64,000 bases of DNA from Cellulomonas fulva. GTDB taxonomy: Bacteria; Actinomycetota; Actinomycetes; Actinomycetales; Cellulomonadaceae. A program made the translations under genes and the position numbers. Shown in pieces: positions 1 to 64,000 of this stretch. The notes beneath the pieces are model-generated. The model saw only the letters and a list, made by a program, of their open reading frames with translations. It had not been told where the DNA came from and ran no database searches. Within the stretch, counting starts at the first letter, position 1. Each line of letters begins with the position of its first letter. The stretch is from NCBI RefSeq assembly GCF_018531375.1, contig NZ_JAHBOH010000001.1, positions 1,550,001 through 1,614,000 on the forward strand, given 5' to 3'.

Positions 1-269
1 TCGCCCCACGCGAAGGCGCCGCCGTGCATCCAGACCAGGCACGGTCGGCCGGCGTCGGGCACCGCGCCGACCGGCGCGTAGACGCGCGTCGGTACCGGGC
101 CGTGGCGACCGGGGACCACCTGGTCGACCACGGTCAGGTTCCAGTCCTCGGGCGGCCCGAACGGCGCCTTCCACCGCGCGGCGACCGCCTCGGGGATCTC
201 CCCGGGCTCCGCGTAGTCCTCGACGAGGTGCCGGCGCGCCTCGAGCTCCGGCACCAGTCGCGCCGTCAT
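1..269 (-). CDS. alpha/beta hydrolase (carboxylesterase-like), N-terminal part only
   Basis: The reading frame runs leftward from an ATG at 269 and leaves the window, so only about 89 residues are visible. They end in the oxyanion-hole motif HGGAF (about residues 82-86), typical of the hormone-sensitive-lipase/carboxylesterase group of alpha/beta hydrolases. The catalytic Ser, Asp and His lie outside the window. It starts 67 bp downstream of the GH51 arabinofuranosidase on the same strand, so co-transcription is likely. A role removing acetyl or feruloyl esters from arabinoxylan would fit that context, but this is inference; a generic esterase is equally possible. Confidence 0.75.
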   Translation of the reverse strand, partial: MTARLVPELEARRHLVEDYAEPGEIPEAVAARWKAPFGPPEDWNLTVVDQVVPGRHGPVPTRVYAPVGAVPDAGRPCLVWMHGGAFAWG

Positions 270-336
270 GGCGCTGTGCCGTCGACGTCGTCGAGGACCG
301 GGTCGGCGAGGGGGAGCGCCCGGCTGCCGTGGTCCG

Positions 337-1920
337 TCACCGGAGGCCGAGACGGACGGTGACGTACGCGTGGGCGGGGAGGTCGATCTCGAGCCCGCGT
401 GGGTGGGGCCGCACGCCGTCGTGCGCGGTCGGGGCGACGGCGTCGAGCCGACCGGGAGTGTTGTGGGCGTCCAGGGCGGGCGCGGTCAGCACCCGCGCCT
501 CGTGCCCGACGACGTCGCGGCCCCGCAGGTCGAGCACGACCGTGCGGTCGCTGTCCGCGTCGAGGTTCGACAACGAGACCAGGGCGGTGTCCCCCTTGAC
601 CGACGCGGACGCCGAGACCAGCGGCAGCTCCGTCCCGTCGACGGTCCGGGTCTCCACGCCGCGCAGGTGCACGGCGAGCGCGGCGGCGTCGTGGTGCCCG
701 GTGTTCATCGCGAACACGTGGTAGGTCGGGGTGAGCACCAGCGCGCCGGTGTCGGGGTCGGTCAGGATCATCGCCTGCAGCACGTTGACCGTCTGCGCGA
801 TGTTCGCCATCACGACCCGCTCGGCGTGCCGGTGGAACGCATCGAGGTGCACGGACGCGACCAGCGCGTCGCGCAGCGTGTTCTGCTGGTACAGGAACCC
901 CGGGTTCGTGCCCTTCTCGACGTTCCACCAGGTGCCCCACTCGTCGACGACCAGGCCGACCTTGCGATGGGGGTCGTACCGGTCCATCACCGTCGAGTGG
1001 CGGGTGAGCAGCTCCTCGATGCGGTGAGCCCTGGCCATCGTCGTGTACCACTCGTCCGTGCTGAAGCCGGTGGCGTCACCCTTGTCACCCCACGAGCCGG
1101 ACATCGTGTAGTAGTGCAGCGACACGGCCTGGAACGGCCGAGCCGGCTCGGCCGGGTCGGCGGCCAGGTCGTCGAACGAACGCATCAAGGTCTCGGTCCA
1201 GTGCAGGTCCGACTCGTTCGCGCCCGCAGCGATCCGGTACAGGGCGTTGCCGCCGTGGTTGCGCGAGTAGGTGGCGTACTGCCGAGCCAACGACGCGAAC
1301 TGCTCCGCGCGCAGGTTCCCCCCGCACCCCCACGCCTCGTTCCCCAACCCCCAGAACGGCACGCGCCACGGCTCGTCGCGCCCGTTCGCCCGCCGCAGCG
1401 CCGCCATCGGCGACTCGTCCGCCCGGGTCAGGTACTCGACCCAGTCCGACATCTCCGCCACGCTGCCGGACCCGATGTTGCCCGACACGTACGGGTCCGC
1501 GCCGAGCATCTCGCACAGGTCCATGAACTCGTGGGTCCCGAACGCGTTGTCCTCCACGACGTCGCCCCAGTGCGAGTTGACCATCCGAGGCCGCTGGTCG
1601 CGCGGGCCGATCCCGTCGCGCCAGTGGTAGTCGTCGGCGAAGCAACCGCCGGGCCAGCGCAGGTTCGGGACCTGCAGGGCCCGCAAGGCCGCCACGACGT
1701 CGGACCGGATGCCACGCACGTGGGGGAGCGGTGAGTCCTCTCCCACCCAGAAGCCGCCGTAGACGCACCGGCCCAGATGCTCCGCGAAGTGCCCGTACAC
1801 GTGCCGGCTGATCGTCGCACCGGGCAGGTCGAGGTCGATGATCGCGGTCGTGGTGGTCGTCGTCCCGGGGCCGGCAGGGTGGCCCGCCGGGGGGACGAGA
1901 GGGGGCACAGGGGTGCTCAC
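337..1920 (-). CDS. alpha-L-arabinofuranosidase, GH51
   Basis: A 527-residue protein of the GH51 family, which releases terminal arabinofuranose from arabinan and arabinoxylan oligosaccharides by a retaining mechanism. The acid/base Glu is in GNEAWGCGG (about E195) and the nucleophile Glu in VDEWGTWW (about E327). The N-terminal [15 protein letters not shown] stretch is also family-typical. No signal peptide is seen, so it is probably cytoplasmic and acts on imported oligosaccharides. The GTG at 1920 is chosen because GAAGGAG lies about 7 nt before it; the open frame continues upstream but without similarity. A truncated LacI-type regulator lies directly upstream and an esterase-like gene downstream. 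Confidence 0.95.
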
Positions 1921-1982
1921 GGGATGGGTCTCCTTCGACCGGGTAACGACGTTCGTGACGGGGGCCGCTCGCTCGCGTGCGG

Positions 1983-2213
1983 CTAGCCCCCGCCGCGGGT
2001 GGATCCACGCACGACGAGGTGGACGGGCGCCACGACGTGCTCGCGGGACTGGTCCAGCCTGCCATCTGGCGGTGCAGCAGGCCGACCGCCGCCTCGGCCA
2101 CGTCGTGGTGGGCGTCGACCGACGTGATGCCCGGGGATGAACCGTGACACGTCGAGGTCGTCGAACCCGGCGAGCTGGAAGGCGCGGCGCTGGTCGACGC
2201 GCACGCGTCCGCG
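1983..2213 (-). pseudogene. LacI-family regulator, C-terminal remnant with frameshifts
   Basis: Reading leftward, three frames must be joined to recover a LacI/GalR C-terminus. The first is [20 protein letters not shown] (2213 to about 2130). The second is [20 protein letters not shown] (about 2130-2065). The third is [20 protein letters not shown], ending in TAG at 1983-1985. 'AGFDDL' and 'LVVRGST' are hallmarks of the sugar-binding domain's end. The DNA-binding N-terminus and most of the core are missing, because purS begins just upstream. It probably once controlled the adjacent GH51 gene. Two sequencing errors could explain the frameshifts but not the truncation. Confidence 0.8.
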
Positions 2214-2249
2214 TGGCGGGCCCGCGTCCGGGCCTCGCGGCGCGGTCGG

Positions 2250-2289
2250 TAGACTCCGGCCGAACCCCGTCACCCCGCGCAACCAGGAG
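2250..2289 (+). promoter_or_regulatory. purS promoter -10 and ribosome binding site
   Basis: TAGACT at 2250-2255 is a good -10 hexamer. AGGAG at 2285-2289 is 7 nt before the GTG at 2297 and decides that start. The leader would be about 35 nt. No purine riboswitch-like fold was recognised. Confidence 0.55.
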
Positions 2290-2296
2290 CAGACCT

Positions 2297-2569
2297 GTGG
2301 GACGAGTCGTCGTCGATGTGATGCCGAAGCCGGAGATCCTCGACCCGCAGGGCAAGGCGGTGGCCTCCGCGCTGGCTCGCCTCGGCTTCGGGCAGTTCGG
2401 CTCGGTCCGGCAGGGCAAGCGGTTCGAGCTCGAGGTCGAGGGCGAGGTGACCGGCGAGGTGCTCGCCGCCGCCCGTGAGGCCGGCGAGCAGGTGCTGTCC
2501 AACCCGGTGATCGAGGACGTCGTCGCCGTGTACGCGGACGAGGTCCGCGCGGGTGGGACGCAGGCATGA
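2297..2569 (+). CDS. purS: phosphoribosylformylglycinamidine synthase subunit PurS
   Basis: A 90-residue PurS, the small bridging subunit of the FGAM synthase complex in de novo purine synthesis. It links the PurQ glutaminase to PurL. The sequence [17 protein letters not shown] near the start is characteristic. Length fits the family (80-90 residues). The GTG start follows AGGAG by 7 nt. Its stop overlaps the purQ start as ATGA, giving translational coupling. The partner purL lies 43 kb away at 45721, so the three subunits are split over two loci. Confidence 0.95.
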
Positions 2570-3261
2570 GCCGGATCGGTGTCGTCACGTTCCCGGGCAC
2601 GCTGGACGACCGGGACGCCGCGCGCGCGGTGCGCCTGGCGGGTGGCGAGCCGGTGTCGCTGTGGCACGCGGACGCCGACCTGCACGGCGTCGACGCCGTG
2701 GTGCTGCCCGGCGGCTTCTCCTACGGCGACTACCTGCGCGCAGGCGCGATCAGCCGGTTCGCGCCCGTCATGACCGAGATCGTCGACGCGGCGCACGGCG
2801 GCCTGCCGGTGCTCGGCATCTGCAACGGCTTCCAGGTCCTCACCGAGGCGCACCTGCTGCCGGGCTCGATGATCAAGAACGACCACCTGCACTTCGTCTG
2901 CCGGGAGCAGGTGCTCTCGGTGGAGAACGTCGACACCGCGTGGACCCGCGACTACGCGCAGGGCGAGCGCATCACGATCCCGCTGAAGAACCAGGACGGC
3001 CAGTACGTCGCCGACGAGCGGACGCTCGACGAGCTCGAGGGCGAGGGCCGGGTCGTGTTCCGCTACCTCGACGGCAACCCGAACGGGTCGCGCCGGGGCA
3101 TCGCGGGCATCAGCAACGCGCGGGGCAACGTCGTGGGCCTCATGCCGCACCCCGAGCACGCGGTCGAGGCCGGTTTCGGTCCCGACGGTGCGCAGGGTCC
3201 CCGCAGCGGCACCGACGGCCTGCGGTTCTTCACGTCGGTGCTGACCGCGCTCGTCGGCTGA
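2566..3261 (+). CDS. purQ: phosphoribosylformylglycinamidine synthase subunit PurQ
   Basis: A 231-residue class I glutamine amidotransferase that supplies ammonia to PurL for conversion of FGAR to FGAM. The nucleophile Cys is in GICNGFQ (about C86), and the His-Glu pair is in MPHPEHAVE near residue 200. The early segment [14 protein letters not shown] is also diagnostic. It overlaps purS by 4 bp. A GNAT gene follows 8 bp after the stop, so purS-purQ-GNAT may be one transcript. Confidence 0.97.
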
Positions 3262-3269
3262 CGGCCCGG

Positions 3270-4295
3270 GTGAGCCCGCGCAGCGAGACGCCCGCGGTCG
3301 TCCTCGTCGGCTGGGACGACGAGGACGCGACGCGCCTGCGCACCGCGCAGCAGGCCGAGCTGCGCGAGCGGTACGGCGACGACGACATCGGTCACGAGAT
3401 GACCGGCGAGCAGATCGTCGCGATGCTCGTCGTGCGGGAGGACGACGAGCCCGTGGCGTGCGTCGCGCTGCGCGACGCGTCGGAGGACCTGGGCCCGGGC
3501 GTCGGCGAGATCAAGCGGCTCTACACGGTCCCCGCCGCGCGCGGTCGCGGGCACTCGCGTCGCGCGGTGGTCGAGCTCGAGCGGGTCGCGCGCGAGCGCG
3601 GCGTCCGCCGGCTCGTCCTCGAGACCGGCGTGCTGCAGCCCGAGGCGATCGGGCTCTACCTGGCGCTCGGCCACCGCCCGATCGACAACTACGCCGAGTA
3701 CGTCGACGAGCCGTCGTCGCGCTGCTTCGCCAAGGACCTGTCCGACGAGGCGGCCGACCGGCCCGCGGCGCGGGGCGGCTCGTCGCGTCCCCCCCGCCGG
3801 CCGGTGACGGTCCAGGCCGTGCCGTGGGGCGACCCCGACGGGACCGCGCTGCGCCGGGCGATGTTCGCCTTCAACTCCGGGCACTACCCGGCGCTCTACG
3901 CGGACCTCGCGGGCGAGCCCGACGGCGGCTTCGCGTCGGACGACGAGCGGCAGGGCGTGGGCGTGCTCGCCACGTGGGTCGCGCGGATCGACGGCCGGGC
4001 CGTGGGGTGCGTGACGCTGCGGGCCGCGCGCGACGGGTACCCGGCGGGCTCGGTCGAGCTCAAGAAGCTCTTCGTCGACGACGCGGCGCGTGGCGCCGGG
4101 GCCGCGCGGGCCCTGCTGGCCGCCGCGGAGGACGACGCGCGCAGCCGCGGCCTCGCGAGCGTGGTGCTGTGCACGGGCACCCGGCAGCCCGAGGCGATCA
4201 CGCTGTACCTCTCGGCCGGCTACCGCCCGGTCCGTCCGTTCACCGACCCCGCCGGCGACTTCTGGACGTTCTGGTTCGCCAAGCCCCTGGCCTGA
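3270..4295 (+). CDS. tandem GNAT-domain N-acetyltransferase
   Basis: A 341-residue protein with two GNAT domains in tandem (about residues 10-155 and 180-341). Each has an acetyl-CoA-binding region: [14 protein letters not shown] in the first and [15 protein letters not shown] in the second. Each is followed by a QPEAI.LY segment, so the halves look like an internal duplication. A Ser/Arg/Pro-rich linker joins them. The GTG at 3270 is chosen because earlier in-frame codons lie inside purQ. The substrate is unknown. The first domain reads GHSRR where GxG[RK]G is usual, so it may bind acetyl-CoA less well. Confidence 0.85.
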
Positions 4296-4343
4296 GGCGC
4301 GGGCTCGCATCGCTCTCACCGCGCGTCCCGGACCGGCGACCGC

Positions 4344-4349
4344 GATACT
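4344..4349 (+). promoter_or_regulatory. -10 hexamer of a probably leaderless gene
   Basis: GATACT ends exactly 6 nt before the GTG at 4356, and no ribosome binding site is present. This places the expected transcript start at or beside the start codon. Confidence 0.5.
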
Positions 4350-4355
4350 CACGGC

Positions 4356-5288
4356 GTGAACACCTCCACGCAGAGCGCCCCGGCCGTCGACCCGACGGCC
4401 GGCGGCCCGCGGTCCGCGCTCGTCGTCAACACCAACCGGGTCGAGGACGCGGACGTGCTGCGGACACGGATCGAGGAGCGGGTCGCCGCCGCGGGCTGGC
4501 CCGCGCCCGCGTGGTTCGAGACCTCGGCCGAGGACCCCGGCAAGGGTCAGGCGGAGCAGGCGGTCGCCGACGGCGCGGAGGTCGTGATCGTGTGCGGCGG
4601 TGACGGGACGGTGCGCTCGGCGATCGAAGGGCTCGTCGGGACCGACGCGGCGCTCGCGATCCTGCCGGGCGGCACGGGCAACCTGCTCGCCGCGAACCTC
4701 GGCATCCCGACGGACCTGGACGACGCGCTCGAGGTGGTCCTCACGGGCAGCCGGCGCACGATCGACGTCGGCGAGATCGAGGGGCAGGCCTTCGCGATCA
4801 TGGCCGGGATGGGCTTCGACGCCCAGGTCATGTCCGCGGCGCCGACCGCGCTCAAGGCGCGCGCGGGCTGGCTCGCCTACGTCGTCGGGGCGTTCAAGCA
4901 CCTCGCCGAGCGGGAGATGCACGTCCAGATCCGGCTCGACGACGACGAGCCGATCACCCGGCACGCGCGCACCGTGCTCGTCGGGAACGTCGGCAGGCTG
5001 CAGGGCGGGCTCGTCCTGATGCCGGACGCCCAGGCGGCGAACGGCTCGCTCGACGTCGCGGTGGTCGCGCCGCGGAACATCGGGCACTGGCTGCAGCTGG
5101 TGGTGGGTGTCGCGCTGCGGCGCGAGCGGGTGCCGCGGCGCGAGCTGTTCCGCGCCGAGCGGGTGCGGGTGCGCAGCGACCGCCCGCAGCCGCGCCAGGT
5201 CGACGGCGACCTGATCGACGACGGCCGCACCCTCGACGTGCGCGTGCGCCCGGGCTGCCTCAACATCTGCGTGCCCGCCGAGGCGTGA
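4356..5288 (+). CDS. diacylglycerol/lipid kinase family protein
   Basis: A 310-residue member of the DAGK catalytic-domain family (DgkB/YegS/LCB5 type), which phosphorylates diacylglycerol or related lipids. The nucleotide-binding motif CGGDGTVR (about residues 84-91) and the GGTGNLLA motif that follows are both intact. The C-terminal half is the usual beta-sandwich domain. Its last codons overlap the next gene's GTG by 4 bp. The exact lipid substrate cannot be told from sequence. The start appears leaderless. Confidence 0.9.
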   Translation: MNTSTQSAPAVDPTAGGPRSALVVNTNRVEDADVLRTRIEERVAAAGWPAPAWFETSAEDPGKGQAEQAVADGAEVVIVCGGDGTVRSAIEGLVGTDAALAILPGGTGNLLAANLGIPTDLDDALEVVLTGSRRTIDVGEIEGQAFAIMAGMGFDAQVMSAAPTALKARAGWLAYVVGAFKHLAEREMHVQIRLDDDEPITRHARTVLVGNVGRLQGGLVLMPDAQAANGSLDVAVVAPRNIGHWLQLVVGVALRRERVPRRELFRAERVRVRSDRPQPRQVDGDLIDDGRTLDVRVRPGCLNICVPAEA

Positions 5289-6007
5289 TCCGGGTCGGCA
5301 CCTCCGGGTGGTCCTACGACCACTGGGAGCACGTGCTCTACCCGCCGGGCACGCCGCCGCGCGACCGGCTCGCACGGTACGTGGCCGAGTTCGACACGGT
5401 GGAGCTCAACGCAAGCTTCTACCGGTGGCCGCGGGACTCGTCCTTCGCGAGCTGGCGGCGACGCCTGCCCGAGGGCTTCGGCATGGCGGTCAAGGCGCCG
5501 CGGGGGCTCACGCACGCGAAGCGGCTGTACGCACCCGAGCCGTGGCTGCCGCGGCTGACCGGCGCCTGGCACGAGCTCGGGCCGCGCCGCGAGGCGCTGC
5601 TGGTGCAGCTGCGCCCCGACCAGGAGCGTGACGACGCCCGGCTCGACTGGTTCCTCGGCTCATTGCCGGTGTGGATGCGCGTCGCGGTCGAGCTGCGGCA
5701 CCCGTCGTGGCAGCACGACGAGGTCTACGGGCTGCTCGAGCGGCACGGCGCGGCATACGTGGTGATGAGCGGCGCGCGCCTGCCGTGCGTCCTGCGGGCC
5801 ACCGCGCCGTTCGTCTACGTCCGGTTGCACGGGCCCGACCACGACCACCTCTACGGCGGGTCCTACGCGGACGCCGACCTGGCGTGGTGGGCCGACCGCT
5901 GCCGCGAGTGGGACGCGCAGGGTCGCGACGTGCTCGTCTACCTCAACAACGACGGCGGCGGGAACGCGGTGCGCAACGCGCGCACGCTGCGGTGGCTGCT
6001 GGGGTGA
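5285..6007 (+). CDS. DUF72 family protein (YecE-like)
   Basis: A 240-residue DUF72 protein with a predicted TIM-barrel fold. The N-terminal IRVGTSGWSYDHWEHVLYP and the ELNASFYRWP segment are the family signatures. The conserved C-terminal YLNNDGGGNAVRNA is present, close to the family's usual YFNND..G.A..NA. The biochemical role of the family is not established. It overlaps the lipid kinase gene by 4 bp, so the two are probably co-translated. Confidence 0.9.
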   Translation: MIRVGTSGWSYDHWEHVLYPPGTPPRDRLARYVAEFDTVELNASFYRWPRDSSFASWRRRLPEGFGMAVKAPRGLTHAKRLYAPEPWLPRLTGAWHELGPRREALLVQLRPDQERDDARLDWFLGSLPVWMRVAVELRHPSWQHDEVYGLLERHGAAYVVMSGARLPCVLRATAPFVYVRLHGPDHDHLYGGSYADADLAWWADRCREWDAQGRDVLVYLNNDGGGNAVRNARTLRWLLG

Positions 6008-6052
6008 CGCGCCCGACCGGGCCGAGCGGATGCGGGGGCCCGACGGTCGACC

Positions 6053-6110
6053 TACCGTGGCCGTCCGAGGCGCCGACGCCGGCGCCGTGAGGACGTCCGC
6101 AGCCAAGGAG
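6053..6110 (+). promoter_or_regulatory. promoter -10 and ribosome binding site
   Basis: TACCGT at 6053-6058 is a plausible -10. AAGGAG at 6105-6110 precedes the ATG at 6118 by 7 nt. This unit therefore has a normal leader of about 55 nt, unlike several leaderless neighbours. Confidence 0.5.
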
Positions 6111-6117
6111 CTCCCCG

Positions 6118-6609
6118 ATGTCGAACGCCGTGCACGACGAGCAGGTCGCCAAGGTCGCCGAGATCGTCAAGGACGCGAGGATCGCGATGCTCACGACCGT
6201 CGGTGCGCAGGGCGCGCTGGTGTCCCGGCCCATGGGCGTCCAGGACGTCGACTTCGACGGCGACCTCTGGTTCTTCGCCGACGCCGACTCGCACAAGGTC
6301 GCCGAGATCGAGCACGGGTCGCCCGCGAACGCGTCCTTCACGACGAGCTCGTCGTGGCTGTCCGTGTCCGGCCCGGCCGAGGTGGTGCGTGACGTCGCCA
6401 AGCAGCGCGAGCTGTGGGGCGCGACCGCCGAGGCCTGGTACCCCGACGGCCCCGAGACGCCCGGACTGGTGCTCGTGGTGGTGCACGGCGAGACCGCGGA
6501 GTACTGGGACTCGCCGGGCGGGCGCATCGCGACCGTGGTCAGCCTGGTCAAGGCGAAGGTCACGGGCGAGCGGTACGACGGCGGGGAGAACGAGACCGTC
6601 CGGCTCTGA
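6118..6609 (+). CDS. pyridoxamine 5'-phosphate oxidase-family (general stress 26-like) protein
   Basis: A 163-residue split-barrel flavin-binding protein of the general-stress-protein-26 type. Typical features are IAMLTTVGAQGALVSRPMGV near residue 25, the DLWFFADADSHKVAEI strand-turn region, and the C-terminal VVHGETAEYWDSPGG. Family members bind FMN or F420 or act in stress responses; the substrate is unknown. It is a single gene with its own promoter. Confidence 0.9.
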   Translation: MSNAVHDEQVAKVAEIVKDARIAMLTTVGAQGALVSRPMGVQDVDFDGDLWFFADADSHKVAEIEHGSPANASFTTSSSWLSVSGPAEVVRDVAKQRELWGATAEAWYPDGPETPGLVLVVVHGETAEYWDSPGGRIATVVSLVKAKVTGERYDGGENETVRL

Positions 6610-6679
6610 GGGTCTGGCGCCGCGACGGTGGGTGGGTGATCTGCGCCACGGGGGGTGGCCAACGGCGCGGTGCGGCGGC

Positions 6680-6685
6680 TAGCCT
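6680..6685 (+). promoter_or_regulatory. -10 hexamer of the Cys-leader transcript
   Basis: TAGCCT ends 6 nt before the ATG at 6692 and there is no ribosome binding site, which fits a leaderless short reading frame. Confidence 0.55.
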
Positions 6686-6691
6686 CGCCGC

Positions 6692-6721
6692 ATGTCCTCG
6701 TGCCGGGTGTGTTGTCGCTAG
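6692..6721 (+). CDS. leaderless Cys-rich leader peptide MSSCRVCCR
   Basis: A nine-codon reading frame (M-S-S-C-R-V-C-C-R, stop TAG) begins at the predicted transcript start. It contains three Cys codons, two of them consecutive near the end. Leaderless polycysteine short frames of this form are known in mycobacteria as cysteine-responsive attenuators of downstream sulfur genes. Here the next gene starts 71 nt later, and a MetZ/rhodanese operon converges on it. Attenuator function is inferred; the alternative is a chance frame. Confidence 0.7.
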   Translation: MSSCRVCCR

Positions 6722-6792
6722 CCGACGACCCCGCGCGCCCGCGGCCCTGACGGCCCTCGCTGCGCACCCCGCACCACCCTGAGGACCCTCCC

Positions 6793-7302
6793 GTGGCTCA
6801 GCCCGCCTTCCCCGCTGTCCTGGCCCCCGCCTCCGTCGCGATCGCCGGACCTGCCGCCGGCCCGCACGACGTGGCGCTCGACGACACCGCGCTCGACAGC
6901 ACGACGATCGCCGACGTCGTCGCCCGCGCGGACGTGCTCCGGCTGCGCTTCTCGCCGGCGCTTCCCACGCCTGCCGCGGTGCGCGCGCTCGTCGGGCTCC
7001 TCGACGACGAGATCGCGCGCGCCGGGCGCGGGCGCTCCGAGGTCCGCCTCGTGCTGGAGGTCGAGACCGTCGTCGCCCGCGACGAGGCGGACGCCGCGCG
7101 CCGTCGGTCCGACCTGGCCTACACCGCGGCGTTCAGCCACACCCCGCGCTCGACCGAGCAGACCTGGCTCGTCGCCCCCGTCGAGGCGCTCGCGGACGCG
7201 GCGCGCGCGCTGGCCCGCCGCACGGGCGTGGACAGGGTGGAGCTGGCCCTGACGCCCGCCTCCCGCTCCGCCGAGGTCGCCGCAGCCCTCCGACCTCGCT
7301 GA
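6793..7302 (+). CDS. hypothetical protein behind a Cys leader peptide
   Basis: A 169-residue protein of unknown function with no signal peptide or membrane segment. The GTG at 6793 is the first plausible start after the leader peptide; GAGG at 6781-6784 is 8 nt upstream. The C-terminal half (LVLEVETVVARDEADAARRR, then LVAPVEALADAARALARRTG) resembles the end of luciferase-like flavin monooxygenases, where an 'evvvAed.aeA' strand and a 'G.pe.vAd.l..la..tGvd' helix occur. Length is only half of that family, so it may be a stand-alone fragment. Sulfur-related function is inferred from the leader and the neighbours. Confidence 0.65.
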   Translation: MAQPAFPAVLAPASVAIAGPAAGPHDVALDDTALDSTTIADVVARADVLRLRFSPALPTPAAVRALVGLLDDEIARAGRGRSEVRLVLEVETVVARDEADAARRRSDLAYTAAFSHTPRSTEQTWLVAPVEALADAARALARRTGVDRVELALTPASRSAEVAAALRPR

Positions 7303-7308
7303 CCCGTC

Positions 7309-7344
7309 ATCCCTCCGGCGCCGACGGTGCGGAACCGGAGGGAT
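7309..7344. terminator. bidirectional terminator hairpin
   Basis: A perfect 10-bp inverted repeat, ATCCCTCCGG (7309-7318) and CCGGAGGGAT (7335-7344), lies between the convergent genes ending at 7302 (plus) and 7370 (minus). Confidence 0.75.
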
Positions 7345-7369
7345 CGCTGGGTCGGGGCGGTGGGGCCGG

Positions 7370-8626
7370 TCAGACGCGGAGGGCCGTGAGGGCCTGGTCC
7401 AGGTCCTGGGTGAGGTCCTCGGTGTCCTCGAGGCCGACCGAGAACCGGACCGTGGCCTCGCCGATGCCGACCCTGGCGCGGCCCTCGGGGCCGAGCTTGC
7501 GGTGCGTGGTGGTCGCCGGGTGGGTGACGATCGACTTCGCGTCGCCCAGGTTGTTCGAGATGTCGACCAGGCGCAGCGCGTCGAGGAACGCGAACGTGGA
7601 CTTCTTCGCGACCTCGGGCGGGGCGCCCTCGGGCACCCGCAGGTCGAACGTCACCACGGTCCCGCCGCCCGACTGCTGCCGCAGCGCGAGCTCGTGCTGG
7701 GGATGCGAGGGCAGGTACGGGTAGCGCACGGAGGCGACCGCCGGGTGCTCCTCGAGCCAGCGCGCGAGCGTGAGCGCCGACGCGGCCTGGTGCCGGACGC
7801 GCAGCGACATCGTCTCGAGGCCCTTGAGCAGCACCCACGCGTTGAACGGCGAGAGCGACGGTCCGGTGTTGCGGATCAGCGTCCGCACCGGCCCCTCGAG
7901 GAAGTCCGACGAGCCCAGGATCGCCCCGCCCAGCACGCGGCCCTGGCCGTCGATGTGCTTGGTGGCGGAGTACACGAGCACGTCCGCGCCCAGGTCGAGC
8001 GGCCGGGACAGCACGGGGGTCGCGAAGACGTTGTCGACGACGACGACCGCACCGGCCGCGTGCGCGAGCCGGCTCACCGCCTCGATGTCGACCAGGTCCT
8101 GCATCGGGTTGGACGGCGTCTCGAAGAAGACGACGTCGGCGGGCGTCGCGAGCGCCTGCTCCCACTGCGCGAGGACGTGGCCGTCCACGTAGTCGGTGCG
8201 CACCCCCCACTTCGCGAGGATCTCGTCGAAGATGACGACGCTGGACCCGAACAGCGCCCGCGCGGCGACGATCCGCGAGCCCTGGCCGACCAGCGCGGCG
8301 AGCGCCGTGAAGACGGCCGACATCCCGGTCGCGGTCGCGGAGCACGCCTGCGCGCCGTCGATCAGCCGCAGGCGCTCCTCGAACGTCGAGACGGTCGGGT
8401 TGTTGTAGCGCGAGTACAGGAACCGGTCGACGTCACCCGCGAACGCCGCCTCGGCCTGGCCCGCGGTGTCGTAGGTGAACCCCTGGGTGAGGAACAGGCC
8501 CTCGGAGAACTCGCCGAACTGCGAGCGGACGTGCCCGCCGCGGACCGCGAGCGTGTCGGGCCGCAGCGAGTCGACCGCCGCGCGGCCGGCGTCCCACGAG
8601 CCGGGGCCCGGGGCCCCCGCGGTCAC
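7370..8626 (-). CDS. metZ: O-succinylhomoserine sulfhydrylase (MetZ type)
   Basis: A 418-residue Cys/Met-metabolism PLP enzyme. MetZ makes homocysteine directly from O-succinylhomoserine and sulfide in methionine synthesis. The PLP lysine is in YSATKHIDGQGR (about K223). The segments YSRYNNPTVSTFEERL and FETPSNP are present. Near the N-terminus, LAVRGGHVRSQFGEFSEGLFLTQGF is typical of MetZ rather than MetB or MetC. The GTG start overlaps the rhodanese stop by 4 bp, so both are translated from one transcript behind the SAM-I-like riboswitch. Confidence 0.93.
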   Translation of the reverse strand: MTAGAPGPGSWDAGRAAVDSLRPDTLAVRGGHVRSQFGEFSEGLFLTQGFTYDTAGQAEAAFAGDVDRFLYSRYNNPTVSTFEERLRLIDGAQACSATATGMSAVFTALAALVGQGSRIVAARALFGSSVVIFDEILAKWGVRTDYVDGHVLAQWEQALATPADVVFFETPSNPMQDLVDIEAVSRLAHAAGAVVVVDNVFATPVLSRPLDLGADVLVYSATKHIDGQGRVLGGAILGSSDFLEGPVRTLIRNTGPSLSPFNAWVLLKGLETMSLRVRHQAASALTLARWLEEHPAVASVRYPYLPSHPQHELALRQQSGGGTVVTFDLRVPEGAPPEVAKKSTFAFLDALRLVDISNNLGDAKSIVTHPATTTHRKLGPEGRARVGIGEATVRFSVGLEDTEDLTQDLDQALTALRV

Positions 8627-9036
8627 GCCTGCCGCCAGGGCAGGCCGTCGGCGCGCCAGCCGGAGCGGCCGCGCTGCCCGTCGGGGCCGACGTCGCCCTC
8701 GAAGCCCTGCAGCACGTTGTAGGCCGGGCCGTACCCGGCCGCGGTGGCGGCCTGCGCCGCCGCGATCGAGCGCACGCCCGAGCGGCAGAGGAACACCACG
8801 GGCCGCCCGTCACCGGTCGTCAGGCCGGTCGCGCCGAGCTCGTCGAGGAAGCCCGGGTTGGGGCCCAGGGGCGTGACCCACTCGATGAACGCCGCGCGCC
8901 CGCCGAGCTCGTCGGCGTCGGGCACGCCGATCTGCTGCCACTCGCCCTCCGTGCGCACGTCGACGAGCAGCGCGCGCTCGTCGGACTGCAGTAGGTCCCA
9001 GGCCTGCTGGGGGGTGAGGTCACCTGCGTAGGACAT
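8623..9036 (-). CDS. rhodanese-like sulfurtransferase
   Basis: A 137-residue single-domain rhodanese. The active-site loop CRSGVRS begins at about Cys84, and LLVDVRTEGEWQQIGVPDA near residue 23 is the N-terminal rhodanese signature. It probably carries persulfide sulfur for the co-transcribed MetZ or another acceptor. The ATG at 9036 is preferred because GGAGG ends 5 nt upstream. An in-frame ATG at 9048 lies inside the riboswitch P1 strand. Rhodanese-metZ pairs are common in actinobacteria. Confidence 0.9.
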   Translation of the reverse strand: MSYAGDLTPQQAWDLLQSDERALLVDVRTEGEWQQIGVPDADELGGRAAFIEWVTPLGPNPGFLDELGATGLTTGDGRPVVFLCRSGVRSIAAAQAATAAGYGPAYNVLQGFEGDVGPDGQRGRSGWRADGLPWRQA

Positions 9037-9044
9037 CTGCTCCT

Positions 9045-9137
9045 CCATCGGTCCTGGCGGTAGCACCCTCGGCCAGGCCGGGGCCTGCGGGTTGCTGCGG
9101 CGTCGTCGAGCCAGATCTCTCGGCCGCTCTGGATGGT
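9045..9137 (-). ncRNA. SAM-I (S-box)-like riboswitch upstream of rhodanese-metZ
   Basis: Reading the minus strand from about 9137: CCATCCAGAG, GGCCGAGAGATCTGGC, GACGCCGCAGCAACC, GGTGCTACCGCC, then GGACCGATGG. Order and spacing match the S-box core (AGAG, GAgGGA, GGCnnnntGAnGCC, GCAACC, GGTGCnA, CC). P1 closes through CCATC (start) and GATGG (end). The 3' P1 strand is contiguous with the GGAGGAG Shine-Dalgarno of the rhodanese gene, so SAM binding would bury the ribosome site. This is a manual match, not a covariance-model hit. Confidence 0.8.
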
Positions 9138-9143
9138 CCGACG

Positions 9144-9149
9144 AGGGTA
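9144..9149 (-). promoter_or_regulatory. -10 hexamer of the riboswitch-rhodanese-metZ transcript
   Basis: TACCCT on the minus strand lies about 7 nt upstream of the first base of the S-box-like fold, placing the transcript start close to P1. Confidence 0.45.
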
Positions 9150-9220
9150 ACGCCCGCGATCGCGCGGCATCCACCTGGTGAACATGATGTCCCGCTCTGC
9201 GAGACGGCGGCCGGTCGGCG

Positions 9221-9250
9221 TTGACAGCCCGGCGCGGGTGTCGTCACCCT
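9221..9250 (+). promoter_or_regulatory. promoter of the SAM-IV riboswitch transcript
   Basis: A perfect -35 TTGACA (9221-9226) is followed, after 18 bp, by CACCCT (9245-9250) as a weak -10. The expected start is at about 9257, just ahead of the aptamer at 9260. Confidence 0.55.
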
Positions 9251-9259
9251 TGCGACCAA

Positions 9260-9372
9260 GGTCATGAGTGCCAGCGCGAAGCCCCGGCTCGCTGGCCGGC
9301 AACCCTCCTCCGCGGTGGGGTGCCCCGGGTGACGACCAGGCCTGCACCGTTCGGTGCGGGCAAGCGCGGGGC
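9260..9372 (+). ncRNA. SAM-IV riboswitch
   Basis: The plus strand reads GGTCATGAGTGCCAGCG, AAGCCCCGGCTCGCTGGC, CGGCAACCCTCC, GGTGGGGTGCCCCGGGTGA, GACCAGG. Then come a GCACCG-TT-CGGTGC hairpin and GGCAAGCGCGGGG. This is close to a textbook SAM-IV sequence, a class largely limited to actinobacteria. P1 is GGTC (9260-9263) with GACC (9334-9337), and the downstream hairpin plus GGCAAGCGCGG form the class-specific 3' part. It controls the aminotransferase-like gene starting at 9412. Confidence 0.92.
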
Positions 9373-9411
9373 CAGGCGGAGCCGGGGTCCCCGGACCCAC
9401 GGAGGTGCCCC

Positions 9412-10830
9412 ATGACCGCGATCGCTGAGCGCCAGTCGTGTCCCGACGTCCGGACCGGCGCGTCCGGGACGACGTCCGACGAGGTGGCAGCACTGCTCCC
9501 GGTCGTCGGCGGCGACACCACGGTGCCGCTGGTGGACGGCTCGCAGGTCGTCTACGCGAACCTCGACTACGCGGCCAGCGCGCCCGCGCTGCGGACCGTC
9601 GCGGACCGCGTGACCGAGGTGCTGCCGCTGTACGCGTCGGTGCACCGGGGCGCGGGCTACCTGTCCCAGGTGTCGACCGCGCTGTACGAGGCCGCGCGGC
9701 AGACCATCGCGCGGTTCGTCGACGCGCGGGAGGACGACGTCGCGATCGTCACGCGCAACACCACGGACTCGCTCAACCTGCTCGCGGGCGTCGTGCCGGC
9801 CGGCGAGCGCGTGCTGGTGCTCGACCTCGAGCACCACGCCAACCTGCTCCCGTGGCTCCAGTCGAGCGACCCGCGCGGGCACCGCACGACGATCCTGCCC
9901 GTCGCGGCCACGGTCGCGGCGACGCTCGAGGTGCTGGCCGCCGAGCTGGCCCGCACGCCGTACGCGCTGGTCACCGTCTCGGGCGCGTCCAACGTCACGG
10001 GTGAGTCGCTGCCGCTCGACCGCGTGGTCGAGATCGCCCACGCTGCCGGGGCGCGCGTCGCCGTGGACGGCGCGCAGCTGGTCCCGCACCGCGGCTTCTC
10101 GCTCGCGCGCAGCGGCGTCGACTACATCGCCTTCTCCGGCCACAAGACGTACGCACCGTTCGGCGCGGGCGCGCTCGTCGGCCGGCGCGACTGGCTCGAC
10201 ACCGGGACGCCGTACCTCGCAGGGGGAGGTGCGGTGCGCGACGTGCGGACCGATCGCACGGTCTGGCAGCCCGCCCCCGCCCGGCACGAGGCCGGCTCGC
10301 CCAACGTCGTCGGCGCGATCGCGCTGGCGGAGGCGTGCGACACGCTCGCCGCGCTGCCCGCCGGTGCGCTCGAGGCGCACGAGACCGCGCTGCGCGCGCG
10401 GCTGGTCGCGGGGCTCGAGCAGCTCCCGGGCGTCCAGGTCGCGCGGATCTGGCCGGACTCCGACGAGCCGGTGGGCGTCCTGACGTTCACGGTCGCGGGC
10501 GAGAACCCGGGCCTCGTGGCCGCCTACCTCGCGGCCGAGCACGGCATCGGCGTGCGCGACGGCCGGTTCTGCGCGCACCCGCTGCTCGCACGCCTCGGGG
10601 CGTCCGAGGGCGCGATCCGCGCGTCGGTCGGGGTCGGCACGACGAGCGAGGCGGTCGACCGCCTGGTCGACGCGCTGCGCCAGTACGTCGAGCAGGGCGC
10701 GCGCTCGTCGTACGAGGTCGTCGACGGCTGCTGGGCCGTGGTCGACGACACGCGTCCGCTGCTGCCGGTGCACGGGCTGGACCACCTGGCGGGGACCGCC
10801 GCGGCCGCCTGCGGCCCGGCCCTCGACTGA
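9412..10830 (+). CDS. aminotransferase class V / cysteine desulfurase-like protein
   Basis: A 472-residue class V PLP enzyme. The PLP lysine is in FSGHKTYAPFG (about K245). EHHANLLPW (about residues 140-148) matches the SufS-type 'HH.N..PW', and GVRDGRFCAHPLL supplies a Cys where SufS-like desulfurases have theirs. An extra C-terminal tail of about 60 residues follows the usual end. The ATG at 9412 is preferred over earlier in-frame codons because those lie inside the SAM-IV riboswitch; GGAGG at 9401-9405 supports it. SAM control points to sulfur or methionine metabolism rather than Fe-S assembly. The precise donor and acceptor are unknown. Confidence 0.88.
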   Translation: MTAIAERQSCPDVRTGASGTTSDEVAALLPVVGGDTTVPLVDGSQVVYANLDYAASAPALRTVADRVTEVLPLYASVHRGAGYLSQVSTALYEAARQTIARFVDAREDDVAIVTRNTTDSLNLLAGVVPAGERVLVLDLEHHANLLPWLQSSDPRGHRTTILPVAATVAATLEVLAAELARTPYALVTVSGASNVTGESLPLDRVVEIAHAAGARVAVDGAQLVPHRGFSLARSGVDYIAFSGHKTYAPFGAGALVGRRDWLDTGTPYLAGGGAVRDVRTDRTVWQPAPARHEAGSPNVVGAIALAEACDTLAALPAGALEAHETALRARLVAGLEQLPGVQVARIWPDSDEPVGVLTFTVAGENPGLVAAYLAAEHGIGVRDGRFCAHPLLARLGASEGAIRASVGVGTTSEAVDRLVDALRQYVEQGARSSYEVVDGCWAVVDDTRPLLPVHGLDHLAGTAAAACGPALD

Positions 10831-10839
10831 CGGCCGCGC

Positions 10840-11301
10840 TCAGTGCGCCGGCGCGAGCCGGCGGGCCGCCCGGCGGAGCATCGAGTCGACGACCGTGGGG
10901 TGCACCAGCCGCACGGGCGCGAAGTAGAGGCGTCCGCGGCGGTTGTGCAGGCGCACGCTCGTCGTGACGCGGACCAGGCCCGCGGCCTCGTCGACCGCGA
11001 TGCCGCACCGGAAGTCGAGGTGCGCGTCGTCCGCACGGATGAGCGCCTCGTTGCCCACCACCGCGTCGACCGCGAAGGTGTCCCGCGGCGCCCGGGGGAT
11101 GCCGAGCAGCGGGACCAGCAGCTGGCGCAGACCGAGCGCCGCGCGGACCCAGACCGGCATCGAGGCCAGCCCGAAGACGGTCCGGGCCCACGCCTCGGGG
11201 TCCGTGGTCGCGCCCGCGGGCAGCGCGGTGAACGTCGACTCGGCGTAGTCGGGCGTGAACTCGCTCAGCGCGACCGACCAGGTCGCCGTGGTGCCGGACA
11301 T
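10840..11301 (-). CDS. DUF2867 family protein
   Basis: A 153-residue protein resembling DUF2867. Typical features are DYAESTFTALPAG near the start, WARTVFGLASMPVWVRAALGLR in the middle, and the later HLDFRCGIAVD and VRLHNRRGRLYFAPVRLVHP. Function is unknown. It is divergent from a TetR gene, with two palindromic operators in between, so it is probably the repressor's target. The ATG at 11301 is chosen because further upstream codons run through the operators. The 9-bp gap to the convergent aminotransferase leaves no room for a terminator. Confidence 0.8.
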   Translation of the reverse strand: MSGTTATWSVALSEFTPDYAESTFTALPAGATTDPEAWARTVFGLASMPVWVRAALGLRQLLVPLLGIPRAPRDTFAVDAVVGNEALIRADDAHLDFRCGIAVDEAAGLVRVTTSVRLHNRRGRLYFAPVRLVHPTVVDSMLRRAARRLAPAH

Positions 11302-11326
11302 GGGTCCTCCCGTGGACTCCCACTCG

Positions 11327-11368
11327 CCGTACGGTGCCGTACGGAACGGACCGTACGGTAGCGTACGG
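11327..11368. promoter_or_regulatory. twin TetR operators
   Basis: Two 18-bp palindromes with 24-bp start-to-start spacing: CCGTACGGTGCCGTACGG (11327-11344) and CCGTACGGTAGCGTACGG (11351-11368). They fill the space between the divergent DUF2867 and TetR genes and overlap any promoter for the TetR gene. Autoregulation plus repression of the DUF2867 gene is inferred. Confidence 0.8.
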
Positions 11369-11371
11369 ACG

Positions 11372-11911
11372 GTGGTCAAGCCCTCGACGACGAAGCAGGC
11401 GTGGGTCGACGCCGCGTACGCGGTGTTCCTGCGGGACGGGCTGCACGCGGTGCGGGTCGAGCCGCTGGCACGCGCGGTGGGAGCGACCAAGGGGTCGTTC
11501 TACTGGCACTTCGCGGACCGGCCGGAGCTCGTGCGCGCGGTCGTGGAGCGGTGGGAGGCCGCGCAGACCGACGCGGTGATCGAGCTCGCGGAGACGGGCG
11601 GCACGCCGCGCGAGCGGATCGAGGCGCTGTTCGCCGCGGTCGCCCGCATGCGGCGTGACGCCGCCGCCCTGCTCTACGTCGAGGCGGCGGCGGAGGGAGT
11701 CGGGGACGCGGTGCGGCGGGTCTCCCAGCGCCGCGTCGACTACCTGGCCGGCCTGCTCGTCGAGCTCGGGCACGCGCCGGAGGAGGCGCGGCGTCGCTCG
11801 CTCGTCGCGCTCGCGACCGTCCTGGGGCTGCAGCAGCTCGAGCTCGTCCGGCTCGAGGCGCTCGAGGACCCGGGCCTCGCGCGCACCGCGCTCGCCATGG
11901 TCCTGGCCTGA
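11372..11911 (+). CDS. TetR-family transcriptional regulator
   Basis: A 179-residue repressor. The N-terminal helix-turn-helix is AAYAVFLRDGLHAVRVEPLA followed by RAVGATKGSFYWHFADRPEL (about residues 12-50). The GTG at 11372 is preferred because the frame upstream crosses the operators. The ligand domain shows no family-specific motif I can name. The 3-bp gap to the convergent pentapeptide gene means no terminator separates them. Confidence 0.92.
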   Translation: MVKPSTTKQAWVDAAYAVFLRDGLHAVRVEPLARAVGATKGSFYWHFADRPELVRAVVERWEAAQTDAVIELAETGGTPRERIEALFAAVARMRRDAAALLYVEAAAEGVGDAVRRVSQRRVDYLAGLLVELGHAPEEARRRSLVALATVLGLQQLELVRLEALEDPGLARTALAMVLA

Positions 11912-11914
11912 GGC

Positions 11915-12502
11915 TCACACCACCCGCAGCCCCAGGTGGGCGGCGAGCGCGGGGGCGAGCTCGACGAGCTGCTCGCCGCTGATCGTCGCTCCGGCCAGGC
12001 CGGTGACCCCGTCGAGGTGCTGCAGGTCGCCGACGCCGCGCACGTCCGCGTCCGCGAGCGTCGCGCCCGTGACGTCGAGGCGCCGCACCCGGCAGTCCTC
12101 GAAGACGAGCCGCCGCGCCCGCACGCGCGCCAGGTCGAGCTCGTCGACCACGACGCCCGTGAACCGGACCTCCTCGAGCGTCGCGTCGCGCAGGTTGAGG
12201 TAGTCGACCTTGCCGCCGACGACGTGCAGCCGCGTGAGGCGTGAGCCGTAGGCCTGGACCGCGCCCAGCCGGCAACCGGTCCACGTGCCGTCCTGCCACG
12301 TGGCGCTCGGCATGGTCAGGGCCGCGGCGCGCACGGCGTCCCAGGTCGAGTCCACGAACCGCGCGTGGGACAGGTCCGCGCCGTCCAGGACGCACGCGGT
12401 GAACGTGCAGTCGAGGAACCGCGCCTCGCTCCCGTCCTGCTCGTCGAACCGCTCGTCACTCAGCGTGAGCCCGTCGTAGTCGCCACCGCTCTCGAGTCGC
12501 AC
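11915..12502 (-). CDS. pentapeptide-repeat protein
   Basis: A 195-residue protein containing degenerate pentapeptide repeats (A[D/N]LXX type), for example FLDCTFTACVLDGADLSHAR at residues 33-52, then LRDATLEEVRF and LDVTGATLADADVRG. These form right-handed quadrilateral beta-helices. It has no signal peptide. Some relatives mimic DNA and protect gyrase; that role is only a possibility here. The GTG at 12502 gives a compact start, although an ATG further upstream cannot be excluded. Confidence 0.85.
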   Translation of the reverse strand: MRLESGGDYDGLTLSDERFDEQDGSEARFLDCTFTACVLDGADLSHARFVDSTWDAVRAAALTMPSATWQDGTWTGCRLGAVQAYGSRLTRLHVVGGKVDYLNLRDATLEEVRFTGVVVDELDLARVRARRLVFEDCRVRRLDVTGATLADADVRGVGDLQHLDGVTGLAGATISGEQLVELAPALAAHLGLRVV

Positions 12503-12589
12503 CGCACCACCCTGGCACCCCGCGCGCTCGTCGCGCACTCCTGGCAAAGCGTGGGCCACGGACGGTGACCGCATGGCAGCATCACGCCC

Positions 12590-13810
12590 GTGCAGCACGA
12601 CATCACCCTGACCGGTCACGGCGTCACCCTCGTCCCGCTCGCCGTGCGGCACGCGGCGGCGCTCGCGTCGTTCGTCGACGAGCGCGTCTGGCGGGGCATG
12701 ACCAGCGCGACGCCGCGCGGCACGGCGGACCTGACGCGCGTCGTCGAGACCGCCCTCGCGACCCCCGCCCGCTACGCCTTCGCGGTGCTGGACGGGGCGG
12801 GCGACGTCGTCGGCTCGACGTCGTTCTACGACGTCGACCGCGCGATGGGCCGGCTCGAGATCGGCCACACGTTCTACGCGCCGGCGGTGTGGGGCACGCA
12901 CGTGAACCCCGCGTGCAAGCTGCTGCTGATGACCCAGGCGTTCGAGGCGTGGGGCGTGCACCGCGTCGCGTTCCGTGCCGACGCGCGCAACGCGCGGTCG
13001 GTCGCCGCGATCCGGCGCCTGGGCGCGGTCGACGAGGGGGCGCTGCGCGGGCACCGCGTGGCCGCCGACGGCTCGCGCGGTGACTCGGCGTACTTCTCGA
13101 TCCTGGCCGACGAGTGGCCGCAGGCCCGGGCCCGCCTGCTCGCGCGCCTCGCCCCGGAGGTCGCCGCCGCGCAGCCGTCCGCCGCCCCGGCGACCTTCAG
13201 CGAACCCGTGGTTGAACGCCACGCCGCGTCGGGCACGGCGAGTCGTTCAACCACGCGATCAGTGAACGCCGCGACCGACCGGTCGCACCTCGTGCTCATC
13301 GGCGGCCGGTCGGGGGTCGGCAAGACCAGCACGCTGCACGCGCTGCACGCCCTGCTCACGGAGGCCGACGTCCGGCACGCCGTGATCGAGGGGGACTACC
13401 TGGACCTCGCGCACCCCGCGCCGCACGAGCACCGGCTCACCGAGCGCAACCTGCGCGCCGTGTGGGCGGGCTACCGCGAGCTCGGCTACCGACGGCTGGT
13501 CTACACGAACACCGTCAGTCCCCGGTACGCCGACGACCTCGCCGCGGCCATGGGCGACGAGCCACGCGTGACGGCGGTCCTCCTGACGGCCGACGACGAG
13601 GCCGCGCACCACCGCCTCGCCCAGCGCGAGACCGGCGACGAGCTCGCCCGCCACGTCGAGCGCAGCGACCGCGCCGCCGTCGAGCTCGAGCGCGGCTGCC
13701 CGCCCTCGGTCCACCGCCTCGACACGACGACGGCCGACCCCTCCGCGGTCGCCCGGCAGATCGCCGTCCTCGCCGGCTGGGTCCCGCCCGCGACGCACCC
13801 TGCTCGCTGA
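12590..13810 (+). CDS. GNAT acetyltransferase fused to a P-loop kinase-like domain
   Basis: A 406-residue two-domain protein. Residues 1-175 are a RimJ/RimL-type GNAT domain (IGHTFYAPAVWGTHVNPACK, then VAFRADARNARSVAAIRRLG). Residues about 232-398 are a P-loop domain starting LVLIGGRSGVGKTS (Walker A at about 238-246), similar to AAA or adenylylsulfate-kinase-like small kinases. The linker (about 190-230) is low complexity and carries a 12-bp DNA inverted repeat. The GTG at 12590 follows a CAGCAT -10-like hexamer by 7 nt, so it is probably leaderless. Substrates are unknown. Confidence 0.85.
   Translation: MQHDITLTGHGVTLVPLAVRHAAALASFVDERVWRGMTSATPRGTADLTRVVETALATPARYAFAVLDGAGDVVGSTSFYDVDRAMGRLEIGHTFYAPAVWGTHVNPACKLLLMTQAFEAWGVHRVAFRADARNARSVAAIRRLGAVDEGALRGHRVAADGSRGDSAYFSILADEWPQARARLLARLAPEVAAAQPSAAPATFSEPVVERHAASGTASRSTTRSVNAATDRSHLVLIGGRSGVGKTSTLHALHALLTEADVRHAVIEGDYLDLAHPAPHEHRLTERNLRAVWAGYRELGYRRLVYTNTVSPRYADDLAAAMGDEPRVTAVLLTADDEAAHHRLAQRETGDELARHVERSDRAAVELERGCPPSVHRLDTTTADPSAVARQIAVLAGWVPPATHPAR
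13207..13255. repeat. 12-bp inverted repeat inside the fusion linker
   Basis: CGTGGTTGAACG (13207-13218) and CGTTCAACCACG (13244-13255) are perfect inverted arms around a 25-bp loop. They lie in the coding sequence of the linker between the acetyltransferase and kinase domains (about codons 206-222). Confidence 0.85.
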
Positions 13811-13861
13811 CCCTGCTCGCTGACCCTGCTCGCTGACCCCGCTCGCTGACCCCGCTCCTGA
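13798..13861. repeat. 13-bp tandem repeat over a stop codon
   Basis: Almost five copies of CCCTGCTCGCTGA (the last two start CCCC, and the fifth is 12 bp). The first copy contains the TGA stop of the fusion gene, and every copy repeats a TGA. Confidence 0.85.
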
Positions 13862-13896
13862 CGCCGGCCGATCGCGTGGGCCCGGTGCGTCAGGAG
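13855..13896. terminator. hairpin between convergent genes
   Basis: CTCCTGACGC (13855-13864) pairs perfectly with GCGTCAGGAG (13887-13896). The right arm covers the stop codon of the minus-strand MaoC gene. The loop is 22 nt, so efficiency is uncertain. Confidence 0.5.
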
Positions 13897-14780
13897 AGGG
13901 GGCGGACCGTGCCCAGGGCGTGGGGCTTGCCCGTGCGGGGGTGCCAGGCGGCGAGCTCGAACGTCGCGCCGCCGGTCGGGGCGCGGCGGACGCTCGTCGC
14001 GACCGTCGCGGGGAGCAGGACGGGCTTGACGAAGTCGACCGAGCAGACGAAGGCGTCGCCCCGGGCGGGGCCGACGTCCGCGAGCAGGCGGGACGCGGTG
14101 TGCATCCCGTGCGCGATGGCCCGGGGGAAGCCGAGCGCCTTGGCCGAGAGCGCGGACAGGTGGATCGGGTTGCGGTCGCCCGAGACCGCGGCGTAGCGCC
14201 GGCCGGTGTCCTTGCCGAGCCGCCACTGCCCGGTGGGCAGCGGGGGGTCGAACGGGACGCGCTCGTCGTCGTCGGGCGCCTCGCCGCCCAGCCGCACGCC
14301 CTTGGCGAGGTACGTCGAGGTGCCGCGCCAGACGATCTCGTCGTCGACCGTGACGTCCACGACCAGGTCCACCTGGGTGCCGGTCCGGTGGGGCCGCAGG
14401 CCGCCTGCCGTCGCGACCACGTCGAGCGTCTCGTCGTACCGGACCGGCCGGTGCTGCTCGACGACGTTCGCGAGGTGCACCATCCCGAGCAGCGGGAGCG
14501 GGAAGTCGGAGCGCGCCATGAGGGCCGTCGCGACGGGGAACGCCAGGACGTGCACGAACCCGGGGGGCAGGGTGTCGGCCACGGGCTCCCCGACGAGGCG
14601 CTGGAACGCGGCGAGGTGCTCCAGGTCCCCGCGCACGCCCCGCACGCGGTAGGCGACGTCGGGCAGCGCGGTGGGTCCGCCGCCGGTCCGACGAGCCAGT
14701 GCCAGGCGCCCGGACGCGGCCGCGCCGCGCGCGTAGAGCCCGCCCAGACCGGGGACGGCCGGCAGGTCGACGAGCGTCAC
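13890..14780 (-). CDS. MaoC-like (R)-hydroxyacyl-dehydratase (HtdX-like)
   Basis: A 296-residue double-hotdog dehydratase/hydratase. The C-terminal half has the hydratase 2 motif: SGDRNPIHLSALSAKALGFP followed by RAIAHGMHTA (about residues 197-228), containing the catalytic Asp and His. Synteny with FabG4 and FadA2-type genes matches the Mycobacterium Rv0241c-Rv0243 block, where this member is HtdX. It probably dehydrates or hydrates 3-hydroxyacyl thioesters. Its GTG start overlaps the upstream reductase stop by 4 bp. Confidence 0.9.
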   Translation of the reverse strand: MTLVDLPAVPGLGGLYARGAAASGRLALARRTGGGPTALPDVAYRVRGVRGDLEHLAAFQRLVGEPVADTLPPGFVHVLAFPVATALMARSDFPLPLLGMVHLANVVEQHRPVRYDETLDVVATAGGLRPHRTGTQVDLVVDVTVDDEIVWRGTSTYLAKGVRLGGEAPDDDERVPFDPPLPTGQWRLGKDTGRRYAAVSGDRNPIHLSALSAKALGFPRAIAHGMHTASRLLADVGPARGDAFVCSVDFVKPVLLPATVATSVRRAPTGGATFELAAWHPRTGKPHALGTVRPLS

Positions 14781-16138
14781 GCGCCCACCACGTTCTGCCC
14801 GCACACCCGCAGCGTGCGCCCGAGGATCCCGCCCGCCTGCGGCGAGGACAGGAACGCGACCGCCTCGGCCACGTCGACCGGCAGACCGCCCTGCTGCAGC
14901 GAGTTGAGCTGGCGCGCGACCTGGCGCGTCACGGCCGGCATCTTCGCGGTCATCTCGGTCTCGATGAAGCCCGGCGCGACCGCGTTGGCGGTGCCGCCGA
15001 ACGCCTCGAGCAGCGGCGCGGTCGCGCGGACCATGCCGATCACGCCGCCCTTGGTCGCCGCGTAGTTGGCCTGGCCCCGGTTGCCGGCCAGGCCCGTGGT
15101 CGAGGAGATCGAGACGATGCGCGGGGCGTCGGTGAAGTCGCCCGACGTCAGGAGCGCCTCGTTGATCCGCAGCTGCGCGGCGATGTTCACCGCGATCACC
15201 GCGTCCCACTGCGCCTCGGTCATGTTGGCGAACAGCTTGTCCCGCGTGATGCCGGCGTTGTGCACGACGACGTCGAGCCGGCCGTGCCGCGCGAGCGCGT
15301 GCTCGAGGATGCGCGCACCCGCGTCCGGCGCGGTGATGTCGAGCTGCAGCGCCGTGCCGCGGACCGCGTTGGCGACACCCGTGAGCTGCTCGCCCGCGGT
15401 CGGCACGTCGACCGCGACCACCGTCGCGCCGTCGCGGGCCAGCGTGCGCGCGATCGATGCGCCGATCCCGCGCGCCGCGCCCGTCACGACCGCCACGCGG
15501 CCGGTGAGCGGCTTCTCCCAGTCGGCGGGCAGGGCGCCCGCCGCGGTGTCGACCGCGAGGAGCTGGCCGTGCACGAACGCCGAGCGGGTCGAGAGCAGGA
15601 ACCGGAGCCCGCCGACGACCGACGGTGCCGTCACCGGCACGCCCTCGGCGAGCACCAGGCCGTTGGCGGTCGTGCCGCCGCGGGACTCCTTGGCGATGGT
15701 GCGCACCACGGCGTCGACGCCCTGCCGCGCGGCGGCCACGGCGGGCGCGTCGTCGGACGTGGCTGCGCGCGAGAGCGTCACGACGCGGCCACCGCGGCCG
15801 AGGCCCTTGAGGGTGCTCGCGGCCGCGAGCAGCGGCGCGTGCAGCTCGTCGGGGTGCTCGAGCCCGGTGAGCACGGCCACCACCGCGGCGTACCGCCGGT
15901 CCGGCGCGGGGTGGCGGTGCACCTCGAGACCCCAGCCGGGACCCTCTCCCGTCTCCGACGAGGCCGCGCCCGACAGCAGGGCGGCGACGGCGTCGGCGTC
16001 CGCGCCGGTGCCCAGCACGAGCACCGTCCCGTCGACGAGCGGCTGGTCCGGCGCCCAGCGCCGCAGCGGCACCGCGGGGGAGAACCCGAGCAGCCCGGAG
16101 AGCTTGGCGGACAGGGTCGCGGTGATCGGGTTCGCCAT
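14777..16138 (-). CDS. fabG4: high-molecular-weight 3-oxoacyl reductase (FabG4-like)
   Basis: A 453-residue SDR of the FabG4 type. Residues 1-205 form an N-terminal flavodoxin-like domain without obvious catalytic residues. The second part is a full SDR with TGAARGIG (from about residue 222), NAG in VVHNAG, and the YxxxK pair in QANYAATKGG. It reduces 3-oxoacyl-CoA/ACP, probably with NADH. The ATG at 16138 is only 2 bp from the thiolase stop, so the operon is tightly packed. The mycobacterial counterpart is Rv0242c. Confidence 0.92.
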   Translation of the reverse strand: MANPITATLSAKLSGLLGFSPAVPLRRWAPDQPLVDGTVLVLGTGADADAVAALLSGAASSETGEGPGWGLEVHRHPAPDRRYAAVVAVLTGLEHPDELHAPLLAAASTLKGLGRGGRVVTLSRAATSDDAPAVAAARQGVDAVVRTIAKESRGGTTANGLVLAEGVPVTAPSVVGGLRFLLSTRSAFVHGQLLAVDTAAGALPADWEKPLTGRVAVVTGAARGIGASIARTLARDGATVVAVDVPTAGEQLTGVANAVRGTALQLDITAPDAGARILEHALARHGRLDVVVHNAGITRDKLFANMTEAQWDAVIAVNIAAQLRINEALLTSGDFTDAPRIVSISSTTGLAGNRGQANYAATKGGVIGMVRATAPLLEAFGGTANAVAPGFIETEMTAKMPAVTRQVARQLNSLQQGGLPVDVAEAVAFLSSPQAGGILGRTLRVCGQNVVGA

Positions 16139-16140
16139 GG

Positions 16141-17466
16141 TCACGCCGCCTCGAGGATCGCGGTGAGGCCGAGACCGCCGGCCGCACAGACGGACACCAG
16201 CGCGCGCGGCGTGCCGCCGTCGCGCTGCTTGCGCAGGTGGAGCTCCTTCGCGACCGTCGCGACGATGCGACCGCCCGTGGCCGCGAACGGGTGGCCCGCC
16301 GCGAGCGACGACCCGTGCACGTTGAGCCGGTCGCGGTCCACGCTGCCGAACGCACCGTCGAGCCCCAGGCGCTCGCGGCCGAACTCGGGCGACTCCCAGG
16401 CCGCGAGGGTCGTCAGGACCGTCGACGCGAACGCCTCGTGGATCTCGACGAGGTCCAGGTCCGCGAGCGCGAGCCCCTGGCGCGCGAGCAGCCGCGGCAC
16501 CGCGAAGGCCGGGGCCATGAGCAGGCCGTCCTCGCCGTGCACGAAGTCGACCGCGCCGGCCTCGGCGTCGACCACGACGGCCAGGGGCGTGAGGCCGTGC
16601 TCGGCCGCCCACGCGTCGGACCCGAGCAGGACGGTGGACGCGCCGTCGGTGAGGGGGGTCGAGTTGCCCGCCGTCATGGTCGCGGGCGCGTCGAGCCCGG
16701 TGCCGAACGTCGGCCGGAGCGCGGCGAGCTTCTCGAGCGAGGTGTCCGGGCGCAGGTTCCCGTCGATCGTCTGACCGCGGTACGGCGTGACGAGGTCGTC
16801 GAAGAACCCGCTGTCCCACGCGGCCGCGAGGCGCTGGTGCGAGGCGAGCGCGACCTCGTCCTGCGCCTCCCGCGTGACCTGCCACTGCGCGGTGGTCAGC
16901 GCCTGGTGCTCGCCCATCGACAGGTGCGTGCGGGGCTCGCCGGTGGACGGCGCGACGGGCGCGAGGTCCTTGGGCCGGATCCGCGCGAGCGCGGCGAGCT
17001 TCTGGCCGGGGGTCGTGGCGCGCGACAGGTCGAGCAGCGCGCGGCGCAGGCGGTCGGTCACGACGATCGGTGCGTCGGACGTCGAGTCGACACCGCCCGA
17101 GACCGCCGACTCGAGCTGGCCGAGGCGGATCTTGTTCGACAGCGAGACGAGCGTCTCGAGGCCGGTCGCGCACGCCTGCTGCACGTCGTACGCCGGCGTG
17201 GTGGCCGCGAGCGACGAGCCGAGGACGGCCTCCCGCGTGAGGTTGAAGTCGCGGCTGTGCTTGAGCACCGCCCCGGCTGCGACCTCGCCGATCCGCTCGC
17301 CCTGCAGGCCGTACCGCGCGACCAGCCCTTCGAGCGCCGCCGTGAGCATGTCCTGGTTCGACGCGTGGGCGTAGCGACCGCCCGCCCGCGCGAAGGGGAT
17401 CCGGTTGCCGCCCAGGACCAGTGCGCGGCGGGGCGTGCCGGGTGCTGCCGTCTTCTCGGGTGCCAT
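16141..17466 (-). CDS. acetyl-CoA C-acyltransferase (FadA2/FadI-like thiolase)
   Basis: A 441-residue thiolase, first gene of the thiolase-reductase-hydratase operon. The acylation Cys is in QQACATGLE (about C99). The His motif is in EIHEAFAST, and the C-terminal VCAAGGLGLTAIL supplies the second Cys. GHPFAATGGRI is also standard. It forms or cleaves 3-ketoacyl-CoA. The first gene after the divergent TetR promoter, it is likely repressed by that regulator. Confidence 0.93.
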   Translation of the reverse strand: MAPEKTAAPGTPRRALVLGGNRIPFARAGGRYAHASNQDMLTAALEGLVARYGLQGERIGEVAAGAVLKHSRDFNLTREAVLGSSLAATTPAYDVQQACATGLETLVSLSNKIRLGQLESAVSGGVDSTSDAPIVVTDRLRRALLDLSRATTPGQKLAALARIRPKDLAPVAPSTGEPRTHLSMGEHQALTTAQWQVTREAQDEVALASHQRLAAAWDSGFFDDLVTPYRGQTIDGNLRPDTSLEKLAALRPTFGTGLDAPATMTAGNSTPLTDGASTVLLGSDAWAAEHGLTPLAVVVDAEAGAVDFVHGEDGLLMAPAFAVPRLLARQGLALADLDLVEIHEAFASTVLTTLAAWESPEFGRERLGLDGAFGSVDRDRLNVHGSSLAAGHPFAATGGRIVATVAKELHLRKQRDGGTPRALVSVCAAGGLGLTAILEAA

Positions 17467-17553
17467 GCGATGGCGCTCCTCTCGCGTCGTCGCGATCAGC
17501 GGGTCGGGCCCTCGTGTCGAGGGACCTTCGTCCTCCGGTGGTGTCCAGAACTC

Positions 17554-17568
17554 ACAGTACCTGATACC
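17554..17568. promoter_or_regulatory. face-to-face divergent -10 elements
   Basis: GATACC (17563-17568, plus, toward the TetR gene) and TACTGT (17554-17559 read on the minus strand, toward the thiolase operon) lie within 15 bp. One bound repressor could silence both directions. The plus-strand gene is probably leaderless. Confidence 0.45.
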
Positions 17569-17577
17569 TTCGGTTTC

Positions 17578-18540
17578 GTGAGTCCGATCACACCGGGCGC
17601 CTCGACGACGAGGGCGACCCCCAGGCCTGCCCCCCCGGGGCCCTCAGTCCCGCACGTCGACCCGTTCGCGGTCGACGGGCGGTCCGCGCGCTGGGTCGAC
17701 CACCGCGAGGCCCGCCGCGCCGAGCTGGTCCGCATCGCGCGGCGCACGGTCCACCACCGCGGGCCCGACGTCTCCATGGAGGAGATCGCGACCGCCGCGG
17801 GGACGTCCAAGTCGATCGTCTACCGCTACTTCTCGGACAAGACCGGGCTGCAGATCGCGGTCGCCGAGGCCGTGGTGCTGCAGATCCAGGGCGCGCTCGA
17901 GGGCGTGCTCCGCGTCGCGCCGACGCCGCGCGACGGCCTGCGCGCGATGGTCGCCGTCTACCTCGAGATGATCGAGTCCTCGCCGAACGTCTACGCGTTC
18001 GTCACCCGCGACGGCTCCGTCGAGTCCGGCGGCCCGCTGGGGCACTTCCTGGACTCCGTCACGCACCTCGTCGCGCTGCCGTTCGCGCGCGTCCTCGCGG
18101 ACGGCGACGCGCACGCGTCCGACGAGGCTGCGTCCGACGAGCGCGCGTCCGACGAGGCTGTGTCCGACGAGGCTGTGTCCGACGAGCGCGCGTCCGACGA
18201 GGCTGTGTCCGACGAGGCTGTGTCCGACGAGGTCGCGCCCGACGAGGTCGCGCCCGACGAGGCTGCGCGCGACGACCAGCCGTCCGCACCTCTCGCCGTC
18301 CACGACGCGCTCGCCGCCGACCCCGCGACCGCCGCGCGCAGCGCGCTGGCCGAGGCGTGGGCCGCCGGCGCGGTCGGCTTCGTGCGTGGCGCCGGCGAGT
18401 GGTGGATGGCCCACCGCGACGAGGCCGGCACGCCGGACCGCGAGACCCTCACCGCGCAGGTCGCGGCCTGGCTCTGGGCCGGGCCGGTCGGCCTGCTGGC
18501 CCGCGAACGCACCACCCGCACGCCCTGGGAGATCCGATGA
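17578..18540 (+). CDS. TetR-family regulator with an acidic pentapeptide-repeat insert
   Basis: A 320-residue TetR protein, longer than the usual 190-240. The HTH is VSMEEIATAAGTSKSIVYRY and the following FSDKTGLQ (about residues 65-92). Residues 180-234 are eleven repeats of [A/V]-S-D-E-[A/R/V] type, absent from normal family members. The rest of the ligand domain continues after them (AEAWAAGAVGFVRGAGEWWM). It overlaps the acyl-CoA oxidase start as ATGA and is divergent from the thiolase operon, so it probably controls both. Confidence 0.9.
   Translation: MSPITPGASTTRATPRPAPPGPSVPHVDPFAVDGRSARWVDHREARRAELVRIARRTVHHRGPDVSMEEIATAAGTSKSIVYRYFSDKTGLQIAVAEAVVLQIQGALEGVLRVAPTPRDGLRAMVAVYLEMIESSPNVYAFVTRDGSVESGGPLGHFLDSVTHLVALPFARVLADGDAHASDEAASDERASDEAVSDEAVSDERASDEAVSDEAVSDEVAPDEVAPDEAARDDQPSAPLAVHDALAADPATAARSALAEAWAAGAVGFVRGAGEWWMAHRDEAGTPDRETLTAQVAAWLWAGPVGLLARERTTRTPWEIR
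18115..18279 (+). repeat. 15-bp tandem repeat coding SDE pentapeptides
   Basis: Eleven 15-bp units (consensus GCGTCCGACGAGGCT) with a partial 45-bp higher-order period (ASDER-ASDEA-VSDEA). The last three units are diverged. Confidence 0.9.
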
Positions 18541-20615
18541 CCGCCACGACCGACGCCCGGCAGGGCACCACCCGCACCCCGGCGCCGCGCGTCGCCCTCT
18601 CCTCGACGGCGGACCCGCGGGTCGACGTCGCGGCGCTCACCGAGCAGCTGCTCGGCCAGTACGCGGAGCTGCGCCGTGGGGCGCGGGCGGTCGCGGGCGA
18701 GCCGGACTTCCAGAAGATCGAGGGGCTGCCGATGCCGGAGCAGCGCGAGCGCGTGCTGCACCAGCTGCGCGAGCTCGTCGCGCACCACGACGTCCTGCGC
18801 GCGTTCCCCTCCCGCCTGGGCGGCGCCGACGACCACGGCGGCAGCCTCGCGCGGTTCGAGGAGCTCGTCGCGGGCGACCCGTCGCTGCAGATCAAGGCGG
18901 GCGTGCAGTGGGGGCTGTTCGCGAGCGCGATCCTGCACCTGGGCACCGCGTTCCACCACGACACGTTCCTGCCGGACGCGATGTCGGTCGCCGTGCCCGG
19001 CGCGTTCGCGATGACGGAGGCCGGCCACGGCTCGGACGTCGCGGCGATCGGCACCACCGCGGAGTACGACCCGGCGACGCAGGAGTTCGTGATCCACACG
19101 CCGTTCCGTGCGGCGTGGAAGGACTACCTGGGCAACGCGGGCCTGCACGGGACCGCGGCGGTGGTCTTCGCGCAGCTCGTCACCGCGCCGGCCGGCGCGC
19201 AGCGGGTCAACCACGGCGTGCACGCCTTCTACGTGCCGATCCGTGACGCGGCGACGGGCGAGTTCCTGCCGGGCGTCGGCGGGGAGGACGACGGGCTCAA
19301 GGGCGGGCTCAACGGCATCGACAACGGCCGCCTGCACTTCGACCACGTCCGGGTCCCGCGCACGCACCTGCTCAACCGGTACGGCGACGTCGCGCCGGAC
19401 GGGACGTACTCGTCGTCGATCGCGAGCCCCGGGCGCCGGTTCTTCACCATGCTCGGCACGCTGGTGCAGGGCCGCGTCTCGCTCGACGGCGCCGCCGCCA
19501 ACGCGAGCAAGCTCGCGCTGGGCATCGCGGTGCGGTACGGCAACGAGCGTCGCCAGTTCGCGGGCGCCGGGCCCGACGAGGTGGTGCTCCTCGACTACCA
19601 GCGGCACCAGCGCCGCCTGCTCCCGCTGCTCGCGGAGACGTACGCGACGACCTTCGCGCACGAGGAGCTGCTGGCCGCGTTCGACGAGGTCTTCTCCGGC
19701 CGGGGCGAGACGCCCGAGGGTCGGGAGGACCTGGAGACGCTCGCCGCGACGCTGAAGCCGACGTCCACGTGGCTCGCGATGCGCACCATCCAGGAGTGCC
19801 GGGAGGCCTGCGGCGGGGCGGGGTACCTGGCCGAGAACCGCCTGGTCGGGCTGCACCAGGACCTCGACGTCTACGTGACGTTCGAGGGCGACAACACCGT
19901 GCTGTACCAGCTCGTCGGGAAGCGCCTCCTGACGGACTACGCCAAGGCGCTGCGGTCCGGGGGTGCCGGCGACGTCGCGCGGTACGTCGCGGACAAGGCC
20001 GTGCACCGCACGCCGCTGGTCCGCGCCGCCCAGACCCTCGCCGACGTCGGAGACGCGCGCCGCTCGGCGGGTCAGCTGCGCGACGAGGACACGCAGCGCG
20101 AGCTGCTCACCGAGCGCGTCGAGGTCATGGTCGCGGACCTGGCCGCGGCGCTGCGGCCCGCCGCCAAGCTGCCGCCGGCCGAGGCGGCGTCCCTGGTCAA
20201 CTCGCACCAGCACGAGCTCATCGAGGCGGCCCGCGCGCACGCCGAGCGCGTGCAGTGGGAGGCGCTGACGCGCGGGGTGCACGCCGCGACCGACCCGGGC
20301 ACGCAGCAGGTGCTCACCTGGCTGCGGGACCTGTTCGGGCTCACGCTCGTCGAGCGGCACCTGGCCTGGTACCTGGTGAACGGGCGGCTCTCCGCCGGCC
20401 GGGCCCGCACGGTCTCGTCGTACATCGACCGGCTGCTGGTGCGGCTGCGGCCGCACGCCCAGGACCTGGTCGACGCGTTCGGCTACGGGCCCGAGCACCT
20501 GCGGGCCCCCATCGCGTCCGGGCAGGAGGCGCAGCGGCAGGACGAGGCGCGCGCCTACTACCGCGCCGAGCGCGCGGCCGGCCGCGAGGCGGTCCCGGAG
20601 AAGCACGTGCGCTGA
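18537..20615 (+). CDS. acyl-CoA oxidase/dehydrogenase (ACOX-like)
   Basis: A 692-residue flavoenzyme with acyl-CoA oxidase architecture. There is an ACAD core (AMTEAGHGSDVAAIGTTAEY, about residues 160-180) and the FEGDNTVLYQLVGKRLL segment near residue 450 that holds the catalytic Glu. A helical C-terminal domain runs to the end. Length and the 'DGLKGGLNGIDNGRLHFDHV' loop match oxidases (640-700) rather than 380-400-residue dehydrogenases. It opens acyl-CoA beta-oxidation. It overlaps the TetR gene by 4 bp. In mycobacteria this position is taken by FadE5. Confidence 0.9.
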   Translation: MTATTDARQGTTRTPAPRVALSSTADPRVDVAALTEQLLGQYAELRRGARAVAGEPDFQKIEGLPMPEQRERVLHQLRELVAHHDVLRAFPSRLGGADDHGGSLARFEELVAGDPSLQIKAGVQWGLFASAILHLGTAFHHDTFLPDAMSVAVPGAFAMTEAGHGSDVAAIGTTAEYDPATQEFVIHTPFRAAWKDYLGNAGLHGTAAVVFAQLVTAPAGAQRVNHGVHAFYVPIRDAATGEFLPGVGGEDDGLKGGLNGIDNGRLHFDHVRVPRTHLLNRYGDVAPDGTYSSSIASPGRRFFTMLGTLVQGRVSLDGAAANASKLALGIAVRYGNERRQFAGAGPDEVVLLDYQRHQRRLLPLLAETYATTFAHEELLAAFDEVFSGRGETPEGREDLETLAATLKPTSTWLAMRTIQECREACGGAGYLAENRLVGLHQDLDVYVTFEGDNTVLYQLVGKRLLTDYAKALRSGGAGDVARYVADKAVHRTPLVRAAQTLADVGDARRSAGQLRDEDTQRELLTERVEVMVADLAAALRPAAKLPPAEAASLVNSHQHELIEAARAHAERVQWEALTRGVHAATDPGTQQVLTWLRDLFGLTLVERHLAWYLVNGRLSAGRARTVSSYIDRLLVRLRPHAQDLVDAFGYGPEHLRAPIASGQEAQRQDEARAYYRAERAAGREAVPEKHVR

Positions 20616-20731
20616 GCCGTCCCCGACGCCCGCGCGCGGCGCCGCGCGTGCCCTGGCCGCGCGTCGTCGGGCGCGGCAGGATGGGCCGCACGGGGGCGGC
20701 GCTCGACCGCCCGGGTCCACGGGAGGTCCCG

Positions 20732-20965
20732 ATGTCGCAGCAGCAGGTCGAGCAGGGCAACGGCGTCAGCTGGCGGATGATCCTGGGGATCGTCGTGCTC
20801 GTGGCCGCGGTGGTCCTGATCGCGCAGAACTCGCAGGACGCGCCGGTGCACATCTTCTGGATGAACGTGACGATGCCGCTGTGGGTGCTGCTCGCCATCA
20901 CGTTCGTCCTGGGCGGGCTGACGGGCTGGCTGCTCAAGGCCCGCCGCGTCAAGCGCGCGGGCTGA
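20732..20965 (+). CDS. LapA (DUF1049) family small membrane protein
   Basis: A 77-residue protein with two transmembrane helices (about 19-37 and 48-68) around the central NSQDAPVHIFWMNVTMPLWV, the LapA/DUF1049 signature. The C-terminus is basic (LLKARRVKRAG). In E. coli LapA takes part in lipopolysaccharide assembly; in actinobacteria the role is unknown. GGGAGG at 20721-20726 precedes the ATG by 5 nt. Confidence 0.85.
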   Translation: MSQQQVEQGNGVSWRMILGIVVLVAAVVLIAQNSQDAPVHIFWMNVTMPLWVLLAITFVLGGLTGWLLKARRVKRAG

Positions 20966-20977
20966 CCCGCCGCGGGG

Positions 20978-21922
20978 TCAGGCGTCCCGGCGGTGGGCCG
21001 GGCGGTGGCGTGTGCGCGCGCGCACCGCGACGAGCCCGGCGCCGAGCGCGAGCGCGCCGATCCCGAGCGCGAGGCCGGGCGCGGGCGAGCCGCCCGTGGT
21101 GGCGAGCGCGTCGCCGCCCGAGGTGTCGTCCGGGCCGTCGGCCAGCACCTCGGAGTCCACGGACGGCGAGGCCGTCGGCGTCGGGCCGAGCACCTGGACG
21201 TCCCGCGTCGGGGAGGCCGAGGGCGCCGGCGGGGTCGGCGCGCCCGTCTCCTCGTCGACCGGGCCAGGGGCAGGGGGCGTGGCGGACGGGGTGCCGGTGG
21301 GCTCGTCGGTCGGCGGTGCGGGGGTGGGCGTGGGCGACGCGGTCGCCGAGGGGGAGGTCGAGGGGGACGCCGAGGGCGTCGGCCGCGCGGACGGGGTGGT
21401 GGTCGGGGTCGGCGTCTGCCGCGGGGGCGGAGGCAGGTAGGGCGTCGTCGTCGGCGAGGGCGTCGGCGACGGCGTGGGCGTGCAGTCCGGGGAGCGGCTC
21501 GGGCGCGGGCTGGGCGTGGGGGAGGCGGACGGCGTCGGTGACGGGGTCGGCGTGGTGGTGCACACCGGGGGCTGGTCGCCCTCGCCGTAGTGCTCGTCGT
21601 ACCCGCTGACCTGCACCCACGTGACGCACGCGCCCGCCGGGACGCCCACCTCCGGCCACGTGACGCTCGAGCGCCCGACGAACCTGCCGGTCCCCGTGCC
21701 CGGCTCGACGTGCAGGTTCGCGGAGCCGAGGCGTCCACCGACGGCGTAGGCGACGTTCACGTGGTCGTACGCGCGCAGCTCGTCGCCGGCGGGCAGCACC
21801 AGGGCGGTCGGGGTGACCGCGTAGGGGGGCGTGCCGTCGGACCCGCCCGCCACGGCGCCGGTCCAGCCGCCGAGCAGGAGGAGGGTGGTGAGAGCAGGGA
21901 CGGCGGCGGTGCGCGGGTGCAT
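20978..21922 (-). CDS. secreted Pro/Thr/Ser-rich protein with LAxTG sortase signal
   Basis: A 314-residue surface protein. Residues 1-26 are a signal peptide. Residues 30-120 form a short folded region (AYDHVNVAYAVGGRLGSANL, then GYDEHYGEGDQPPVC). A Pro/Thr/Ser linker covers about 120-265. The C-terminus has LATTG (273-277), a hydrophobic helix and an Arg-rich tail. LAxTG is the substrate motif of class E sortases common in high-GC actinobacteria. The binding or catalytic role is unknown, and no sortase gene is in the window. Confidence 0.85.
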   Translation of the reverse strand: MHPRTAAVPALTTLLLLGGWTGAVAGGSDGTPPYAVTPTALVLPAGDELRAYDHVNVAYAVGGRLGSANLHVEPGTGTGRFVGRSSVTWPEVGVPAGACVTWVQVSGYDEHYGEGDQPPVCTTTPTPSPTPSASPTPSPRPSRSPDCTPTPSPTPSPTTTPYLPPPPRQTPTPTTTPSARPTPSASPSTSPSATASPTPTPAPPTDEPTGTPSATPPAPGPVDEETGAPTPPAPSASPTRDVQVLGPTPTASPSVDSEVLADGPDDTSGGDALATTGGSPAPGLALGIGALALGAGLVAVRARTRHRPAHRRDA

Positions 21923-22078
21923 GGTCCTCGAATCGGGCGAAGCCGGTGAAACGGGTGCACCGGACGAAACGGGCGGATGGGCCGCGGGAGAGACTAGGGC
22001 GAACCGGGCGCGGGGTCCACGCCGTCACCCGAATGGACGCATGTCCAGGACAGCGGGCCGCTGAGTCGTGTACGGTGC

Positions 22079-22096
22079 AAACCGGCTGGTCGGTAT
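22079..22096 (+). promoter_or_regulatory. TetR-type operator A (ACCG-n6-CGGT)
   Basis: AAACCGGCTGGTCGGTAT matches the palindrome found at three other sites in the window. TACGGT at 22071-22076 is a possible -10, which would put the transcript start inside the operator. It heads the SDR-TetR-oxidoreductase-SDR operon. Confidence 0.65.
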
Positions 22097-22221
22097 GGCG
22101 GTGCAGGACTGCAACGGGACTGCGGCGCTACGGCTGCGGTCGGGCAGGTCGCGGCGCCGGACGGTCACCGCGTCGCGCCGGACGGGCGGGACGGGACGGA
22201 CGTTCTCGACGAGGAGGCGGC

Positions 22222-22971
22222 GTGCGCTTCACGGGCAGGGTGGCCCTGGTGACCGGGGCGAGCCGGGGCATCGGCCTCGCCACCGTCGAGCGCCTGGTCC
22301 GCGAGGGGGCCTCCGTCACGATGACCGGCCGGCACGCGGAGACGCTGGACGAGGCGGAGGCGCGGCTGGGGCCGGACCGGGTGCTGGCGGTCGCGGGCAA
22401 GGCGGACGACGCCGAGCACCGCGCGGCCGCGGTGCGTGCGACCGTCGAGCGGTTCGGTGGGCTCGACCACCTGGTGAGCAACGTGGGGATCAACCCGGTG
22501 CACGGCCCGCTGCTGCGCACGGAGCCGGGCGCGGCGGCCAAGATCCTGCAGGTCAACCTGCTCGCAGCGCTCGACTGGGTCCGCGAGTGCGTCGACGCCG
22601 GCCTGGGGGAGCGGGACGGCGCCTCCGTGGTGTGCACCGCGTCGGTCGCCGGCCTCGCGGCCAGCCCCGGCATCGGGATGTACGGCGTCTCGAAGGCCGC
22701 GCTGCTCAACCTGGTCCAGCAGCTCGCGGTCGAGCTCGCGCCGCGGGTCCGGGTCAACGCGGTCGCCCCGGGCATCGTGCGCACGCGCCTGGCGACCGCG
22801 CTCGTCGCGGGCCGGGAGGAGGAGGCGCTCGCCGCCTACCCCCTGGGTCGCCTGGGCGAGCCGGCGGACGTCGCGGGCCCGATCGCCTTCCTGCTCTCGT
22901 CGGACGCCTCCTGGGTGACGGGACACGCGCTCGTCGTCGACGGTGGCGCGTCCGTGCGGCCGGTGGGGTGA
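22222..22971 (+). CDS. short-chain dehydrogenase/reductase
   Basis: A 249-residue classical SDR. The cofactor motif is TGASRGIG (about residues 12-19), followed by SNVGIN in place of NNAG, a catalytic Ser in CTASVAG, and YGVSK as the Tyr-Lys pair. The C-terminal SDASWVTGHALVVDGGASV is standard. The GTG at 22222 follows GAGGAGG. It probably oxidises a 3-hydroxyacyl-CoA or alcohol intermediate. It is first in an operon with the TetR gene. Confidence 0.9.
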   Translation: MRFTGRVALVTGASRGIGLATVERLVREGASVTMTGRHAETLDEAEARLGPDRVLAVAGKADDAEHRAAAVRATVERFGGLDHLVSNVGINPVHGPLLRTEPGAAAKILQVNLLAALDWVRECVDAGLGERDGASVVCTASVAGLAASPGIGMYGVSKAALLNLVQQLAVELAPRVRVNAVAPGIVRTRLATALVAGREEEALAAYPLGRLGEPADVAGPIAFLLSSDASWVTGHALVVDGGASVRPVG

Positions 22972-22982
22972 AGGATGGGCGC

Positions 22983-23609
22983 ATGAGGCAGACGAGTGTC
23001 GTCGAGGACGTCATGCAGGCCGCGCTGGAGCTGTTCGCCGCCCAGGGCTACGCCAACACCTCGGTGCAGCAGGTCGTGGAGTCGGCGGGCGTGACCAAGG
23101 GTGCGCTCTACCACTACTTCCAGTCGAAGGACGACCTGCTCTTCACGATCTACGAGCGGATGCTCACGGTCCAGACCGACCGCATGAACGCGATCATCGC
23201 GCGGGGCGGACCGGTCGAGGAGACGCTGCGCGCGGTGTGCCTCGACGTGGTCGAGACGTCGGTGGACTTCCTGCTCGAGGGCACCGTGTTCTTCCGCAGC
23301 CAGCACATGCTCACGGCACCGCGCCAGCAGGAGGTCACGCGGCGACGGCGCGCGTACCACGACACGTTCGCGGGGCTCCTGGAGCGGGGCCAGCAGGAGG
23401 GGGTCTACCGCACGGACATCCCGCGCAGCGTGATGGTCGCGCACTTCTTCTCCGACCTGCACTACCTGTCCTACTGGTTCCGGCCCACCGGGGCCGAGGG
23501 CAAGACCGAGCTCGCCGAGCAGCTCACGGACCTGTTCCTGGTGTCCGTGTCCGCCCGGGCGACGCAGCCCGCGGCGCCACCCGGCGCCGCGGTCCACGCG
23601 CAGGGGTAG
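22983..23609 (+). CDS. TetR-family regulator, candidate controller of the ACCG-n6-CGGT sites
   Basis: A 208-residue TetR protein. The HTH is ALELFAAQGYANTSVQQVVE, then SAGVTKGALYHYFQSKDDLL (about residues 13-55), closely like fatty-acid/acyl-CoA responsive repressors. It lies 11 bp after the SDR gene, in an operon headed by operator A. That makes it the best candidate to bind all four palindromes (22079, 25449, 38091, 44574). The ligand is unknown; acyl-CoA is inferred from context. Confidence 0.9.
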   Translation: MRQTSVVEDVMQAALELFAAQGYANTSVQQVVESAGVTKGALYHYFQSKDDLLFTIYERMLTVQTDRMNAIIARGGPVEETLRAVCLDVVETSVDFLLEGTVFFRSQHMLTAPRQQEVTRRRRAYHDTFAGLLERGQQEGVYRTDIPRSVMVAHFFSDLHYLSYWFRPTGAEGKTELAEQLTDLFLVSVSARATQPAAPPGAAVHAQG

Positions 23610-23624
23610 TCGAGGGGTGGGGCC

Positions 23625-24599
23625 GTGCAGGCATGGCAGGTGACGTCGCTGGGGGAGCCCGACGAGGCGCTGCGGCTGGTCGAGGTCGACCGGCCGGTGC
23701 CGGGACCGGGAGAGGTCCGGGTCGCCGTGCGGGCCGTGGGGATCAACTTCGCGGACGTCCTGCTGTGCCGGGGGGAGTACCAGGTCCGCCCGGCGTTGCC
23801 CTTCTCCCCGGGGATCGAGCTGTGCGGCGTCGTCGAGCAGGTCGGTCCGGACGTGACGCGCGTGAGCGTCGGTCAGAGGGTGGTCGCGTCCCTGATCGGC
23901 GCGCTGGCGCAGGAGGTCGTCGTGCCGCAGTCCGCGGTGCACGCGGCGCCCGACGAGCTCAGCGACGCCGAGGCGTCGGTGCTGACCGTGTCCTTCCACA
24001 CCGCGTGGTTCGCGCTGCACCGGCGGGCGCAGCTCCGGGCGGGCGAGACCGTCGTGGTGCACGCGGCCGCCGGCGGGGTCGGGCTCGCGGCGGTGCAGCT
24101 CGCGGCCGCCGCCGGTGCCCGCGTCGTGGCGGTGGTCGGCGGCGCCGCGAAGGGCGACGCGGCGCGACGAGCCGGCGCGCACGTCGTCGTCGACCGGGGC
24201 ACCGAGGACCTGGCCGGGGCGCTCCTCGCGGCCACCGACGGCCGCGGCGCGGACGTCGTCGTCGACCCGGTGGGCGGCGACGCCTACGACGCGTCGACGC
24301 GCGCGGTGGCGCTCGACGGCCGGATCGTGCTGGTCGGGTTCGCCGGCGGCCGCGTGCAGGAGGTGCGGCCCGGCCACGTGCTGGTCAAGAACTACAGCGT
24401 GCTGGGGCTGCACTGGGCGCTGTACCTGCAGCGCCGCCCGGACCTGGTGGACCAGGCGCACGACGAGCTGCTGCGCCTGGTCGCGGGCGGGCTGCGACCG
24501 GTCGTGGCGGACGTGGTGCCCTGGGAGCGGGCGCCGGAGGCGCTCACGCGCCTGGCGGCGGGCCGGACCGTGGGCCGGCTCGCGGTCGGTCTCGCATGA
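23625..24599 (+). CDS. zinc-independent quinone oxidoreductase-like MDR protein
   Basis: A 324-residue medium-chain dehydrogenase of the quinone oxidoreductase type. It has a GroES-like N-domain with GINFADVLLCRGEYQ, and the NADPH-binding AAAGGVGLAAVQLAAAAGA near residue 150. The Cys/His zinc ligands of alcohol dehydrogenases are absent. Such proteins reduce quinones or enoyl/enone groups. It sits between the TetR and SDR genes and overlaps the latter by 4 bp. Confidence 0.88.
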   Translation: MQAWQVTSLGEPDEALRLVEVDRPVPGPGEVRVAVRAVGINFADVLLCRGEYQVRPALPFSPGIELCGVVEQVGPDVTRVSVGQRVVASLIGALAQEVVVPQSAVHAAPDELSDAEASVLTVSFHTAWFALHRRAQLRAGETVVVHAAAGGVGLAAVQLAAAAGARVVAVVGGAAKGDAARRAGAHVVVDRGTEDLAGALLAATDGRGADVVVDPVGGDAYDASTRAVALDGRIVLVGFAGGRVQEVRPGHVLVKNYSVLGLHWALYLQRRPDLVDQAHDELLRLVAGGLRPVVADVVPWERAPEALTRLAAGRTVGRLAVGLA

Positions 24600-25390
24600 C
24601 CGCGGGTTCGCTCGTCGGGCGCGTCGCGCTGGTGAGCGGCGGTGCCCGCGGCCTCGGGGCCGCGTACGTGCGCGCGCTGCACGCGGCGGGTGCGTCCGTG
24701 GTCGTCGGCGACGTGCGGGACGACGAGGGTGCGGCCCTGGCCGCCGAGCTCTCGGGCGGTCCGGTCGGCTCGCACGGCTCACACGGCTCACACGGCTCGC
24801 ACGGCGCGCTCGGGACGGTGCGGTTCGTGCACCTGGACGTGACCGACGAGGGCGACTGGGCGGCCGCCGTCGACGCGGCCGTCGCGCTCGGCGGGCTGCA
24901 CGCGCTCGTGAACAACGCGGGCATCGCGAACGCGGGCCGGATCGAGCGCTACGGCCGCGACCAGTGGGACGCGGTGATCGCCGTGAACCTCACGGGCACG
25001 TACCTGGGCGTGCGCGCCGCGGTCGGCGCCATGCGCGCCGGCGGGGGCGGCTCGATCGTCAACGTCTCCTCGGTCGAGGGCATGCGGGGCGATGCGGCGC
25101 TGCACGGGTACGTCGCCTCCAAGTTCGGGGTCCGGGGGCTGACGAAGTCGCTCGCCGTCGAGCTGGGGCGGGACGGGATCCGGGTGAACTCCGTGCACCC
25201 CGGGTTCGTGCAGACGCCCATGACGGCGGGCCTCGACGAGTCGCGGCAGCGGATCCCGCTCGGTCGGGTGGCCGTGCCGGCCGACGTCGTCGGGGCGGTC
25301 ATGTTCCTGGTCGGCGACGCCTCGGCGTACGTCACCGGCACCGAGCTCGTGGTCGACGGCGGGATGATCGCCGGCGTACCGCACGCCTGA
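24596..25390 (+). CDS. short-chain dehydrogenase/reductase with a GSH-repeat loop
   Basis: A 264-residue SDR: SGGARGLG (about residues 14-21), NNAGIAN, NVSSVEG and YVASK. The ending LVGDASAYVTGTELVVDGGM is usual, and the sequence resembles 3-alpha/20-beta hydroxysteroid dehydrogenases. The loop before LDVTDE carries GSHGSHGSHGSHG, coded by a 9-bp tandem repeat (about 24774-24803), which is unusual. Last gene of the operon. Confidence 0.9.
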   Translation: MTAGSLVGRVALVSGGARGLGAAYVRALHAAGASVVVGDVRDDEGAALAAELSGGPVGSHGSHGSHGSHGALGTVRFVHLDVTDEGDWAAAVDAAVALGGLHALVNNAGIANAGRIERYGRDQWDAVIAVNLTGTYLGVRAAVGAMRAGGGGSIVNVSSVEGMRGDAALHGYVASKFGVRGLTKSLAVELGRDGIRVNSVHPGFVQTPMTAGLDESRQRIPLGRVAVPADVVGAVMFLVGDASAYVTGTELVVDGGMIAGVPHA

Positions 25391-25448
25391 CCACGACGGT
25401 CGGCGGGTCACAGGAAGGACACGATTGGATGCCTGTTCCCTCCGGCCC

Positions 25449-25478
25449 ATACCGTCCGGTCGGTTTCTGTCGTACGCT
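25449..25478 (+). promoter_or_regulatory. TetR-type operator B and promoter of the ABC importer operon
   Basis: ATACCGTCCGGTCGGTTT (25449-25466) precedes a TACGCT -10 (25473-25478). The operator thus covers the -35/spacer region of the importer promoter. Confidence 0.7.
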
Positions 25479-25509
25479 GCCTAGCACGTTCCGACACGAC
25501 GAGGTGCCG

Positions 25510-26259
25510 ATGACTGATGCGAGCGGTCCCCGAGACCGTCCGGACCCCCGCCCGGCGCGGCTGCGCGTGCGCGGCCTCGGGGTGCGGTTCGGCGGTCTCG
25601 ACGCCCTGACCGACGTGGGCCTCGAGGTCGCCGAGGGCGAGGTCGTCGGGCTCATCGGACCCAACGGCGCGGGCAAGACGACGCTCTTCAACGTCGTGTG
25701 CGGGCTCGTGCGGCCCACGGCCGGAGACGTCGAGATCGCGGGTGCCCCGGCGCCGCGCCGCCCGGACCGCCTGCTGGCCGCGGGCGTCGCCCGCACGCTG
25801 CAGGGCGTCGGCGTGCTGCCGAGCCTCACGGTGCTGGAGAACGTGCTCGTCGCGGTGCTGGACCGGACGGACCGCGACGAGCGGGCGGCGGGCGCGCTCG
25901 AGCGCGTCGGCCTGCCGCACGTCGCCGGGCGGACCGTGGGCGCGCTGCCGTACCCCGAGCAGAAGCGGGTCGCGCTCGCGCGCGCGCTCGCCACGGCCCC
26001 CCGCCTCCTGCTCCTCGACGAGCCGGCGGGCGGGCTCGGCCCGCAGGACGTCGCGGACCTGGGCGCCACCGTGCGCGAGGTCGCGGGGCAGGGGTGCGCG
26101 GTGCTGCTCGTCGAGCACCACGTCGACTTCGTCATGAGCGTCTGCGACCGCGTCGTGGTGCTCGACTTCGGCCGGGTGATCGCGGCGGGGCTGCCCGACG
26201 AGGTGCGGCGCGACCCCGCGGTCGAGCAGGCCTACCTGGGGATCGAGGTCGCGCGGTGA
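25510..26259 (+). CDS. livG: branched-chain-type ABC transporter ATP-binding protein (LivG)
   Basis: A 249-residue ATPase. Walker A is GPNGAGKTT (about residues 53-61), Walker B is LLLLDEPAGGL, and the H-loop is VEHHVD. The signature reads ALPYPEQKRVALARALA, a LivG-style variant of LSYGQQKR with Pro-Glu in place of Gly-Gln. The closing 'DPAVEQAYLG' is LivG-typical. It powers uptake with LivF through LivH/LivM. Substrates of this family range from branched amino acids to urea, amides and aromatic acids. Confidence 0.93.
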   Translation: MTDASGPRDRPDPRPARLRVRGLGVRFGGLDALTDVGLEVAEGEVVGLIGPNGAGKTTLFNVVCGLVRPTAGDVEIAGAPAPRRPDRLLAAGVARTLQGVGVLPSLTVLENVLVAVLDRTDRDERAAGALERVGLPHVAGRTVGALPYPEQKRVALARALATAPRLLLLDEPAGGLGPQDVADLGATVREVAGQGCAVLLVEHHVDFVMSVCDRVVVLDFGRVIAAGLPDEVRRDPAVEQAYLGIEVAR

Positions 26260-26966
26260 CCGCGCTCGACGTGCGCGGGCTCGTCGCCGGCTACGGCGGC
26301 GACCCGGTGCTGGACGGGGTGGACGTGCACGTCGGGGACGGCGAGGTCGTCGCGCTGCTCGGCGGCAACGGCGCGGGCAAGACGACGCTGCTGCGGGCCG
26401 TCACCGGGCTCCTGCCCGCGGCGGGCCGCGTGACCCTGGGCGACGAGGTGCTCACGGGCCTGCCCACCGAGGAGCGCGTGCGGCGCGGGCTCGCGCACGT
26501 CCCCGAGGGCCGGGGCGTCGTCACCGAGCTCACGGTGGACGAGAACCTGCGGCTGGGCGGCCTGTGGCGGCACGATGCGGCGGGCCTCACGGCGGCCGTG
26601 GCCGAGCAGTACGAGCGGTTCGAGCCGCTCGCGCGACGGCGGTCCGCGTTCGGCCACCAGCTCTCGGGCGGCGAGCGGCAGATGCTCGCGCTGGCCCGCG
26701 CCCTGGTGGCCCGCCCGCGGGTGCTGCTCCTCGACGAGCCGTCCCTGGGCCTGGCGCCCCAGGTGGTCCTCAGCATCCTGGGCACGCTGCGCACGCTGTG
26801 CGACGAGACCGGCCTGACCGTCCTGCTCGCGGAGCAGAACGCCGCCGGGGCGCTGTCCGTCGCCGACCGCGGGCTCGTGCTCCAGCTCGGTGCGGTCGTC
26901 GCGGACCGTCCCGCGCTCGTCCTCGCGGACGACACCACCCTCCGGCACGCCTACCTCGGGTTCTAG
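26256..26966 (+). CDS. livF: branched-chain-type ABC transporter ATP-binding protein (LivF)
   Basis: A 236-residue second ATPase. Walker A is GGNGAGKTT, the signature LSGGERQMLALARALV is intact, and Walker B is LLLDEPSLGLAP. 'AHVPEGRGVVTELTVDENL' is the LivF hallmark. GTG start overlapping livG by 4 bp. Confidence 0.94.
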   Translation: MTALDVRGLVAGYGGDPVLDGVDVHVGDGEVVALLGGNGAGKTTLLRAVTGLLPAAGRVTLGDEVLTGLPTEERVRRGLAHVPEGRGVVTELTVDENLRLGGLWRHDAAGLTAAVAEQYERFEPLARRRSAFGHQLSGGERQMLALARALVARPRVLLLDEPSLGLAPQVVLSILGTLRTLCDETGLTVLLAEQNAAGALSVADRGLVLQLGAVVADRPALVLADDTTLRHAYLGF

Positions 26967-26974
26967 GAGGGCTC

Positions 26975-27853
26975 ATGGACAGGTTCGTCTTCCTGGTCGG
27001 CACCGGCGTCGCCCGGGGCGTCGTGCTCGCGCTGTTCGCGCTCTCGCTGGTGCTCATCTGGCGCTCGACGCGCATCGTCAACTTCGCCGCGGGAGCCATG
27101 GCGGTCGTGTGCTGCTACGTCGCGCTCGCGGTCACCACCGTCACGGGCAGCTACTGGCTCGGCCTGCTCGCGGCGGTCGCGTGCGGCGCGCTGCTCGGCG
27201 TGGGCGTGGAGCGCGGCGTGATGCGGTTCGCCTCCGACCGGTCGCCGCTGTCCGGCGTGATCCTCGCGGTCGGCGTGGTGATGATCCTGCAGGCGCTCGT
27301 CGGGATCGTCGCCGGACCGCAGTACCGGCCCGTGCCGACGCCGTTCGACGACCGGGCCCTGCAGGTGGCGGGGGTCCCGCTGCTGTCGCCCTACGACCTG
27401 TTCGTCGTGGTCGTCGCGCTGGCGCTGATGGGCGGCCTGCGGCTGCTGTTCGGCCGCACCACGCTGGGGCTGCAGCTGCGCGCCGCGGCCTTCGCGCCCG
27501 AAGTCTCGCGGCTGCTCGGCGTGCGGGTGGCGCGCATGCGCACGCTCGGCTGGGTGCTCGCGTCCGCCGTCGGCGGGCTGGCGGCGCTGCTCGCGGTGCC
27601 GGGCGGGCTGGGCCTCAACCCGCACGCGACGGACGCACTGTTCGTCGGGGCGTTCGCCGTCGCCGTGATCGGCGGGCTGGACTCGCCCGCCGGGGCCGTG
27701 GTGGGCGGTCTGCTCGTCGGCGTGGTCCTGACGCTGGTCACCGGCTACCTCGGCGCGGGCGTCGCGCCCGTCGCGCTCCTGATCCTGCTCGTCGTGGTGC
27801 TGGTGGTCCGGCCGACGGGGCTGTTCGCGACCGTGGAGGCGAGGCGGGTATGA
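26975..27853 (+). CDS. livH: branched-chain-type ABC transporter permease (LivH)
   Basis: A 292-residue inner-membrane permease with about eight hydrophobic segments. The motif STRIVNFAAGAMAVVCCYVA near residue 32 is the LivH 'NFA.G......Y' signature. The AVIGGLDSPAGAVVGGLLVG stretch near residue 230 also fits. AGGAGG lies just before the ATG, and the gene overlaps livM by 4 bp. Confidence 0.93.
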   Translation: MDRFVFLVGTGVARGVVLALFALSLVLIWRSTRIVNFAAGAMAVVCCYVALAVTTVTGSYWLGLLAAVACGALLGVGVERGVMRFASDRSPLSGVILAVGVVMILQALVGIVAGPQYRPVPTPFDDRALQVAGVPLLSPYDLFVVVVALALMGGLRLLFGRTTLGLQLRAAAFAPEVSRLLGVRVARMRTLGWVLASAVGGLAALLAVPGGLGLNPHATDALFVGAFAVAVIGGLDSPAGAVVGGLLVGVVLTLVTGYLGAGVAPVALLILLVVVLVVRPTGLFATVEARRV

Positions 27854-28959
27854 CCAGCTCGACGACGACGCGGGACGCCGCCCCGGCCGGTGACGAGGTG
27901 CGCGGGGCACTCCCGCGGGCAGCGCGGCCGCGGGTGCGCCGGACGGTCGCCCGGGCGGTGCTCGTGGTGCTCCTGGTGGTCGCGGGGACCTTCCTGCTCG
28001 ACCCGTACCGCAACTACCTGCTCGCCCTCGTCGGGGCGTACCTGTGCGCCACGGCCGGCCTGGGGCTCCTGGTCGGCCGGTCCGGGCAGCTCTCGCTGGG
28101 GCACGCCGCGCTCATGGCCGCCGGCGGCTACGGCTACGCCCTGACCGCCGGTGCGGCCGCCGACCTGCCCGACGGGCTGCGGACCGTGCTCGGCCTGCTG
28201 GTCGCGGTGGTCGTCGCGGCCGTCGTCGGGCTGCTCGTCGGGCTCGCGGGCGCACGGCTGCACGGCCCGTACCTCGCGGGACTGACGCTCGCGCTGGTGA
28301 TGGCGCTGCCCGCGATCACGACGACGGTGCCCGGCCTCGGCGGCGACCGCGGGCTGACCGTGCCGTTCCAGCCGGTTCCGGACGCGCTCGACGCCGTGAT
28401 CGCGCTCGAGCAGTGGCAGGCGTGGGTGGTGGCCGTGGTCGCCGGTGTCGTCGTGACCGCGCTCGTGCTCGTCGACGCCGGGCGCACGGGGGTGCGCCAG
28501 CGCGCGGTCCGGGACGACGAGGTCGCGGCCGCGCTCGCGGGCGTGCCGGTCGGCCGCACCAAGGTGGTCGCGTTCGTGCTCTCCGCGGCCGCCGCGGGCG
28601 TCGGCGGCGCGCTGCTCTGCTTCGTCACGCAGAACGTCTCGCCCGGCGCGTTCACCGTCTCGCTGTCGCTCCTGCTCCTGGTCGGCGTCGTGGTGGGCGG
28701 CGTCGGTCGGCTCGCCGGCGCGGTGGTCGGCGCCGTCCTCGTCGTGGTGCTGCCCTGGCTCGTCTCGCTGCTCACCGAGGCGCTGCCGCTGGGCGCCGAG
28801 CTGGCCCGGCGCCTCGACGGCAACCTCGCGCTCCTGCTGTTCGGCGTGCTGCTCGTCGTGCTCACCGTGCTCGCGCCGGAGGGCGTGGCGGGCGCGGTCT
28901 CGCGTCGTCGCGCGGCACGTCGTCGTGCGGCGCGTCGTCCCGGACGGGAGGCCCCTTGA
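27850..28959 (+). CDS. livM: branched-chain-type ABC transporter permease (LivM)
   Basis: A 369-residue permease with roughly ten transmembrane segments. The motif LLVGRSGQLSLGHAALMAAG near residue 75 is the LivM signature. RDDEVAAALAGVPVGRTKVV is the cytoplasmic loop that contacts the ATPases. The N-terminal 30 residues and C-terminal 20 are Arg-rich extensions. Confidence 0.93.
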   Translation: MTSSTTTRDAAPAGDEVRGALPRAARPRVRRTVARAVLVVLLVVAGTFLLDPYRNYLLALVGAYLCATAGLGLLVGRSGQLSLGHAALMAAGGYGYALTAGAAADLPDGLRTVLGLLVAVVVAAVVGLLVGLAGARLHGPYLAGLTLALVMALPAITTTVPGLGGDRGLTVPFQPVPDALDAVIALEQWQAWVVAVVAGVVVTALVLVDAGRTGVRQRAVRDDEVAAALAGVPVGRTKVVAFVLSAAAAGVGGALLCFVTQNVSPGAFTVSLSLLLLVGVVVGGVGRLAGAVVGAVLVVVLPWLVSLLTEALPLGAELARRLDGNLALLLFGVLLVVLTVLAPEGVAGAVSRRRAARRRAARRPGREAP

Positions 28960-29069
28960 CCGATCGAGGACCTGCGCACCACCTCCGACGCCGCACGTCA
29001 TCCCGGCGGCCCCTCGCTCAGCCCTTCTCACAGCCCGCTCCACCCCTGCTACCCGAAGGACGGACGACG

Positions 29070-30362
29070 ATGTCACGCTCCGCAGCACAGCAGCCCTTCA
29101 CCCGACCGCGCGCGACCGCCGTCGCGGCCGTCGCCGCGCTCGCCCTCGGCGGCCTGGCGGCCTGCAGCACGCCCGAGGCCGAGGCCGCCGACACGCCCGG
29201 CGTCACCGACGACACGGTGACGATCGGGGCGCACACCCCGCTCACCGGTCCGGCCGCCGCGGGCTACAGCTCGATCTCGGCGGCCGCGACCGCGTACTTC
29301 GAGTACCTCAACGCGCAGGGCGGGATCCACGGCCGCTCGATCGAGTACGTCGTCAAGGACGACTCGTACAACCCGGCGACCACCTCGACGGTGGTGCGCG
29401 ACCTGGTGCAGAACGAGGACGTGTTCGCGATCGTCAACGGCCTCGGCACGCCCACCCACCTGGCCGTGCTCGACTACCTCAACAAGCAGGGCGTGCCGGA
29501 CCTCTTCGTCGCGTCCGGCTCGGCCTCGTTCAACCAGCCCGAGGCGATGCCCTGGACCTTCGGGTTCAACACCGACTACGTCACCGAGGGCAAGGTGCTC
29601 GCGCACTACGTGGCGGAGCAGCACCCGGACGAGACCTACTGCCTGCTGCGGCAGGACGACGAGTTCGGGGAGGACCTCGCGTCGGGCATCGGCCACGGCG
29701 TCGAGCTGGCGTCGGTCCAGACGTACGCGGTGTCCGACGACGACGTCACGGCGCAGATCGGCGCGATGCAGGCGGCGGGCTGCACCGTGAACTTCCTGGC
29801 GACCGTGAACGGCTTCACCGCCATGGCGATCGGCACCGCGGCGCAGATGAAGTACCCCGCGACGTGGGCGACGTCCTCGTCCGGCGGGGACTACCCGACC
29901 CTGGTCGGGTTCCTGGGCGAGGACCTCGGCCCGGTCCTGCTCGAGGGCCTGGTCTCGACCAACTACCTGCCCTTCGGGGCGTCGGACGAGTGGGTGACGC
30001 TCTTCCAGCAGGTGAACGACGAGTACAACGACGGGGCCCCGTTCACGGGCAACACCATCTACGGGATGTCCGTCGCGTACACGTTCGCGGAGGCGCTCCT
30101 GCGTGCCGGGGAGGACCCGACCCGCGACTCGTTGGTGGCGGCGCTGGAGTCCGGTGACGTCACCGGCAACGGGGTCCTGCCGCTCGCGTTCTCCGCCGAC
30201 GACCACTCCGCGTTCCACGGCGCCGGCATCACCGAGGTGCACGACGGGGTGCAGGCCTACGTGGACGGGCAGGTGCTCACGACCGACGCGGCGGACGGGG
30301 GCGTGGAGCCGTTCGACGGCGCCGCGGTGCCCCTCGCGAACGCGGGCGTCCCGACCGAGTGA
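29070..30362 (+). CDS. ABC transporter substrate-binding lipoprotein (LivK-like)
   Basis: A 430-residue lipoprotein. The lipobox LAAC puts the lipid on Cys32. The periplasmic-binding-protein type 1 fold begins DDTVTIGAHTPLTGPAAAGY. It captures the substrate for the upstream LivGFHM proteins. Residues usually binding the alpha-amino/carboxyl groups of leucine are not clearly conserved, and the gene context is acyl-CoA catabolism. A carboxylic-acid ligand is therefore more likely than an amino acid, as an inference. Confidence 0.92.
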   Translation: MSRSAAQQPFTRPRATAVAAVAALALGGLAACSTPEAEAADTPGVTDDTVTIGAHTPLTGPAAAGYSSISAAATAYFEYLNAQGGIHGRSIEYVVKDDSYNPATTSTVVRDLVQNEDVFAIVNGLGTPTHLAVLDYLNKQGVPDLFVASGSASFNQPEAMPWTFGFNTDYVTEGKVLAHYVAEQHPDETYCLLRQDDEFGEDLASGIGHGVELASVQTYAVSDDDVTAQIGAMQAAGCTVNFLATVNGFTAMAIGTAAQMKYPATWATSSSGGDYPTLVGFLGEDLGPVLLEGLVSTNYLPFGASDEWVTLFQQVNDEYNDGAPFTGNTIYGMSVAYTFAEALLRAGEDPTRDSLVAALESGDVTGNGVLPLAFSADDHSAFHGAGITEVHDGVQAYVDGQVLTTDAADGGVEPFDGAAVPLANAGVPTE

Positions 30363-30374
30363 GCCCGGTCAGCA

Positions 30375-30412
30375 CACCGGACGCCCAGCGCGCACACGCT
30401 GGGCGTCCGGTG
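30375..30412. terminator. strong hairpin terminator
   Basis: A perfect 16-bp stem: CACCGGACGCCCAGCG (30375-30390), loop CGCACA, CGCTGGGCGTCCGGTG (30397-30412). It follows the importer operon and faces the convergent GH43 gene. Confidence 0.85.
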
Positions 30413-30415
30413 CTG

Positions 30416-30476
30416 GTCGGCTGACGACCGGTCGGCTGACGACCGGTCGGCTGACGACCGGTCAGCCGACGACGGG
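30416..30476. repeat. 15-bp tandem repeat between convergent genes
   Basis: Units of GTCGGCTGACGACCG: three near-exact copies, then diverged ones (GTCAGCCGACGACGG). They fill the gap between the terminator and the GH43 stop. Confidence 0.85.
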
Positions 30477-31850
30477 TCAGCTGACGACCGGCCAGCCGGC
30501 GGAGTCCCAGCTCAGGCGGTTGATGCCGAGGCGGGCATCCCCGGCGTCGGTGTAGTAGTGGTAGAAGAGCACGGTCCCGTCGCCGTCGGTCAGCGTGGCC
30601 GAGTGCCCCGGGCCGTGGATCGAGCCGTGGCCCGCGAGGATCTGCGTGCCCCCGCCGTTGGTCAGGGCCGTGCCGTTGCGGTCGACGTACGGGCCGTTGA
30701 CCGACGTCGACCGACCGACGGCGATGCGGTAGGTGCTGGCCGCGCCCTGGCAGCACGCGTCGAAGGAGACGAACAGGTAGTAGTACCCGCCGCGGTAGTA
30801 GATGTCCGGCGCCTCGATCCCGGCGCTGCGCGTGGCGAGCGACGTCATCGAGGTGCCCGAGCGCAGGCCGGTGGACGGGTTGATCGCGACGAGCTTGATG
30901 CCGGACCAGAACGACCCGAAGCTCAGCCACCAGCGGCCCTGCTCGTCCACGACGAGGTCGGGGTCGATCGCGTTGTAGCCGCTCGAGTCGGTGCTGGACA
31001 CCACGAGGCCGCGGTTGGTCCAGGTGCCGGGGTTCCCGCTCGGGCTCGTGGCGAGGTAGATGCCGGAGATGGAGTGGCCGAACTGCTTGGACGCCGAGTA
31101 GTACAGGTAGAACTGGCCGTTGTGGTAGGACAGGTCCGGCGCCCACATGTCGCCCGTGGTGTACGCCGACGTCCAGGGGGTGCCGCCCGGGAAGGCGGCG
31201 CCGACGTCCCTCCAGGACGTGCGGTCCGACGAGGTCTTGAGCGGGACGCCGCGGCCCGTGGTCGCGACGAGGTACGTGCCGTCGGGGCGCTTCACCACGG
31301 TCGGGTCGTGCGCCCACGTCGCGCCGGTGACCGCGCCCGGACCCGGGTACGACGAGGGGGTCGACCACCGCTGGTTCGTGGCGCCGGTGCAGGTCCACAG
31401 CAGGACCGCGGTGCCGTTGGCGGTCCGGCGCCCGTCGACGTCGAGGCACAGGCCGGACTGCGTGTGGACCAGGCTCCCGTTCGCGCCCCAGGCGAACCGC
31501 TGGTTGGCGCCGCCGGTGCAGCTCCAGGAGATCAGCGCGGTCCCGGCGGTGGTGCCCCAGTTCAGGGCGTCGAGGCACCGGGTGCCGTCGAACGTCCGCA
31601 GCTCACCGGCCGACGTGAGCGTCCAGCCCTGCCCGGCGACGCCGTTGCAGTCCCAGATCTGGATGTTCGCGCCGGGCGTCGCGTCGTTGCCGGCGACGTC
31701 GAGGCAGCGCCCCGACTGCGCGGACACGAGCGGGGTGCCGGCGGCCTGCGCGGCGGGTGCGAGCGCCGTGACCGCCGTCCCGGCGACCAGGGCCGCGATC
31801 GCGGACAGGGAGACCAGCCGGCGCAGCCGGCCGAGGCGTGGTGGGGTCAT
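30477..31850 (-). CDS. secreted GH43 endo-arabinanase with N-terminal CBM13
   Basis: A 457-residue secreted enzyme. Signal peptide (about 1-36), then a ricin-B/CBM13 lectin domain (about 38-165, with repeated QSGRCLDV and Q.W patterns), then a GH43 five-bladed propeller. The catalytic Asp is in THDPTVV-type 'WAHDPTVVKR'. The pKa-modulating Asp is in NAIDPDLVVDE and the general acid Glu in GIEAPDIYY. The pattern fits endo-1,5-alpha-L-arabinanases. The ATG at 31850 has GGAGGA 7 nt upstream. It is divergent from a second GH43 gene with LacI-type operators in between. Confidence 0.92.
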   Translation of the reverse strand: MTPPRLGRLRRLVSLSAIAALVAGTAVTALAPAAQAAGTPLVSAQSGRCLDVAGNDATPGANIQIWDCNGVAGQGWTLTSAGELRTFDGTRCLDALNWGTTAGTALISWSCTGGANQRFAWGANGSLVHTQSGLCLDVDGRRTANGTAVLLWTCTGATNQRWSTPSSYPGPGAVTGATWAHDPTVVKRPDGTYLVATTGRGVPLKTSSDRTSWRDVGAAFPGGTPWTSAYTTGDMWAPDLSYHNGQFYLYYSASKQFGHSISGIYLATSPSGNPGTWTNRGLVVSSTDSSGYNAIDPDLVVDEQGRWWLSFGSFWSGIKLVAINPSTGLRSGTSMTSLATRSAGIEAPDIYYRGGYYYLFVSFDACCQGAASTYRIAVGRSTSVNGPYVDRNGTALTNGGGTQILAGHGSIHGPGHSATLTDGDGTVLFYHYYTDAGDARLGINRLSWDSAGWPVVS

Positions 31851-31909
31851 GGGTGTTCCTCCGTGACGTCGCTGTGACGGGGTCCTGACGACTCGGCGCG
31901 AGTGCGCCG

Positions 31910-31923
31910 TGTTAGCGCTCACA
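31910..31923. promoter_or_regulatory. LacI-type operator 1
   Basis: TGTTAGCGCTCACA is a near-perfect palindrome centred on GC-GC, like LacI-family operators. It is 60 bp upstream of the minus-strand GH43 start. Confidence 0.7.
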
Positions 31924-32042
31924 ATCCCACCCGTGCGGTTCGCGCGGCACTACCGAAACGTTTTTCCTCGGCGCCGGGGAGTAATCGGTTCGGACCGTTG
32001 ACGCGCCCGCGCGGGCGGTGGTCGTCTTCGCAGACCTGCGGC

Positions 32043-32058
32043 ATGTGTGCGCTCACAT
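32043..32058. promoter_or_regulatory. LacI-type operator 2
   Basis: ATGTGTGCGCTCACAT (7 of 8 pairs symmetric) lies 20 bp upstream of the plus-strand GH43 start. Its right half matches operator 1. An AAACGTTT palindrome at 31956-31963, between them, may be a further site. Confidence 0.7.
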
Positions 32059-32078
32059 CGATGGAGAGGACCACCCAC

Positions 32079-34061
32079 ATGACTTCCCGCCACCTCGTCG
32101 GCCCGGCCGCGAGACCTCCGGCGCGCGAGCTCGCGCCGCCCGCCCCGCGTGCTGCACGCGGGGCGGCGCGTCCCGTCGTGCCGCCGCTCGTCGCGCTGCT
32201 CCTCGCTGCGGCCCTCGCGGTCGTCGCTCTGCTCGTCGCGCCCGGCCCCGCGGCCCGCGCCGTCGGCGAGGACACGGTGCGCAACCCGCTGCTCGCCGAC
32301 GGTGCGGACCCGTGGCTGCAGTTCCACGACGGCAACTACTACCTCGCCACGACCACGTGGAGCTCGCAGCTGGTGATGCGCAAGGCTCCGACGCTCGCAG
32401 GGCTGCGCACCGCCGCGCCGGTCCACGTCTGGTCGGAGACCGCCGCGGACAGCGGGTTCAACTTCTGGGCGCCCGAGTTCCACCGGCTGAACGGCCCGAA
32501 CGGGACGCGCTGGTACCTGATGTACACCGCGGGGACCAGCGCCAACCTCGACGGCCAGAAGCTCCGGGTCCTGGAGAGCGCCGGCGACGACCCGATGGGT
32601 CCGTACGCGTTCAAGAGCACGCCGATGCCGTCGACCTGGAACATCGACGGCACGTACCTGACCGTCGGCAGCCAGCTCTACCTGCTGTGGTCCGAGTGGC
32701 AGGGGCCCGACCAGAGCATCTGGATCTCGCGGATGACCAACCCGTGGACCGTCACCGGCTCGCGCGTGCTGATCTCGCGGCCGACGTACGCCTGGGAGAC
32801 CCAGGGCGGCCGGACCAACGAGGCGCCGGAGGTGATCCAGCGGAACGGCCGGACGCACGTCGTGTTCTCGGCGAGCTCCTGCAACACCCCGGACTACAAG
32901 CTGGGCCTGCTGACCCTCACCGGCGGCGACCCGATGTCCGCGTCGTCGTGGACCAAGCGGTCGACGCCGGTGCTCCAGACGGGCAACGGCGTCTACGGCC
33001 CGGGCCACAACGGGTTCTTCCGGTCGCCCGACGGGACGCAGGACTGGCTGGTGTACCACGGCAACGCGAGCAGCAGCCAGGGGTGCGGCAGCACGCGCTC
33101 GACCCGCGTCCAGCCCTTCACCTGGGCGTCGGACGGGACCCCGAGCTTCGGCTCGCCGGTGTCGACGTCGACCGACCTCGCCGTGCCGTCAGGGGAGAAG
33201 GGGCCGCTCACGGCGGCTGTCGAGGGCGTGGCGTACACGCTCGTGAACCGCAGCACGGGCCGCTGTGCCGGCGTGGCGGGCGGCTCCGGGGCGGACGGCG
33301 CGAACATCGCGCAGTACGGCTGCGACCCGACGTCGAGCCGCTGGGTGCTGGACCCCACCGCGGACGGCTACTACCGGCTCGTGAACAAGTCGAGCAACAA
33401 GGTCGTCGACGTCGCGAGCTGCGGGTCGGCGGACGGCACCGCGGTGCGCCAGTGGGCCTGGCTCGACAACGCGTGCCAGCAGTGGCAGGTCACGCCGACC
33501 TCCGACGGCTGGTCGCGGCTGACCAACCGCGCGACCGGCAAGGTGCTCGACCTCGACTCCTGCGGGGCCGCCGACGCCACCGACATCCGGATCTGGACCT
33601 CGAACGGCACGGCCTGCCAGCAGTGGCGGCTCGCGCCGTCCGGCACCGTCGCCGTGGTGAGCAGCCAGAGCGGCAAGGTCGTCGACGTCGCCGACTGCTC
33701 CACCGCGAACGGGGCGTCCGTGCGCTCGTGGCCCTGGAACGGCGCCGCGTGCCAGCGGTGGACGTTCGCGCACACCGACAACGGCTACTACCGCCTGCGG
33801 CCGGAGTCCGCACCGGGCAGCTGCCTGGTCGTGGCGGGCGGCTCGACGGCCGACGGGGCCGCGCTCCAGCAGGGCTCCTGCTCGGCGTCGGGGAGCCAGT
33901 GGCGGATCGAGCCGCTCGCCGACGGCTCGGTGCGCCTGGTGGCGCGGCACAGCGGCAAGGCGCTCGACCTGGCGGGCTGCGGGCTGTCCACCGGGAACGC
34001 GCTGGTCCAGTGGTCGTGGCTGGACAACATCTGCCAGCGCTACACGCTGCGCGCGCTGTGA
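32079..34061 (+). CDS. secreted GH43 arabinan hydrolase with C-terminal CBM13 domains
   Basis: A 660-residue secreted enzyme. There is a long N-terminal region with a signal anchor (about 40-65). Next is a GH43 propeller (about 70-375: NPLLADGADPWLQFHDGNYY holds the base Asp, FWAPEFHRL and TNEAPEVIQR the acidic residues). Two ricin-B/CBM13 modules follow to the end (KVVDVASCGSADGTAVRQW and relatives). The layout resembles exo-acting GH43 subfamily 26 arabinofuranosidases. It likely trims arabinan made accessible by the divergent endo-enzyme. An ATG at 32061 is an alternative start. Confidence 0.9.
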   Translation: MTSRHLVGPAARPPARELAPPAPRAARGAARPVVPPLVALLLAAALAVVALLVAPGPAARAVGEDTVRNPLLADGADPWLQFHDGNYYLATTTWSSQLVMRKAPTLAGLRTAAPVHVWSETAADSGFNFWAPEFHRLNGPNGTRWYLMYTAGTSANLDGQKLRVLESAGDDPMGPYAFKSTPMPSTWNIDGTYLTVGSQLYLLWSEWQGPDQSIWISRMTNPWTVTGSRVLISRPTYAWETQGGRTNEAPEVIQRNGRTHVVFSASSCNTPDYKLGLLTLTGGDPMSASSWTKRSTPVLQTGNGVYGPGHNGFFRSPDGTQDWLVYHGNASSSQGCGSTRSTRVQPFTWASDGTPSFGSPVSTSTDLAVPSGEKGPLTAAVEGVAYTLVNRSTGRCAGVAGGSGADGANIAQYGCDPTSSRWVLDPTADGYYRLVNKSSNKVVDVASCGSADGTAVRQWAWLDNACQQWQVTPTSDGWSRLTNRATGKVLDLDSCGAADATDIRIWTSNGTACQQWRLAPSGTVAVVSSQSGKVVDVADCSTANGASVRSWPWNGAACQRWTFAHTDNGYYRLRPESAPGSCLVVAGGSTADGAALQQGSCSASGSQWRIEPLADGSVRLVARHSGKALDLAGCGLSTGNALVQWSWLDNICQRYTLRAL

Positions 34062-34066
34062 CGCGG

Positions 34067-34113
34067 GCGGCGCCCGGCCGGTCGCGGACCAGACCGTGAC
34101 GGCCGGGCGCCGC
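34067..34113. terminator. terminator between convergent GH43 and CoA ligase
   Basis: A 14-bp perfect stem: GCGGCGCCCGGCCG (34067-34080) with CGGCCGGGCGCCGC (34100-34113). Confidence 0.75.
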
Positions 34114-34115
34114 TC

Positions 34116-35726
34116 TCAGCGCGGCACGGGCGCGGGGGAGTACGTGGCGACGAGCTCGCGCTTCAGCACCTTGCCGGATCCGCCGAGCGGCAGCGTCTCG
34201 GTCAGGTGCACCACGCGCGGGAACTTGTACGCCGCGACGCGGGAGCTGGTGAACTCGACGATCTCCTCCGCCGTGGCCTGCCGGCCCGGCATGAGGACCA
34301 CCGCGGCGTGCACCTCCTGGCCGCGCTGCTCGTCGGGCACCCCGAAGACCGCCGCCTGCGCGACCGCCGGGTGCCGCACCATCACGTCCTCGATCTCGGT
34401 GGGGTACACGTTGTAGCCGTTGCGGACGATCATGTCCTTCTTGCGGTCGACGATCGTGACGACGTCGTCCGCGGTCATGGTGCCCAGGTCGCCGGTGCGG
34501 AACCAGCCGTCGACGACGACCTCGGCCGTGGCCTCCGGGCGGCCCAGGTAGCCCTTGAACAGGTTGTGGCCGCGGACCACGACCTCGCCGAGCACGTCCG
34601 GGCCGAGCAGCTCGATCCGGTCCTCGACGTCCGGGTCGGCGATCGCGACCTCGACGCCCCAGATGGGCCGGCCGACCGTCCCGGGCCGGATCGGCTCGCC
34701 CACGTGGTTGAAGGACACCGTCGGGGCCGTCTCGGTCAGGCCATAGCCCTCGTGGACGCTCGCGTCGAACGCGTTCTCGAAGGCCTCGAGGAGCGCGAGG
34801 GGGAGGGCGGCTCCGCCGGAGACGGCGTACTTGAGCGTCGGCCGCACCGCCGACCGTTCCGCCGCCTGCACCAGCCCCAGGAACATCGTCGGGACGGCCG
34901 TGAAGATCGTCGCGCCGTGCTCGACCATCTGCTCGAGCGCCTCGTCGGGGTCGAACCGCGGCAGCAGCAGCACCGCGGCCCCGACGCGGAAGCACGTGTT
35001 GAGGACGGCCGACTGGCCGAAGGTGTGGAAGAACGGCAGCCCGCCGAACACGACGTCGTCGGGCCGGACGTCCCCCGCGTCGATCAGCGTGACGTGGACC
35101 TGCTCGACCAGGGCGAGGTGCGTGGCCACCGCGCCCTTGGGGCGTCCGGTGGTGCCGGACGTGTAGAGGATGGTGGCGGGGGCCAGGGGGTTGACCGACG
35201 CGTACCGCGCGATCGGCGCGGCCCGTCCCGCCTCGTCCTCCAGCCGCGGCGCGGGGACCGCGGCCGCGTGCTCGTCGGGCACCAGGACGGTGACCACCGG
35301 CACCCCCGCGGCCGCGGCGGCGGGCAGCGCCTCGGCGAGCATGGGCGCGGCCGCGACCAGCAGCGTCGCCCCCGAGTCGCGCAGGACGTACTCGATCTCC
35401 TCCGCCTTGAACAGCAGGTGCACGGGCACGACGACCGCCCCCAGCGCGAGCACGCCGTAGTACGTCCGCGCGAAGTCCGGCACGTTGGGCACCAGCAGCG
35501 CGACGCGGTCGCCCGGACCGACCCCGCGGTCCCGCAGCGCGCCCGCGTACGCCCGGGTCTGGTCCCACAGCTCGCCGTAGCGCACGTGCCGGCCACCGAT
35601 GACGAACGCCGTCCGCTCGGGCTTGCGCCGCGCGGTCTCGGCGAGGATCGCGGCCACGGACAGCGTGCCGTGGCCGGGCCCAGTCAGGGCGTCGTCGGCC
35701 GGGGGCACGTTCGGTGCCTCGCTCAT
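34116..35726 (-). CDS. acyl-CoA synthetase (AMP-forming)
   Basis: A 536-residue ANL-family ligase. The P-loop motif YTSGTTGRPKGA (about residues 190-201), the GYGLTE motif, the GWFRTGD motif and the C-terminal Lys in PLGGSGKVLKREL are all present. It activates a carboxylic acid to its CoA ester; chain length cannot be read from sequence. AAAGGA precedes the ATG. It is last in the phosphotransferase-ACAD-ligase operon behind operator C. Confidence 0.93.
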   Translation of the reverse strand: MSEAPNVPPADDALTGPGHGTLSVAAILAETARRKPERTAFVIGGRHVRYGELWDQTRAYAGALRDRGVGPGDRVALLVPNVPDFARTYYGVLALGAVVVPVHLLFKAEEIEYVLRDSGATLLVAAAPMLAEALPAAAAAGVPVVTVLVPDEHAAAVPAPRLEDEAGRAAPIARYASVNPLAPATILYTSGTTGRPKGAVATHLALVEQVHVTLIDAGDVRPDDVVFGGLPFFHTFGQSAVLNTCFRVGAAVLLLPRFDPDEALEQMVEHGATIFTAVPTMFLGLVQAAERSAVRPTLKYAVSGGAALPLALLEAFENAFDASVHEGYGLTETAPTVSFNHVGEPIRPGTVGRPIWGVEVAIADPDVEDRIELLGPDVLGEVVVRGHNLFKGYLGRPEATAEVVVDGWFRTGDLGTMTADDVVTIVDRKKDMIVRNGYNVYPTEIEDVMVRHPAVAQAAVFGVPDEQRGQEVHAAVVLMPGRQATAEEIVEFTSSRVAAYKFPRVVHLTETLPLGGSGKVLKRELVATYSPAPVPR

Positions 35727-35737
35727 GGTGCGTCCTT

Positions 35738-36955
35738 TCACGTCGTGGCCGGGCGGGGCGCCAGCTCCGCCTTGCCGAGGGAGGAGAGGTGGACCTCGTC
35801 GGGACCGTCGGCCAGGCGCAGCGCCCGGGCCCCGGCCCACATCGCGGCCAACGGCTGGTCCTGGGACAGGCCGGCCGCGCCGAAGAGCTGGATCGCGTGG
35901 TCGACGATGCGCTGCACCGCGCTCGGCACCGCGATCTTGATGGCCTGGATCTCGGTCATCGCCGCCTTGTTGCCGACGGTGTCCATGAGCCAGGCGGTCT
36001 TGAGCACCAGGAGGCGCAGCGACTCGATCTCGATGCGCGCGCGGGCTGCCCACTCCCGGACCACCCCGCGCTCGGCCAGGGGCCGGCCGAACGTCGACCG
36101 GGAGCCCGCGCGCTCGCGGACCAGGTCCAGCGCGCGCTCCGCCGTGCCCAGCGCGCGCATGCAGTGGTGGATCCGGCCCGGACCGAGCCGCGCCTGCGCG
36201 ATCGCGAAGCCGTCACCGGGGCCGCCCAGGATCGCGTCCGCCGGCACCCGGACGTCCTCGAACGCGAGCTCGGCGTGGCCGCCGTGGTCGCGGTCGTCGT
36301 ACCCGAGCACCGTCAGCGGGCGCACCACCCGCACCCCCGGGGCGTCGCGCGGCACCAGGACCATGCTCTGACGGCGGTGGCGCGGCGCCTCGGGGTCCGT
36401 CAGGCCCATCACGACGAGCAGGCGCGCGTCGGGGTTCATCGCGCCCGTGGACCACCACTTGCGCCCGGTGACCACCCACTCGTCGCCCTCGCGCCGGATG
36501 CGCGTCGCGATCTGGTTCGCGTCGGAGGACGCCACGCCCGGCTCCGTCATGCAGAACGCCGACCGGATGCGCGCGTCGAGCAGCGGCTCGAGCCACCGCT
36601 CGCGCTGCTCGGGGGTGCCGAACTCGGCCAGGAGCTCCATGTTGCCGGTGTCCGGGGCGGCGCAGTTCGTCGCCACCGGGCCCAGCGGCATGCTGCGGCC
36701 CAGGACCTCGGCGACCGGGGCGTACTGCAGCTGGGTCAGCCCCGCGCCGTGCTCTCCCGGCAGGAACAGGTTCCACAGGCCCTCGGCGCGCGCCCGCTCC
36801 TGGAGGTCGGCCACCACCGGCGGGAACGTCCACGCGTCCGGCGCCTCGGCGAGCTGCCGGGCCAGGACCGGCTCGGCCGGCAGGACGTGCGACTCGACGA
36901 ACGCGCCCGCCTGCGCCACCAGCGCGCGGGTGCGGGCGTCGTGGGCGAAGTCCAT
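35738..36955 (-). CDS. acyl-CoA dehydrogenase (ACAD10/11-like)
   Basis: A 405-residue ACAD. FAD-binding FCMTEPGVASSDANQI and WWSTGAMNPDARLLVVMG match the ACAD10/11 subfamily. The C-terminal IQLFGAAGLSQDQPLAAMW holds the flavin/CoA region. In animals this ACAD type is fused to a phosphotransferase domain. Here the two are adjacent genes with a 13-bp gap, which supports a shared pathway. Confidence 0.93.
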   Translation of the reverse strand: MDFAHDARTRALVAQAGAFVESHVLPAEPVLARQLAEAPDAWTFPPVVADLQERARAEGLWNLFLPGEHGAGLTQLQYAPVAEVLGRSMPLGPVATNCAAPDTGNMELLAEFGTPEQRERWLEPLLDARIRSAFCMTEPGVASSDANQIATRIRREGDEWVVTGRKWWSTGAMNPDARLLVVMGLTDPEAPRHRRQSMVLVPRDAPGVRVVRPLTVLGYDDRDHGGHAELAFEDVRVPADAILGGPGDGFAIAQARLGPGRIHHCMRALGTAERALDLVRERAGSRSTFGRPLAERGVVREWAARARIEIESLRLLVLKTAWLMDTVGNKAAMTEIQAIKIAVPSAVQRIVDHAIQLFGAAGLSQDQPLAAMWAGARALRLADGPDEVHLSSLGKAELAPRPATT

Positions 36956-36968
36956 GGGTCTCCCTCCG

Positions 36969-38030
36969 TCAGCGCACGCCGGTGCGTGCCACGTGGGCGA
37001 GGCCGTCCCGCGCGAGCGGGACGACGAGGTCGCCGATGGTGTCGAAGCCCGTCCCGACGGTCTCGCCCGCCCGGAACCGGAAGTGCACGCCCTCGAGGAT
37101 CACGGCGAGCTTGTACGCGGCGAACGCGCGGTACCAGTGCAGGTCGGGGATCCGGACGCCCCGGTGCTCGGCGTACGCGTCGAGCAGCTCCGCGAACGGC
37201 GGGTACCCCGCGGCCGGGTCGACCGCCGAGGCGCCCGCTCCCGGCGCGACCTCGCGGATCGCCCAGTACATGCCGAGCATGCCGACGTCGACCAGCGGGT
37301 CGCCCAGCGTCGACATCTCCCAGTCGAGGATCGCCGAGATGCGCGGCCCCGCGGGCTCTCGCACGACGAGGGCGTTGTCGAGCCGGTAGTCGCCGTGCAC
37401 CAGCGCCGGGCGGTCGGAACCGGGCACGTCGACGCGGAGGCGCTCCTGCAGCTCGTCGAGCTCGGGGAGTGCCCGCGAGCGCGAGCCGTCGTACTGCTTG
37501 CCCCACCGCACGAGCTGGCGGGCCAGGAACCCGTCCGGCCGGCCGAGGTCCGCCAGTCCCACCCGCGCCGGGTCGAGCGTGTGCAGCTCCGCGAGCAGGC
37601 GTGCGAGCTCGCGGCTCACGTCGCGCAGGCCGTCCGGCGTGAACGCGGCGTTCTGCTCGGGGCTCGCCAGCGCCTGGCCGGGCACCCGCGACATCAGGTA
37701 GAAGGGCGTGCCCGTGCCGGCCGTGCCGTCGGCGTCGTCGTGCAGCGCCAGGGCGCGGGGGACCGGCACCGGCGTGGGGCCGAGCGCGCTGATGACCCGG
37801 TGCTCGCGCGCCATGTCGTGCGCCGTCGCCTGGACGTGGCCGAGCGGGGGCCGCCGCAGCACCAGCGGCACCGCCGCTCCGTCGACCCGGTAGGTGAGGT
37901 TGGACCGGCCCCCGGTGAGCAGGCTCGCGGTGAGCGTGCCGCTCCCGGCGAGCCCGGGGTGCGTCCGCCGCAGCCAGGCCTGCAGCCGCGCGACGTCGAG
38001 GCCGGGCGGGGTGCCCGGAGCATCGGTCAT
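36969..38030 (-). CDS. APH-like phosphotransferase (ACAD10/11 N-domain / LvaA-like)
   Basis: A 353-residue kinase of the aminoglycoside-phosphotransferase fold. LTGGRSNLTYRV is the nucleotide loop, LVHGDYRLDNALV the catalytic Brenner motif, and ISAILDWEMSTLGDPLVDVG the metal-binding DxD/E region. Family members in ACAD11 and in the Pseudomonas levulinate operon phosphorylate 4-hydroxyacyl-CoA. An antibiotic-resistance role is unlikely given the operon. Confidence 0.92.
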   Translation of the reverse strand: MTDAPGTPPGLDVARLQAWLRRTHPGLAGSGTLTASLLTGGRSNLTYRVDGAAVPLVLRRPPLGHVQATAHDMAREHRVISALGPTPVPVPRALALHDDADGTAGTGTPFYLMSRVPGQALASPEQNAAFTPDGLRDVSRELARLLAELHTLDPARVGLADLGRPDGFLARQLVRWGKQYDGSRSRALPELDELQERLRVDVPGSDRPALVHGDYRLDNALVVREPAGPRISAILDWEMSTLGDPLVDVGMLGMYWAIREVAPGAGASAVDPAAGYPPFAELLDAYAEHRGVRIPDLHWYRAFAAYKLAVILEGVHFRFRAGETVGTGFDTIGDLVVPLARDGLAHVARTGVR

Positions 38031-38090
38031 CCTCGACCACCTCGTCGTCGTCCGGGCTCGGCCGGGCGCCATCGCCCGCTGCCCAGCAGC

Positions 38091-38108
38091 ATACCGCGCG
38101 GTCGGTAT
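38091..38108 (-). promoter_or_regulatory. TetR-type operator C
   Basis: ATACCGCGCGGTCGGTAT lies 60 bp upstream of the phosphotransferase start, and the flanking C and G extend the symmetry to CATACCG/CGGTATG. It is the most symmetric of the four sites. Confidence 0.75.
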
Positions 38109-38156
38109 GTGGGGAACCCGGGAGCTGTCCGGCGCATGTCGTGACGTCGCGCCGGG

Positions 38157-38606
38157 TCAGGGGGTCACGACGAGCTCGCGCTCGATCGCGGCGCGCAACG
38201 GCTCCGGGATCGGCGCGGGCCGTCGCGAGACGGCGTCGACGAAGACGTGCACGAACCGGCCGGTGGCCGCGAGCGCGGGCTCCGGGCCGGGCTGCCCGGG
38301 CTCTGCCGGCTCCGGTACCGCGCTGATGCCCAGCTCCCAGGTCACGCTCGTCCGGCCGACGCGGGCGGCGCGCAGGCCGATGCGCAGCGACTGCGGGAAC
38401 GAGACCGACGCCCGGTACTCGCACGACGACGACGCGCACACGGCGATGTGCTCGCCCCCGCGCGGGTCCAGCCCGGCGCGCACCAGCCAGCGGTTGATGG
38501 CGGTGTCCATGGCCTCGTAGTAGACGGCGTTGTTCACGTGGCCGTACTGGTCGTTGTCGTTCCACCGCGTCGGGACGACGGCGTGGTGGCCGTAGCGCTC
38601 CGTCAC
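38157..38606 (-). CDS. acyl-CoA thioesterase (4-HBT hotdog family)
   Basis: A 149-residue single-hotdog thioesterase. TRWNDNDQYGHVNNAVYYEAMD (residues 14-35) includes the catalytic Asp region of the 4-hydroxybenzoyl-CoA thioesterase/YbgC group. It hydrolyses acyl-CoA, perhaps to relieve CoA trapping. GTG start overlapping the TetR stop by 4 bp. Confidence 0.9.
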   Translation of the reverse strand: MTERYGHHAVVPTRWNDNDQYGHVNNAVYYEAMDTAINRWLVRAGLDPRGGEHIAVCASSSCEYRASVSFPQSLRIGLRAARVGRTSVTWELGISAVPEPAEPGQPGPEPALAATGRFVHVFVDAVSRRPAPIPEPLRAAIERELVVTP

Positions 38607-39328
38607 GCCGCACCTCCCGGTGCGTCGGGACGCAGGACCAGCTCGAACGCCGCGCGGGCGCGCTCGACGGACGGTGCGTCGCCGGTGATGAGGTCGGCGT
38701 ACGTGAAGGACTCCGAGATGCGGACCAGCAGGTAGGCCAGGTCGTGCGGCGGGACGCGGCCGAAGGGCCGCTCGCCGAGCTCGTCGCGGACCAGCTTCTC
38801 CGCGACCGCGACGTAGCGCCGCTGGATCTCGCTCTCGTTCGTCGTGAGCAGGCGCAGCGCGCGGGCCGGCTCGCGGCGCAGGAAGTCGCGGAAGTAAGGC
38901 GCGGCGATCAGGTCGCGGACGAACGCGGTGAGGACCGCGACCACGCGGTCGGCGCCCCGGCGGTCCCGTGCGGTGGCGTCCGCCTGCGAGAGCGTGGGGA
39001 CGGCGAGGGACCACAGCACCTCGGAGAGCAGGCTGTCGCGGTTGCCGACCCACCGGAACAGCGAGGTGCGGTCGATGCCGATGCGCAGCGCGAGCCGCCC
39101 CATGTCGATGCGCTCCCCGGCGATGAACGTCTCCCGCGCCAGACGGAACGCGTGGACCGCGTCCGGGTGCGCACCGTCCTCGAGCCGCTGCGAGAGCCAG
39201 GAGGGCGCGGCGGCCGTGCCCGCGCGGGCGAGGTCCGTGCCGTGCGTGCCGGGCGCGTGGGGCTCGTCGGGCGGGGCTCCCGTGCGGGCCTCCGGGGCGG
39301 GTCCCGCGCTCGTCGTCGAGGTCGGCAT
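38603..39328 (-). CDS. TetR-family regulator (QsdR-like)
   Basis: A 241-residue regulator with a low-complexity N-terminal 35 residues. The HTH is RIDMGRLALRIGIDRTSLFR followed by WVGNRDSLL. The end, ISESFTYADLITGDAPSVER, resembles the ligand domain of QsdR-type TetR proteins. TAGAGT (39336-39341, minus) is a -10 placed for a nearly leaderless mRNA. It is divergent from the ACAD-thiolase operon, with an inverted repeat (39362-39385) between them. Confidence 0.9.
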   Translation of the reverse strand: MPTSTTSAGPAPEARTGAPPDEPHAPGTHGTDLARAGTAAAPSWLSQRLEDGAHPDAVHAFRLARETFIAGERIDMGRLALRIGIDRTSLFRWVGNRDSLLSEVLWSLAVPTLSQADATARDRRGADRVVAVLTAFVRDLIAAPYFRDFLRREPARALRLLTTNESEIQRRYVAVAEKLVRDELGERPFGRVPPHDLAYLLVRISESFTYADLITGDAPSVERARAAFELVLRPDAPGGAA

Positions 39329-39361
39329 GGACCGCACTCTAGACCTGACGGCGGTCGATGG

Positions 39362-39385
39362 TGCAACATTCCTGAAAATGATGCA
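39362..39385. promoter_or_regulatory. candidate operator of the QsdR-like TetR
   Basis: TGCAACATT (39362-39370) and AATGATGCA (39377-39385) are inverted arms (8 of 9 paired) around 6 bp. It sits in an AT-richer patch between divergent genes. Confidence 0.65.
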
Positions 39386-39443
39386 CGCTGTGGGACGGGA
39401 CCGGCGACGCACGCCGGCGATCGACGACGATCGGAGACGAGCG

Positions 39444-40646
39444 ATGACCGACACCCTCCTGGCGCCCGCGGTGCCCGAGACCCTGCACGCCGACTTCTAC
39501 GGCTTCCAGGCGGACCTCACGCCCGTCGAGCAGGACGCGGCGCTGCGGCTGCGCGAGCTGCTCGAGCGGGAGGTCCGCCCCATCGCGAACGACTACTGGG
39601 CGCGGGCCGAGTTCCCGCACCAGGTCGTGCAGCCGCTCGCGCGGTTCGGCGCGTTCGGCGCGTTCATCCCCGAGGTGGCGCGGTTCGAGAACAGCGCGGT
39701 CTACCGCGGCTGGGCGGGCATGGAGCTCGGCCGCGTCGACGCGTCGACGTGCACCTTCGTCGGCGTGCAGTCCGGACTCGCGATGGGCGCGATCCACGTC
39801 GGCGGATCCCGGGAGCAGCGGGAGGAGTGGCTGCCCGCGATGGCCGACGGCACGGTGATGGGCGCGTTCGGGCTGACCGAGCCGCTGTCCGGCTCCGACA
39901 CCGCGCGCGGCCTGCGCACCACCGCGCGGCGCGACGGCGACCGGTGGGTGCTCAACGGCGCCAAGCGCTGGATCGGGAACGCCACGTTCTCCGACATCAC
40001 GGTGGTCTGGGCGCGGGACGTCGCGGACCAGCAGGTCAAGGGGTTCCTCGTGCGGCGGGGGACGCCCGGGTTCACCACGTCCAAGATCGAGGGCAAGCAG
40101 GCGCTGCGGATCGTGCAGAACGCCGACATCACGCTCGAGGACGTCGTCGTCCCCGAGTCCGACCGCCTGCCCGAGGTCCACTCGTTCCGCGAGGTCGCGA
40201 TCGTCCTGCGGCTCACCCGGGCCGAGGTCGCGTGGCAGGCGATCGGCGTCGCGGTGGGCGCGTACGAGGCCGCGGTGCGCTACGCCGGCGAGCGCGAGCA
40301 GTTCGGCAAGACGATCGCGCACTACCAGATCGTCCAGGACCGGCTCGCCTCCTGCCTCGGCAACATCACGGCGTGCATCGCGATGTGCATGCAGGTCTCG
40401 CGCATGCAGGACGAGGGCCGGCAGCGCGACGAGCACGCGGCGCTCGCCAAGAGCTTCGTCACGACGAGGATGCGCGAGGTCGTCGCGTGGTGCCGCGAGC
40501 TGCTGGGCGGCAACGGCATCACGCTCGAGCACGGCGTCGCCCGGTACTTCGCGGACGCCGAGGCCGTGTACTCGTTCGAGGGCACGCGCGACATGAACCA
40601 GCTCATCGTCGGGCGGTCGATCACGGGCGTCTCCGCGTTCGTCTGA
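39444..40646 (+). CDS. acyl-CoA dehydrogenase (glutaryl-CoA dehydrogenase-like)
   Basis: A 400-residue ACAD. FGLTEPLSGSDTARGLRTTA binds FAD, and YSFEGTRDMNQLIVGRSITG at the end matches glutaryl-CoA dehydrogenase, with the catalytic Glu in FEGT. The Arg that binds the glutaryl carboxylate cannot be placed with certainty, so decarboxylating activity is not proven. It is followed by a thiolase 46 bp downstream. Confidence 0.92.
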   Translation: MTDTLLAPAVPETLHADFYGFQADLTPVEQDAALRLRELLEREVRPIANDYWARAEFPHQVVQPLARFGAFGAFIPEVARFENSAVYRGWAGMELGRVDASTCTFVGVQSGLAMGAIHVGGSREQREEWLPAMADGTVMGAFGLTEPLSGSDTARGLRTTARRDGDRWVLNGAKRWIGNATFSDITVVWARDVADQQVKGFLVRRGTPGFTTSKIEGKQALRIVQNADITLEDVVVPESDRLPEVHSFREVAIVLRLTRAEVAWQAIGVAVGAYEAAVRYAGEREQFGKTIAHYQIVQDRLASCLGNITACIAMCMQVSRMQDEGRQRDEHAALAKSFVTTRMREVVAWCRELLGGNGITLEHGVARYFADAEAVYSFEGTRDMNQLIVGRSITGVSAFV

Positions 40647-40692
40647 CCGCCCGCCCCAGCCCGGAACCCGCACCCACGACAGGAGGACGACC

Positions 40693-41916
40693 GTGCCCGA
40701 GGCCTACATCGTCGCCGCCGCCCGCTCACCGATCGGCCGCGCGTTCAAGGGGTCGCTGCGCGAGCTGCGTGCCGACGACCTCGCCGCGACCATGGTGCGC
40801 GCGGCGCTCGACCAGGTCCCCGACCTCGACCCGACGCGCATCGACGACCTGATGCTCGGCTGCGGCATGCCCGGCGGCGAGCAGGGGATGAACATGGCGC
40901 GCGTCGTCGCGGTCCTCGCCGGGCTCGACGGCGTGCCGGGTACCACGGTGAACCGGTACTGCTCGTCGAGCCTGCAGACCACGCGCATGGCGCTGCACGC
41001 GATCAAGGCCGGTGAGGGCGACGTGTTCGTCTCCGCGGGCGTCGAGCTGGTCAGCAGGTACGCGCGGGGGCACGCCGACTTCATCCCCGGCGAGGACCTG
41101 ACCAACCCGCGGTTCGCGCACGCGACCGCGCGCACCTCGACCGCCGCCGAGGGCGGCACCACCTGGCGCGACCCGCGCGAGGACGGCGAGCTGCCGGACG
41201 TGTACGTCGCGATGGGGCAGACCGCGGAGAACGTCGCCCAGCTCACCGGGACCTCGCGGCGCGAGCAGGACGAGTACGCGGCGCTCTCGCAGCAGCGCGC
41301 GCAGGAGGCGGTCGCGAGCGGCTTCTGGTCCCGCGACATCACCCCCGTCACGCTCCCCGACGGCACGGTGGTCGCGGCCGACGACGGGCCGCGGGCGGGC
41401 GTCACGGTCGACACGCTGTCCGCGCTCGAGCCGGTGTTCCGGCCGGACGGCACCGTGACGGCGGGCAACTGCTGCCCGCTCAACGACGGCGCCGCGGCGC
41501 TCGTCGTCGTGAGCGACCGGGTGGTCGAGGACCTGGGCCTGACGCCCCTGGCCCGCATCGTCTCGACCGGCGTCAGCGGGCTCTCGCCCGAGATCATGGG
41601 GCTCGGCCCGGTCGAGGCGAGCCGGCGTGCTCTCGCGCTCGCGGGGCTGACGATCGACGACGTCGACCTGGTCGAGATCAACGAGGCGTTCGCCGCGCAG
41701 GTGCTGCCGTCCGCCAAGGAGATCGGGGTGGACCTCGAGCGGCTCAACGTCCACGGCGGCGCGATCGCGGTGGGCCACCCGTTCGGCATGACGGGTGCGC
41801 GCATCACGACGACGTTGATCCACGGGCTCCAGGAGCGCGACGGCCGCTACGGCCTCGAGACCATGTGCGTCGGCGGCGGCCAGGGCATGGCGATGGTCCT
41901 GGACCGCGCCGTCTGA
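40693..41916 (+). CDS. acetyl-CoA acyltransferase (thiolase)
   Basis: A 407-residue thiolase. Nucleophile Cys in NRYCSSSLQT (about C92), His in EINEAFAAQ and GHPFGMTGAR, second Cys in MCVGGGQGMAMV. It cleaves 3-ketoacyl-CoA to acetyl-CoA. The GTG at 40693 follows AGGAGG. It pairs with the upstream ACAD as an operon. Confidence 0.95.
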   Translation: MPEAYIVAAARSPIGRAFKGSLRELRADDLAATMVRAALDQVPDLDPTRIDDLMLGCGMPGGEQGMNMARVVAVLAGLDGVPGTTVNRYCSSSLQTTRMALHAIKAGEGDVFVSAGVELVSRYARGHADFIPGEDLTNPRFAHATARTSTAAEGGTTWRDPREDGELPDVYVAMGQTAENVAQLTGTSRREQDEYAALSQQRAQEAVASGFWSRDITPVTLPDGTVVAADDGPRAGVTVDTLSALEPVFRPDGTVTAGNCCPLNDGAAALVVVSDRVVEDLGLTPLARIVSTGVSGLSPEIMGLGPVEASRRALALAGLTIDDVDLVEINEAFAAQVLPSAKEIGVDLERLNVHGGAIAVGHPFGMTGARITTTLIHGLQERDGRYGLETMCVGGGQGMAMVLDRAV

Positions 41917-41930
41917 CCCCGTCCGAAGCC

Positions 41931-41990
41931 CGCGACCCCGTGATCTCTCCGGCTCTGACGCTCCAGAGCCGGAGAGATCACGGGGTCGCG
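41931..41990. terminator. bidirectional terminator with a 26-bp perfect stem
   Basis: The arms at 41931-41956 and 41965-41990 are exact inverse complements with an 8-nt loop; the stem core reads GATCTCTCCGGCTCT. It lies between the convergent thiolase and MaoC genes. The length is unusual for a bacterial terminator. Confidence 0.85.
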
Positions 41991-42022
41991 GTGGGTTGTG
42001 CGGGTGGGACTAGCGGGTGGGA

Positions 42023-42520
42023 CTAGCGGGCGGGACCAGCGGGTGGGGGTGGGGCGGGGACGACGAGCGTGATGGTGCGGGCGACGACGGCCGGCTTGTC
42101 GGCGCCCTCCAGGTCCACGACCACGTCGGAGAGCACCCGGGTGCCCGCGGGCGTCGGCTCGACGCCGACCACCGTCGTCGTCGCCCGCACGCGCGACCCC
42201 GCGCGGACCGGGCTGACGAACCGGACCTTGTCGAGCCCGTAGTTGACCACCATCGCGGCGCCCTCGACCGCCAGCAGCCCGTCGGTGAGGGCGGGGACCA
42301 GCGAGAGCGTCAGGAACCCGTGCGCGACGGTCGCGCCGAAGGGTCCCGCCGCCGCGCGCACCGGGTCGACGTGGATCCACTGGTGGTCCGCCGTCGCGTC
42401 GGCGAACTGGTCGATCCGGTCCTGGGACACGGTGAACCAGTGCCCGGTCGCGCTGCGCCCGACGACGTCGGGCAGCGCGGCCACGGACGGCGCCGCGATC
42501 ACCTGCAGCGGCCCGTTCAC
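42023..42520 (-). CDS. MaoC-family enoyl-CoA hydratase
   Basis: A 165-residue single-hotdog (R)-specific hydratase. The motif FADATADHQWIHVDPVRAAA followed by GPFGATVAHGFLTLS has the catalytic Asp and His. It hydrates 2-enoyl-CoA. The C-terminal VPAPPPPAGPAR is coded in a GGGTGGGACTAGC-like repeat. The GTG start overlaps the SDR stop by 4 bp. Confidence 0.93.
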   Translation of the reverse strand: MNGPLQVIAAPSVAALPDVVGRSATGHWFTVSQDRIDQFADATADHQWIHVDPVRAAAGPFGATVAHGFLTLSLVPALTDGLLAVEGAAMVVNYGLDKVRFVSPVRAGSRVRATTTVVGVEPTPAGTRVLSDVVVDLEGADKPAVVARTITLVVPAPPPPAGPAR

Positions 42521-43314
42521 GAGCGCGGCCCGCCCGCGACGTAGAGCACCTGGCCGGAGACGAACGAGGCCTCGGGTGAGCAGAAGAACGCCACCGCGGC
42601 GGCGACGTCCTCCGGCCGTCCGGCGCGGCGCACCGGCGTCTGCTCCGCCGCGGCGGCGACGAAGTCCGCGAACGGCACCCCGATCCGCTCGGCCGTCGCG
42701 CGCGTCATCTCGGTCGCGACGAACCCGGGCGCGACCGCGTTCACGGTCACGCCGAACGGCCCCAGCTCGAGCGCGAGCGTCTTGGTGAGCCCCTGCATCC
42801 CGGCCTTGGCCGCCGCGTAGTTCGCCTGGCCGCGGTTGCCGAGCGCGGAGGTGCTCGACAGGTTCACGACGCGCCCCCAGCGGGCCGCGGTCTGGTGCCG
42901 CTGCACCGCGCGGCTCATGAGGAACGCGCCGCGGAGGTGGACCCGGAGCACGGCGTCCCAGTCGTCGGCCGACATCCTGAACAGCAGGTCGTCCCGCAGG
43001 ATCCCGGCGTTGTTGACCAGGACCGTGGGCGGACCGAGCTCGGCGGCGACCCGCTCGACGGCGGCGCCGACCGCGGTCTCGTCGCCCACGTCGGCGCTGA
43101 CCGCGAGCGCGTCGCCGCCCGCGTCGGCGATCGCGTCGGCGGTCTGCTGGGCGTCGCTCAGGGACAGGTCCACGACGGCGACCCGGTGGCCGTCGGCCGC
43201 CAGCCGCATCGCGGTGGCGGCGCCGATCCCGCGGGCGCCCCCGGTGACGATCGCGGTCCGCACGTCGGGCGGGGTGGGCTCGGCGGGTGCTGCGGGCTGT
43301 GCTGGTGCGGTCAC
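42517..43314 (-). CDS. 3-oxoacyl-type SDR reductase/dehydrogenase
   Basis: A 265-residue SDR: TGGARGIG (about residues 24-31), NNAGILRDDLLFRM, NLSSTSALGNRGQANYAAAK with the Tyr-Lys pair, and GQVLYVAGG at the end. It resembles FabG or 3-hydroxyacyl-CoA dehydrogenase. It works with the overlapping MaoC gene as the hydratase/dehydrogenase pair of beta-oxidation. Confidence 0.92.
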   Translation of the reverse strand: MTAPAQPAAPAEPTPPDVRTAIVTGGARGIGAATAMRLAADGHRVAVVDLSLSDAQQTADAIADAGGDALAVSADVGDETAVGAAVERVAAELGPPTVLVNNAGILRDDLLFRMSADDWDAVLRVHLRGAFLMSRAVQRHQTAARWGRVVNLSSTSALGNRGQANYAAAKAGMQGLTKTLALELGPFGVTVNAVAPGFVATEMTRATAERIGVPFADFVAAAAEQTPVRRAGRPEDVAAAVAFFCSPEASFVSGQVLYVAGGPRS

Positions 43315-43422
43315 GGTGGCGTCCTCTCGTGGGTCCCGCTCGGGCGGATCGGCTCGGGCGGGTCGGTCGGTGGGTCCGGTGGTCGGAGCGGTCAGGTGGT
43401 CCGGCTCGTCGGACCGGGTCCG

Positions 43423-44535
43423 TCAGAAGGTGATGAGCTGGCGCAGCTCGTGCCCGGTGGCGAGCCGATCCATCGCGACGTCGAGCTCGTCGAGCCGGAT
43501 GCGCCCCGACACCAGCGCGTCGAGCGGCAGCCGGCCCTCTCGCCAGAGGTCGACGTACCGGGGGATGTCCCGTGCGGGCACGGCGGACCCCAGGTAGGAC
43601 CCGACGACCGTGCGCGCCTGGGCCGTCAGCGTCAGCGGGCTGACCTGCGCCCGGGCGTCGGGGGCGGGGAGGCCGACGGTGACGGTGGTGCCGCCCGGGG
43701 CGGTGAGGGCGAGCGCCGTCTCGAACGCCCGCGCGCTGCCGGCGGCCTCCACGACGACGCCGGCGAGCAGGCCGTCGTCGAGCGCGGTCTGCGAGGCGAG
43801 CGCTCCGTGGGCTCCGAGCGCGAGAGCGGTCGCGAGCTTGTCGGGGACCGCGTCGACCCCCACCACCTCGTGCCCGCTCGCCAGCGCGACGAGCAGCGCC
43901 GCCATGCCGACGCCGCCGAGCCCGACGACGACGACGCGCTCGCGCGGCGCGGGGCGCCCCGCGTTGAGCACGGCGCCGCCGCCGGTCAGTACCGCGCAGC
44001 CCAGGAGCGCCGCGGCCTCGGCCGGCACCTCGCGCGAGACCGGGACCACCGAGGTGCGGCTGACCACGGCGTGCGTCGCGAACGCCGAGACGCCGAGGTG
44101 GTGGTGCACGTCCTCGTCGCCCGCCGCGCCCGCGCGGTGCAGGCGCCGGTGGCCGCCGACGAGGGTGCCCGCCGCGTTCGCCGCGCTCCCCACCCGGCAC
44201 GGCAGCCGGCCGTCCGTCGCGCACTCGGGACACGCGCCGCAGCGCGGCAGGAACGTCATGACGACGCGCTCGTCGGGCCGCACGTCCACCACGCCCGGAC
44301 CGACGCGCTCGACCACGCCCGCCGCCTCGTGCCCCAGCAGCATCGGGGTGGGCCGCTCGCGGCTGCCGTCCACGACGGAGAGGTCCGAGTGGCACACCCC
44401 GGCGGCCTCGATCCGGACCAGGAGCTCGCCCGGCCCCGGACCGTCGAGCTCGAGCGGTCCCACGGTGAACGGCCGCGACGTGGCGAACGGCGCGGCCGAG
44501 CCGGTCCGCTCCAGGACGGCACCCAGGATCTCCAC
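43423..44535 (-). CDS. zinc-dependent alcohol dehydrogenase (class III-like MDR)
   Basis: A 370-residue MDR enzyme. Catalytic zinc ligands: Cys in GVCHSD, His-Glu in LLGHEAAG, Cys in LLGCAVLTGGG. The structural zinc quartet is CGACPECATDGRLPC (C-x2-C-x2-C-x7-C). The nucleotide motif is GLGGVGMAALL. It resembles NDMA-type or formaldehyde/aryl alcohol dehydrogenases. First gene of the ADH-SDR-MaoC operon behind operator D. Confidence 0.92.
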   Translation of the reverse strand: MEILGAVLERTGSAAPFATSRPFTVGPLELDGPGPGELLVRIEAAGVCHSDLSVVDGSRERPTPMLLGHEAAGVVERVGPGVVDVRPDERVVMTFLPRCGACPECATDGRLPCRVGSAANAAGTLVGGHRRLHRAGAAGDEDVHHHLGVSAFATHAVVSRTSVVPVSREVPAEAAALLGCAVLTGGGAVLNAGRPAPRERVVVVGLGGVGMAALLVALASGHEVVGVDAVPDKLATALALGAHGALASQTALDDGLLAGVVVEAAGSARAFETALALTAPGGTTVTVGLPAPDARAQVSPLTLTAQARTVVGSYLGSAVPARDIPRYVDLWREGRLPLDALVSGRIRLDELDVAMDRLATGHELRQLITF

Positions 44536-44573
44536 GTCGCTCCCTCCGGCGGACCTCGTCGTCCGTCCACACC

Positions 44574-44591
44574 ATACCGACCGGGCGGTAT
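44574..44591 (-). promoter_or_regulatory. TetR-type operator D
   Basis: ATACCGACCGGGCGGTAT, inside the larger palindrome CCATACCG..CGGTATGG (44572-44593), 39 bp upstream of the ADH start. Confidence 0.75.
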
Positions 44592-44641
44592 GGTGTCACG
44601 CCCGCCCCGATGACCACGGCGTCACGGCGGCGACGGGAGGA

Positions 44642-45514
44642 TCAGGTGGGGTTGCAGCGGGCGACGAGCACCTCGAGCGGACCGACGTCCGGGCGCCACG
44701 GCTCCAGGTTCCACGTCGCCTTGTCCGGCGCGCCGAGCTGGTGGCACGCGAGCTGGTCGCGCATCGTCGAGGTGCCGGCCTCCGGCTCTGCGGCGACGAC
44801 CTGGGCGGGCACGAGCTCGTCGGCCGCCAGCCCGCCGCTCCGCGCCCAGTCCGACGGCGTGACGGCGAGCGAGCGGCCGCCCTCCCGCTCGCCCCAGTCC
44901 AGGTCCTCGACCATCGTCGTCGCCAGCCAGACGCCGGCGGTCCCGTCGCCGCGCAGCTCGAGCACGTCGCCGTCCCCGGTCAGTCGGCCCGCGCCGGTCG
45001 CGGACAGCCCCGCGACGGGCGCGTCGCCCCGGCGCACGACGACCGTGCCGTCGAGCAGCAGGTCGAGGTCGAGGGGTGCGGCGGCCGCGACGAGCAGGGT
45101 CGGGGACGTCGCGGACGCGGTCGCGCCGGCGTCGTCCGCCGCCGGCTCCCACCGCGCGCTGCCGTCGTCCTGCGTCCTCGGCTCGCCCGCGTGCGGTGCT
45201 ACGGGCAGCACGACGAGCGTGACGTCCCCGGACGTGAGCGGGACGCCGTCCCGTAGCACGCGCTCGCGCAGCTCGGAGGTGTTCTCGCCAGGGCTCTCGA
45301 CGGGGCTCCCCGCGGCGGACGACGGCTCGGGATCCGGCGCCGGTCTCGTCGTGCTCGTGCTCGTGCTCGTCGTGCTCGTGCTCGTCGGGACCCTGTCCCG
45401 CGCGGTCCCGCCGCCGAGGCCGCATCCGGAGGCGACGACGAGCGCGACGGCGGCCAGCGCGCCGGCCGCCACGGCCCGGCGGCGGCCGCCGACGCTGGGC
45501 GCGGTCCGGTGCAC
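44642..45514 (-). CDS. DUF2599 lipoprotein
   Basis: A 290-residue lipoprotein. Signal peptide with lipobox VASGC (Cys31), a Thr/Ser-rich stalk (about 40-75), and the C-terminal DUF2599 module ending ATWNLEPWRPDVGPLEVLVA plus RCNPT. The function of the module is unknown. It is divergent from purL; no functional link is evident. Confidence 0.85.
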   Translation of the reverse strand: MHRTAPSVGGRRRAVAAGALAAVALVVASGCGLGGGTARDRVPTSTSTTSTSTSTTRPAPDPEPSSAAGSPVESPGENTSELRERVLRDGVPLTSGDVTLVVLPVAPHAGEPRTQDDGSARWEPAADDAGATASATSPTLLVAAAAPLDLDLLLDGTVVVRRGDAPVAGLSATGAGRLTGDGDVLELRGDGTAGVWLATTMVEDLDWGEREGGRSLAVTPSDWARSGGLAADELVPAQVVAAEPEAGTSTMRDQLACHQLGAPDKATWNLEPWRPDVGPLEVLVARCNPT

Positions 45515-45542
45515 GCGGCCGACCGTAACCGACGGCCGTCAC

Positions 45543-45581
45543 CGACCGCCGCAGCCGACCGCCGCGGCCGACCGCCGCAGA
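45543..45581. repeat. 13-bp tandem repeat (three units)
   Basis: CGACCGCCGCAGC, CGACCGCCGCGGC, CGACCGCCGCAGA in the lipoprotein/purL intergenic region. Confidence 0.75.
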
Positions 45582-45640
45582 ACACCGTCGCCGGGCGCCC
45601 GCGCGGGTGGACACGGGTCGGGAGACGTCCGGTGCGTCGG

Positions 45641-45646
45641 TATCCT
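45641..45646 (+). promoter_or_regulatory. purL -10 hexamer
   Basis: TATCCT lies 75 bp upstream of the purL ATG, giving a leader of about 68 nt; AGGGA at 45712-45716 is the ribosome site. Confidence 0.55.
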
Positions 45647-45720
45647 GGCCCCGTCCGCCGACGACGGCCGCGCGCCCTGCCGACAGCACGGGCCGCGTGC
45701 GATCTCGCCCTAGGGAACCG

Positions 45721-49519
<3,799 letters not shown>

Positions 49520-49604
49520 CCCGCACGACCGGCGGGCACGGCCGATCGGGTGATCGCCCTTGCCCGGGCTGAAGATCGGTCCGCCGGGTGCCGCAGTCAC
49601 CCTC

Positions 49605-51116
49605 ATGGGTGACGCACGGGTGGGGTCCGACGAGCGTGCGCGCACCGGCCGACGCGCCGTCGCGTCCGCGGTGGCGGCGAGGGGTCTGCTGGGCGTGCTC
49701 GGCGGCGTGCTGCTGCTGACGGCGTGCACCGGCGACGGCCCGGCGCAGCGCGACCCGCAGGCGGCGACGCCGACGGCCGCCGCGACCCGCTCGTCGGGCT
49801 CGTCGGGCTCGTCGGCCACCACGGACGACGGGGCGGACGACGCCGACGCCCCGTGCACGGTGACCTACTCCGTCGGCAACGCGTGGCCGGACGGCTTCGG
49901 TGCGCGCGTCGAGGTCACCAACGACGGCCCCTCGCGGGAGGACTGGGTCCTGGCGTGGGAGTTCGACGCGGGCCAGGAGATCACCGAGTCGTGGGAGGCG
50001 CAGGTCGAGCAGGACGGCGCGCGCGTGACCGCGGCGGCGCCCACCTGGGCGCCGACCTTGGCGCCCGGCGCGCGCGCGTCGTTCGGCTTCAACGCCTCGT
50101 GGAGCGGTGAGAACCCGGACCCGACGCGGTTCACGCTCGACGGCGACCCGTGCACGGTCGTGGTCGTGAGCGGCGAGTACGTCGACGACGACACGACCGA
50201 CGACACGGCGGACGACACGACCGACGACACGGCCGACGACACGACTGACGACACCGGCGGCGGCGCGGGTGAGGCGGTCGGCGGGCTGTACGTGGGCGAC
50301 GGCACGCAGGCGCTGACGGCCTGGGCGGCGGCGACCGGGACGGACAAGGAGCTCCTCGCGGCGATCGCGCACACACCGCAGGCGACGTGGCTCGGCTCGT
50401 GGACCGACGCGGCGGGGGCCCGGGACCAGGCGGCGCGCGTGACCGGTGCCGCCGCCGACGCCGGCTCGACCGCCGTGCTCGTCGTGTACGCCGTCCCCGG
50501 CCGTGACTGCGGTCTGCACTCCGCGGGCGGCGTCGCGGCCGGCGAGTACGTCCGCTGGGTCGAGACGGTCGCTGACGGCGTCGAGGGCCACCCGATCGTG
50601 GTGCTCGAGCCGGACGCGCTCGCCCAGCTCGGCGACTGCGACGGCCAGGGCGACCGCGTCGGCTACCTGGCCGCCGCGGCGCGCGCGCTCGACGCGGCCG
50701 GGGCGAGGGTCTACCTCGACGCGGGCCACTCGGGATGGCACCCCGCCGCGGAGACCGCGCGCCGGATCGAGCGCGTCGGCACCGAGCACCTGGCCGGGTT
50801 CGCGCTCAACACGTCGAACTACCAGACGACGGCCGACGAGCGCGCGTACGGCGAGCAGGTCGCCGGCCTGCTCGACGGGCTCGGCTTCGTGGTCGACACC
50901 TCGCGCAACGGCAACGGCAGCAACGGCGAGTGGTGCAACCCGCGGGGCCGCGCGCTGGGCGATCCGCCGCGCCTGGTCGACGACGGCACCGCGCTCGACG
51001 CGCTGCTGTGGGTCAAGGCGCCGGGCGAGTCGGACGGTGCGTGCAACGGCGGCCCGGCGGCCGGTCGGTGGTGGCAGGAGATGGCGCTCGAGCTCGCGCG
51101 CAACGCGCGTCCCTGA
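49605..51116 (+). CDS. GH6 cellulase lipoprotein with CBM2 and an acidic DDT linker
   Basis: A 503-residue protein. A lipoprotein signal ends at LLLTAC (Cys41). A CBM2-like domain follows (about 85-190: CTVTYSVGNAWPDGFGARVE, with a Cys at each end). Then comes an acidic repeat linker DDT[T/A] (about 194-217) and a GH6 catalytic domain. Active-site Asp residues are in VYAVPGRDCG, VLEPDALAQL and VKAPGESDGAC, as in CenA, so it should be active on beta-1,4-glucan. Membrane anchoring contrasts with the secreted paralogue at 55144. No clear ribosome site precedes the ATG at 49605. Confidence 0.9.
   Translation: MGDARVGSDERARTGRRAVASAVAARGLLGVLGGVLLLTACTGDGPAQRDPQAATPTAAATRSSGSSGSSATTDDGADDADAPCTVTYSVGNAWPDGFGARVEVTNDGPSREDWVLAWEFDAGQEITESWEAQVEQDGARVTAAAPTWAPTLAPGARASFGFNASWSGENPDPTRFTLDGDPCTVVVVSGEYVDDDTTDDTADDTTDDTADDTTDDTGGGAGEAVGGLYVGDGTQALTAWAAATGTDKELLAAIAHTPQATWLGSWTDAAGARDQAARVTGAAADAGSTAVLVVYAVPGRDCGLHSAGGVAAGEYVRWVETVADGVEGHPIVVLEPDALAQLGDCDGQGDRVGYLAAAARALDAAGARVYLDAGHSGWHPAAETARRIERVGTEHLAGFALNTSNYQTTADERAYGEQVAGLLDGLGFVVDTSRNGNGSNGEWCNPRGRALGDPPRLVDDGTALDALLWVKAPGESDGACNGGPAAGRWWQEMALELARNARP
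50187..50258 (+). repeat. 12-bp tandem repeat coding DDT[T/A]
   Basis: Six units of GACGACACGACC type; the last ends in GGC. Confidence 0.9.
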
Positions 51117-51161
51117 GCGCCCGCGCACGGAAATCGTTCGGACGACGAGCCCCGCGGTGCC

Positions 51162-51167
51162 TACCGT
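51162..51167 (+). promoter_or_regulatory. -10 hexamer of leaderless rsgA
   Basis: TACCGT ends 6 nt before the GTG at 51174; no ribosome site. Confidence 0.5.
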
Positions 51168-51173
51168 CGGACC

Positions 51174-52211
51174 GTGACCGATCCGTGGCTCGTGGTGCGC
51201 GCCGACAAGGGCGCGGTGCTCGTCGTGCCCGCGACCGGTCCCGCGACCGGCGAACCGGTGCGGGTCGCGCTCGACCGGGATGGCCTCGTCGCGAGCGTCC
51301 CGGACGGGCCGTCCGACGAGCGTGCGCGCCTGGTCCCCGCGGTCGGGGACCGGGTGCTGCTCGACGACGAGGGCACGACGCTCGTCGGGCTCCTCCCGCG
51401 GCGCAGCGCCCTGGTCCGGGACAGCGCGGGCCGCACGTCGCTGACCCAGGTGCTCGCGGCGAACGTCGACGTGGTGCTCGTCGTCGAGCACCTGGACCCG
51501 GACCCCGACCTGGGCCGCGTCGAGCGGCTGCTGACGCTCGCGTGGCGCTCGGGTGCGCAGCCCGTCGTCGTGCTGACGAAGGCGGACCTGGTGCCGGACC
51601 CCGCCGGCATGGCGCAGGACGTCGCGCAGGTCGCGCTCGCGGTGCCCGTGCACGCGGTCTCGGTGACCGATGACGAGGGCCTCGAGCCGCTGCGCGCGCT
51701 GCTGACCCCGGGCGCGACGCTCGTCGTGGTCGGCCCGTCCGGCGCGGGCAAGTCCACGTTGGTCAACGCGCTCGCGGGCCGCGAGGTCATGGCGACGGGG
51801 GAGCGCCGCGCGGGCGACGGCCGGGGCCGGCACACCACGACGCACCGCGAGCTGGTGCCGCTGCCCGGCGGTGCGCTGCTGATCGACACCCCGGGCATCC
51901 GCGCGGTCGGCCTGGTCGCCGACGCCGCGGCGCTCGAGCACACGTTCGCCGACGTCGCCGAGATCGCCGCCCGGTGCCGGTTCGCCGACTGCGCGCACAC
52001 CACCGAGCCGGGCTGCGCGGTCCGGCGGGCGCTCGACGACGGCGAGCTCACCGAGCGCCGGTTCACGAGCTGGCGCAAGCTCGAGCGCGAGGCCGCGTAC
52101 CAGGAGCGGCGCGCGGACGTCCGGCTCGCGGCGGCGGAGAAGGCCCGGTGGAAGCGCGTGACCATGGACTACCACCGCGGCAGGCGCGGACCGGGTGCGC
52201 CCCGACCCTGA
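51174..52211 (+). CDS. rsgA: ribosome small-subunit-dependent GTPase RsgA
   Basis: A 345-residue circularly permuted GTPase that checks 30S subunit maturation. The G4 motif TKADL comes before the P-loop GPSGAGKST, which is the mark of permutation, and the G3 motif DTPGIR follows. The C-terminal zinc region has CRFADCAHTTEPGC. The N-terminal OB domain is shorter or more diverged than in E. coli. The GTG start appears leaderless. Confidence 0.92.
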   Translation: MTDPWLVVRADKGAVLVVPATGPATGEPVRVALDRDGLVASVPDGPSDERARLVPAVGDRVLLDDEGTTLVGLLPRRSALVRDSAGRTSLTQVLAANVDVVLVVEHLDPDPDLGRVERLLTLAWRSGAQPVVVLTKADLVPDPAGMAQDVAQVALAVPVHAVSVTDDEGLEPLRALLTPGATLVVVGPSGAGKSTLVNALAGREVMATGERRAGDGRGRHTTTHRELVPLPGGALLIDTPGIRAVGLVADAAALEHTFADVAEIAARCRFADCAHTTEPGCAVRRALDDGELTERRFTSWRKLEREAAYQERRADVRLAAAEKARWKRVTMDYHRGRRGPGAPRP

Positions 52212-52311
52212 ACGCTCCGCCGGACGGGTGAACCGCGGCGGACGCGTCGGGTATCGGGTGCGGGTGGCCGATGATGTGGCCATCGACCACGACCAGGGGG
52301 CGCGCCGCACC

Positions 52312-54069
52312 ATGTTCTCCGCTCGTCTTGCCGCGCTCGTCGTCGCCACCGCGCTGGCGACGGCGACGGCGTTCGTCCCCGCGGCCGCACCCGCGGACGC
52401 TGCGCCGACCGTCACCACGAAGCTCACCGGACGCGCGCTGCTCCCTGACGGCTCGGCGGCCTCCCGCGTCGAGGTCCTCGCGGCTGACGCCGCGCGTCCG
52501 CTCCGTGACCCCGACGAGCTCGTCGTCGCCTCCGCGCCGGTCGGCCGGGCTGGTGCCTTCACGGTCAGCGCCCGGACAGCCGCCGGCCGGGGGGTCTACC
52601 TGAGGATCACCACCCCGAGCGCCGATCACGTCACGCAGTTCGTCGGCCGGGGCGGGACGCACGCCGCCGCGTACCCGTTGCTCGAGCCGATCACGGCCGG
52701 GGGCACCGTGGAGGTGGGGACGCAGATCCTCGTCGAGCGAGGCGCGCTCACGGTAACGGTCGGCGCGCCGGTCAGCTGCGTTCGCCTGCTCCTGCTGGAC
52801 GGCTCACCCGTGAGGCAGTCCTGCGGCTCGAGGGACTCGACCGCGTGGAGCTTCACCCGGCTCGCCCCGGGTCGGTACCGCGTGTCCGTCCTGTGGGAGT
52901 TCGGCATGGCGGAGGCGGGCTCCGCAGAGGTCCGCGTCTCGCCGAGCCGGACGACGAGCGTGCGGGTCGCCGTCGGGACCCGCACCGGTCTCGCCGGGAC
53001 GATCACGGACCCCGCCGGTCGGCCCGCCGCCGGAGTCGGTGTGCTCGCGGTCAGGGCCGCGGACGGGGCGATGGTCGGCGGCACCACCGACGCCCGCGGC
53101 CGGTACTTCCTGCTCGGGCTGCCGCCCGGCGGATGGCATCTCATGGTGAACACCGATGAGGCGGGCAGGACGCGTGAAGGCTGGTCCGGCGTCGAACGCA
53201 AGGTCGCCGTCCAGGCGGGTGAGGTCGACGAGGTCGACGTGCACCTGACGGTCGAGGGCCGGATCTCGGTGACGGCGCGTTCCACGGCCGGCCAGTGGGT
53301 CCGCCTCGAGGTCCACGATGCCACCGGCCGGCTCCGCGCCGTGACGAACGGCTTGGCCGCGGGTCCGAGCACCACGCTCGCGGTCGGCGGGCTCGCCCCC
53401 GGTACCTACGGGATCGTCCTGACGAGCCAGGGCCGGTACGCCGACCGGGCAGGCGTCGTGGTCCGGCGCGGGACGACGACCGCGGTCGGGCCGCTGACCG
53501 CGTCGGACCGCACCGTGACGGTGCACGGCCGCGTGGTGGGGGTCGCCGACGACGAACGGGTCACCGTCGCCGTGCGGCCGACGCAGGACCCGCAGTCTCG
53601 CGAGCGCGTCTCCGTCATCACTGAGCCGGGTGGGGCGTTCGAGGTCGACCGGCTGGTGCCGGGTGGCTACGAGGTCGAGGTGTCGACGTATCGCGACGGG
53701 CTGGGCTGGGGCTACCGGCGGCCGGTGCACGTCGACGCCGTCCTGGGCACCTCGTGGACTCTTCCTGCGCCGGTCCGCGTCGAGCGCGAGCTCGTCCACG
53801 CTCAGACGACGGTGCTCTGGCGAGGCAGGCCGGCGCCCGACGTGTTCGTCGATGACGGTCGCTTCTCCGGAGGTGCCCTGCGCAACTCGGGACAGACGGA
53901 CGCCGCCGGCAGCACGACCCTCGAGTGGGACGGTCGCGTGGTCACTCGGCTCTCGGCGCGGGCATGGGCGATCCCGGCGCCGTTGGTCCTGGACGTGGCC
54001 AGCCCGCTGGCGGTGGACGGCGTCGACGACCTGACGCAGGTCGTGGTCACGGGGGTCGTGGGCGAGTGA
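52312..54069 (+). CDS. secreted protein with carboxypeptidase-regulatory-like beta-sandwich repeats
   Basis: A 585-residue exported protein with a signal peptide (about 1-28, ending ADA). It is made of several beta-sandwich modules of the CarboxypepD_reg/CnaB-like type. Marks include LTGRALLPDGSAASRVEVLA, LAGTITDPAGRPAAGVGVLA, DARGRYFLLGLPPGGWHLMV and VPGGYEVEVST. No catalytic domain, anchor or sortase signal was seen. The ATG at 52312 is preferred because earlier codons overlap rsgA. It may be an extracellular adhesion or matrix protein; function unknown. Confidence 0.82.
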   Translation: MFSARLAALVVATALATATAFVPAAAPADAAPTVTTKLTGRALLPDGSAASRVEVLAADAARPLRDPDELVVASAPVGRAGAFTVSARTAAGRGVYLRITTPSADHVTQFVGRGGTHAAAYPLLEPITAGGTVEVGTQILVERGALTVTVGAPVSCVRLLLLDGSPVRQSCGSRDSTAWSFTRLAPGRYRVSVLWEFGMAEAGSAEVRVSPSRTTSVRVAVGTRTGLAGTITDPAGRPAAGVGVLAVRAADGAMVGGTTDARGRYFLLGLPPGGWHLMVNTDEAGRTREGWSGVERKVAVQAGEVDEVDVHLTVEGRISVTARSTAGQWVRLEVHDATGRLRAVTNGLAAGPSTTLAVGGLAPGTYGIVLTSQGRYADRAGVVVRRGTTTAVGPLTASDRTVTVHGRVVGVADDERVTVAVRPTQDPQSRERVSVITEPGGAFEVDRLVPGGYEVEVSTYRDGLGWGYRRPVHVDAVLGTSWTLPAPVRVERELVHAQTTVLWRGRPAPDVFVDDGRFSGGALRNSGQTDAAGSTTLEWDGRVVTRLSARAWAIPAPLVLDVASPLAVDGVDDLTQVVVTGVVGE

Positions 54070-54126
54070 CGTCGGTGGGCCCGAGGCCGGGGCTGCCGCC
54101 GGGTCGAGGTCCGCGCCGCACTGGGG

Positions 54127-54132
54127 CAGGAT
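54127..54132 (+). promoter_or_regulatory. -10 hexamer of a leaderless gene
   Basis: CAGGAT ends 7 nt before the GTG at 54140. Confidence 0.45.
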
Positions 54133-54139
54133 CGACGAC

Positions 54140-54511
54140 GTGCCTCGTCGTCGTACCGAGCCCGTGGTCGGCCGCGCCGCGCTCGCGGCGTGGCGGACCG
54201 ACCCCTCGTCGCTGCCCGACCGCCGGACGGCCGTACGGTTCACGCTCGAGGAGCTCGCCGAGGTCGCGCCCGGCAACAGCGTCGAGGTGCGCGTGCCGCC
54301 GGACGGCGCGGTGCAGGCCGTGCAGGGCCCTCGTCACACCCGCGGCACACCGCCCAACGTGGTGGAGACCGACCCGCAGACGTGGCTCGAGCTCGTGACC
54401 GGCGCGCTGGCCTGGGACGACGCGGTCCGCGACGGTCGGGTGCACGCGTCCGGCGAGCGCGCGAGCCTCGTCGACTGGCTGCCGCTGCAGGCCGCCCGCC
54501 CGCGTCCGTGA
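54140..54511 (+). CDS. sterol carrier family protein (bacterial SCP-like)
   Basis: A 123-residue protein. AVRFTLEELAEVAPGNSVEV, then HTRGTPPNVVETDPQTWLEL and GRVHASGERASLVDWLPL, match the short actinobacterial SCP-like proteins found near purL and purF. The ligand is unknown. Presence here supports conserved purine-region synteny rather than a purine role. Confidence 0.85.
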   Translation: MPRRRTEPVVGRAALAAWRTDPSSLPDRRTAVRFTLEELAEVAPGNSVEVRVPPDGAVQAVQGPRHTRGTPPNVVETDPQTWLELVTGALAWDDAVRDGRVHASGERASLVDWLPLQAARPRP

Positions 54512-54546
54512 CCTGCCGCGCTGCGGGTCAGGTCCCGGCACTCGCC

Positions 54547-54552
54547 TAAGAT
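54547..54552 (+). promoter_or_regulatory. -10 hexamer of a leaderless gene
   Basis: TAAGAT ends 6 nt before the GTG at 54559. Confidence 0.55.
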
Positions 54553-54558
54553 CCTGGG

Positions 54559-54963
54559 GTGCCGTCGACCCCCGATCAGCCCGCCGGACCCGAGCAGGAG
54601 CCGGTGCCGACGCCTGTGCCGAGCCCGGAGCAGGTGAGCGAGCCCGCCGTCCCGAGCGAGGCCGAGCTCGAGCGGGTCGCCGCGCCGGCCCGGGTGCGCC
54701 GCGCGCCCAAGTTCAGCGTCTTCATCGGGGCGGGCGCCGTCGTCGGCGCCGTCGTCGCGCTGCTGCTCGCCCTGCTGCTGGGCGGGTCGGACGACGACGC
54801 GGACGCCTCCTCGGTGCCGACCGGCACCGGGTTCATCTCCTTCCTCGACGGCCAGGGCGCGGTCAACACCGTGCTGGGCGTGACCGGGGCGGTGGTCGGC
54901 GGGTTCGTCGGCGGGGGCCTGGCGGTGCTCGCGGACCGCCGCAGCCGCGACCCGCTGCGCTGA
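54559..54963 (+). CDS. small membrane protein of unknown function
   Basis: A 134-residue protein. The Pro/Glu-rich cytoplasmic N-terminus (1-50) is followed by two transmembrane helices (about 54-74 and 98-122) around an acidic loop GGSDDDADASS. The end RRSRDPLR is basic. I do not recognise the family. The GTG start appears leaderless. It lies between the SCP-like gene and the CenA-like cellulase. Confidence 0.8.
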   Translation: MPSTPDQPAGPEQEPVPTPVPSPEQVSEPAVPSEAELERVAAPARVRRAPKFSVFIGAGAVVGAVVALLLALLLGGSDDDADASSVPTGTGFISFLDGQGAVNTVLGVTGAVVGGFVGGGLAVLADRRSRDPLR

Positions 54964-55143
54964 GTCGCACGGCCTAATCGATCCGGAGGACGTCGGGGCC
55001 TCGCCTCGTGCGGTGAGCGTCGGGTTTGCTCGTCGGGACCGGTCCCGGCGCCGCGGCGGTCCTCGCGTCAGTGCCGACGCGCGTGGACGAGACGGCGGAC
55101 GACGGGCCGGGCGACCGTGTCCGCAACCGCACGAGGAGCACCC

Positions 55144-56517
55144 ATGTCCACCCGGAGAACCGCGTTCGCGCTGCTCACGACGGCCGCTCTGGCCGTCGCG
55201 GGCCTGACCGCCGCAGCGACCGGCGCACAGGCCGCCGAGGGCTGCCGCGTCGACTACACCGTCCAGAGCCAGTGGCCCGGAGGCTTCCAGGCCGACGTCA
55301 AGGTCACCAACCTCGGCTCGTCGTTCTCGTCGTGGAAGCTGGACTGGTCGTTCGCGGCCGGGCAGCGGGTCACGCAGGCGTGGAACGCGACTGTCACGAC
55401 GAGCGGGCAGAGCGTCTCGGTGCGGGACGTCGGCTGGAACGGTGCGCTCGGCACCGGGGCCAGCGCGTCGTTCGGGTTCATCGGCTCGTACGCCACGGCC
55501 AACCCCACGCCGTCGTCGTTCACGGTGAACGGGACCGTGTGCACGGGGACGACGCCGACGAGCTCGCCGACGCCGACGCCCACGCCGACGCCGACGCCCA
55601 CGCCGACGCCGACCCCCACGCCGACGCCGACCCCCACGCCGACGCCGACGCCCACCCCGACGACGCCCCCGCAGCCCGCGGGGCAGCTCTACGTGGACAC
55701 GTCGAACCAGAGCTACGCCGCGTGGCAGCGCGCGTCCGGCACCGACAAGCAGCTGCTCGCGAAGATCGCGCTCACCCCGCAGTCGTACTGGGTCGGCAAC
55801 TGGACCGACGCCTCGCACGCGCAGGCCGAGGTGCGGGACGTCACCGGTCGCGCCGCCGCGGCGGGCAAGACCGTCTCGCTCGTCGTCTACGCGATCCCGG
55901 GCCGCGACTGCGGCTCCTACTCGGGCGGCGGCGTCGCCGAGTCCGAGTACGCGCGCTGGATCGACACCATCGCGCAGGGGATCACGGGACGTCCGATCGT
56001 CGTGCTCGAGCCGGACGCGCTCGCGCAGCTCGGTGACTGCGGCGGCCAGGGCGACCGCATCGGCTTCCTGCGGTACGCGGCGAAGTCGCTCACGCAGGCC
56101 GGCGGCCGCGTGTACATCGACGCGGGCCACTCGTCGTGGCTCTCGGTCGACACGGCGGTGAACCGGCTCAACCAGGTCGGGTTCGAGTACGCGGTCGGCT
56201 TCGCGCTGAACACGTCGAACTACCAGACGACCTCCACGACGCAGTCGTACGCCGAGCAGATCTCGCAGCGGCTCGGTGGCAAGGGCTACGTGATCGACAC
56301 CTCGCGCAACGGCAACGGCAGCAACGGCCAGTGGTGCAACCCGCGCGGCCGTGCGCTGGGCGACCAGCCGCGCCTGGTGAACGACTCCACCGGCCTCGAC
56401 GCCCTGCTGTGGGTCAAGCTCCCGGGCGAGTCCGACGGCACCTGCAACGGCGGTCCGGCCGCCGGCGCGTGGTGGCAGGAGATCGCCCTCGAGCTCGCGC
56501 GCAACGCGCACTGGTGA
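55144..56517 (+). CDS. cenA: secreted endoglucanase, CBM2-PT linker-GH6 (CenA-like)
   Basis: A 457-residue secreted cellulase. Signal peptide (1-32, ending QAA), CBM2 (about 34-137, beginning EGCRVDYTVQSQWPGGFQAD), a Pro-Thr box (about 139-176), then GH6. Catalytic acid Asp in YAIPGRDCGS; other essential Asp in VLEPDALAQL and LPGESDGTC. Layout and sequence closely follow C. fimi CenA, an inverting endo-beta-1,4-glucanase. AGGAG stands 7 nt before the ATG. The adjacent 180 bp upstream shows no CebR-like TGGGAGCGCTCCCA site. Confidence 0.95.
   Translation: MSTRRTAFALLTTAALAVAGLTAAATGAQAAEGCRVDYTVQSQWPGGFQADVKVTNLGSSFSSWKLDWSFAAGQRVTQAWNATVTTSGQSVSVRDVGWNGALGTGASASFGFIGSYATANPTPSSFTVNGTVCTGTTPTSSPTPTPTPTPTPTPTPTPTPTPTPTPTPTPTPTTPPQPAGQLYVDTSNQSYAAWQRASGTDKQLLAKIALTPQSYWVGNWTDASHAQAEVRDVTGRAAAAGKTVSLVVYAIPGRDCGSYSGGGVAESEYARWIDTIAQGITGRPIVVLEPDALAQLGDCGGQGDRIGFLRYAAKSLTQAGGRVYIDAGHSSWLSVDTAVNRLNQVGFEYAVGFALNTSNYQTTSTTQSYAEQISQRLGGKGYVIDTSRNGNGSNGQWCNPRGRALGDQPRLVNDSTGLDALLWVKLPGESDGTCNGGPAAGAWWQEIALELARNAHW
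55555..55665 (+). repeat. Pro-Thr linker tandem repeat
   Basis: Repeating CCGACGCCCACG-like codons for (PT)n in the CenA-like linker. Confidence 0.9.
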
Positions 56518-56554
56518 CGGGCGCACCGGACCGTCCGCACCGGTGAGCCGGCGC

Positions 56555-56591
56555 CGCGGCCGCCGCGACCTGACACGTCGCGGCGGCCGCG
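56555..56591 (+). terminator. cellulase terminator
   Basis: CGCGGCCGCCGCGAC (56555-56569), loop CTGACAC, GTCGCGGCGGCCGCG (56577-56591): a perfect 15-bp stem. Confidence 0.8.
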
Positions 56592-56608
56592 TTCGCGCGT
56601 GTGCGACC

Positions 56609-58165
56609 ATGGAGCACGTGGCCCCCCGCGCAGACGGTCGACTGAACCACGATCTCCTCCCCGACGAGAAAGGCCCCCAGGACGCCTGCGGCGTCTTCGG
56701 TGTCTGGGCTCCCGGCGAGGAGGTCGCCAAGCTCACCTACTTCGGGCTGTACGCGTTGCAGCACCGCGGGCAGGAGTCCGCGGGCATCGCGACGAGCAAC
56801 GGCTCCCAGCTCCTGGTCTACAAGGACATGGGCCTGGTCTCGCAGGTGTTCGACGAGACCGCCCTCAACGCCCTGCAGGGGCACATCGCGATCGGGCACG
56901 CCCGCTACTCGACCACCGGCGCGAGCAACTGGGAGAACGCCCAGCCGACGCTCGGTCCCACGGCCGCGGGCACGGTCGCGCTCGGCCACAACGGCAACCT
57001 GACCAACACCGCGGAGCTCGTCGAGCTGGTCGCGGAGCGGTACGGCAGCCAGCGCCGCGGCGAGCTCGCGCGCGGCAACACCACGGACACCGCGCTCGTG
57101 ACCGCCCTGCTGGCGGGCGACCCGGACCACACCCTCGAGGCCACGGCGCTCGAGGTCCTGCCCCGGCTGCGCGGCGCGTTCAGCCTGGTGTTCATGGACG
57201 AGCGCACGCTCTACGCCGCGCGGGACCCGCAGGGCGTGCGGCCGCTGGTCCTGGGCCGCCTCGAGCGCGGCTGGGTCGTCGCCTCGGAAACGCCCGCGCT
57301 GGACATCGTCGGCGCCAGCTACGTCCGCGAGGTCGAGCCGGGCGAGTTCATCGCGATCGACGCCGACGGTCTGCGCTCGACGAAGTTCGCGACGGCCGAG
57401 CGCGCGGGCTGCATCTTCGAGTACGTCTACCTGGCCCGGCCGGACACGACGATCGCGGGCCGCTCGGTGCACGCGGCGCGCGTCGCGATGGGTCGTCGGC
57501 TGGCCGTCGAGCACCCGGTCGAGGCGGACCTGGTCATCCCCGTGCCGGAGTCCGGCACGCCCGCCGCGGTGGGGTACGCGCAGGAGTCCGGCATCCCGTT
57601 CGGGCAGGGCCTGACCAAGAACGCCTACGTGGGCCGCACGTTCATCCAGCCGTCGCAGACGCTGCGCCAGCTCGGCATCCGGCTCAAGCTCAACCCGCTG
57701 CGGGACGTGATCCGCGGCAAGCGCCTGGTGGTGGTGGACGACTCGATCGTGCGCGGCAACACGCAGCGCGCCCTGATCCGCATGCTGCGGGAGTCCGGCG
57801 CGGCCGAGGTGCACGTGCGCATCTCCTCGCCGCCCGTCAAGTGGCCGTGCTTCTACGGCATCGACTTCGCGAGCCGAGCCGAGCTGATCGCCAACGGCCT
57901 GTCGCCCGCCGAGATCGCGGCGTCGCTGGGCGCCGACTCCCTGGGCTACATCTCGGAGGAGGGCCTCATCGAGGCGACGGAGCAGCCCGCGCACCAGCTC
58001 TGCACCGCGTGCTTCTCCGGCCGCTACCCCATCGAGCTGCCGCCCGCCGACCGGCTCGGCAAGCACCTGCTGGAGCAGAACGAGCTCCCGCTCGGCGCGC
58101 CCGAGGACGGGCTCGTCTCGATCATCCCCGGCGCTGGCGCCGCGACCGCACTGGAGCAGCCGTGA
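56609..58165 (+). CDS. purF: amidophosphoribosyltransferase PurF
   Basis: A 518-residue PurF, first committed enzyme of de novo purine synthesis (PRPP to phosphoribosylamine). The N-terminal nucleophile Cys (about Cys27 in QDACGVFGVW) follows a propeptide that is removed. The PRPP loop is VVVDDSIVRGNTQ (about residues 372-384). Later Cys residues (CIFEYVYL, PPVKWPC, LCTACFSG) fit the 4Fe-4S type. ATG at 56609 is used; a GTG at 56618 is an alternative. Overlaps purM by 4 bp. Confidence 0.96.
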   Translation: MEHVAPRADGRLNHDLLPDEKGPQDACGVFGVWAPGEEVAKLTYFGLYALQHRGQESAGIATSNGSQLLVYKDMGLVSQVFDETALNALQGHIAIGHARYSTTGASNWENAQPTLGPTAAGTVALGHNGNLTNTAELVELVAERYGSQRRGELARGNTTDTALVTALLAGDPDHTLEATALEVLPRLRGAFSLVFMDERTLYAARDPQGVRPLVLGRLERGWVVASETPALDIVGASYVREVEPGEFIAIDADGLRSTKFATAERAGCIFEYVYLARPDTTIAGRSVHAARVAMGRRLAVEHPVEADLVIPVPESGTPAAVGYAQESGIPFGQGLTKNAYVGRTFIQPSQTLRQLGIRLKLNPLRDVIRGKRLVVVDDSIVRGNTQRALIRMLRESGAAEVHVRISSPPVKWPCFYGIDFASRAELIANGLSPAEIAASLGADSLGYISEEGLIEATEQPAHQLCTACFSGRYPIELPPADRLGKHLLEQNELPLGAPEDGLVSIIPGAGAATALEQP

Positions 58166-59304
58166 CCCACCCGACCGACGCCGCGCAGGCGGCGCCGATC
58201 ACCTACGCCACCGCGGGCGTCGACACCGAGGCGGGCGACAAGGCCGTCGAGCTCATGAAGGACGCGGTGCGCGCGACGCACGGTGCCCGCGTGCTCGGGG
58301 GAGTGGGCGGCTTCGCCGGGCTCTACGACGCGAGCTTCCTGACCCGGTACCGCCGGCCGCTCCTCGCGACGTCGACCGACGGCGTGGGCACCAAGGTCGC
58401 GATCGCGCAGGCGCTCGACGTGCACCACACGATCGGGTTCGACCTGGTCGGCATGGTGGTCGACGACATCGTCGTGGTCGGCGCCGAGCCGCTGTTCATG
58501 ACCGACTACATCGCCACCGGCCGCGTGGTGCCCGAGCGCATCGCGGACGTGGTCCGCGGCATCGCCGAGGCGTGCTCCGTCGCCGGGACTGCCCTGGTGG
58601 GCGGCGAGACCGCCGAGCACCCGGGTCTGCTGGCGCCCGACGAGTACGACGTGGCGGGCGCCGCGACGGGCGTCGTCGAGGCCGACGAGCTCCTGGGCCC
58701 GGAGCGGGTCCGCGAGGGCGACGTCCTGGTCGCGCTCGCGTCGAGCGGCCTGCACTCGAACGGGTACTCGCTGGTGCGGGCCGTCGTCCGGGCCGCGGGC
58801 TGGGGCCTCGAGCGGCACGTCGACGAGCTGGGCCGGACGCTGGGCGAGGAGCTGCTCGAGCCCACGCGCGTCTACGCGTCCGACTGCCTCGCGATCGCCC
58901 GCCGCGCGGGCGTCGCCGGCGTCCACGCGTTCAGCCACGTCACCGGCGGGGGGCTGGCCTCGAACGTCGCACGCATCCTGCCCGCCGGCCTCGTCGCCGA
59001 CGTCGATCGCGGCGGCTGGACGCTGCCGCCCGTCTTCAGCCTGGTGCAGCGGCTCGGCCAGGTGCCGTGGACGGACCTCGAGGGCACCCTCAACCTCGGT
59101 GTCGGCATGGTTGCGGTCGTCGCGCCCGAGGCGGTGGACGGCGTGCTCGCGCAGGCCGCCGAGCTCGGTCTGCCGGCGTGGCCGCTGGGTGCCGTGCGCG
59201 CGGTGGACGACGAGCGTGACGTCGTCGGGGCGCCCGGGTTCGTCTCCGGCACCAAGGGCGTCGACGGCGGCGCGGTGCGCCTGACCGGGTCCTACCGCGT
59301 CTGA
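58162..59304 (+). CDS. purM: phosphoribosylformylglycinamidine cyclo-ligase PurM
   Basis: A 380-residue AIR synthetase that closes the imidazole ring of FGAM. ITYATAGVDTEAGDKAVELM at the start, LATSTDGVGTKVAIAQ, DLVGMVVDDIVVVGAEPLFM and HVTGGGLASNVARILP are the family marks. The GTG start overlaps the purF stop, so both are coupled. Confidence 0.97.
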   Translation: MTHPTDAAQAAPITYATAGVDTEAGDKAVELMKDAVRATHGARVLGGVGGFAGLYDASFLTRYRRPLLATSTDGVGTKVAIAQALDVHHTIGFDLVGMVVDDIVVVGAEPLFMTDYIATGRVVPERIADVVRGIAEACSVAGTALVGGETAEHPGLLAPDEYDVAGAATGVVEADELLGPERVREGDVLVALASSGLHSNGYSLVRAVVRAAGWGLERHVDELGRTLGEELLEPTRVYASDCLAIARRAGVAGVHAFSHVTGGGLASNVARILPAGLVADVDRGGWTLPPVFSLVQRLGQVPWTDLEGTLNLGVGMVAVVAPEAVDGVLAQAAELGLPAWPLGAVRAVDDERDVVGAPGFVSGTKGVDGGAVRLTGSYRV

Positions 59305-59342
59305 CCTCCGGCAGGGAGAGCGGTCCGGGCCCCGACGCGGGA

Positions 59343-59385
59343 CCCGGGTGGCACCCGGTCCGCGAGGAACCGGGCGCCACCCGGG
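59343..59385 (+). terminator. purFM terminator
   Basis: CCCGGGTGGC (59343-59352) pairs with GCCACCCGGG (59376-59385); the inner ACCCGGT and AACCGGG strands extend the stem. Confidence 0.8.
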
Positions 59386-59454
59386 ATCAGCAGCGAGAGG
59401 CGTGCGGCGGAGCGGACCTCGAGCGTCGATGCCGAGACGCCCTGCGGGCGGGGC

Positions 59455-59570
59455 TCGGCGCCGACGAGGTCAGCGCCCAGGATCGTAGTCGACGACCAGC
59501 GTCGACGATCTCCGCGCCGACCAGCTCCGCGCCGACGAGGTCACCGGCGCCGACGATCTCAGCGCTCGTC
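59455..59570. repeat. degenerate 15-bp repeats downstream of DUF3073
   Basis: Copies of GCGCCGACGAGGTCA and GCGCCGACGATCTC-like units. On the minus strand, in a frame other than DUF3073, they would read as VGAEL/VGAEI repeats. There is no gene support, so they are treated as a minisatellite. Confidence 0.55.
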
Positions 59571-59765
59571 GTCGACCCAGCGGCCGTAGTCCGCCTCGTC
59601 CGACTCGTCGGTGTCCACCGCGGCACCGCCGCCGCGTCGCTCACCGAGATCATGGCCGCGCGACGACAACTCCTGCTCAAGGGCTCGGTAGTTGGTGTCC
59701 GGGCTGAAGTACTTCAGCTCCCGGGCCACCTTCGTCTGCTTAGCCTTCTGACGGCCGCGCCCCAT
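59559..59765 (-). CDS. DUF3073 family protein
   Basis: A 68-residue protein. MGRGRQKAKQTKVARELKYF followed by SPDTNYRALEQEL is the DUF3073 signature; the C-terminal half is acidic and variable. Function is unknown. It is a regular neighbour of purM and bldC in actinobacteria. Confidence 0.9.
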   Translation of the reverse strand: MGRGRQKAKQTKVARELKYFSPDTNYRALEQELSSRGHDLGERRGGGAAVDTDESDEADYGRWVDDER

Positions 59766-60359
59766 GGCATCGACCCCCTCTTACGTGGATGCGGGGCGGC
59801 ACCGTGCGTACACGTGCGGCCCCGGGGTGCTGGATCGTCTCTTCGTGCGGCAACGGTACATGCAACACGAGTATTCCGGCCACTTGCGGGGCGGCGACGC
59901 GCGTCACGTTCACCCCACCTCCCCACGACCGGCCGCACGGCTGGTCGGGAGGGTCCGCGGACGCCGTGCTGCCGCCTCCGCGGTGGGGTCGCAGTGTCGT
60001 ATGGTGACGTTGCCAGCGAGTGGCCGACCGCGCCGGACGACACGGCCGGGGAGCCGGGCGACACGCCCGAACGGATCTGCGCGCTCACCGTGCGCGGGTG
60101 AAAAGTCCGGTTTATGGTGGCTCCACGGGGCGCTCACCAGCAGACTCGTCGGTTCACAAGACCGGGTTGTACCCTTTCGTAACGAAATCGTGTCCTGAAT
60201 GAACTGCCATGAGCGGTTTGCGCATGCTAGGGCCATCGGAGCGGTCTGGGACGGGTCCCGGGCCGACCGGAGGACCGGCGCGGGGCACGACCATCGACCA
60301 GGTGGCCACGCCGGGCGGGGAGTTCCGGTGGGTCGCAGCTCGCGTCAGGAGGCACCGTC
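59766..60359. other. 594-bp intergenic region upstream of DUF3073 and bldC
   Basis: No convincing gene is seen. It must contain the DUF3073 promoter (minus) and the bldC promoter (plus). Near 60170-60175, TACCCT and, overlapping it, the palindrome TTTCGT-A-ACGAAA (60175-60187) form a possible bldC promoter/operator. That would leave a leader of about 180 nt. Base composition is less GC-biased than the surroundings. Confidence 0.5.
60175..60187 (+). promoter_or_regulatory. 13-bp palindrome near the presumed bldC promoter
   Basis: TTTCGTAACGAAA is symmetric with a single central base and sits just downstream of a TACCCT -10-like hexamer. Confidence 0.45.
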
Positions 60360-60569
60360 ATGACCGTCAAGCCCGCTCCCAACGAGAACCTCCTCACGCC
60401 CTCCGAGGTCGCGACGCTCTTCCGGGTGGACCCGAAGACCGTCACGCGGTGGGCGAAGGCCGGCAAGCTGTCCTCGATCCGGACGCTGGGCGGCCACCGC
60501 CGCTACCTCGAGTCCGAGGTCCAGGCGCTCCTGTCGGGCGTCCCGCAGCAGCAGCGCGCCACCGACTGA
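60360..60569 (+). CDS. bldC: developmental regulator BldC (MerR-type HTH)
   Basis: A 69-residue DNA-binding protein nearly identical in pattern to Streptomyces BldC. LLTPSEVATLFRVDPKTVTR and WAKAGKLSSIRTLGGHRRYL form the winged MerR-like HTH, without an effector domain. BldC binds head-to-tail on direct repeats and controls development in Streptomyces; in non-sporulating relatives its role is less clear. AGGAGG precedes the ATG by 7 nt. Confidence 0.95.
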   Translation: MTVKPAPNENLLTPSEVATLFRVDPKTVTRWAKAGKLSSIRTLGGHRRYLESEVQALLSGVPQQQRATD

Positions 60570-60667
60570 GCGCGCCACGCGCCTAGGGGCCGCCGGCGGC
60601 CTCGTGCCCCGGCGGCTTCTTGCTGCGTCCGGCTTCTTGCTGCGTCCGGCTCTTGCTGCGTCGCTCG

Positions 60668-60979
60668 TCAGTCGTGACGGCGAGCGCGCAGGACGACCAG
60701 GGCCACCAGGACGACGACGCCGGCCACGGCGCCGCCCAGGACCTTGCGGGCGCGCGCCTGGTCCTCGGGTGCCGCATCTTCGCTGAGAGCGTCGTGCACC
60801 ATCTGCCGTGACGCCGCAGCGGCGGCCGCGGCCTGGGTCCGCGGGTCGAGCCGCGTGACGACCTCGTCGACGGTCGACGCGAGCTGCTGCCGCGTGACCG
60901 CGATCTGGGCCTCGAGCGCCAGGATCTCGGGCGTCGTGAACGGCACGACCGGCGTGTCCTCGGACTTCTCGTCGCTCAT
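60668..60979 (-). CDS. DUF3618 family membrane protein
   Basis: A 103-residue protein. TTPEILALEAQIAVTRQQLA and STVDEVVTRLDPR are the DUF3618 signature, followed by one C-terminal transmembrane helix (about 80-98). It overlaps the holin-like gene by 4 bp. Function unknown; usually paired with the next protein. Confidence 0.9.
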   Translation of the reverse strand: MSDEKSEDTPVVPFTTPEILALEAQIAVTRQQLASTVDEVVTRLDPRTQAAAAAAASRQMVHDALSEDAAPEDQARARKVLGGAVAGVVVLVALVVLRARRHD

Positions 60980-61386
60980 CGCTGCACACCCTCCTTGACC
61001 GCCGCGACGTCCTGCTGCACGTTCTCGATCGCGCGCGCGGGCGTCGGCGGGTTGCCCTTCTTCAGACTCTTCAGCCCCAGCAGGGCCAGCACCAGCACGA
61101 CGAGCAGCAGGACCACGGTGACGATCAGCGCCGCGAGCCACAGGTCGAGCCACAGGTCGAGCACGATGATCGCCGTCGCGATCAGCGCTGCCAGCAGGTA
61201 CAGCGCCAGGAGCCCGGCGACGGCCAGCAGCCCGGCCCCCGCTCCCACCAGCTTCAGCCGCCCCGTCACCTCGGCCTTCGCCAGGTCGATCTCGGCCCGG
61301 ACCAGTCGCGAGGTCTGCTCGCTCAGGTCGCTGACGAGCTGGCCGAGAGAGCGTTCGGGGTTCGGCGGTGCCGTGTGCGTCGTCAT
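60976..61386 (-). CDS. phage-holin-family (Actinobacterial holin-X) membrane protein
   Basis: A 136-residue protein. The N-terminal SLGQLVSDLSEQTSRLVRAE and IDLAKAEVTGRLKLVGAGAG are the signature of PF07332-type proteins. Two hydrophobic helices (about 45-75 and 80-107) follow. Despite the name, it is chromosomal and probably a membrane-stress or scaffold protein. Confidence 0.88.
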   Translation of the reverse strand: MTTHTAPPNPERSLGQLVSDLSEQTSRLVRAEIDLAKAEVTGRLKLVGAGAGLLAVAGLLALYLLAALIATAIIVLDLWLDLWLAALIVTVVLLLVVLVLALLGLKSLKKGNPPTPARAIENVQQDVAAVKEGVQR

Positions 61387-61512
61387 CGTCCTGCCTCTCG
61401 TCGTGCCCGGCGGGCGTCGCGCCGCCTTGAGCCACCAGTGTGCTGGTCAGCGGCGCATGCCGCGAGGGGACGCCGCCGCGGGTGGGGCGGCGCGGCCGGC
61501 CGGGGCGGGTGC

Positions 61513-61947
61513 TCAGTCGGCCCAGGGATGGACCTGCTCGCCCGCGGGGTGCGTCGGCTCGGTGACGCGGACCACCACGCGCGGCGTGCGCGGCAGGTGA
61601 CGACGACCCCACGCGGCGAACCCCGAGGCGACCAGCACCAGGGCGGCGCCGACGAGCAGCGCGGCGAGCCACGGCTCGAGCGCGTACGCGAGCCCCAGCA
61701 CCGCCGCGGTGACGAACAGTGCGGCCCCGAAGAACGTGAGCAGCGCCGCCACCCCGAAGGCGATGGCCGAGGGGCGCACCTCGACGGCCCGTGCGCGCAC
61801 GCTCGCGCCGACCGCGTCGATCTCGGCCTGGATGGACGCGCGCACGCGGTCCTCGGCCTGGCCCAGCTTCTCGCGGGCGCGCTCGGCGATCGGGTCGGTG
61901 AACCGGTCGAGGAAACGGCGGCGCTCGGGGGCAGGCTCGCTGGTCAC
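61513..61947 (-). CDS. holin-superfamily-like membrane protein
   Basis: A 144-residue protein. The charged N-terminal helix (RFTDPIAERAREKLGQAEDR, about 15-55) is followed by two transmembrane helices (about 62-85 and 90-112). The tail PRTPRVVVRVTEPTHPAGEQ is soluble. It resembles the previous gene in layout but lacks its N-terminal signature, so a distant DUF1469-type relation is only likely. Confidence 0.75.
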   Translation of the reverse strand: MTSEPAPERRRFLDRFTDPIAERAREKLGQAEDRVRASIQAEIDAVGASVRARAVEVRPSAIAFGVAALLTFFGAALFVTAAVLGLAYALEPWLAALLVGAALVLVASGFAAWGRRHLPRTPRVVVRVTEPTHPAGEQVHPWAD

Positions 61948-61982
61948 GGCGTCCTCCAGGGGTCGGCGGGGGTGCCGCCAGC

Positions 61983-63221
61983 CTAGTCAGCGGCGGGTGC
62001 CGCGGAGGGGGACCCTGCGGGCTCGGGCGTGGTCGGCGTGCCGCCGGTGGGGTCGGGCGCACCCTCGTCGGACGCGCCCGCCGTCTCCCGTCCGACGTAC
62101 CGCGCGAGCAGCGGGAAGACGACGACGGTGATCACCCCGCCCCCGACCAGGCACGCGGCGGTGCCCGCCTGCATCGAGCCGTCGTCGACCGCGATCTCGG
62201 TGAGCGCGACCAGGAGCGGCAGCGTCGTGGCGGTGTACAGGCCCAGCTGCACCCGGCCGCGGACGGGGAGCTCGCGGCGGTACCAGAGCAGTGCCGGGGT
62301 CGCGCGCGCGACCAGGATCATCCCGGCGAACGCGAACGGGAGCCACGGGTGCTCCACCAGGGCGTCGAGCTCGAGGCCCATGCCGGAGGAGACGAAGAAG
62401 ACCGGGATGAAGACGCCCCAGCCCACGGTGTCGAGCTTCCGCTCGAGCTCCTGGTTGTCGACCGGGGACCAGGCGCGCAGCACCATGCCGGCCAGGAACG
62501 CCCCGAGCACCGCGTCGAAGCCCATCGCGGTCGCCCAGGCCAGCAGCGCGACCAGCAGCAGGAGGGTGAACCGCATCTCGCCCTGACCGGTGCCGTCGCC
62601 CAGGGGCTTGATGACCTCTCGCAGCCGACGGAAGGTCGGCCGGCGGTGCGCGAGCGTCAGCCACACGACGCCGATCGCGAACAGCACCAGGGCCACCAGC
62701 GCGCCGACGGTCCCGCGGGTGCCGAGGAACAGCGCCATCCCGACGATCGGCAGCAGCTCGCCGACGGCGCCGTTCGCGATCGCGTGCTGCCCGAGGCGCG
62801 TGCCGGACAGGCCCTCGTCGCGCAGGATCGGCACCAGGACGCCGAGCGCGGTGGTGGTGAGCGCGATCGTGAGCGGGACCCACGCGGTGAACGGGGTGAT
62901 GCTGTCGAGCGCCGCGACCAGGGCCAGCCCGATCACGCCGGACGTCAGCCAGGACCGCGCCGCCAGGCGGCCGGTCGGCCGGCGGCCGATCCCCGGGTCG
63001 ATCTCGTACCCGGCCAGCAGGAACAGGAAGCCCATGCCCAGGTCGGCGAGCAGCTCGACGTCCGCGGGTGCGGACAGGTGCAGGACGTCGGGACCGATGA
63101 CCGCGCCGCCGACGAGCAGCACGACGACCTGGGGGAGGCGCGCCTTGGCCGGCATGGCGGCGACGACGACGAGCGCGACGGCCGAGACCAGCACGACGGG
63201 CAGCAGACGGGCGTAATCCAT
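61983..63221 (-). CDS. cation:proton antiporter (CPA2/KefB-like)
   Basis: A 412-residue membrane protein with about 12 transmembrane segments. Features include LPQVVVLLVGGAVIGPDVLHL early on, LLADLGMGFLFLLAGYEIDP, and FDAVLGAFLAGMVLRAW in the C-terminal half, all of the Na+/H+ exchanger domain. No TrkA-N regulatory domain follows; a short Gly/Pro/Ala tail ends it. AGGAGAA precedes the ATG. The transported ion cannot be told. Confidence 0.88.
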   Translation of the reverse strand: MDYARLLPVVLVSAVALVVVAAMPAKARLPQVVVLLVGGAVIGPDVLHLSAPADVELLADLGMGFLFLLAGYEIDPGIGRRPTGRLAARSWLTSGVIGLALVAALDSITPFTAWVPLTIALTTTALGVLVPILRDEGLSGTRLGQHAIANGAVGELLPIVGMALFLGTRGTVGALVALVLFAIGVVWLTLAHRRPTFRRLREVIKPLGDGTGQGEMRFTLLLLVALLAWATAMGFDAVLGAFLAGMVLRAWSPVDNQELERKLDTVGWGVFIPVFFVSSGMGLELDALVEHPWLPFAFAGMILVARATPALLWYRRELPVRGRVQLGLYTATTLPLLVALTEIAVDDGSMQAGTAACLVGGGVITVVVFPLLARYVGRETAGASDEGAPDPTGGTPTTPEPAGSPSAAPAAD

Positions 63222-63272
63222 GGCGTTCTCCTGGTGCTGTCTCCGCCAGGCGCCGGAGAGCTGCCGCCCATT

Positions 63273-63344
63273 GTGACCTGCGCCGTGACCTACGCCGGGA
63301 CCTGCGCCGGGACCTGCGCCGTGACCTACGCCGGGACGTCCGCG
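63273..63344. repeat. 12-bp tandem repeat upstream of the antiporter
   Basis: Six units of GTGACCTGCGCC / GGGACCTGCGCC / GTGACCTACGCC, lying between the antiporter start and the tRNA terminator. Confidence 0.9.
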
Positions 63345-63359
63345 GGCGCGGGAACGACG

Positions 63360-63401
63360 AAGCCCCGCCACGGGATCCTCCGAGGGACCCTGGCGGGGCT
63401 T
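63360..63401 (-). terminator. terminator of the tRNA operon
   Basis: AAGCCCCGCCA (63360-63370) and TGGCGGGGCTT (63391-63401): an 11-bp perfect stem with flanking A/T, just after tRNA-Phe. Confidence 0.85.
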
Positions 63402-63419
63402 GCGGCGTGCTTGCGGCGG

Positions 63420-63492
63420 TGGCTCCGACCGGCGTCGATCCGGTGACCTTTCGATTTTCAGTCGAACGCTCTACCAACTGAGCTACAGAGCC
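63420..63492 (-). tRNA. tRNA-Phe (GAA)
   Basis: A 73-nt cloverleaf. The acceptor strands GGCTCTG and CGGAGCC pair, and the anticodon loop CTGAAAA gives GAA. The T-arm reads ACCGG-ATCGACG-CCGGT, so position 54 is A rather than U. CCA is not encoded. Confidence 0.95.
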
Positions 63493-63549
63493 GTGGGGGA
63501 CGTGCCCCCGAACGACGATGCCGGTCACGAGTGACCGGCATGTGTCGAG

Positions 63550-63623
63550 CGACCCCGACGGGACTTGAACCCGCGACCTCCGCCGTGACAGGGCGGCGCG
63601 CTAACCAACTGCGCTACGGGGCC
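63550..63623 (-). tRNA. tRNA-Asp (GTC)
   Basis: A 74-nt cloverleaf with acceptor GGCCCCG/CGGGGTC, anticodon loop CTGTCAC (GTC), canonical T-loop TTCAAGT and discriminator G. CCA is not encoded. Confidence 0.97.
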
Positions 63624-63664
63624 TCGTGGTGAGACCTGGTACTACCTTTTCACTGCACGTGCCG

Positions 63665-63737
63665 TACCCCCAACGGGATTCGAACCCGTGCTACCGCCGT
63701 GAAAGGGCGGGGTCCTAGGCCGCTAGACGATGAGGGC
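63665..63737 (-). tRNA. tRNA-Glu (TTC)
   Basis: A 73-nt cloverleaf with anticodon loop CTTTCAC (TTC), T-loop TTCGAAT and discriminator A. It is first of the Glu-Asp-Phe operon. TATGGT (63776-63781, minus) is a possible -10. Confidence 0.97.
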
Positions 63738-63845
63738 GTCGCCCCTGACGTCGAGGCGTCGGTTGACCGTGGACAACCATACGGGCAAGGAGCCCGGATC
63801 TCCAAAGTGGCCCCCGGTGGCGCTGGTCCCGCCCGGTTTCCGGGG

Positions 63846-63851
63846 CAGGAT
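63846..63851 (+). promoter_or_regulatory. -10 hexamer of a leaderless gene
   Basis: CAGGAT ends 6 nt before the ATG at 63858. Confidence 0.45.
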
Positions 63852-63857
63852 GAGGGC

Positions 63858-64000
63858 ATGGTCGAGATGTCGCGGGCGGAGTTCGAGGACCTGGTGCGCG
63901 ACGCGCTCGACGAGATCCCCGACGAGCTCGCGCGGGTCATGGACAACGTCGTCGTGCTGGTGGAGGACGACCCGCCGCCGGGCGAGGAGGACCTGCTGGG
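63858..64000 (+). CDS. metallopeptidase family (zincin-like) protein, N-terminal part
   Basis: The 47 visible residues (MVEMSRAEFEDLVRDALDEI, then PDELARVMDNVVVLVEDDPP) match the start of the short actinobacterial zincin-like proteins (formerly DUF1025), which are about 110-130 residues. The HExxH zinc motif would lie beyond the window. The start appears leaderless. Confidence 0.8.
   Translation, partial: MVEMSRAEFEDLVRDALDEIPDELARVMDNVVVLVEDDPPPGEEDLL

Follow-up and report, generated by a model that had tools for sequence, protein, structure and literature searches.

What controls the uptake and degradative genes of this locus, and which compound do they consume? The window, by which we mean the whole 64-kb stretch of DNA that was analyzed, contains a catabolic cluster in which four operons are each preceded by a related palindrome. 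Our answer, which we hold to be likely as a whole, is that a PfmR-like protein of the TetR family, TetR1, represses these four operons for the use of 4-hydroxy acids and is released by an acyl-CoA intermediate.

Four palindromic sites precede four operons

The four 18-mers that a preliminary description of this DNA had placed before four transcription units are all present where it put them (Table 1). It had called them the same 18-bp palindrome; the sites are real, but they are imperfect copies of ATACCGACCGGTCGGTAT, with the strongest conservation in ACCG.....CGGT. A site does stand before each unit, although the first operon (22222-25390), described as an SDR-TetR operon, also has a QOR-like gene and a second SDR. 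A -10-like element lies over or beside all four sites. The 126 bases between Operator 1 and the predicted start of SDR1 count against the explanation favored here.

Table 1. Features of the cluster, with positions in the window.
Feature	Position	Strand	Remarks
Operator 1	22079..22096	+	before SDR1-TetR1-QOR-SDR2; TACGGT (-10-like) ending 2 bases upstream
SDR1, short-chain dehydrogenase/reductase	22222..22971	+	PF13561
TetR1, proposed repressor of the regulon	22983..23609	+	PF00440, PF17932
QOR, quinone-oxidoreductase-like zinc-type dehydrogenase	23625..24599	+	PF00107/PF08240
SDR2	24596..25390	+	PF13561
Operator 2	25449..25466	+	before Liv importer; TACGCT (-10-like) 6 bases downstream
LivGFHMK, branched-chain-amino-acid-type ABC importer	25510..30362	+	ATPases and permeases (two of each) plus one binding protein
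Acyl-CoA ligase (AMP-binding)	34116..35726	-	PF00501/PF13193
ACAD1, ACAD10/11-type acyl-CoA dehydrogenase	35738..36955	-	carries RLGPGRIHHCMR and LADGPDEVH
APH-family kinase, like ACAD11 kinase domain	36969..38030	-	
Operator 3	38091..38108	-	before APH-ACAD1-ligase; TATGCT (-10-like) overlapped
4HBT thioesterase	38157..38606	-	PF13279; no regulon palindrome in front here
TetR2, second regulator, probably of ACAD2-thiolase	38603..39328	-	PF18598
Second palindrome, TGCAACAT-N8-ATGATGCA	39362..39385	.	between TetR2 and ACAD2; sole genome match with 0-2 mismatches
ACAD2, acyl-CoA dehydrogenase of another type	39444..40646	+	
Thiolase	40693..41916	+	
MaoC-type hydratase	42023..42520	-	PF01575
SDR3, FabG-like dehydrogenase	42517..43314	-	
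Zinc-type alcohol dehydrogenase (ADH)	43423..44535	-	
Operator 4	44574..44591	-	before ADH-SDR3-MaoC; TATGGT (-10-like) overlapped

The earlier reading had missed that the cluster holds another TetR gene and, in front of ACAD2-thiolase, a separate palindrome that goes with it. ACAD2 and the thiolase, although inside the cluster, are probably under this regulator, TetR2.

A kinase-dehydrogenase pair of the ACAD10/11 type

The cluster had previously been read as providing uptake, activation and beta-oxidation-like steps for one substrate. That outline could be refined: it is neither generic nor one for phenylacetate, and the kinase-ACAD pair points to a 4-hydroxyacyl-CoA. ACAD1 matched the ACAD domain of ACAD11 at 421-427 bits and contains the HCMR motif, the upstream arginine and the catalytic aspartate (R626, H634, R637 and D753 of mouse ACAD11). 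APH matched the ACAD11 kinase domain at 145-148 bits, with other APH-type entries scoring better (192 and 175 bits), which counts against our explanation, and keeps D220, N225 and R176 of ACAD11, R86 not being placeable in chain numbering. Across the two proteins, the eight ACAD11-type residues that were placeable are all kept. Judged by these features, the pair would be a split ACAD10/11 (LvaA/LvaC-like) enzyme, that is, a 4-hydroxyacyl-CoA kinase and a phosphate-eliminating ACAD, and an enzyme of this type makes a 4-hydroxy or 4-oxo acid the probable substrate.

LivK is only weakly near branched-chain-amino-acid-type binding proteins (best 58 bits), and no specific family exceeded its cut-off for the ligase, so that neither set of relatives gave a substrate hint. 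These matches would also suit a TetR1 regulon that is real but in which the kinase and ACAD have a different hydroxylated acyl-CoA as their substrate (a terpenoid, an aromatic side chain or another Liv-imported acid). We regard this as unlikely, given that ACAD1 has two features associated with the handling of 4-phosphoacyl-CoA, namely the HCMR motif and the arginine upstream of it. Phenylacetate was also considered and was rejected as an unlikely substrate because no match to PaaA/PaaC (PF05138) was found in the whole genome; likewise, no paa oxygenase was found among the scanned cluster genes.

TetR1 as the candidate controller

The proposal that the TetR at 22983 is the controller gained support from the conserved position of the sites, co-occurrence, natural loss cases and proximity to -10-like elements. 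TetR1 belongs to the TetR family by its TetR_N DNA-binding domain, with both PF00440 (67.8 bits, cut-off 24) and PF17932 (74.4 bits, cut-off 26.4) scoring above their curated cut-offs. It was found in 31 of 150 genomes, while ACAD1, the ACAD11-like enzyme, was found in 32. Because ACAD1 is present in all 31 TetR1 genomes, because the sites persist in genomes without TetR2, and because they are lost in a genome that has the enzymes and lacks TetR1 (G044, no site within 20 kb), we conclude that TetR1 very probably controls the four sites. There is thus strong support for a local regulon of four promoters under TetR1, and we infer its binding to the sites, the repression and the ligand. A plasmid collection search returned four distant TetRs only, and in open-licence PMC full text no TetR regulator of such genes was recognised among the matches listed.

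In 21 genomes of relatives, which are not independent of each other, a site was found before the corresponding operons at 67 of 75 target promoters, the training sites of our weight matrix having been chosen from the same promoters later counted. A site precedes SDR1 in 21/21 genomes, LivG in all 19 genomes having it, APH in 16/21, and ADH in 11 of the 14 having it. All eight misses fall within one genus, and the genes concerned are co-oriented there behind other cluster genes. In distant loci, mostly from Streptomyces, the kinase is preceded by a site in 35/40 cases; a site at the start of TetR1 itself was found in only 8/55, which counts against our explanation. Repressor, site and enzyme pair recur in many other actinobacteria.

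At least one site at 0-1 mismatch also occurs in 23 of the 119 genomes without TetR1, an observation that counts against our explanation and indicates that other regulators use similar operators. Another TetR of the PfmR/PaaR class in this genome may thus share the sites, or TetR1 may bind them and activate. We consider either variant improbable, since overlap with or closeness to a -10-like element, as seen for these sites, is what one usually finds in repression. Still less probable, to the point of being a marginal reading, is that the four sites are bound by a different regulator, above all TetR2, which lies inside the cluster and is found in 28/31 TetR1 genomes. Three genomes without TetR2 (G014, G037, G054) nevertheless keep two or three forward-strand sites, whereas three with TetR2 and without TetR1 (G031, G092, G123) have no site of at least 8 bits within 20 kb. 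Moreover, a different palindrome accompanies TetR2 in 16/18 regions, and no TetR2 match was found in the 55 distant loci. TetR2 was rejected as controller of the four sites on these loss cases and on its own palindrome.

The full-length sites are confined to the cluster

A scan of both strands of the genome (3,744,005 bases), as the preliminary description had suggested, found matches to ATACCGNNNGGNCGGTAT at 0-1 mismatch at the four cluster promoters only. These gave 7 rows over both strands against about 0.65 expected from base composition, and the reversed-pattern control gave 0 rows genome-wide. At 2 mismatches three further places were found in the genome, with about 16 rows expected. The four sites scored 25.8-29.0 bits with the weight matrix, which includes them, and 25.6-28.9 bits when one genome at a time was left out; the best 2-mismatch place scored 12.8 bits and lies inside a coding frame, and the next-best match in the window scored 9.1 bits. 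A fifth genomic target was rejected among the 11 of 15 other candidates that were scored, the best one being inside a coding frame. The short core was not specific on its own: ACCGNNNGGTCGGT with 1 mismatch gave 16 rows in the window against 5.7 expected, and ACCGNCYRGNCGGT was found at 15 places genome-wide against 4 for the control. The bare core was therefore rejected as a sufficient signal, and the A/T flanks are required for site specificity. Despite this abundance of the short core, the idea that GC-richness of the genome produced the palindromes by chance is practically negligible and already refuted by conservation, because the full-length sites are the sole ones at 0-1 mismatch in the 3.74-Mb genome, each adjoining or overlapping a -10-like element, are clustered (P about 1e-6 for four random sites all within 22.5 kb) and recur at the same positions across genera.

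Proposed mechanism and significance

TetR1, presumably as a homodimer, would bind an ATACCG-N6-CGGTAT operator at the core promoter of each of the four operons, jointly repressing the Liv-type importer, the acyl-CoA ligase, the kinase/ACAD pair and the reductase, hydratase and dehydrogenase steps. The 4-hydroxy-acid substrate and the order of the steps are likewise those we infer: the imported acid would be converted to a CoA thioester by the ligase, APH would phosphorylate the 4-hydroxyl of the acyl-CoA, and ACAD1 would eliminate the phosphate to give a 2-enoyl-CoA, which MaoC may hydrate and SDR3 oxidise before a thiolase cleaves the product. An acyl-CoA intermediate probably releases TetR1 from DNA.

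The breakdown of 4-hydroxy acids via a phosphorylated CoA intermediate was assigned to mammalian ACAD10/11 only in 2024-2025. In passages of PMC12440821 and PMC11342911, the bacterial examples are the lva operon of Pseudomonas and a pair from Burkholderia. In actinobacteria, such an enzyme pair is found here together with a candidate repressor, mapped putative operators, an importer and downstream enzymes, the core also being present in Streptomyces. Tentatively, and with slightly less than even confidence, we suggest that TetR1 represents an undescribed actinobacterial sensor dedicated to detecting 4-hydroxyacyl-CoA or 4-phosphoacyl-CoA. Its core (repressor, operator and kinase-ACAD) in Streptomyces, Microbacterium, Cellulomonas and others might then have grown in the Cellulomonas/Cellulosimicrobium/Isoptericola group to two tiers, with TetR1 serving uptake and 4-hydroxyl removal and TetR2 with its own palindrome serving ACAD2-thiolase, a rewiring that could be traced where TetR2 was lost. 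For 4-hydroxy acids, the cluster offers a gene set ready for use as well as a candidate biosensor, and it makes the inducer question directly testable, while the natural loss, relocation and operon-fusion cases provide material on how the regulon is wired.

Comparison with known systems

The resemblance to fatty-acid and phenylacetate TetR sites noted earlier proved right in a motif comparison for the operators of PfmR and Burkholderia PaaR. PfmR (TTHB023) of Thermus thermophilus is the closest solved fold to the predicted fold of TetR1 (3vpr, TMq 0.77-0.80), and its site TACCGACCGNTNGGTN, as given in an excerpt of PMC7022988, is close to the operator here. TetR1 thus appears PfmR-like by predicted fold and operator, a likeness and not orthology because the two share only 24-25% identity; PfmR regulates other genes in Thermus. 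For PaaR (BCAL0210) of Burkholderia cenocepacia, a TetR repressor of phenylacetate genes, the operator core ACCGACCGGTCGGT in the cited part of PMC2770484 resembles the operator here. This likeness is one between operators, and the PaaR regulon controls paa genes, whereas the present genome has no PaaA/PaaC match.

The lva operon of Pseudomonas putida, as portrayed in portions of PMC12440821 and PMC11342911, supplies a kinase, an ACAD and an acyl-CoA ligase (LvaA, LvaC and LvaE) for a 4-hydroxyacyl-CoA route. The cluster here has the same enzyme kinds, a likeness to LvaA/LvaC as these are described there. LvaR is the regulator of the lva operon and LvaB a partner in it; the present cluster differs by its TetR, by the putative operators found at each of four promoters, by its Liv-type importer and by additional reductases. 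Finally, whereas mammalian ACAD11 of the ACAD10/ACAD11 pair joins kinase and ACAD in one polypeptide, the two are separate polypeptides here.

Four predicted operators at four promoters

The preliminary description placed an 18-base palindrome before four transcription units and read them as one local catabolic regulon. Scans of the window and of the genome found all four positions to be correct. In the genome of this strain (3,744,005 bases, 3 contigs), the full motif ATACCGNNNGGNCGGTAT at 0–1 mismatch occurs at the four operators only (7 rows observed versus about 0.65 expected for independent bases at this GC), and the reversed pattern, used as a control at the same tolerance, gave 0 matches. 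The shorter core proposed earlier is, by itself, not specific in either scan. A weight matrix built from 67 sites, the window's own among them, scored the operators at 25.8–29.0 bits and the next window match at 9.1 bits; with a leave-one-genome-out matrix the operators scored 25.6–28.9 bits. There were 15 other genomic candidates, comprising three places with two mismatches and 12 from the core scan. The 11 that were scored (four core-scan places had no locus) reached at most 12.8 bits, and the top one is internal to a coding frame whose GC3 is close to 0.98.

Each operator adjoins or overlaps a -10-like TAnnnT in the direction of the gene (4/4). Among relatives, the 16 APH sites printed contain GGTATGnT, LivG sites have a TA..GT consensus downstream, and many SDR1 sites have TAcggT-like hexamers upstream. 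Because operators at -10-like elements would hinder polymerase, repression is the natural reading of how they act.

Features of the window and the elements associated with them
Feature	Position	Context	-10-like element
Operator 1	22079-22096	precedes SDR1-TetR1-QOR-SDR2	TACGGT ending two bases upstream
TetR1	22983-23609	candidate repressor
Operator 2	25449-25466	precedes LivGFHMK	TACGCT six bases downstream; TACCGT also within operator
GH43 enzymes with ricin-type lectin domains (two, convergent/divergent)	30477-34061	between importer and ligase
Operator 3	38091-38108	precedes APH-ACAD1-ligase	TATGCT overlaps operator end
TetR2 (PF18598) and 24-base palindrome TGCAACAT-N8-ATGATGCA	38603-39385	palindrome between TetR2 and ACAD2-thiolase
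Operator 4	44574-44591	precedes ADH-SDR3-MaoC	TATGGT overlaps operator end

Conservation of the sites

In an even sample of 150 family genomes from a larger group, TetR1 was detected in 31 (E <= 1e-20) and ACAD1 in 32 (E <= 1e-100), namely the 31 TetR1 genomes and one further genome, G044. Stretches of 20–60 kb around TetR1 were taken for 20 of the 30 TetR1 genomes besides this strain's, and the promoters of the window and these relatives were scored with leave-one-genome-out matrices, whose training sites are the best matches from the same promoters in other genomes. Sites of at least 20.9 bits were found upstream of SDR1 (21/21), LivG (19/19), APH (16/21) and ADH (11/14), totals below 21 reflecting genes not detected in the fetched stretches. 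The eight misses all fall in one genus (APH in G006, G097, G105, G117 and G128; ADH in G006, G105 and G128). There, APH is co-oriented downstream of LivK (downstream of SDR2 in G117) and ADH lies downstream of ACAD2-thiolase, as if the operons had been fused. Three genomes of this genus have a 10.5-bit site upstream of ACAD2.

For 15 other cluster genes, a site of at least 12 bits was near 14 of 289 starts; Markov shuffles (20 per promoter) attained 12 bits in 6/364 promoters. Four of the 14 belong to SDR3 in genomes in which ADH was not detected, the site there serving SDR3-MaoC; five belong to TetR2, where its start shares an intergenic region with SDR1; and five rows represent three weaker sites (13.6–18.0 bits) at ACAD2 in G002, G014 and G037. 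TetR2 was not found in G014 or G037 (loci L082-L083 and L101-L102), where a TetR1-like palindrome, AATCCGACCGGTCGGTCT (18 bits), lies in the promoter of ACAD2; TetR1 may possibly have taken over the ACAD2 operon in them. Neither GH43-lectin enzyme had a match in the regions fetched from the 20 relatives, and the two genes are therefore probably inserted and not part of the regulon.

An alignment of 16 TetR1 sequences was also scanned once against a species-genome collection, and the best 80 loci of at least 581 relatives were kept, some near ones duplicating genomes already fetched. Among the matches listed, close loci include Cellulosimicrobium, Cellulomonas, Leifsonia, Microbacterium, Isoptericola, Promicromonospora, Myceligenerans and Nesterenkonia, and loci at 43–49% identity come from Streptomyces, Nocardiopsis, Lentzea, Nocardioides and allies. 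Of the 55 distant loci among these 80 (L132-L186), 40 had a match to APH; in 35 of the 40, many of them near-identical Streptomyces and so not independent events, a site of at least 19.8 bits begins 18–96 bases before the APH start codon. Rates elsewhere were 1/42 at ACAD1 starts, 8/55 at TetR1 starts and 41/1100 in random 280-base windows. The five misses are all Nocardiopsis, four of them with a site before an SDR1-like gene that is upstream of, and co-oriented with, APH-ACAD1. TetR2 had no match in the 55 loci. As judged from these sequences, the conserved core is TetR1, its operator and the kinase-ACAD pair.

TetR1 as the probable regulator

At least one place at 0–1 mismatch was present in 29/31 genomes with TetR1 versus 23/119 without it, and two or more places in at least 25/31 versus 2/119 with certainty and at most 7/119. 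The uncertain five (G040, G048, G062, G063, G092) have one match per strand in an incomplete listing; the Fisher value used 2/119, and its P overstates the association, as related genomes are not independent. One of the two certain exceptions, G068, has the identical 18-mer ATACCGCCAGGCCGGGAT on four contigs (C47, C58, C63, C94), perhaps a repeated or mobile element. G044 keeps ADH-SDR3-MaoC-TE-APH-ACAD1-ligase (TE, a 4HBT thioesterase) and has no TetR1 match, no 0–1-mismatch site genome-wide and none of at least 8 bits in the 20 kb fetched. Within the strain's own genus, TetR1 and ACAD1 occur in 2/17 genomes, the only two with two or more places; because the module is this patchy, horizontal gain or repeated loss is suggested.

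TetR2 fits the sites poorly: it was not found in G014, G037 or G054, yet each has two or three forward-strand sites, and G031, G092 and G123, which have TetR2 and lack TetR1, show no site of at least 8 bits in the 20 kb around TetR2 (G031 and G092 have one elsewhere in the genome). Single near-perfect sites such as GTACCGACCGGACGGTAT were seen in genomes without TetR1 (for example G071, G102 and G115; L044, L042, L043). In genomes of this kind, single sites may be used by a different TetR whose operator is similar. Control of the four operons by the TetR at 22983, as first proposed, is very likely, and the sites are well conserved.

TetR2 looks like a separate lower-pathway switch with a palindrome of its own, which has a single match in the strain's genome at up to 2 mismatches. 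The form TGCAWCA-N10-TGWTGCA was present in 16/18 fetched regions with TetR2, the window counted (not in G117 or G128), and in 0/3 without it, one of which (G091) has TetR2 on another contig. G105 and G006 have TetR2 at another position in the cluster; in both, one copy is near TetR2 and another is upstream of ACAD2.

A predicted 4-hydroxyacyl-CoA pathway

The four-site pattern is real and well conserved, and the function of the proposed regulon can be drawn more sharply than before. ACAD1 matches the ACAD domain of ACAD11 at 421–427 bits (ordinary ACADs, at most 151) and entry 4hr3, an unstudied bacterial-type protein in which HAMR replaces HCMR, at 435 bits. ACAD1 carries RLGPGRIHHCMR and LADGPDEVH, with the equivalents of mouse ACAD11 residues R626, R631, H634, R637 and D753 (numbered one above the chain). 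Reportedly, changes at R626, H634 or R637 stop the ACAD step and the phospho-intermediate accumulates (PMC12440821). APH matches the ACAD11 kinase domain at 145–148 bits, with two other APH-type entries higher (192 and 175), and keeps D220, N225 and R176; R86 could not be placed. According to two published reports, such kinases phosphorylate 4-hydroxyacyl-CoA and the ACAD then removes the phosphate to give 2-enoyl-CoA, the bacterial examples being LvaA/LvaC of P. putida and a pair from Burkholderia (PMC12440821, PMC11342911). MaoC, the FabG-like SDR3 and thiolase would fit the steps that follow; as guesses, SDR1, SDR2, QOR and ADH could reduce a 4-oxo group or channel an alcohol or a lactone into the route. 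A single ACAD of this type is encoded in the genome, the sole other match being ACAD2 (26% identity). PaaA/PaaC (PF05138) had no match in it; a control search matched in 4/14 genomes.

Comparison with known regulators

Modelled with AlphaFold (mean pLDDT 88.5), TetR1 has a fold closest to that of Thermus PfmR (3vpr, TMq 0.77-0.80), with AibR, KstR2 and FadR within the first 50 structural matches, and its helix-turn-helix, TKGA.YHYF.SKDDLL, is invariant in all but two columns across 16 orthologues. Among the papers listed from open-licence PMC full text, we recognised no description of a TetR regulator for such genes. The likeness to sites of phenylacetate and fatty-acid TetR repressors noted in the preliminary description holds for PfmR and Burkholderia PaaR: the operators are close to the PfmR site TACCGACCGNTNGGTN (PMC7022988) and to the Burkholderia PaaR site ACCGACCGGTCGGT (PMC2770484), whereas the Thermus PaaR site AACnAACGTTnGTT (PMC6651687) differs. 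The system is a TetR-controlled catabolic regulon of a known kind, and the gene set that it controls is unusual.
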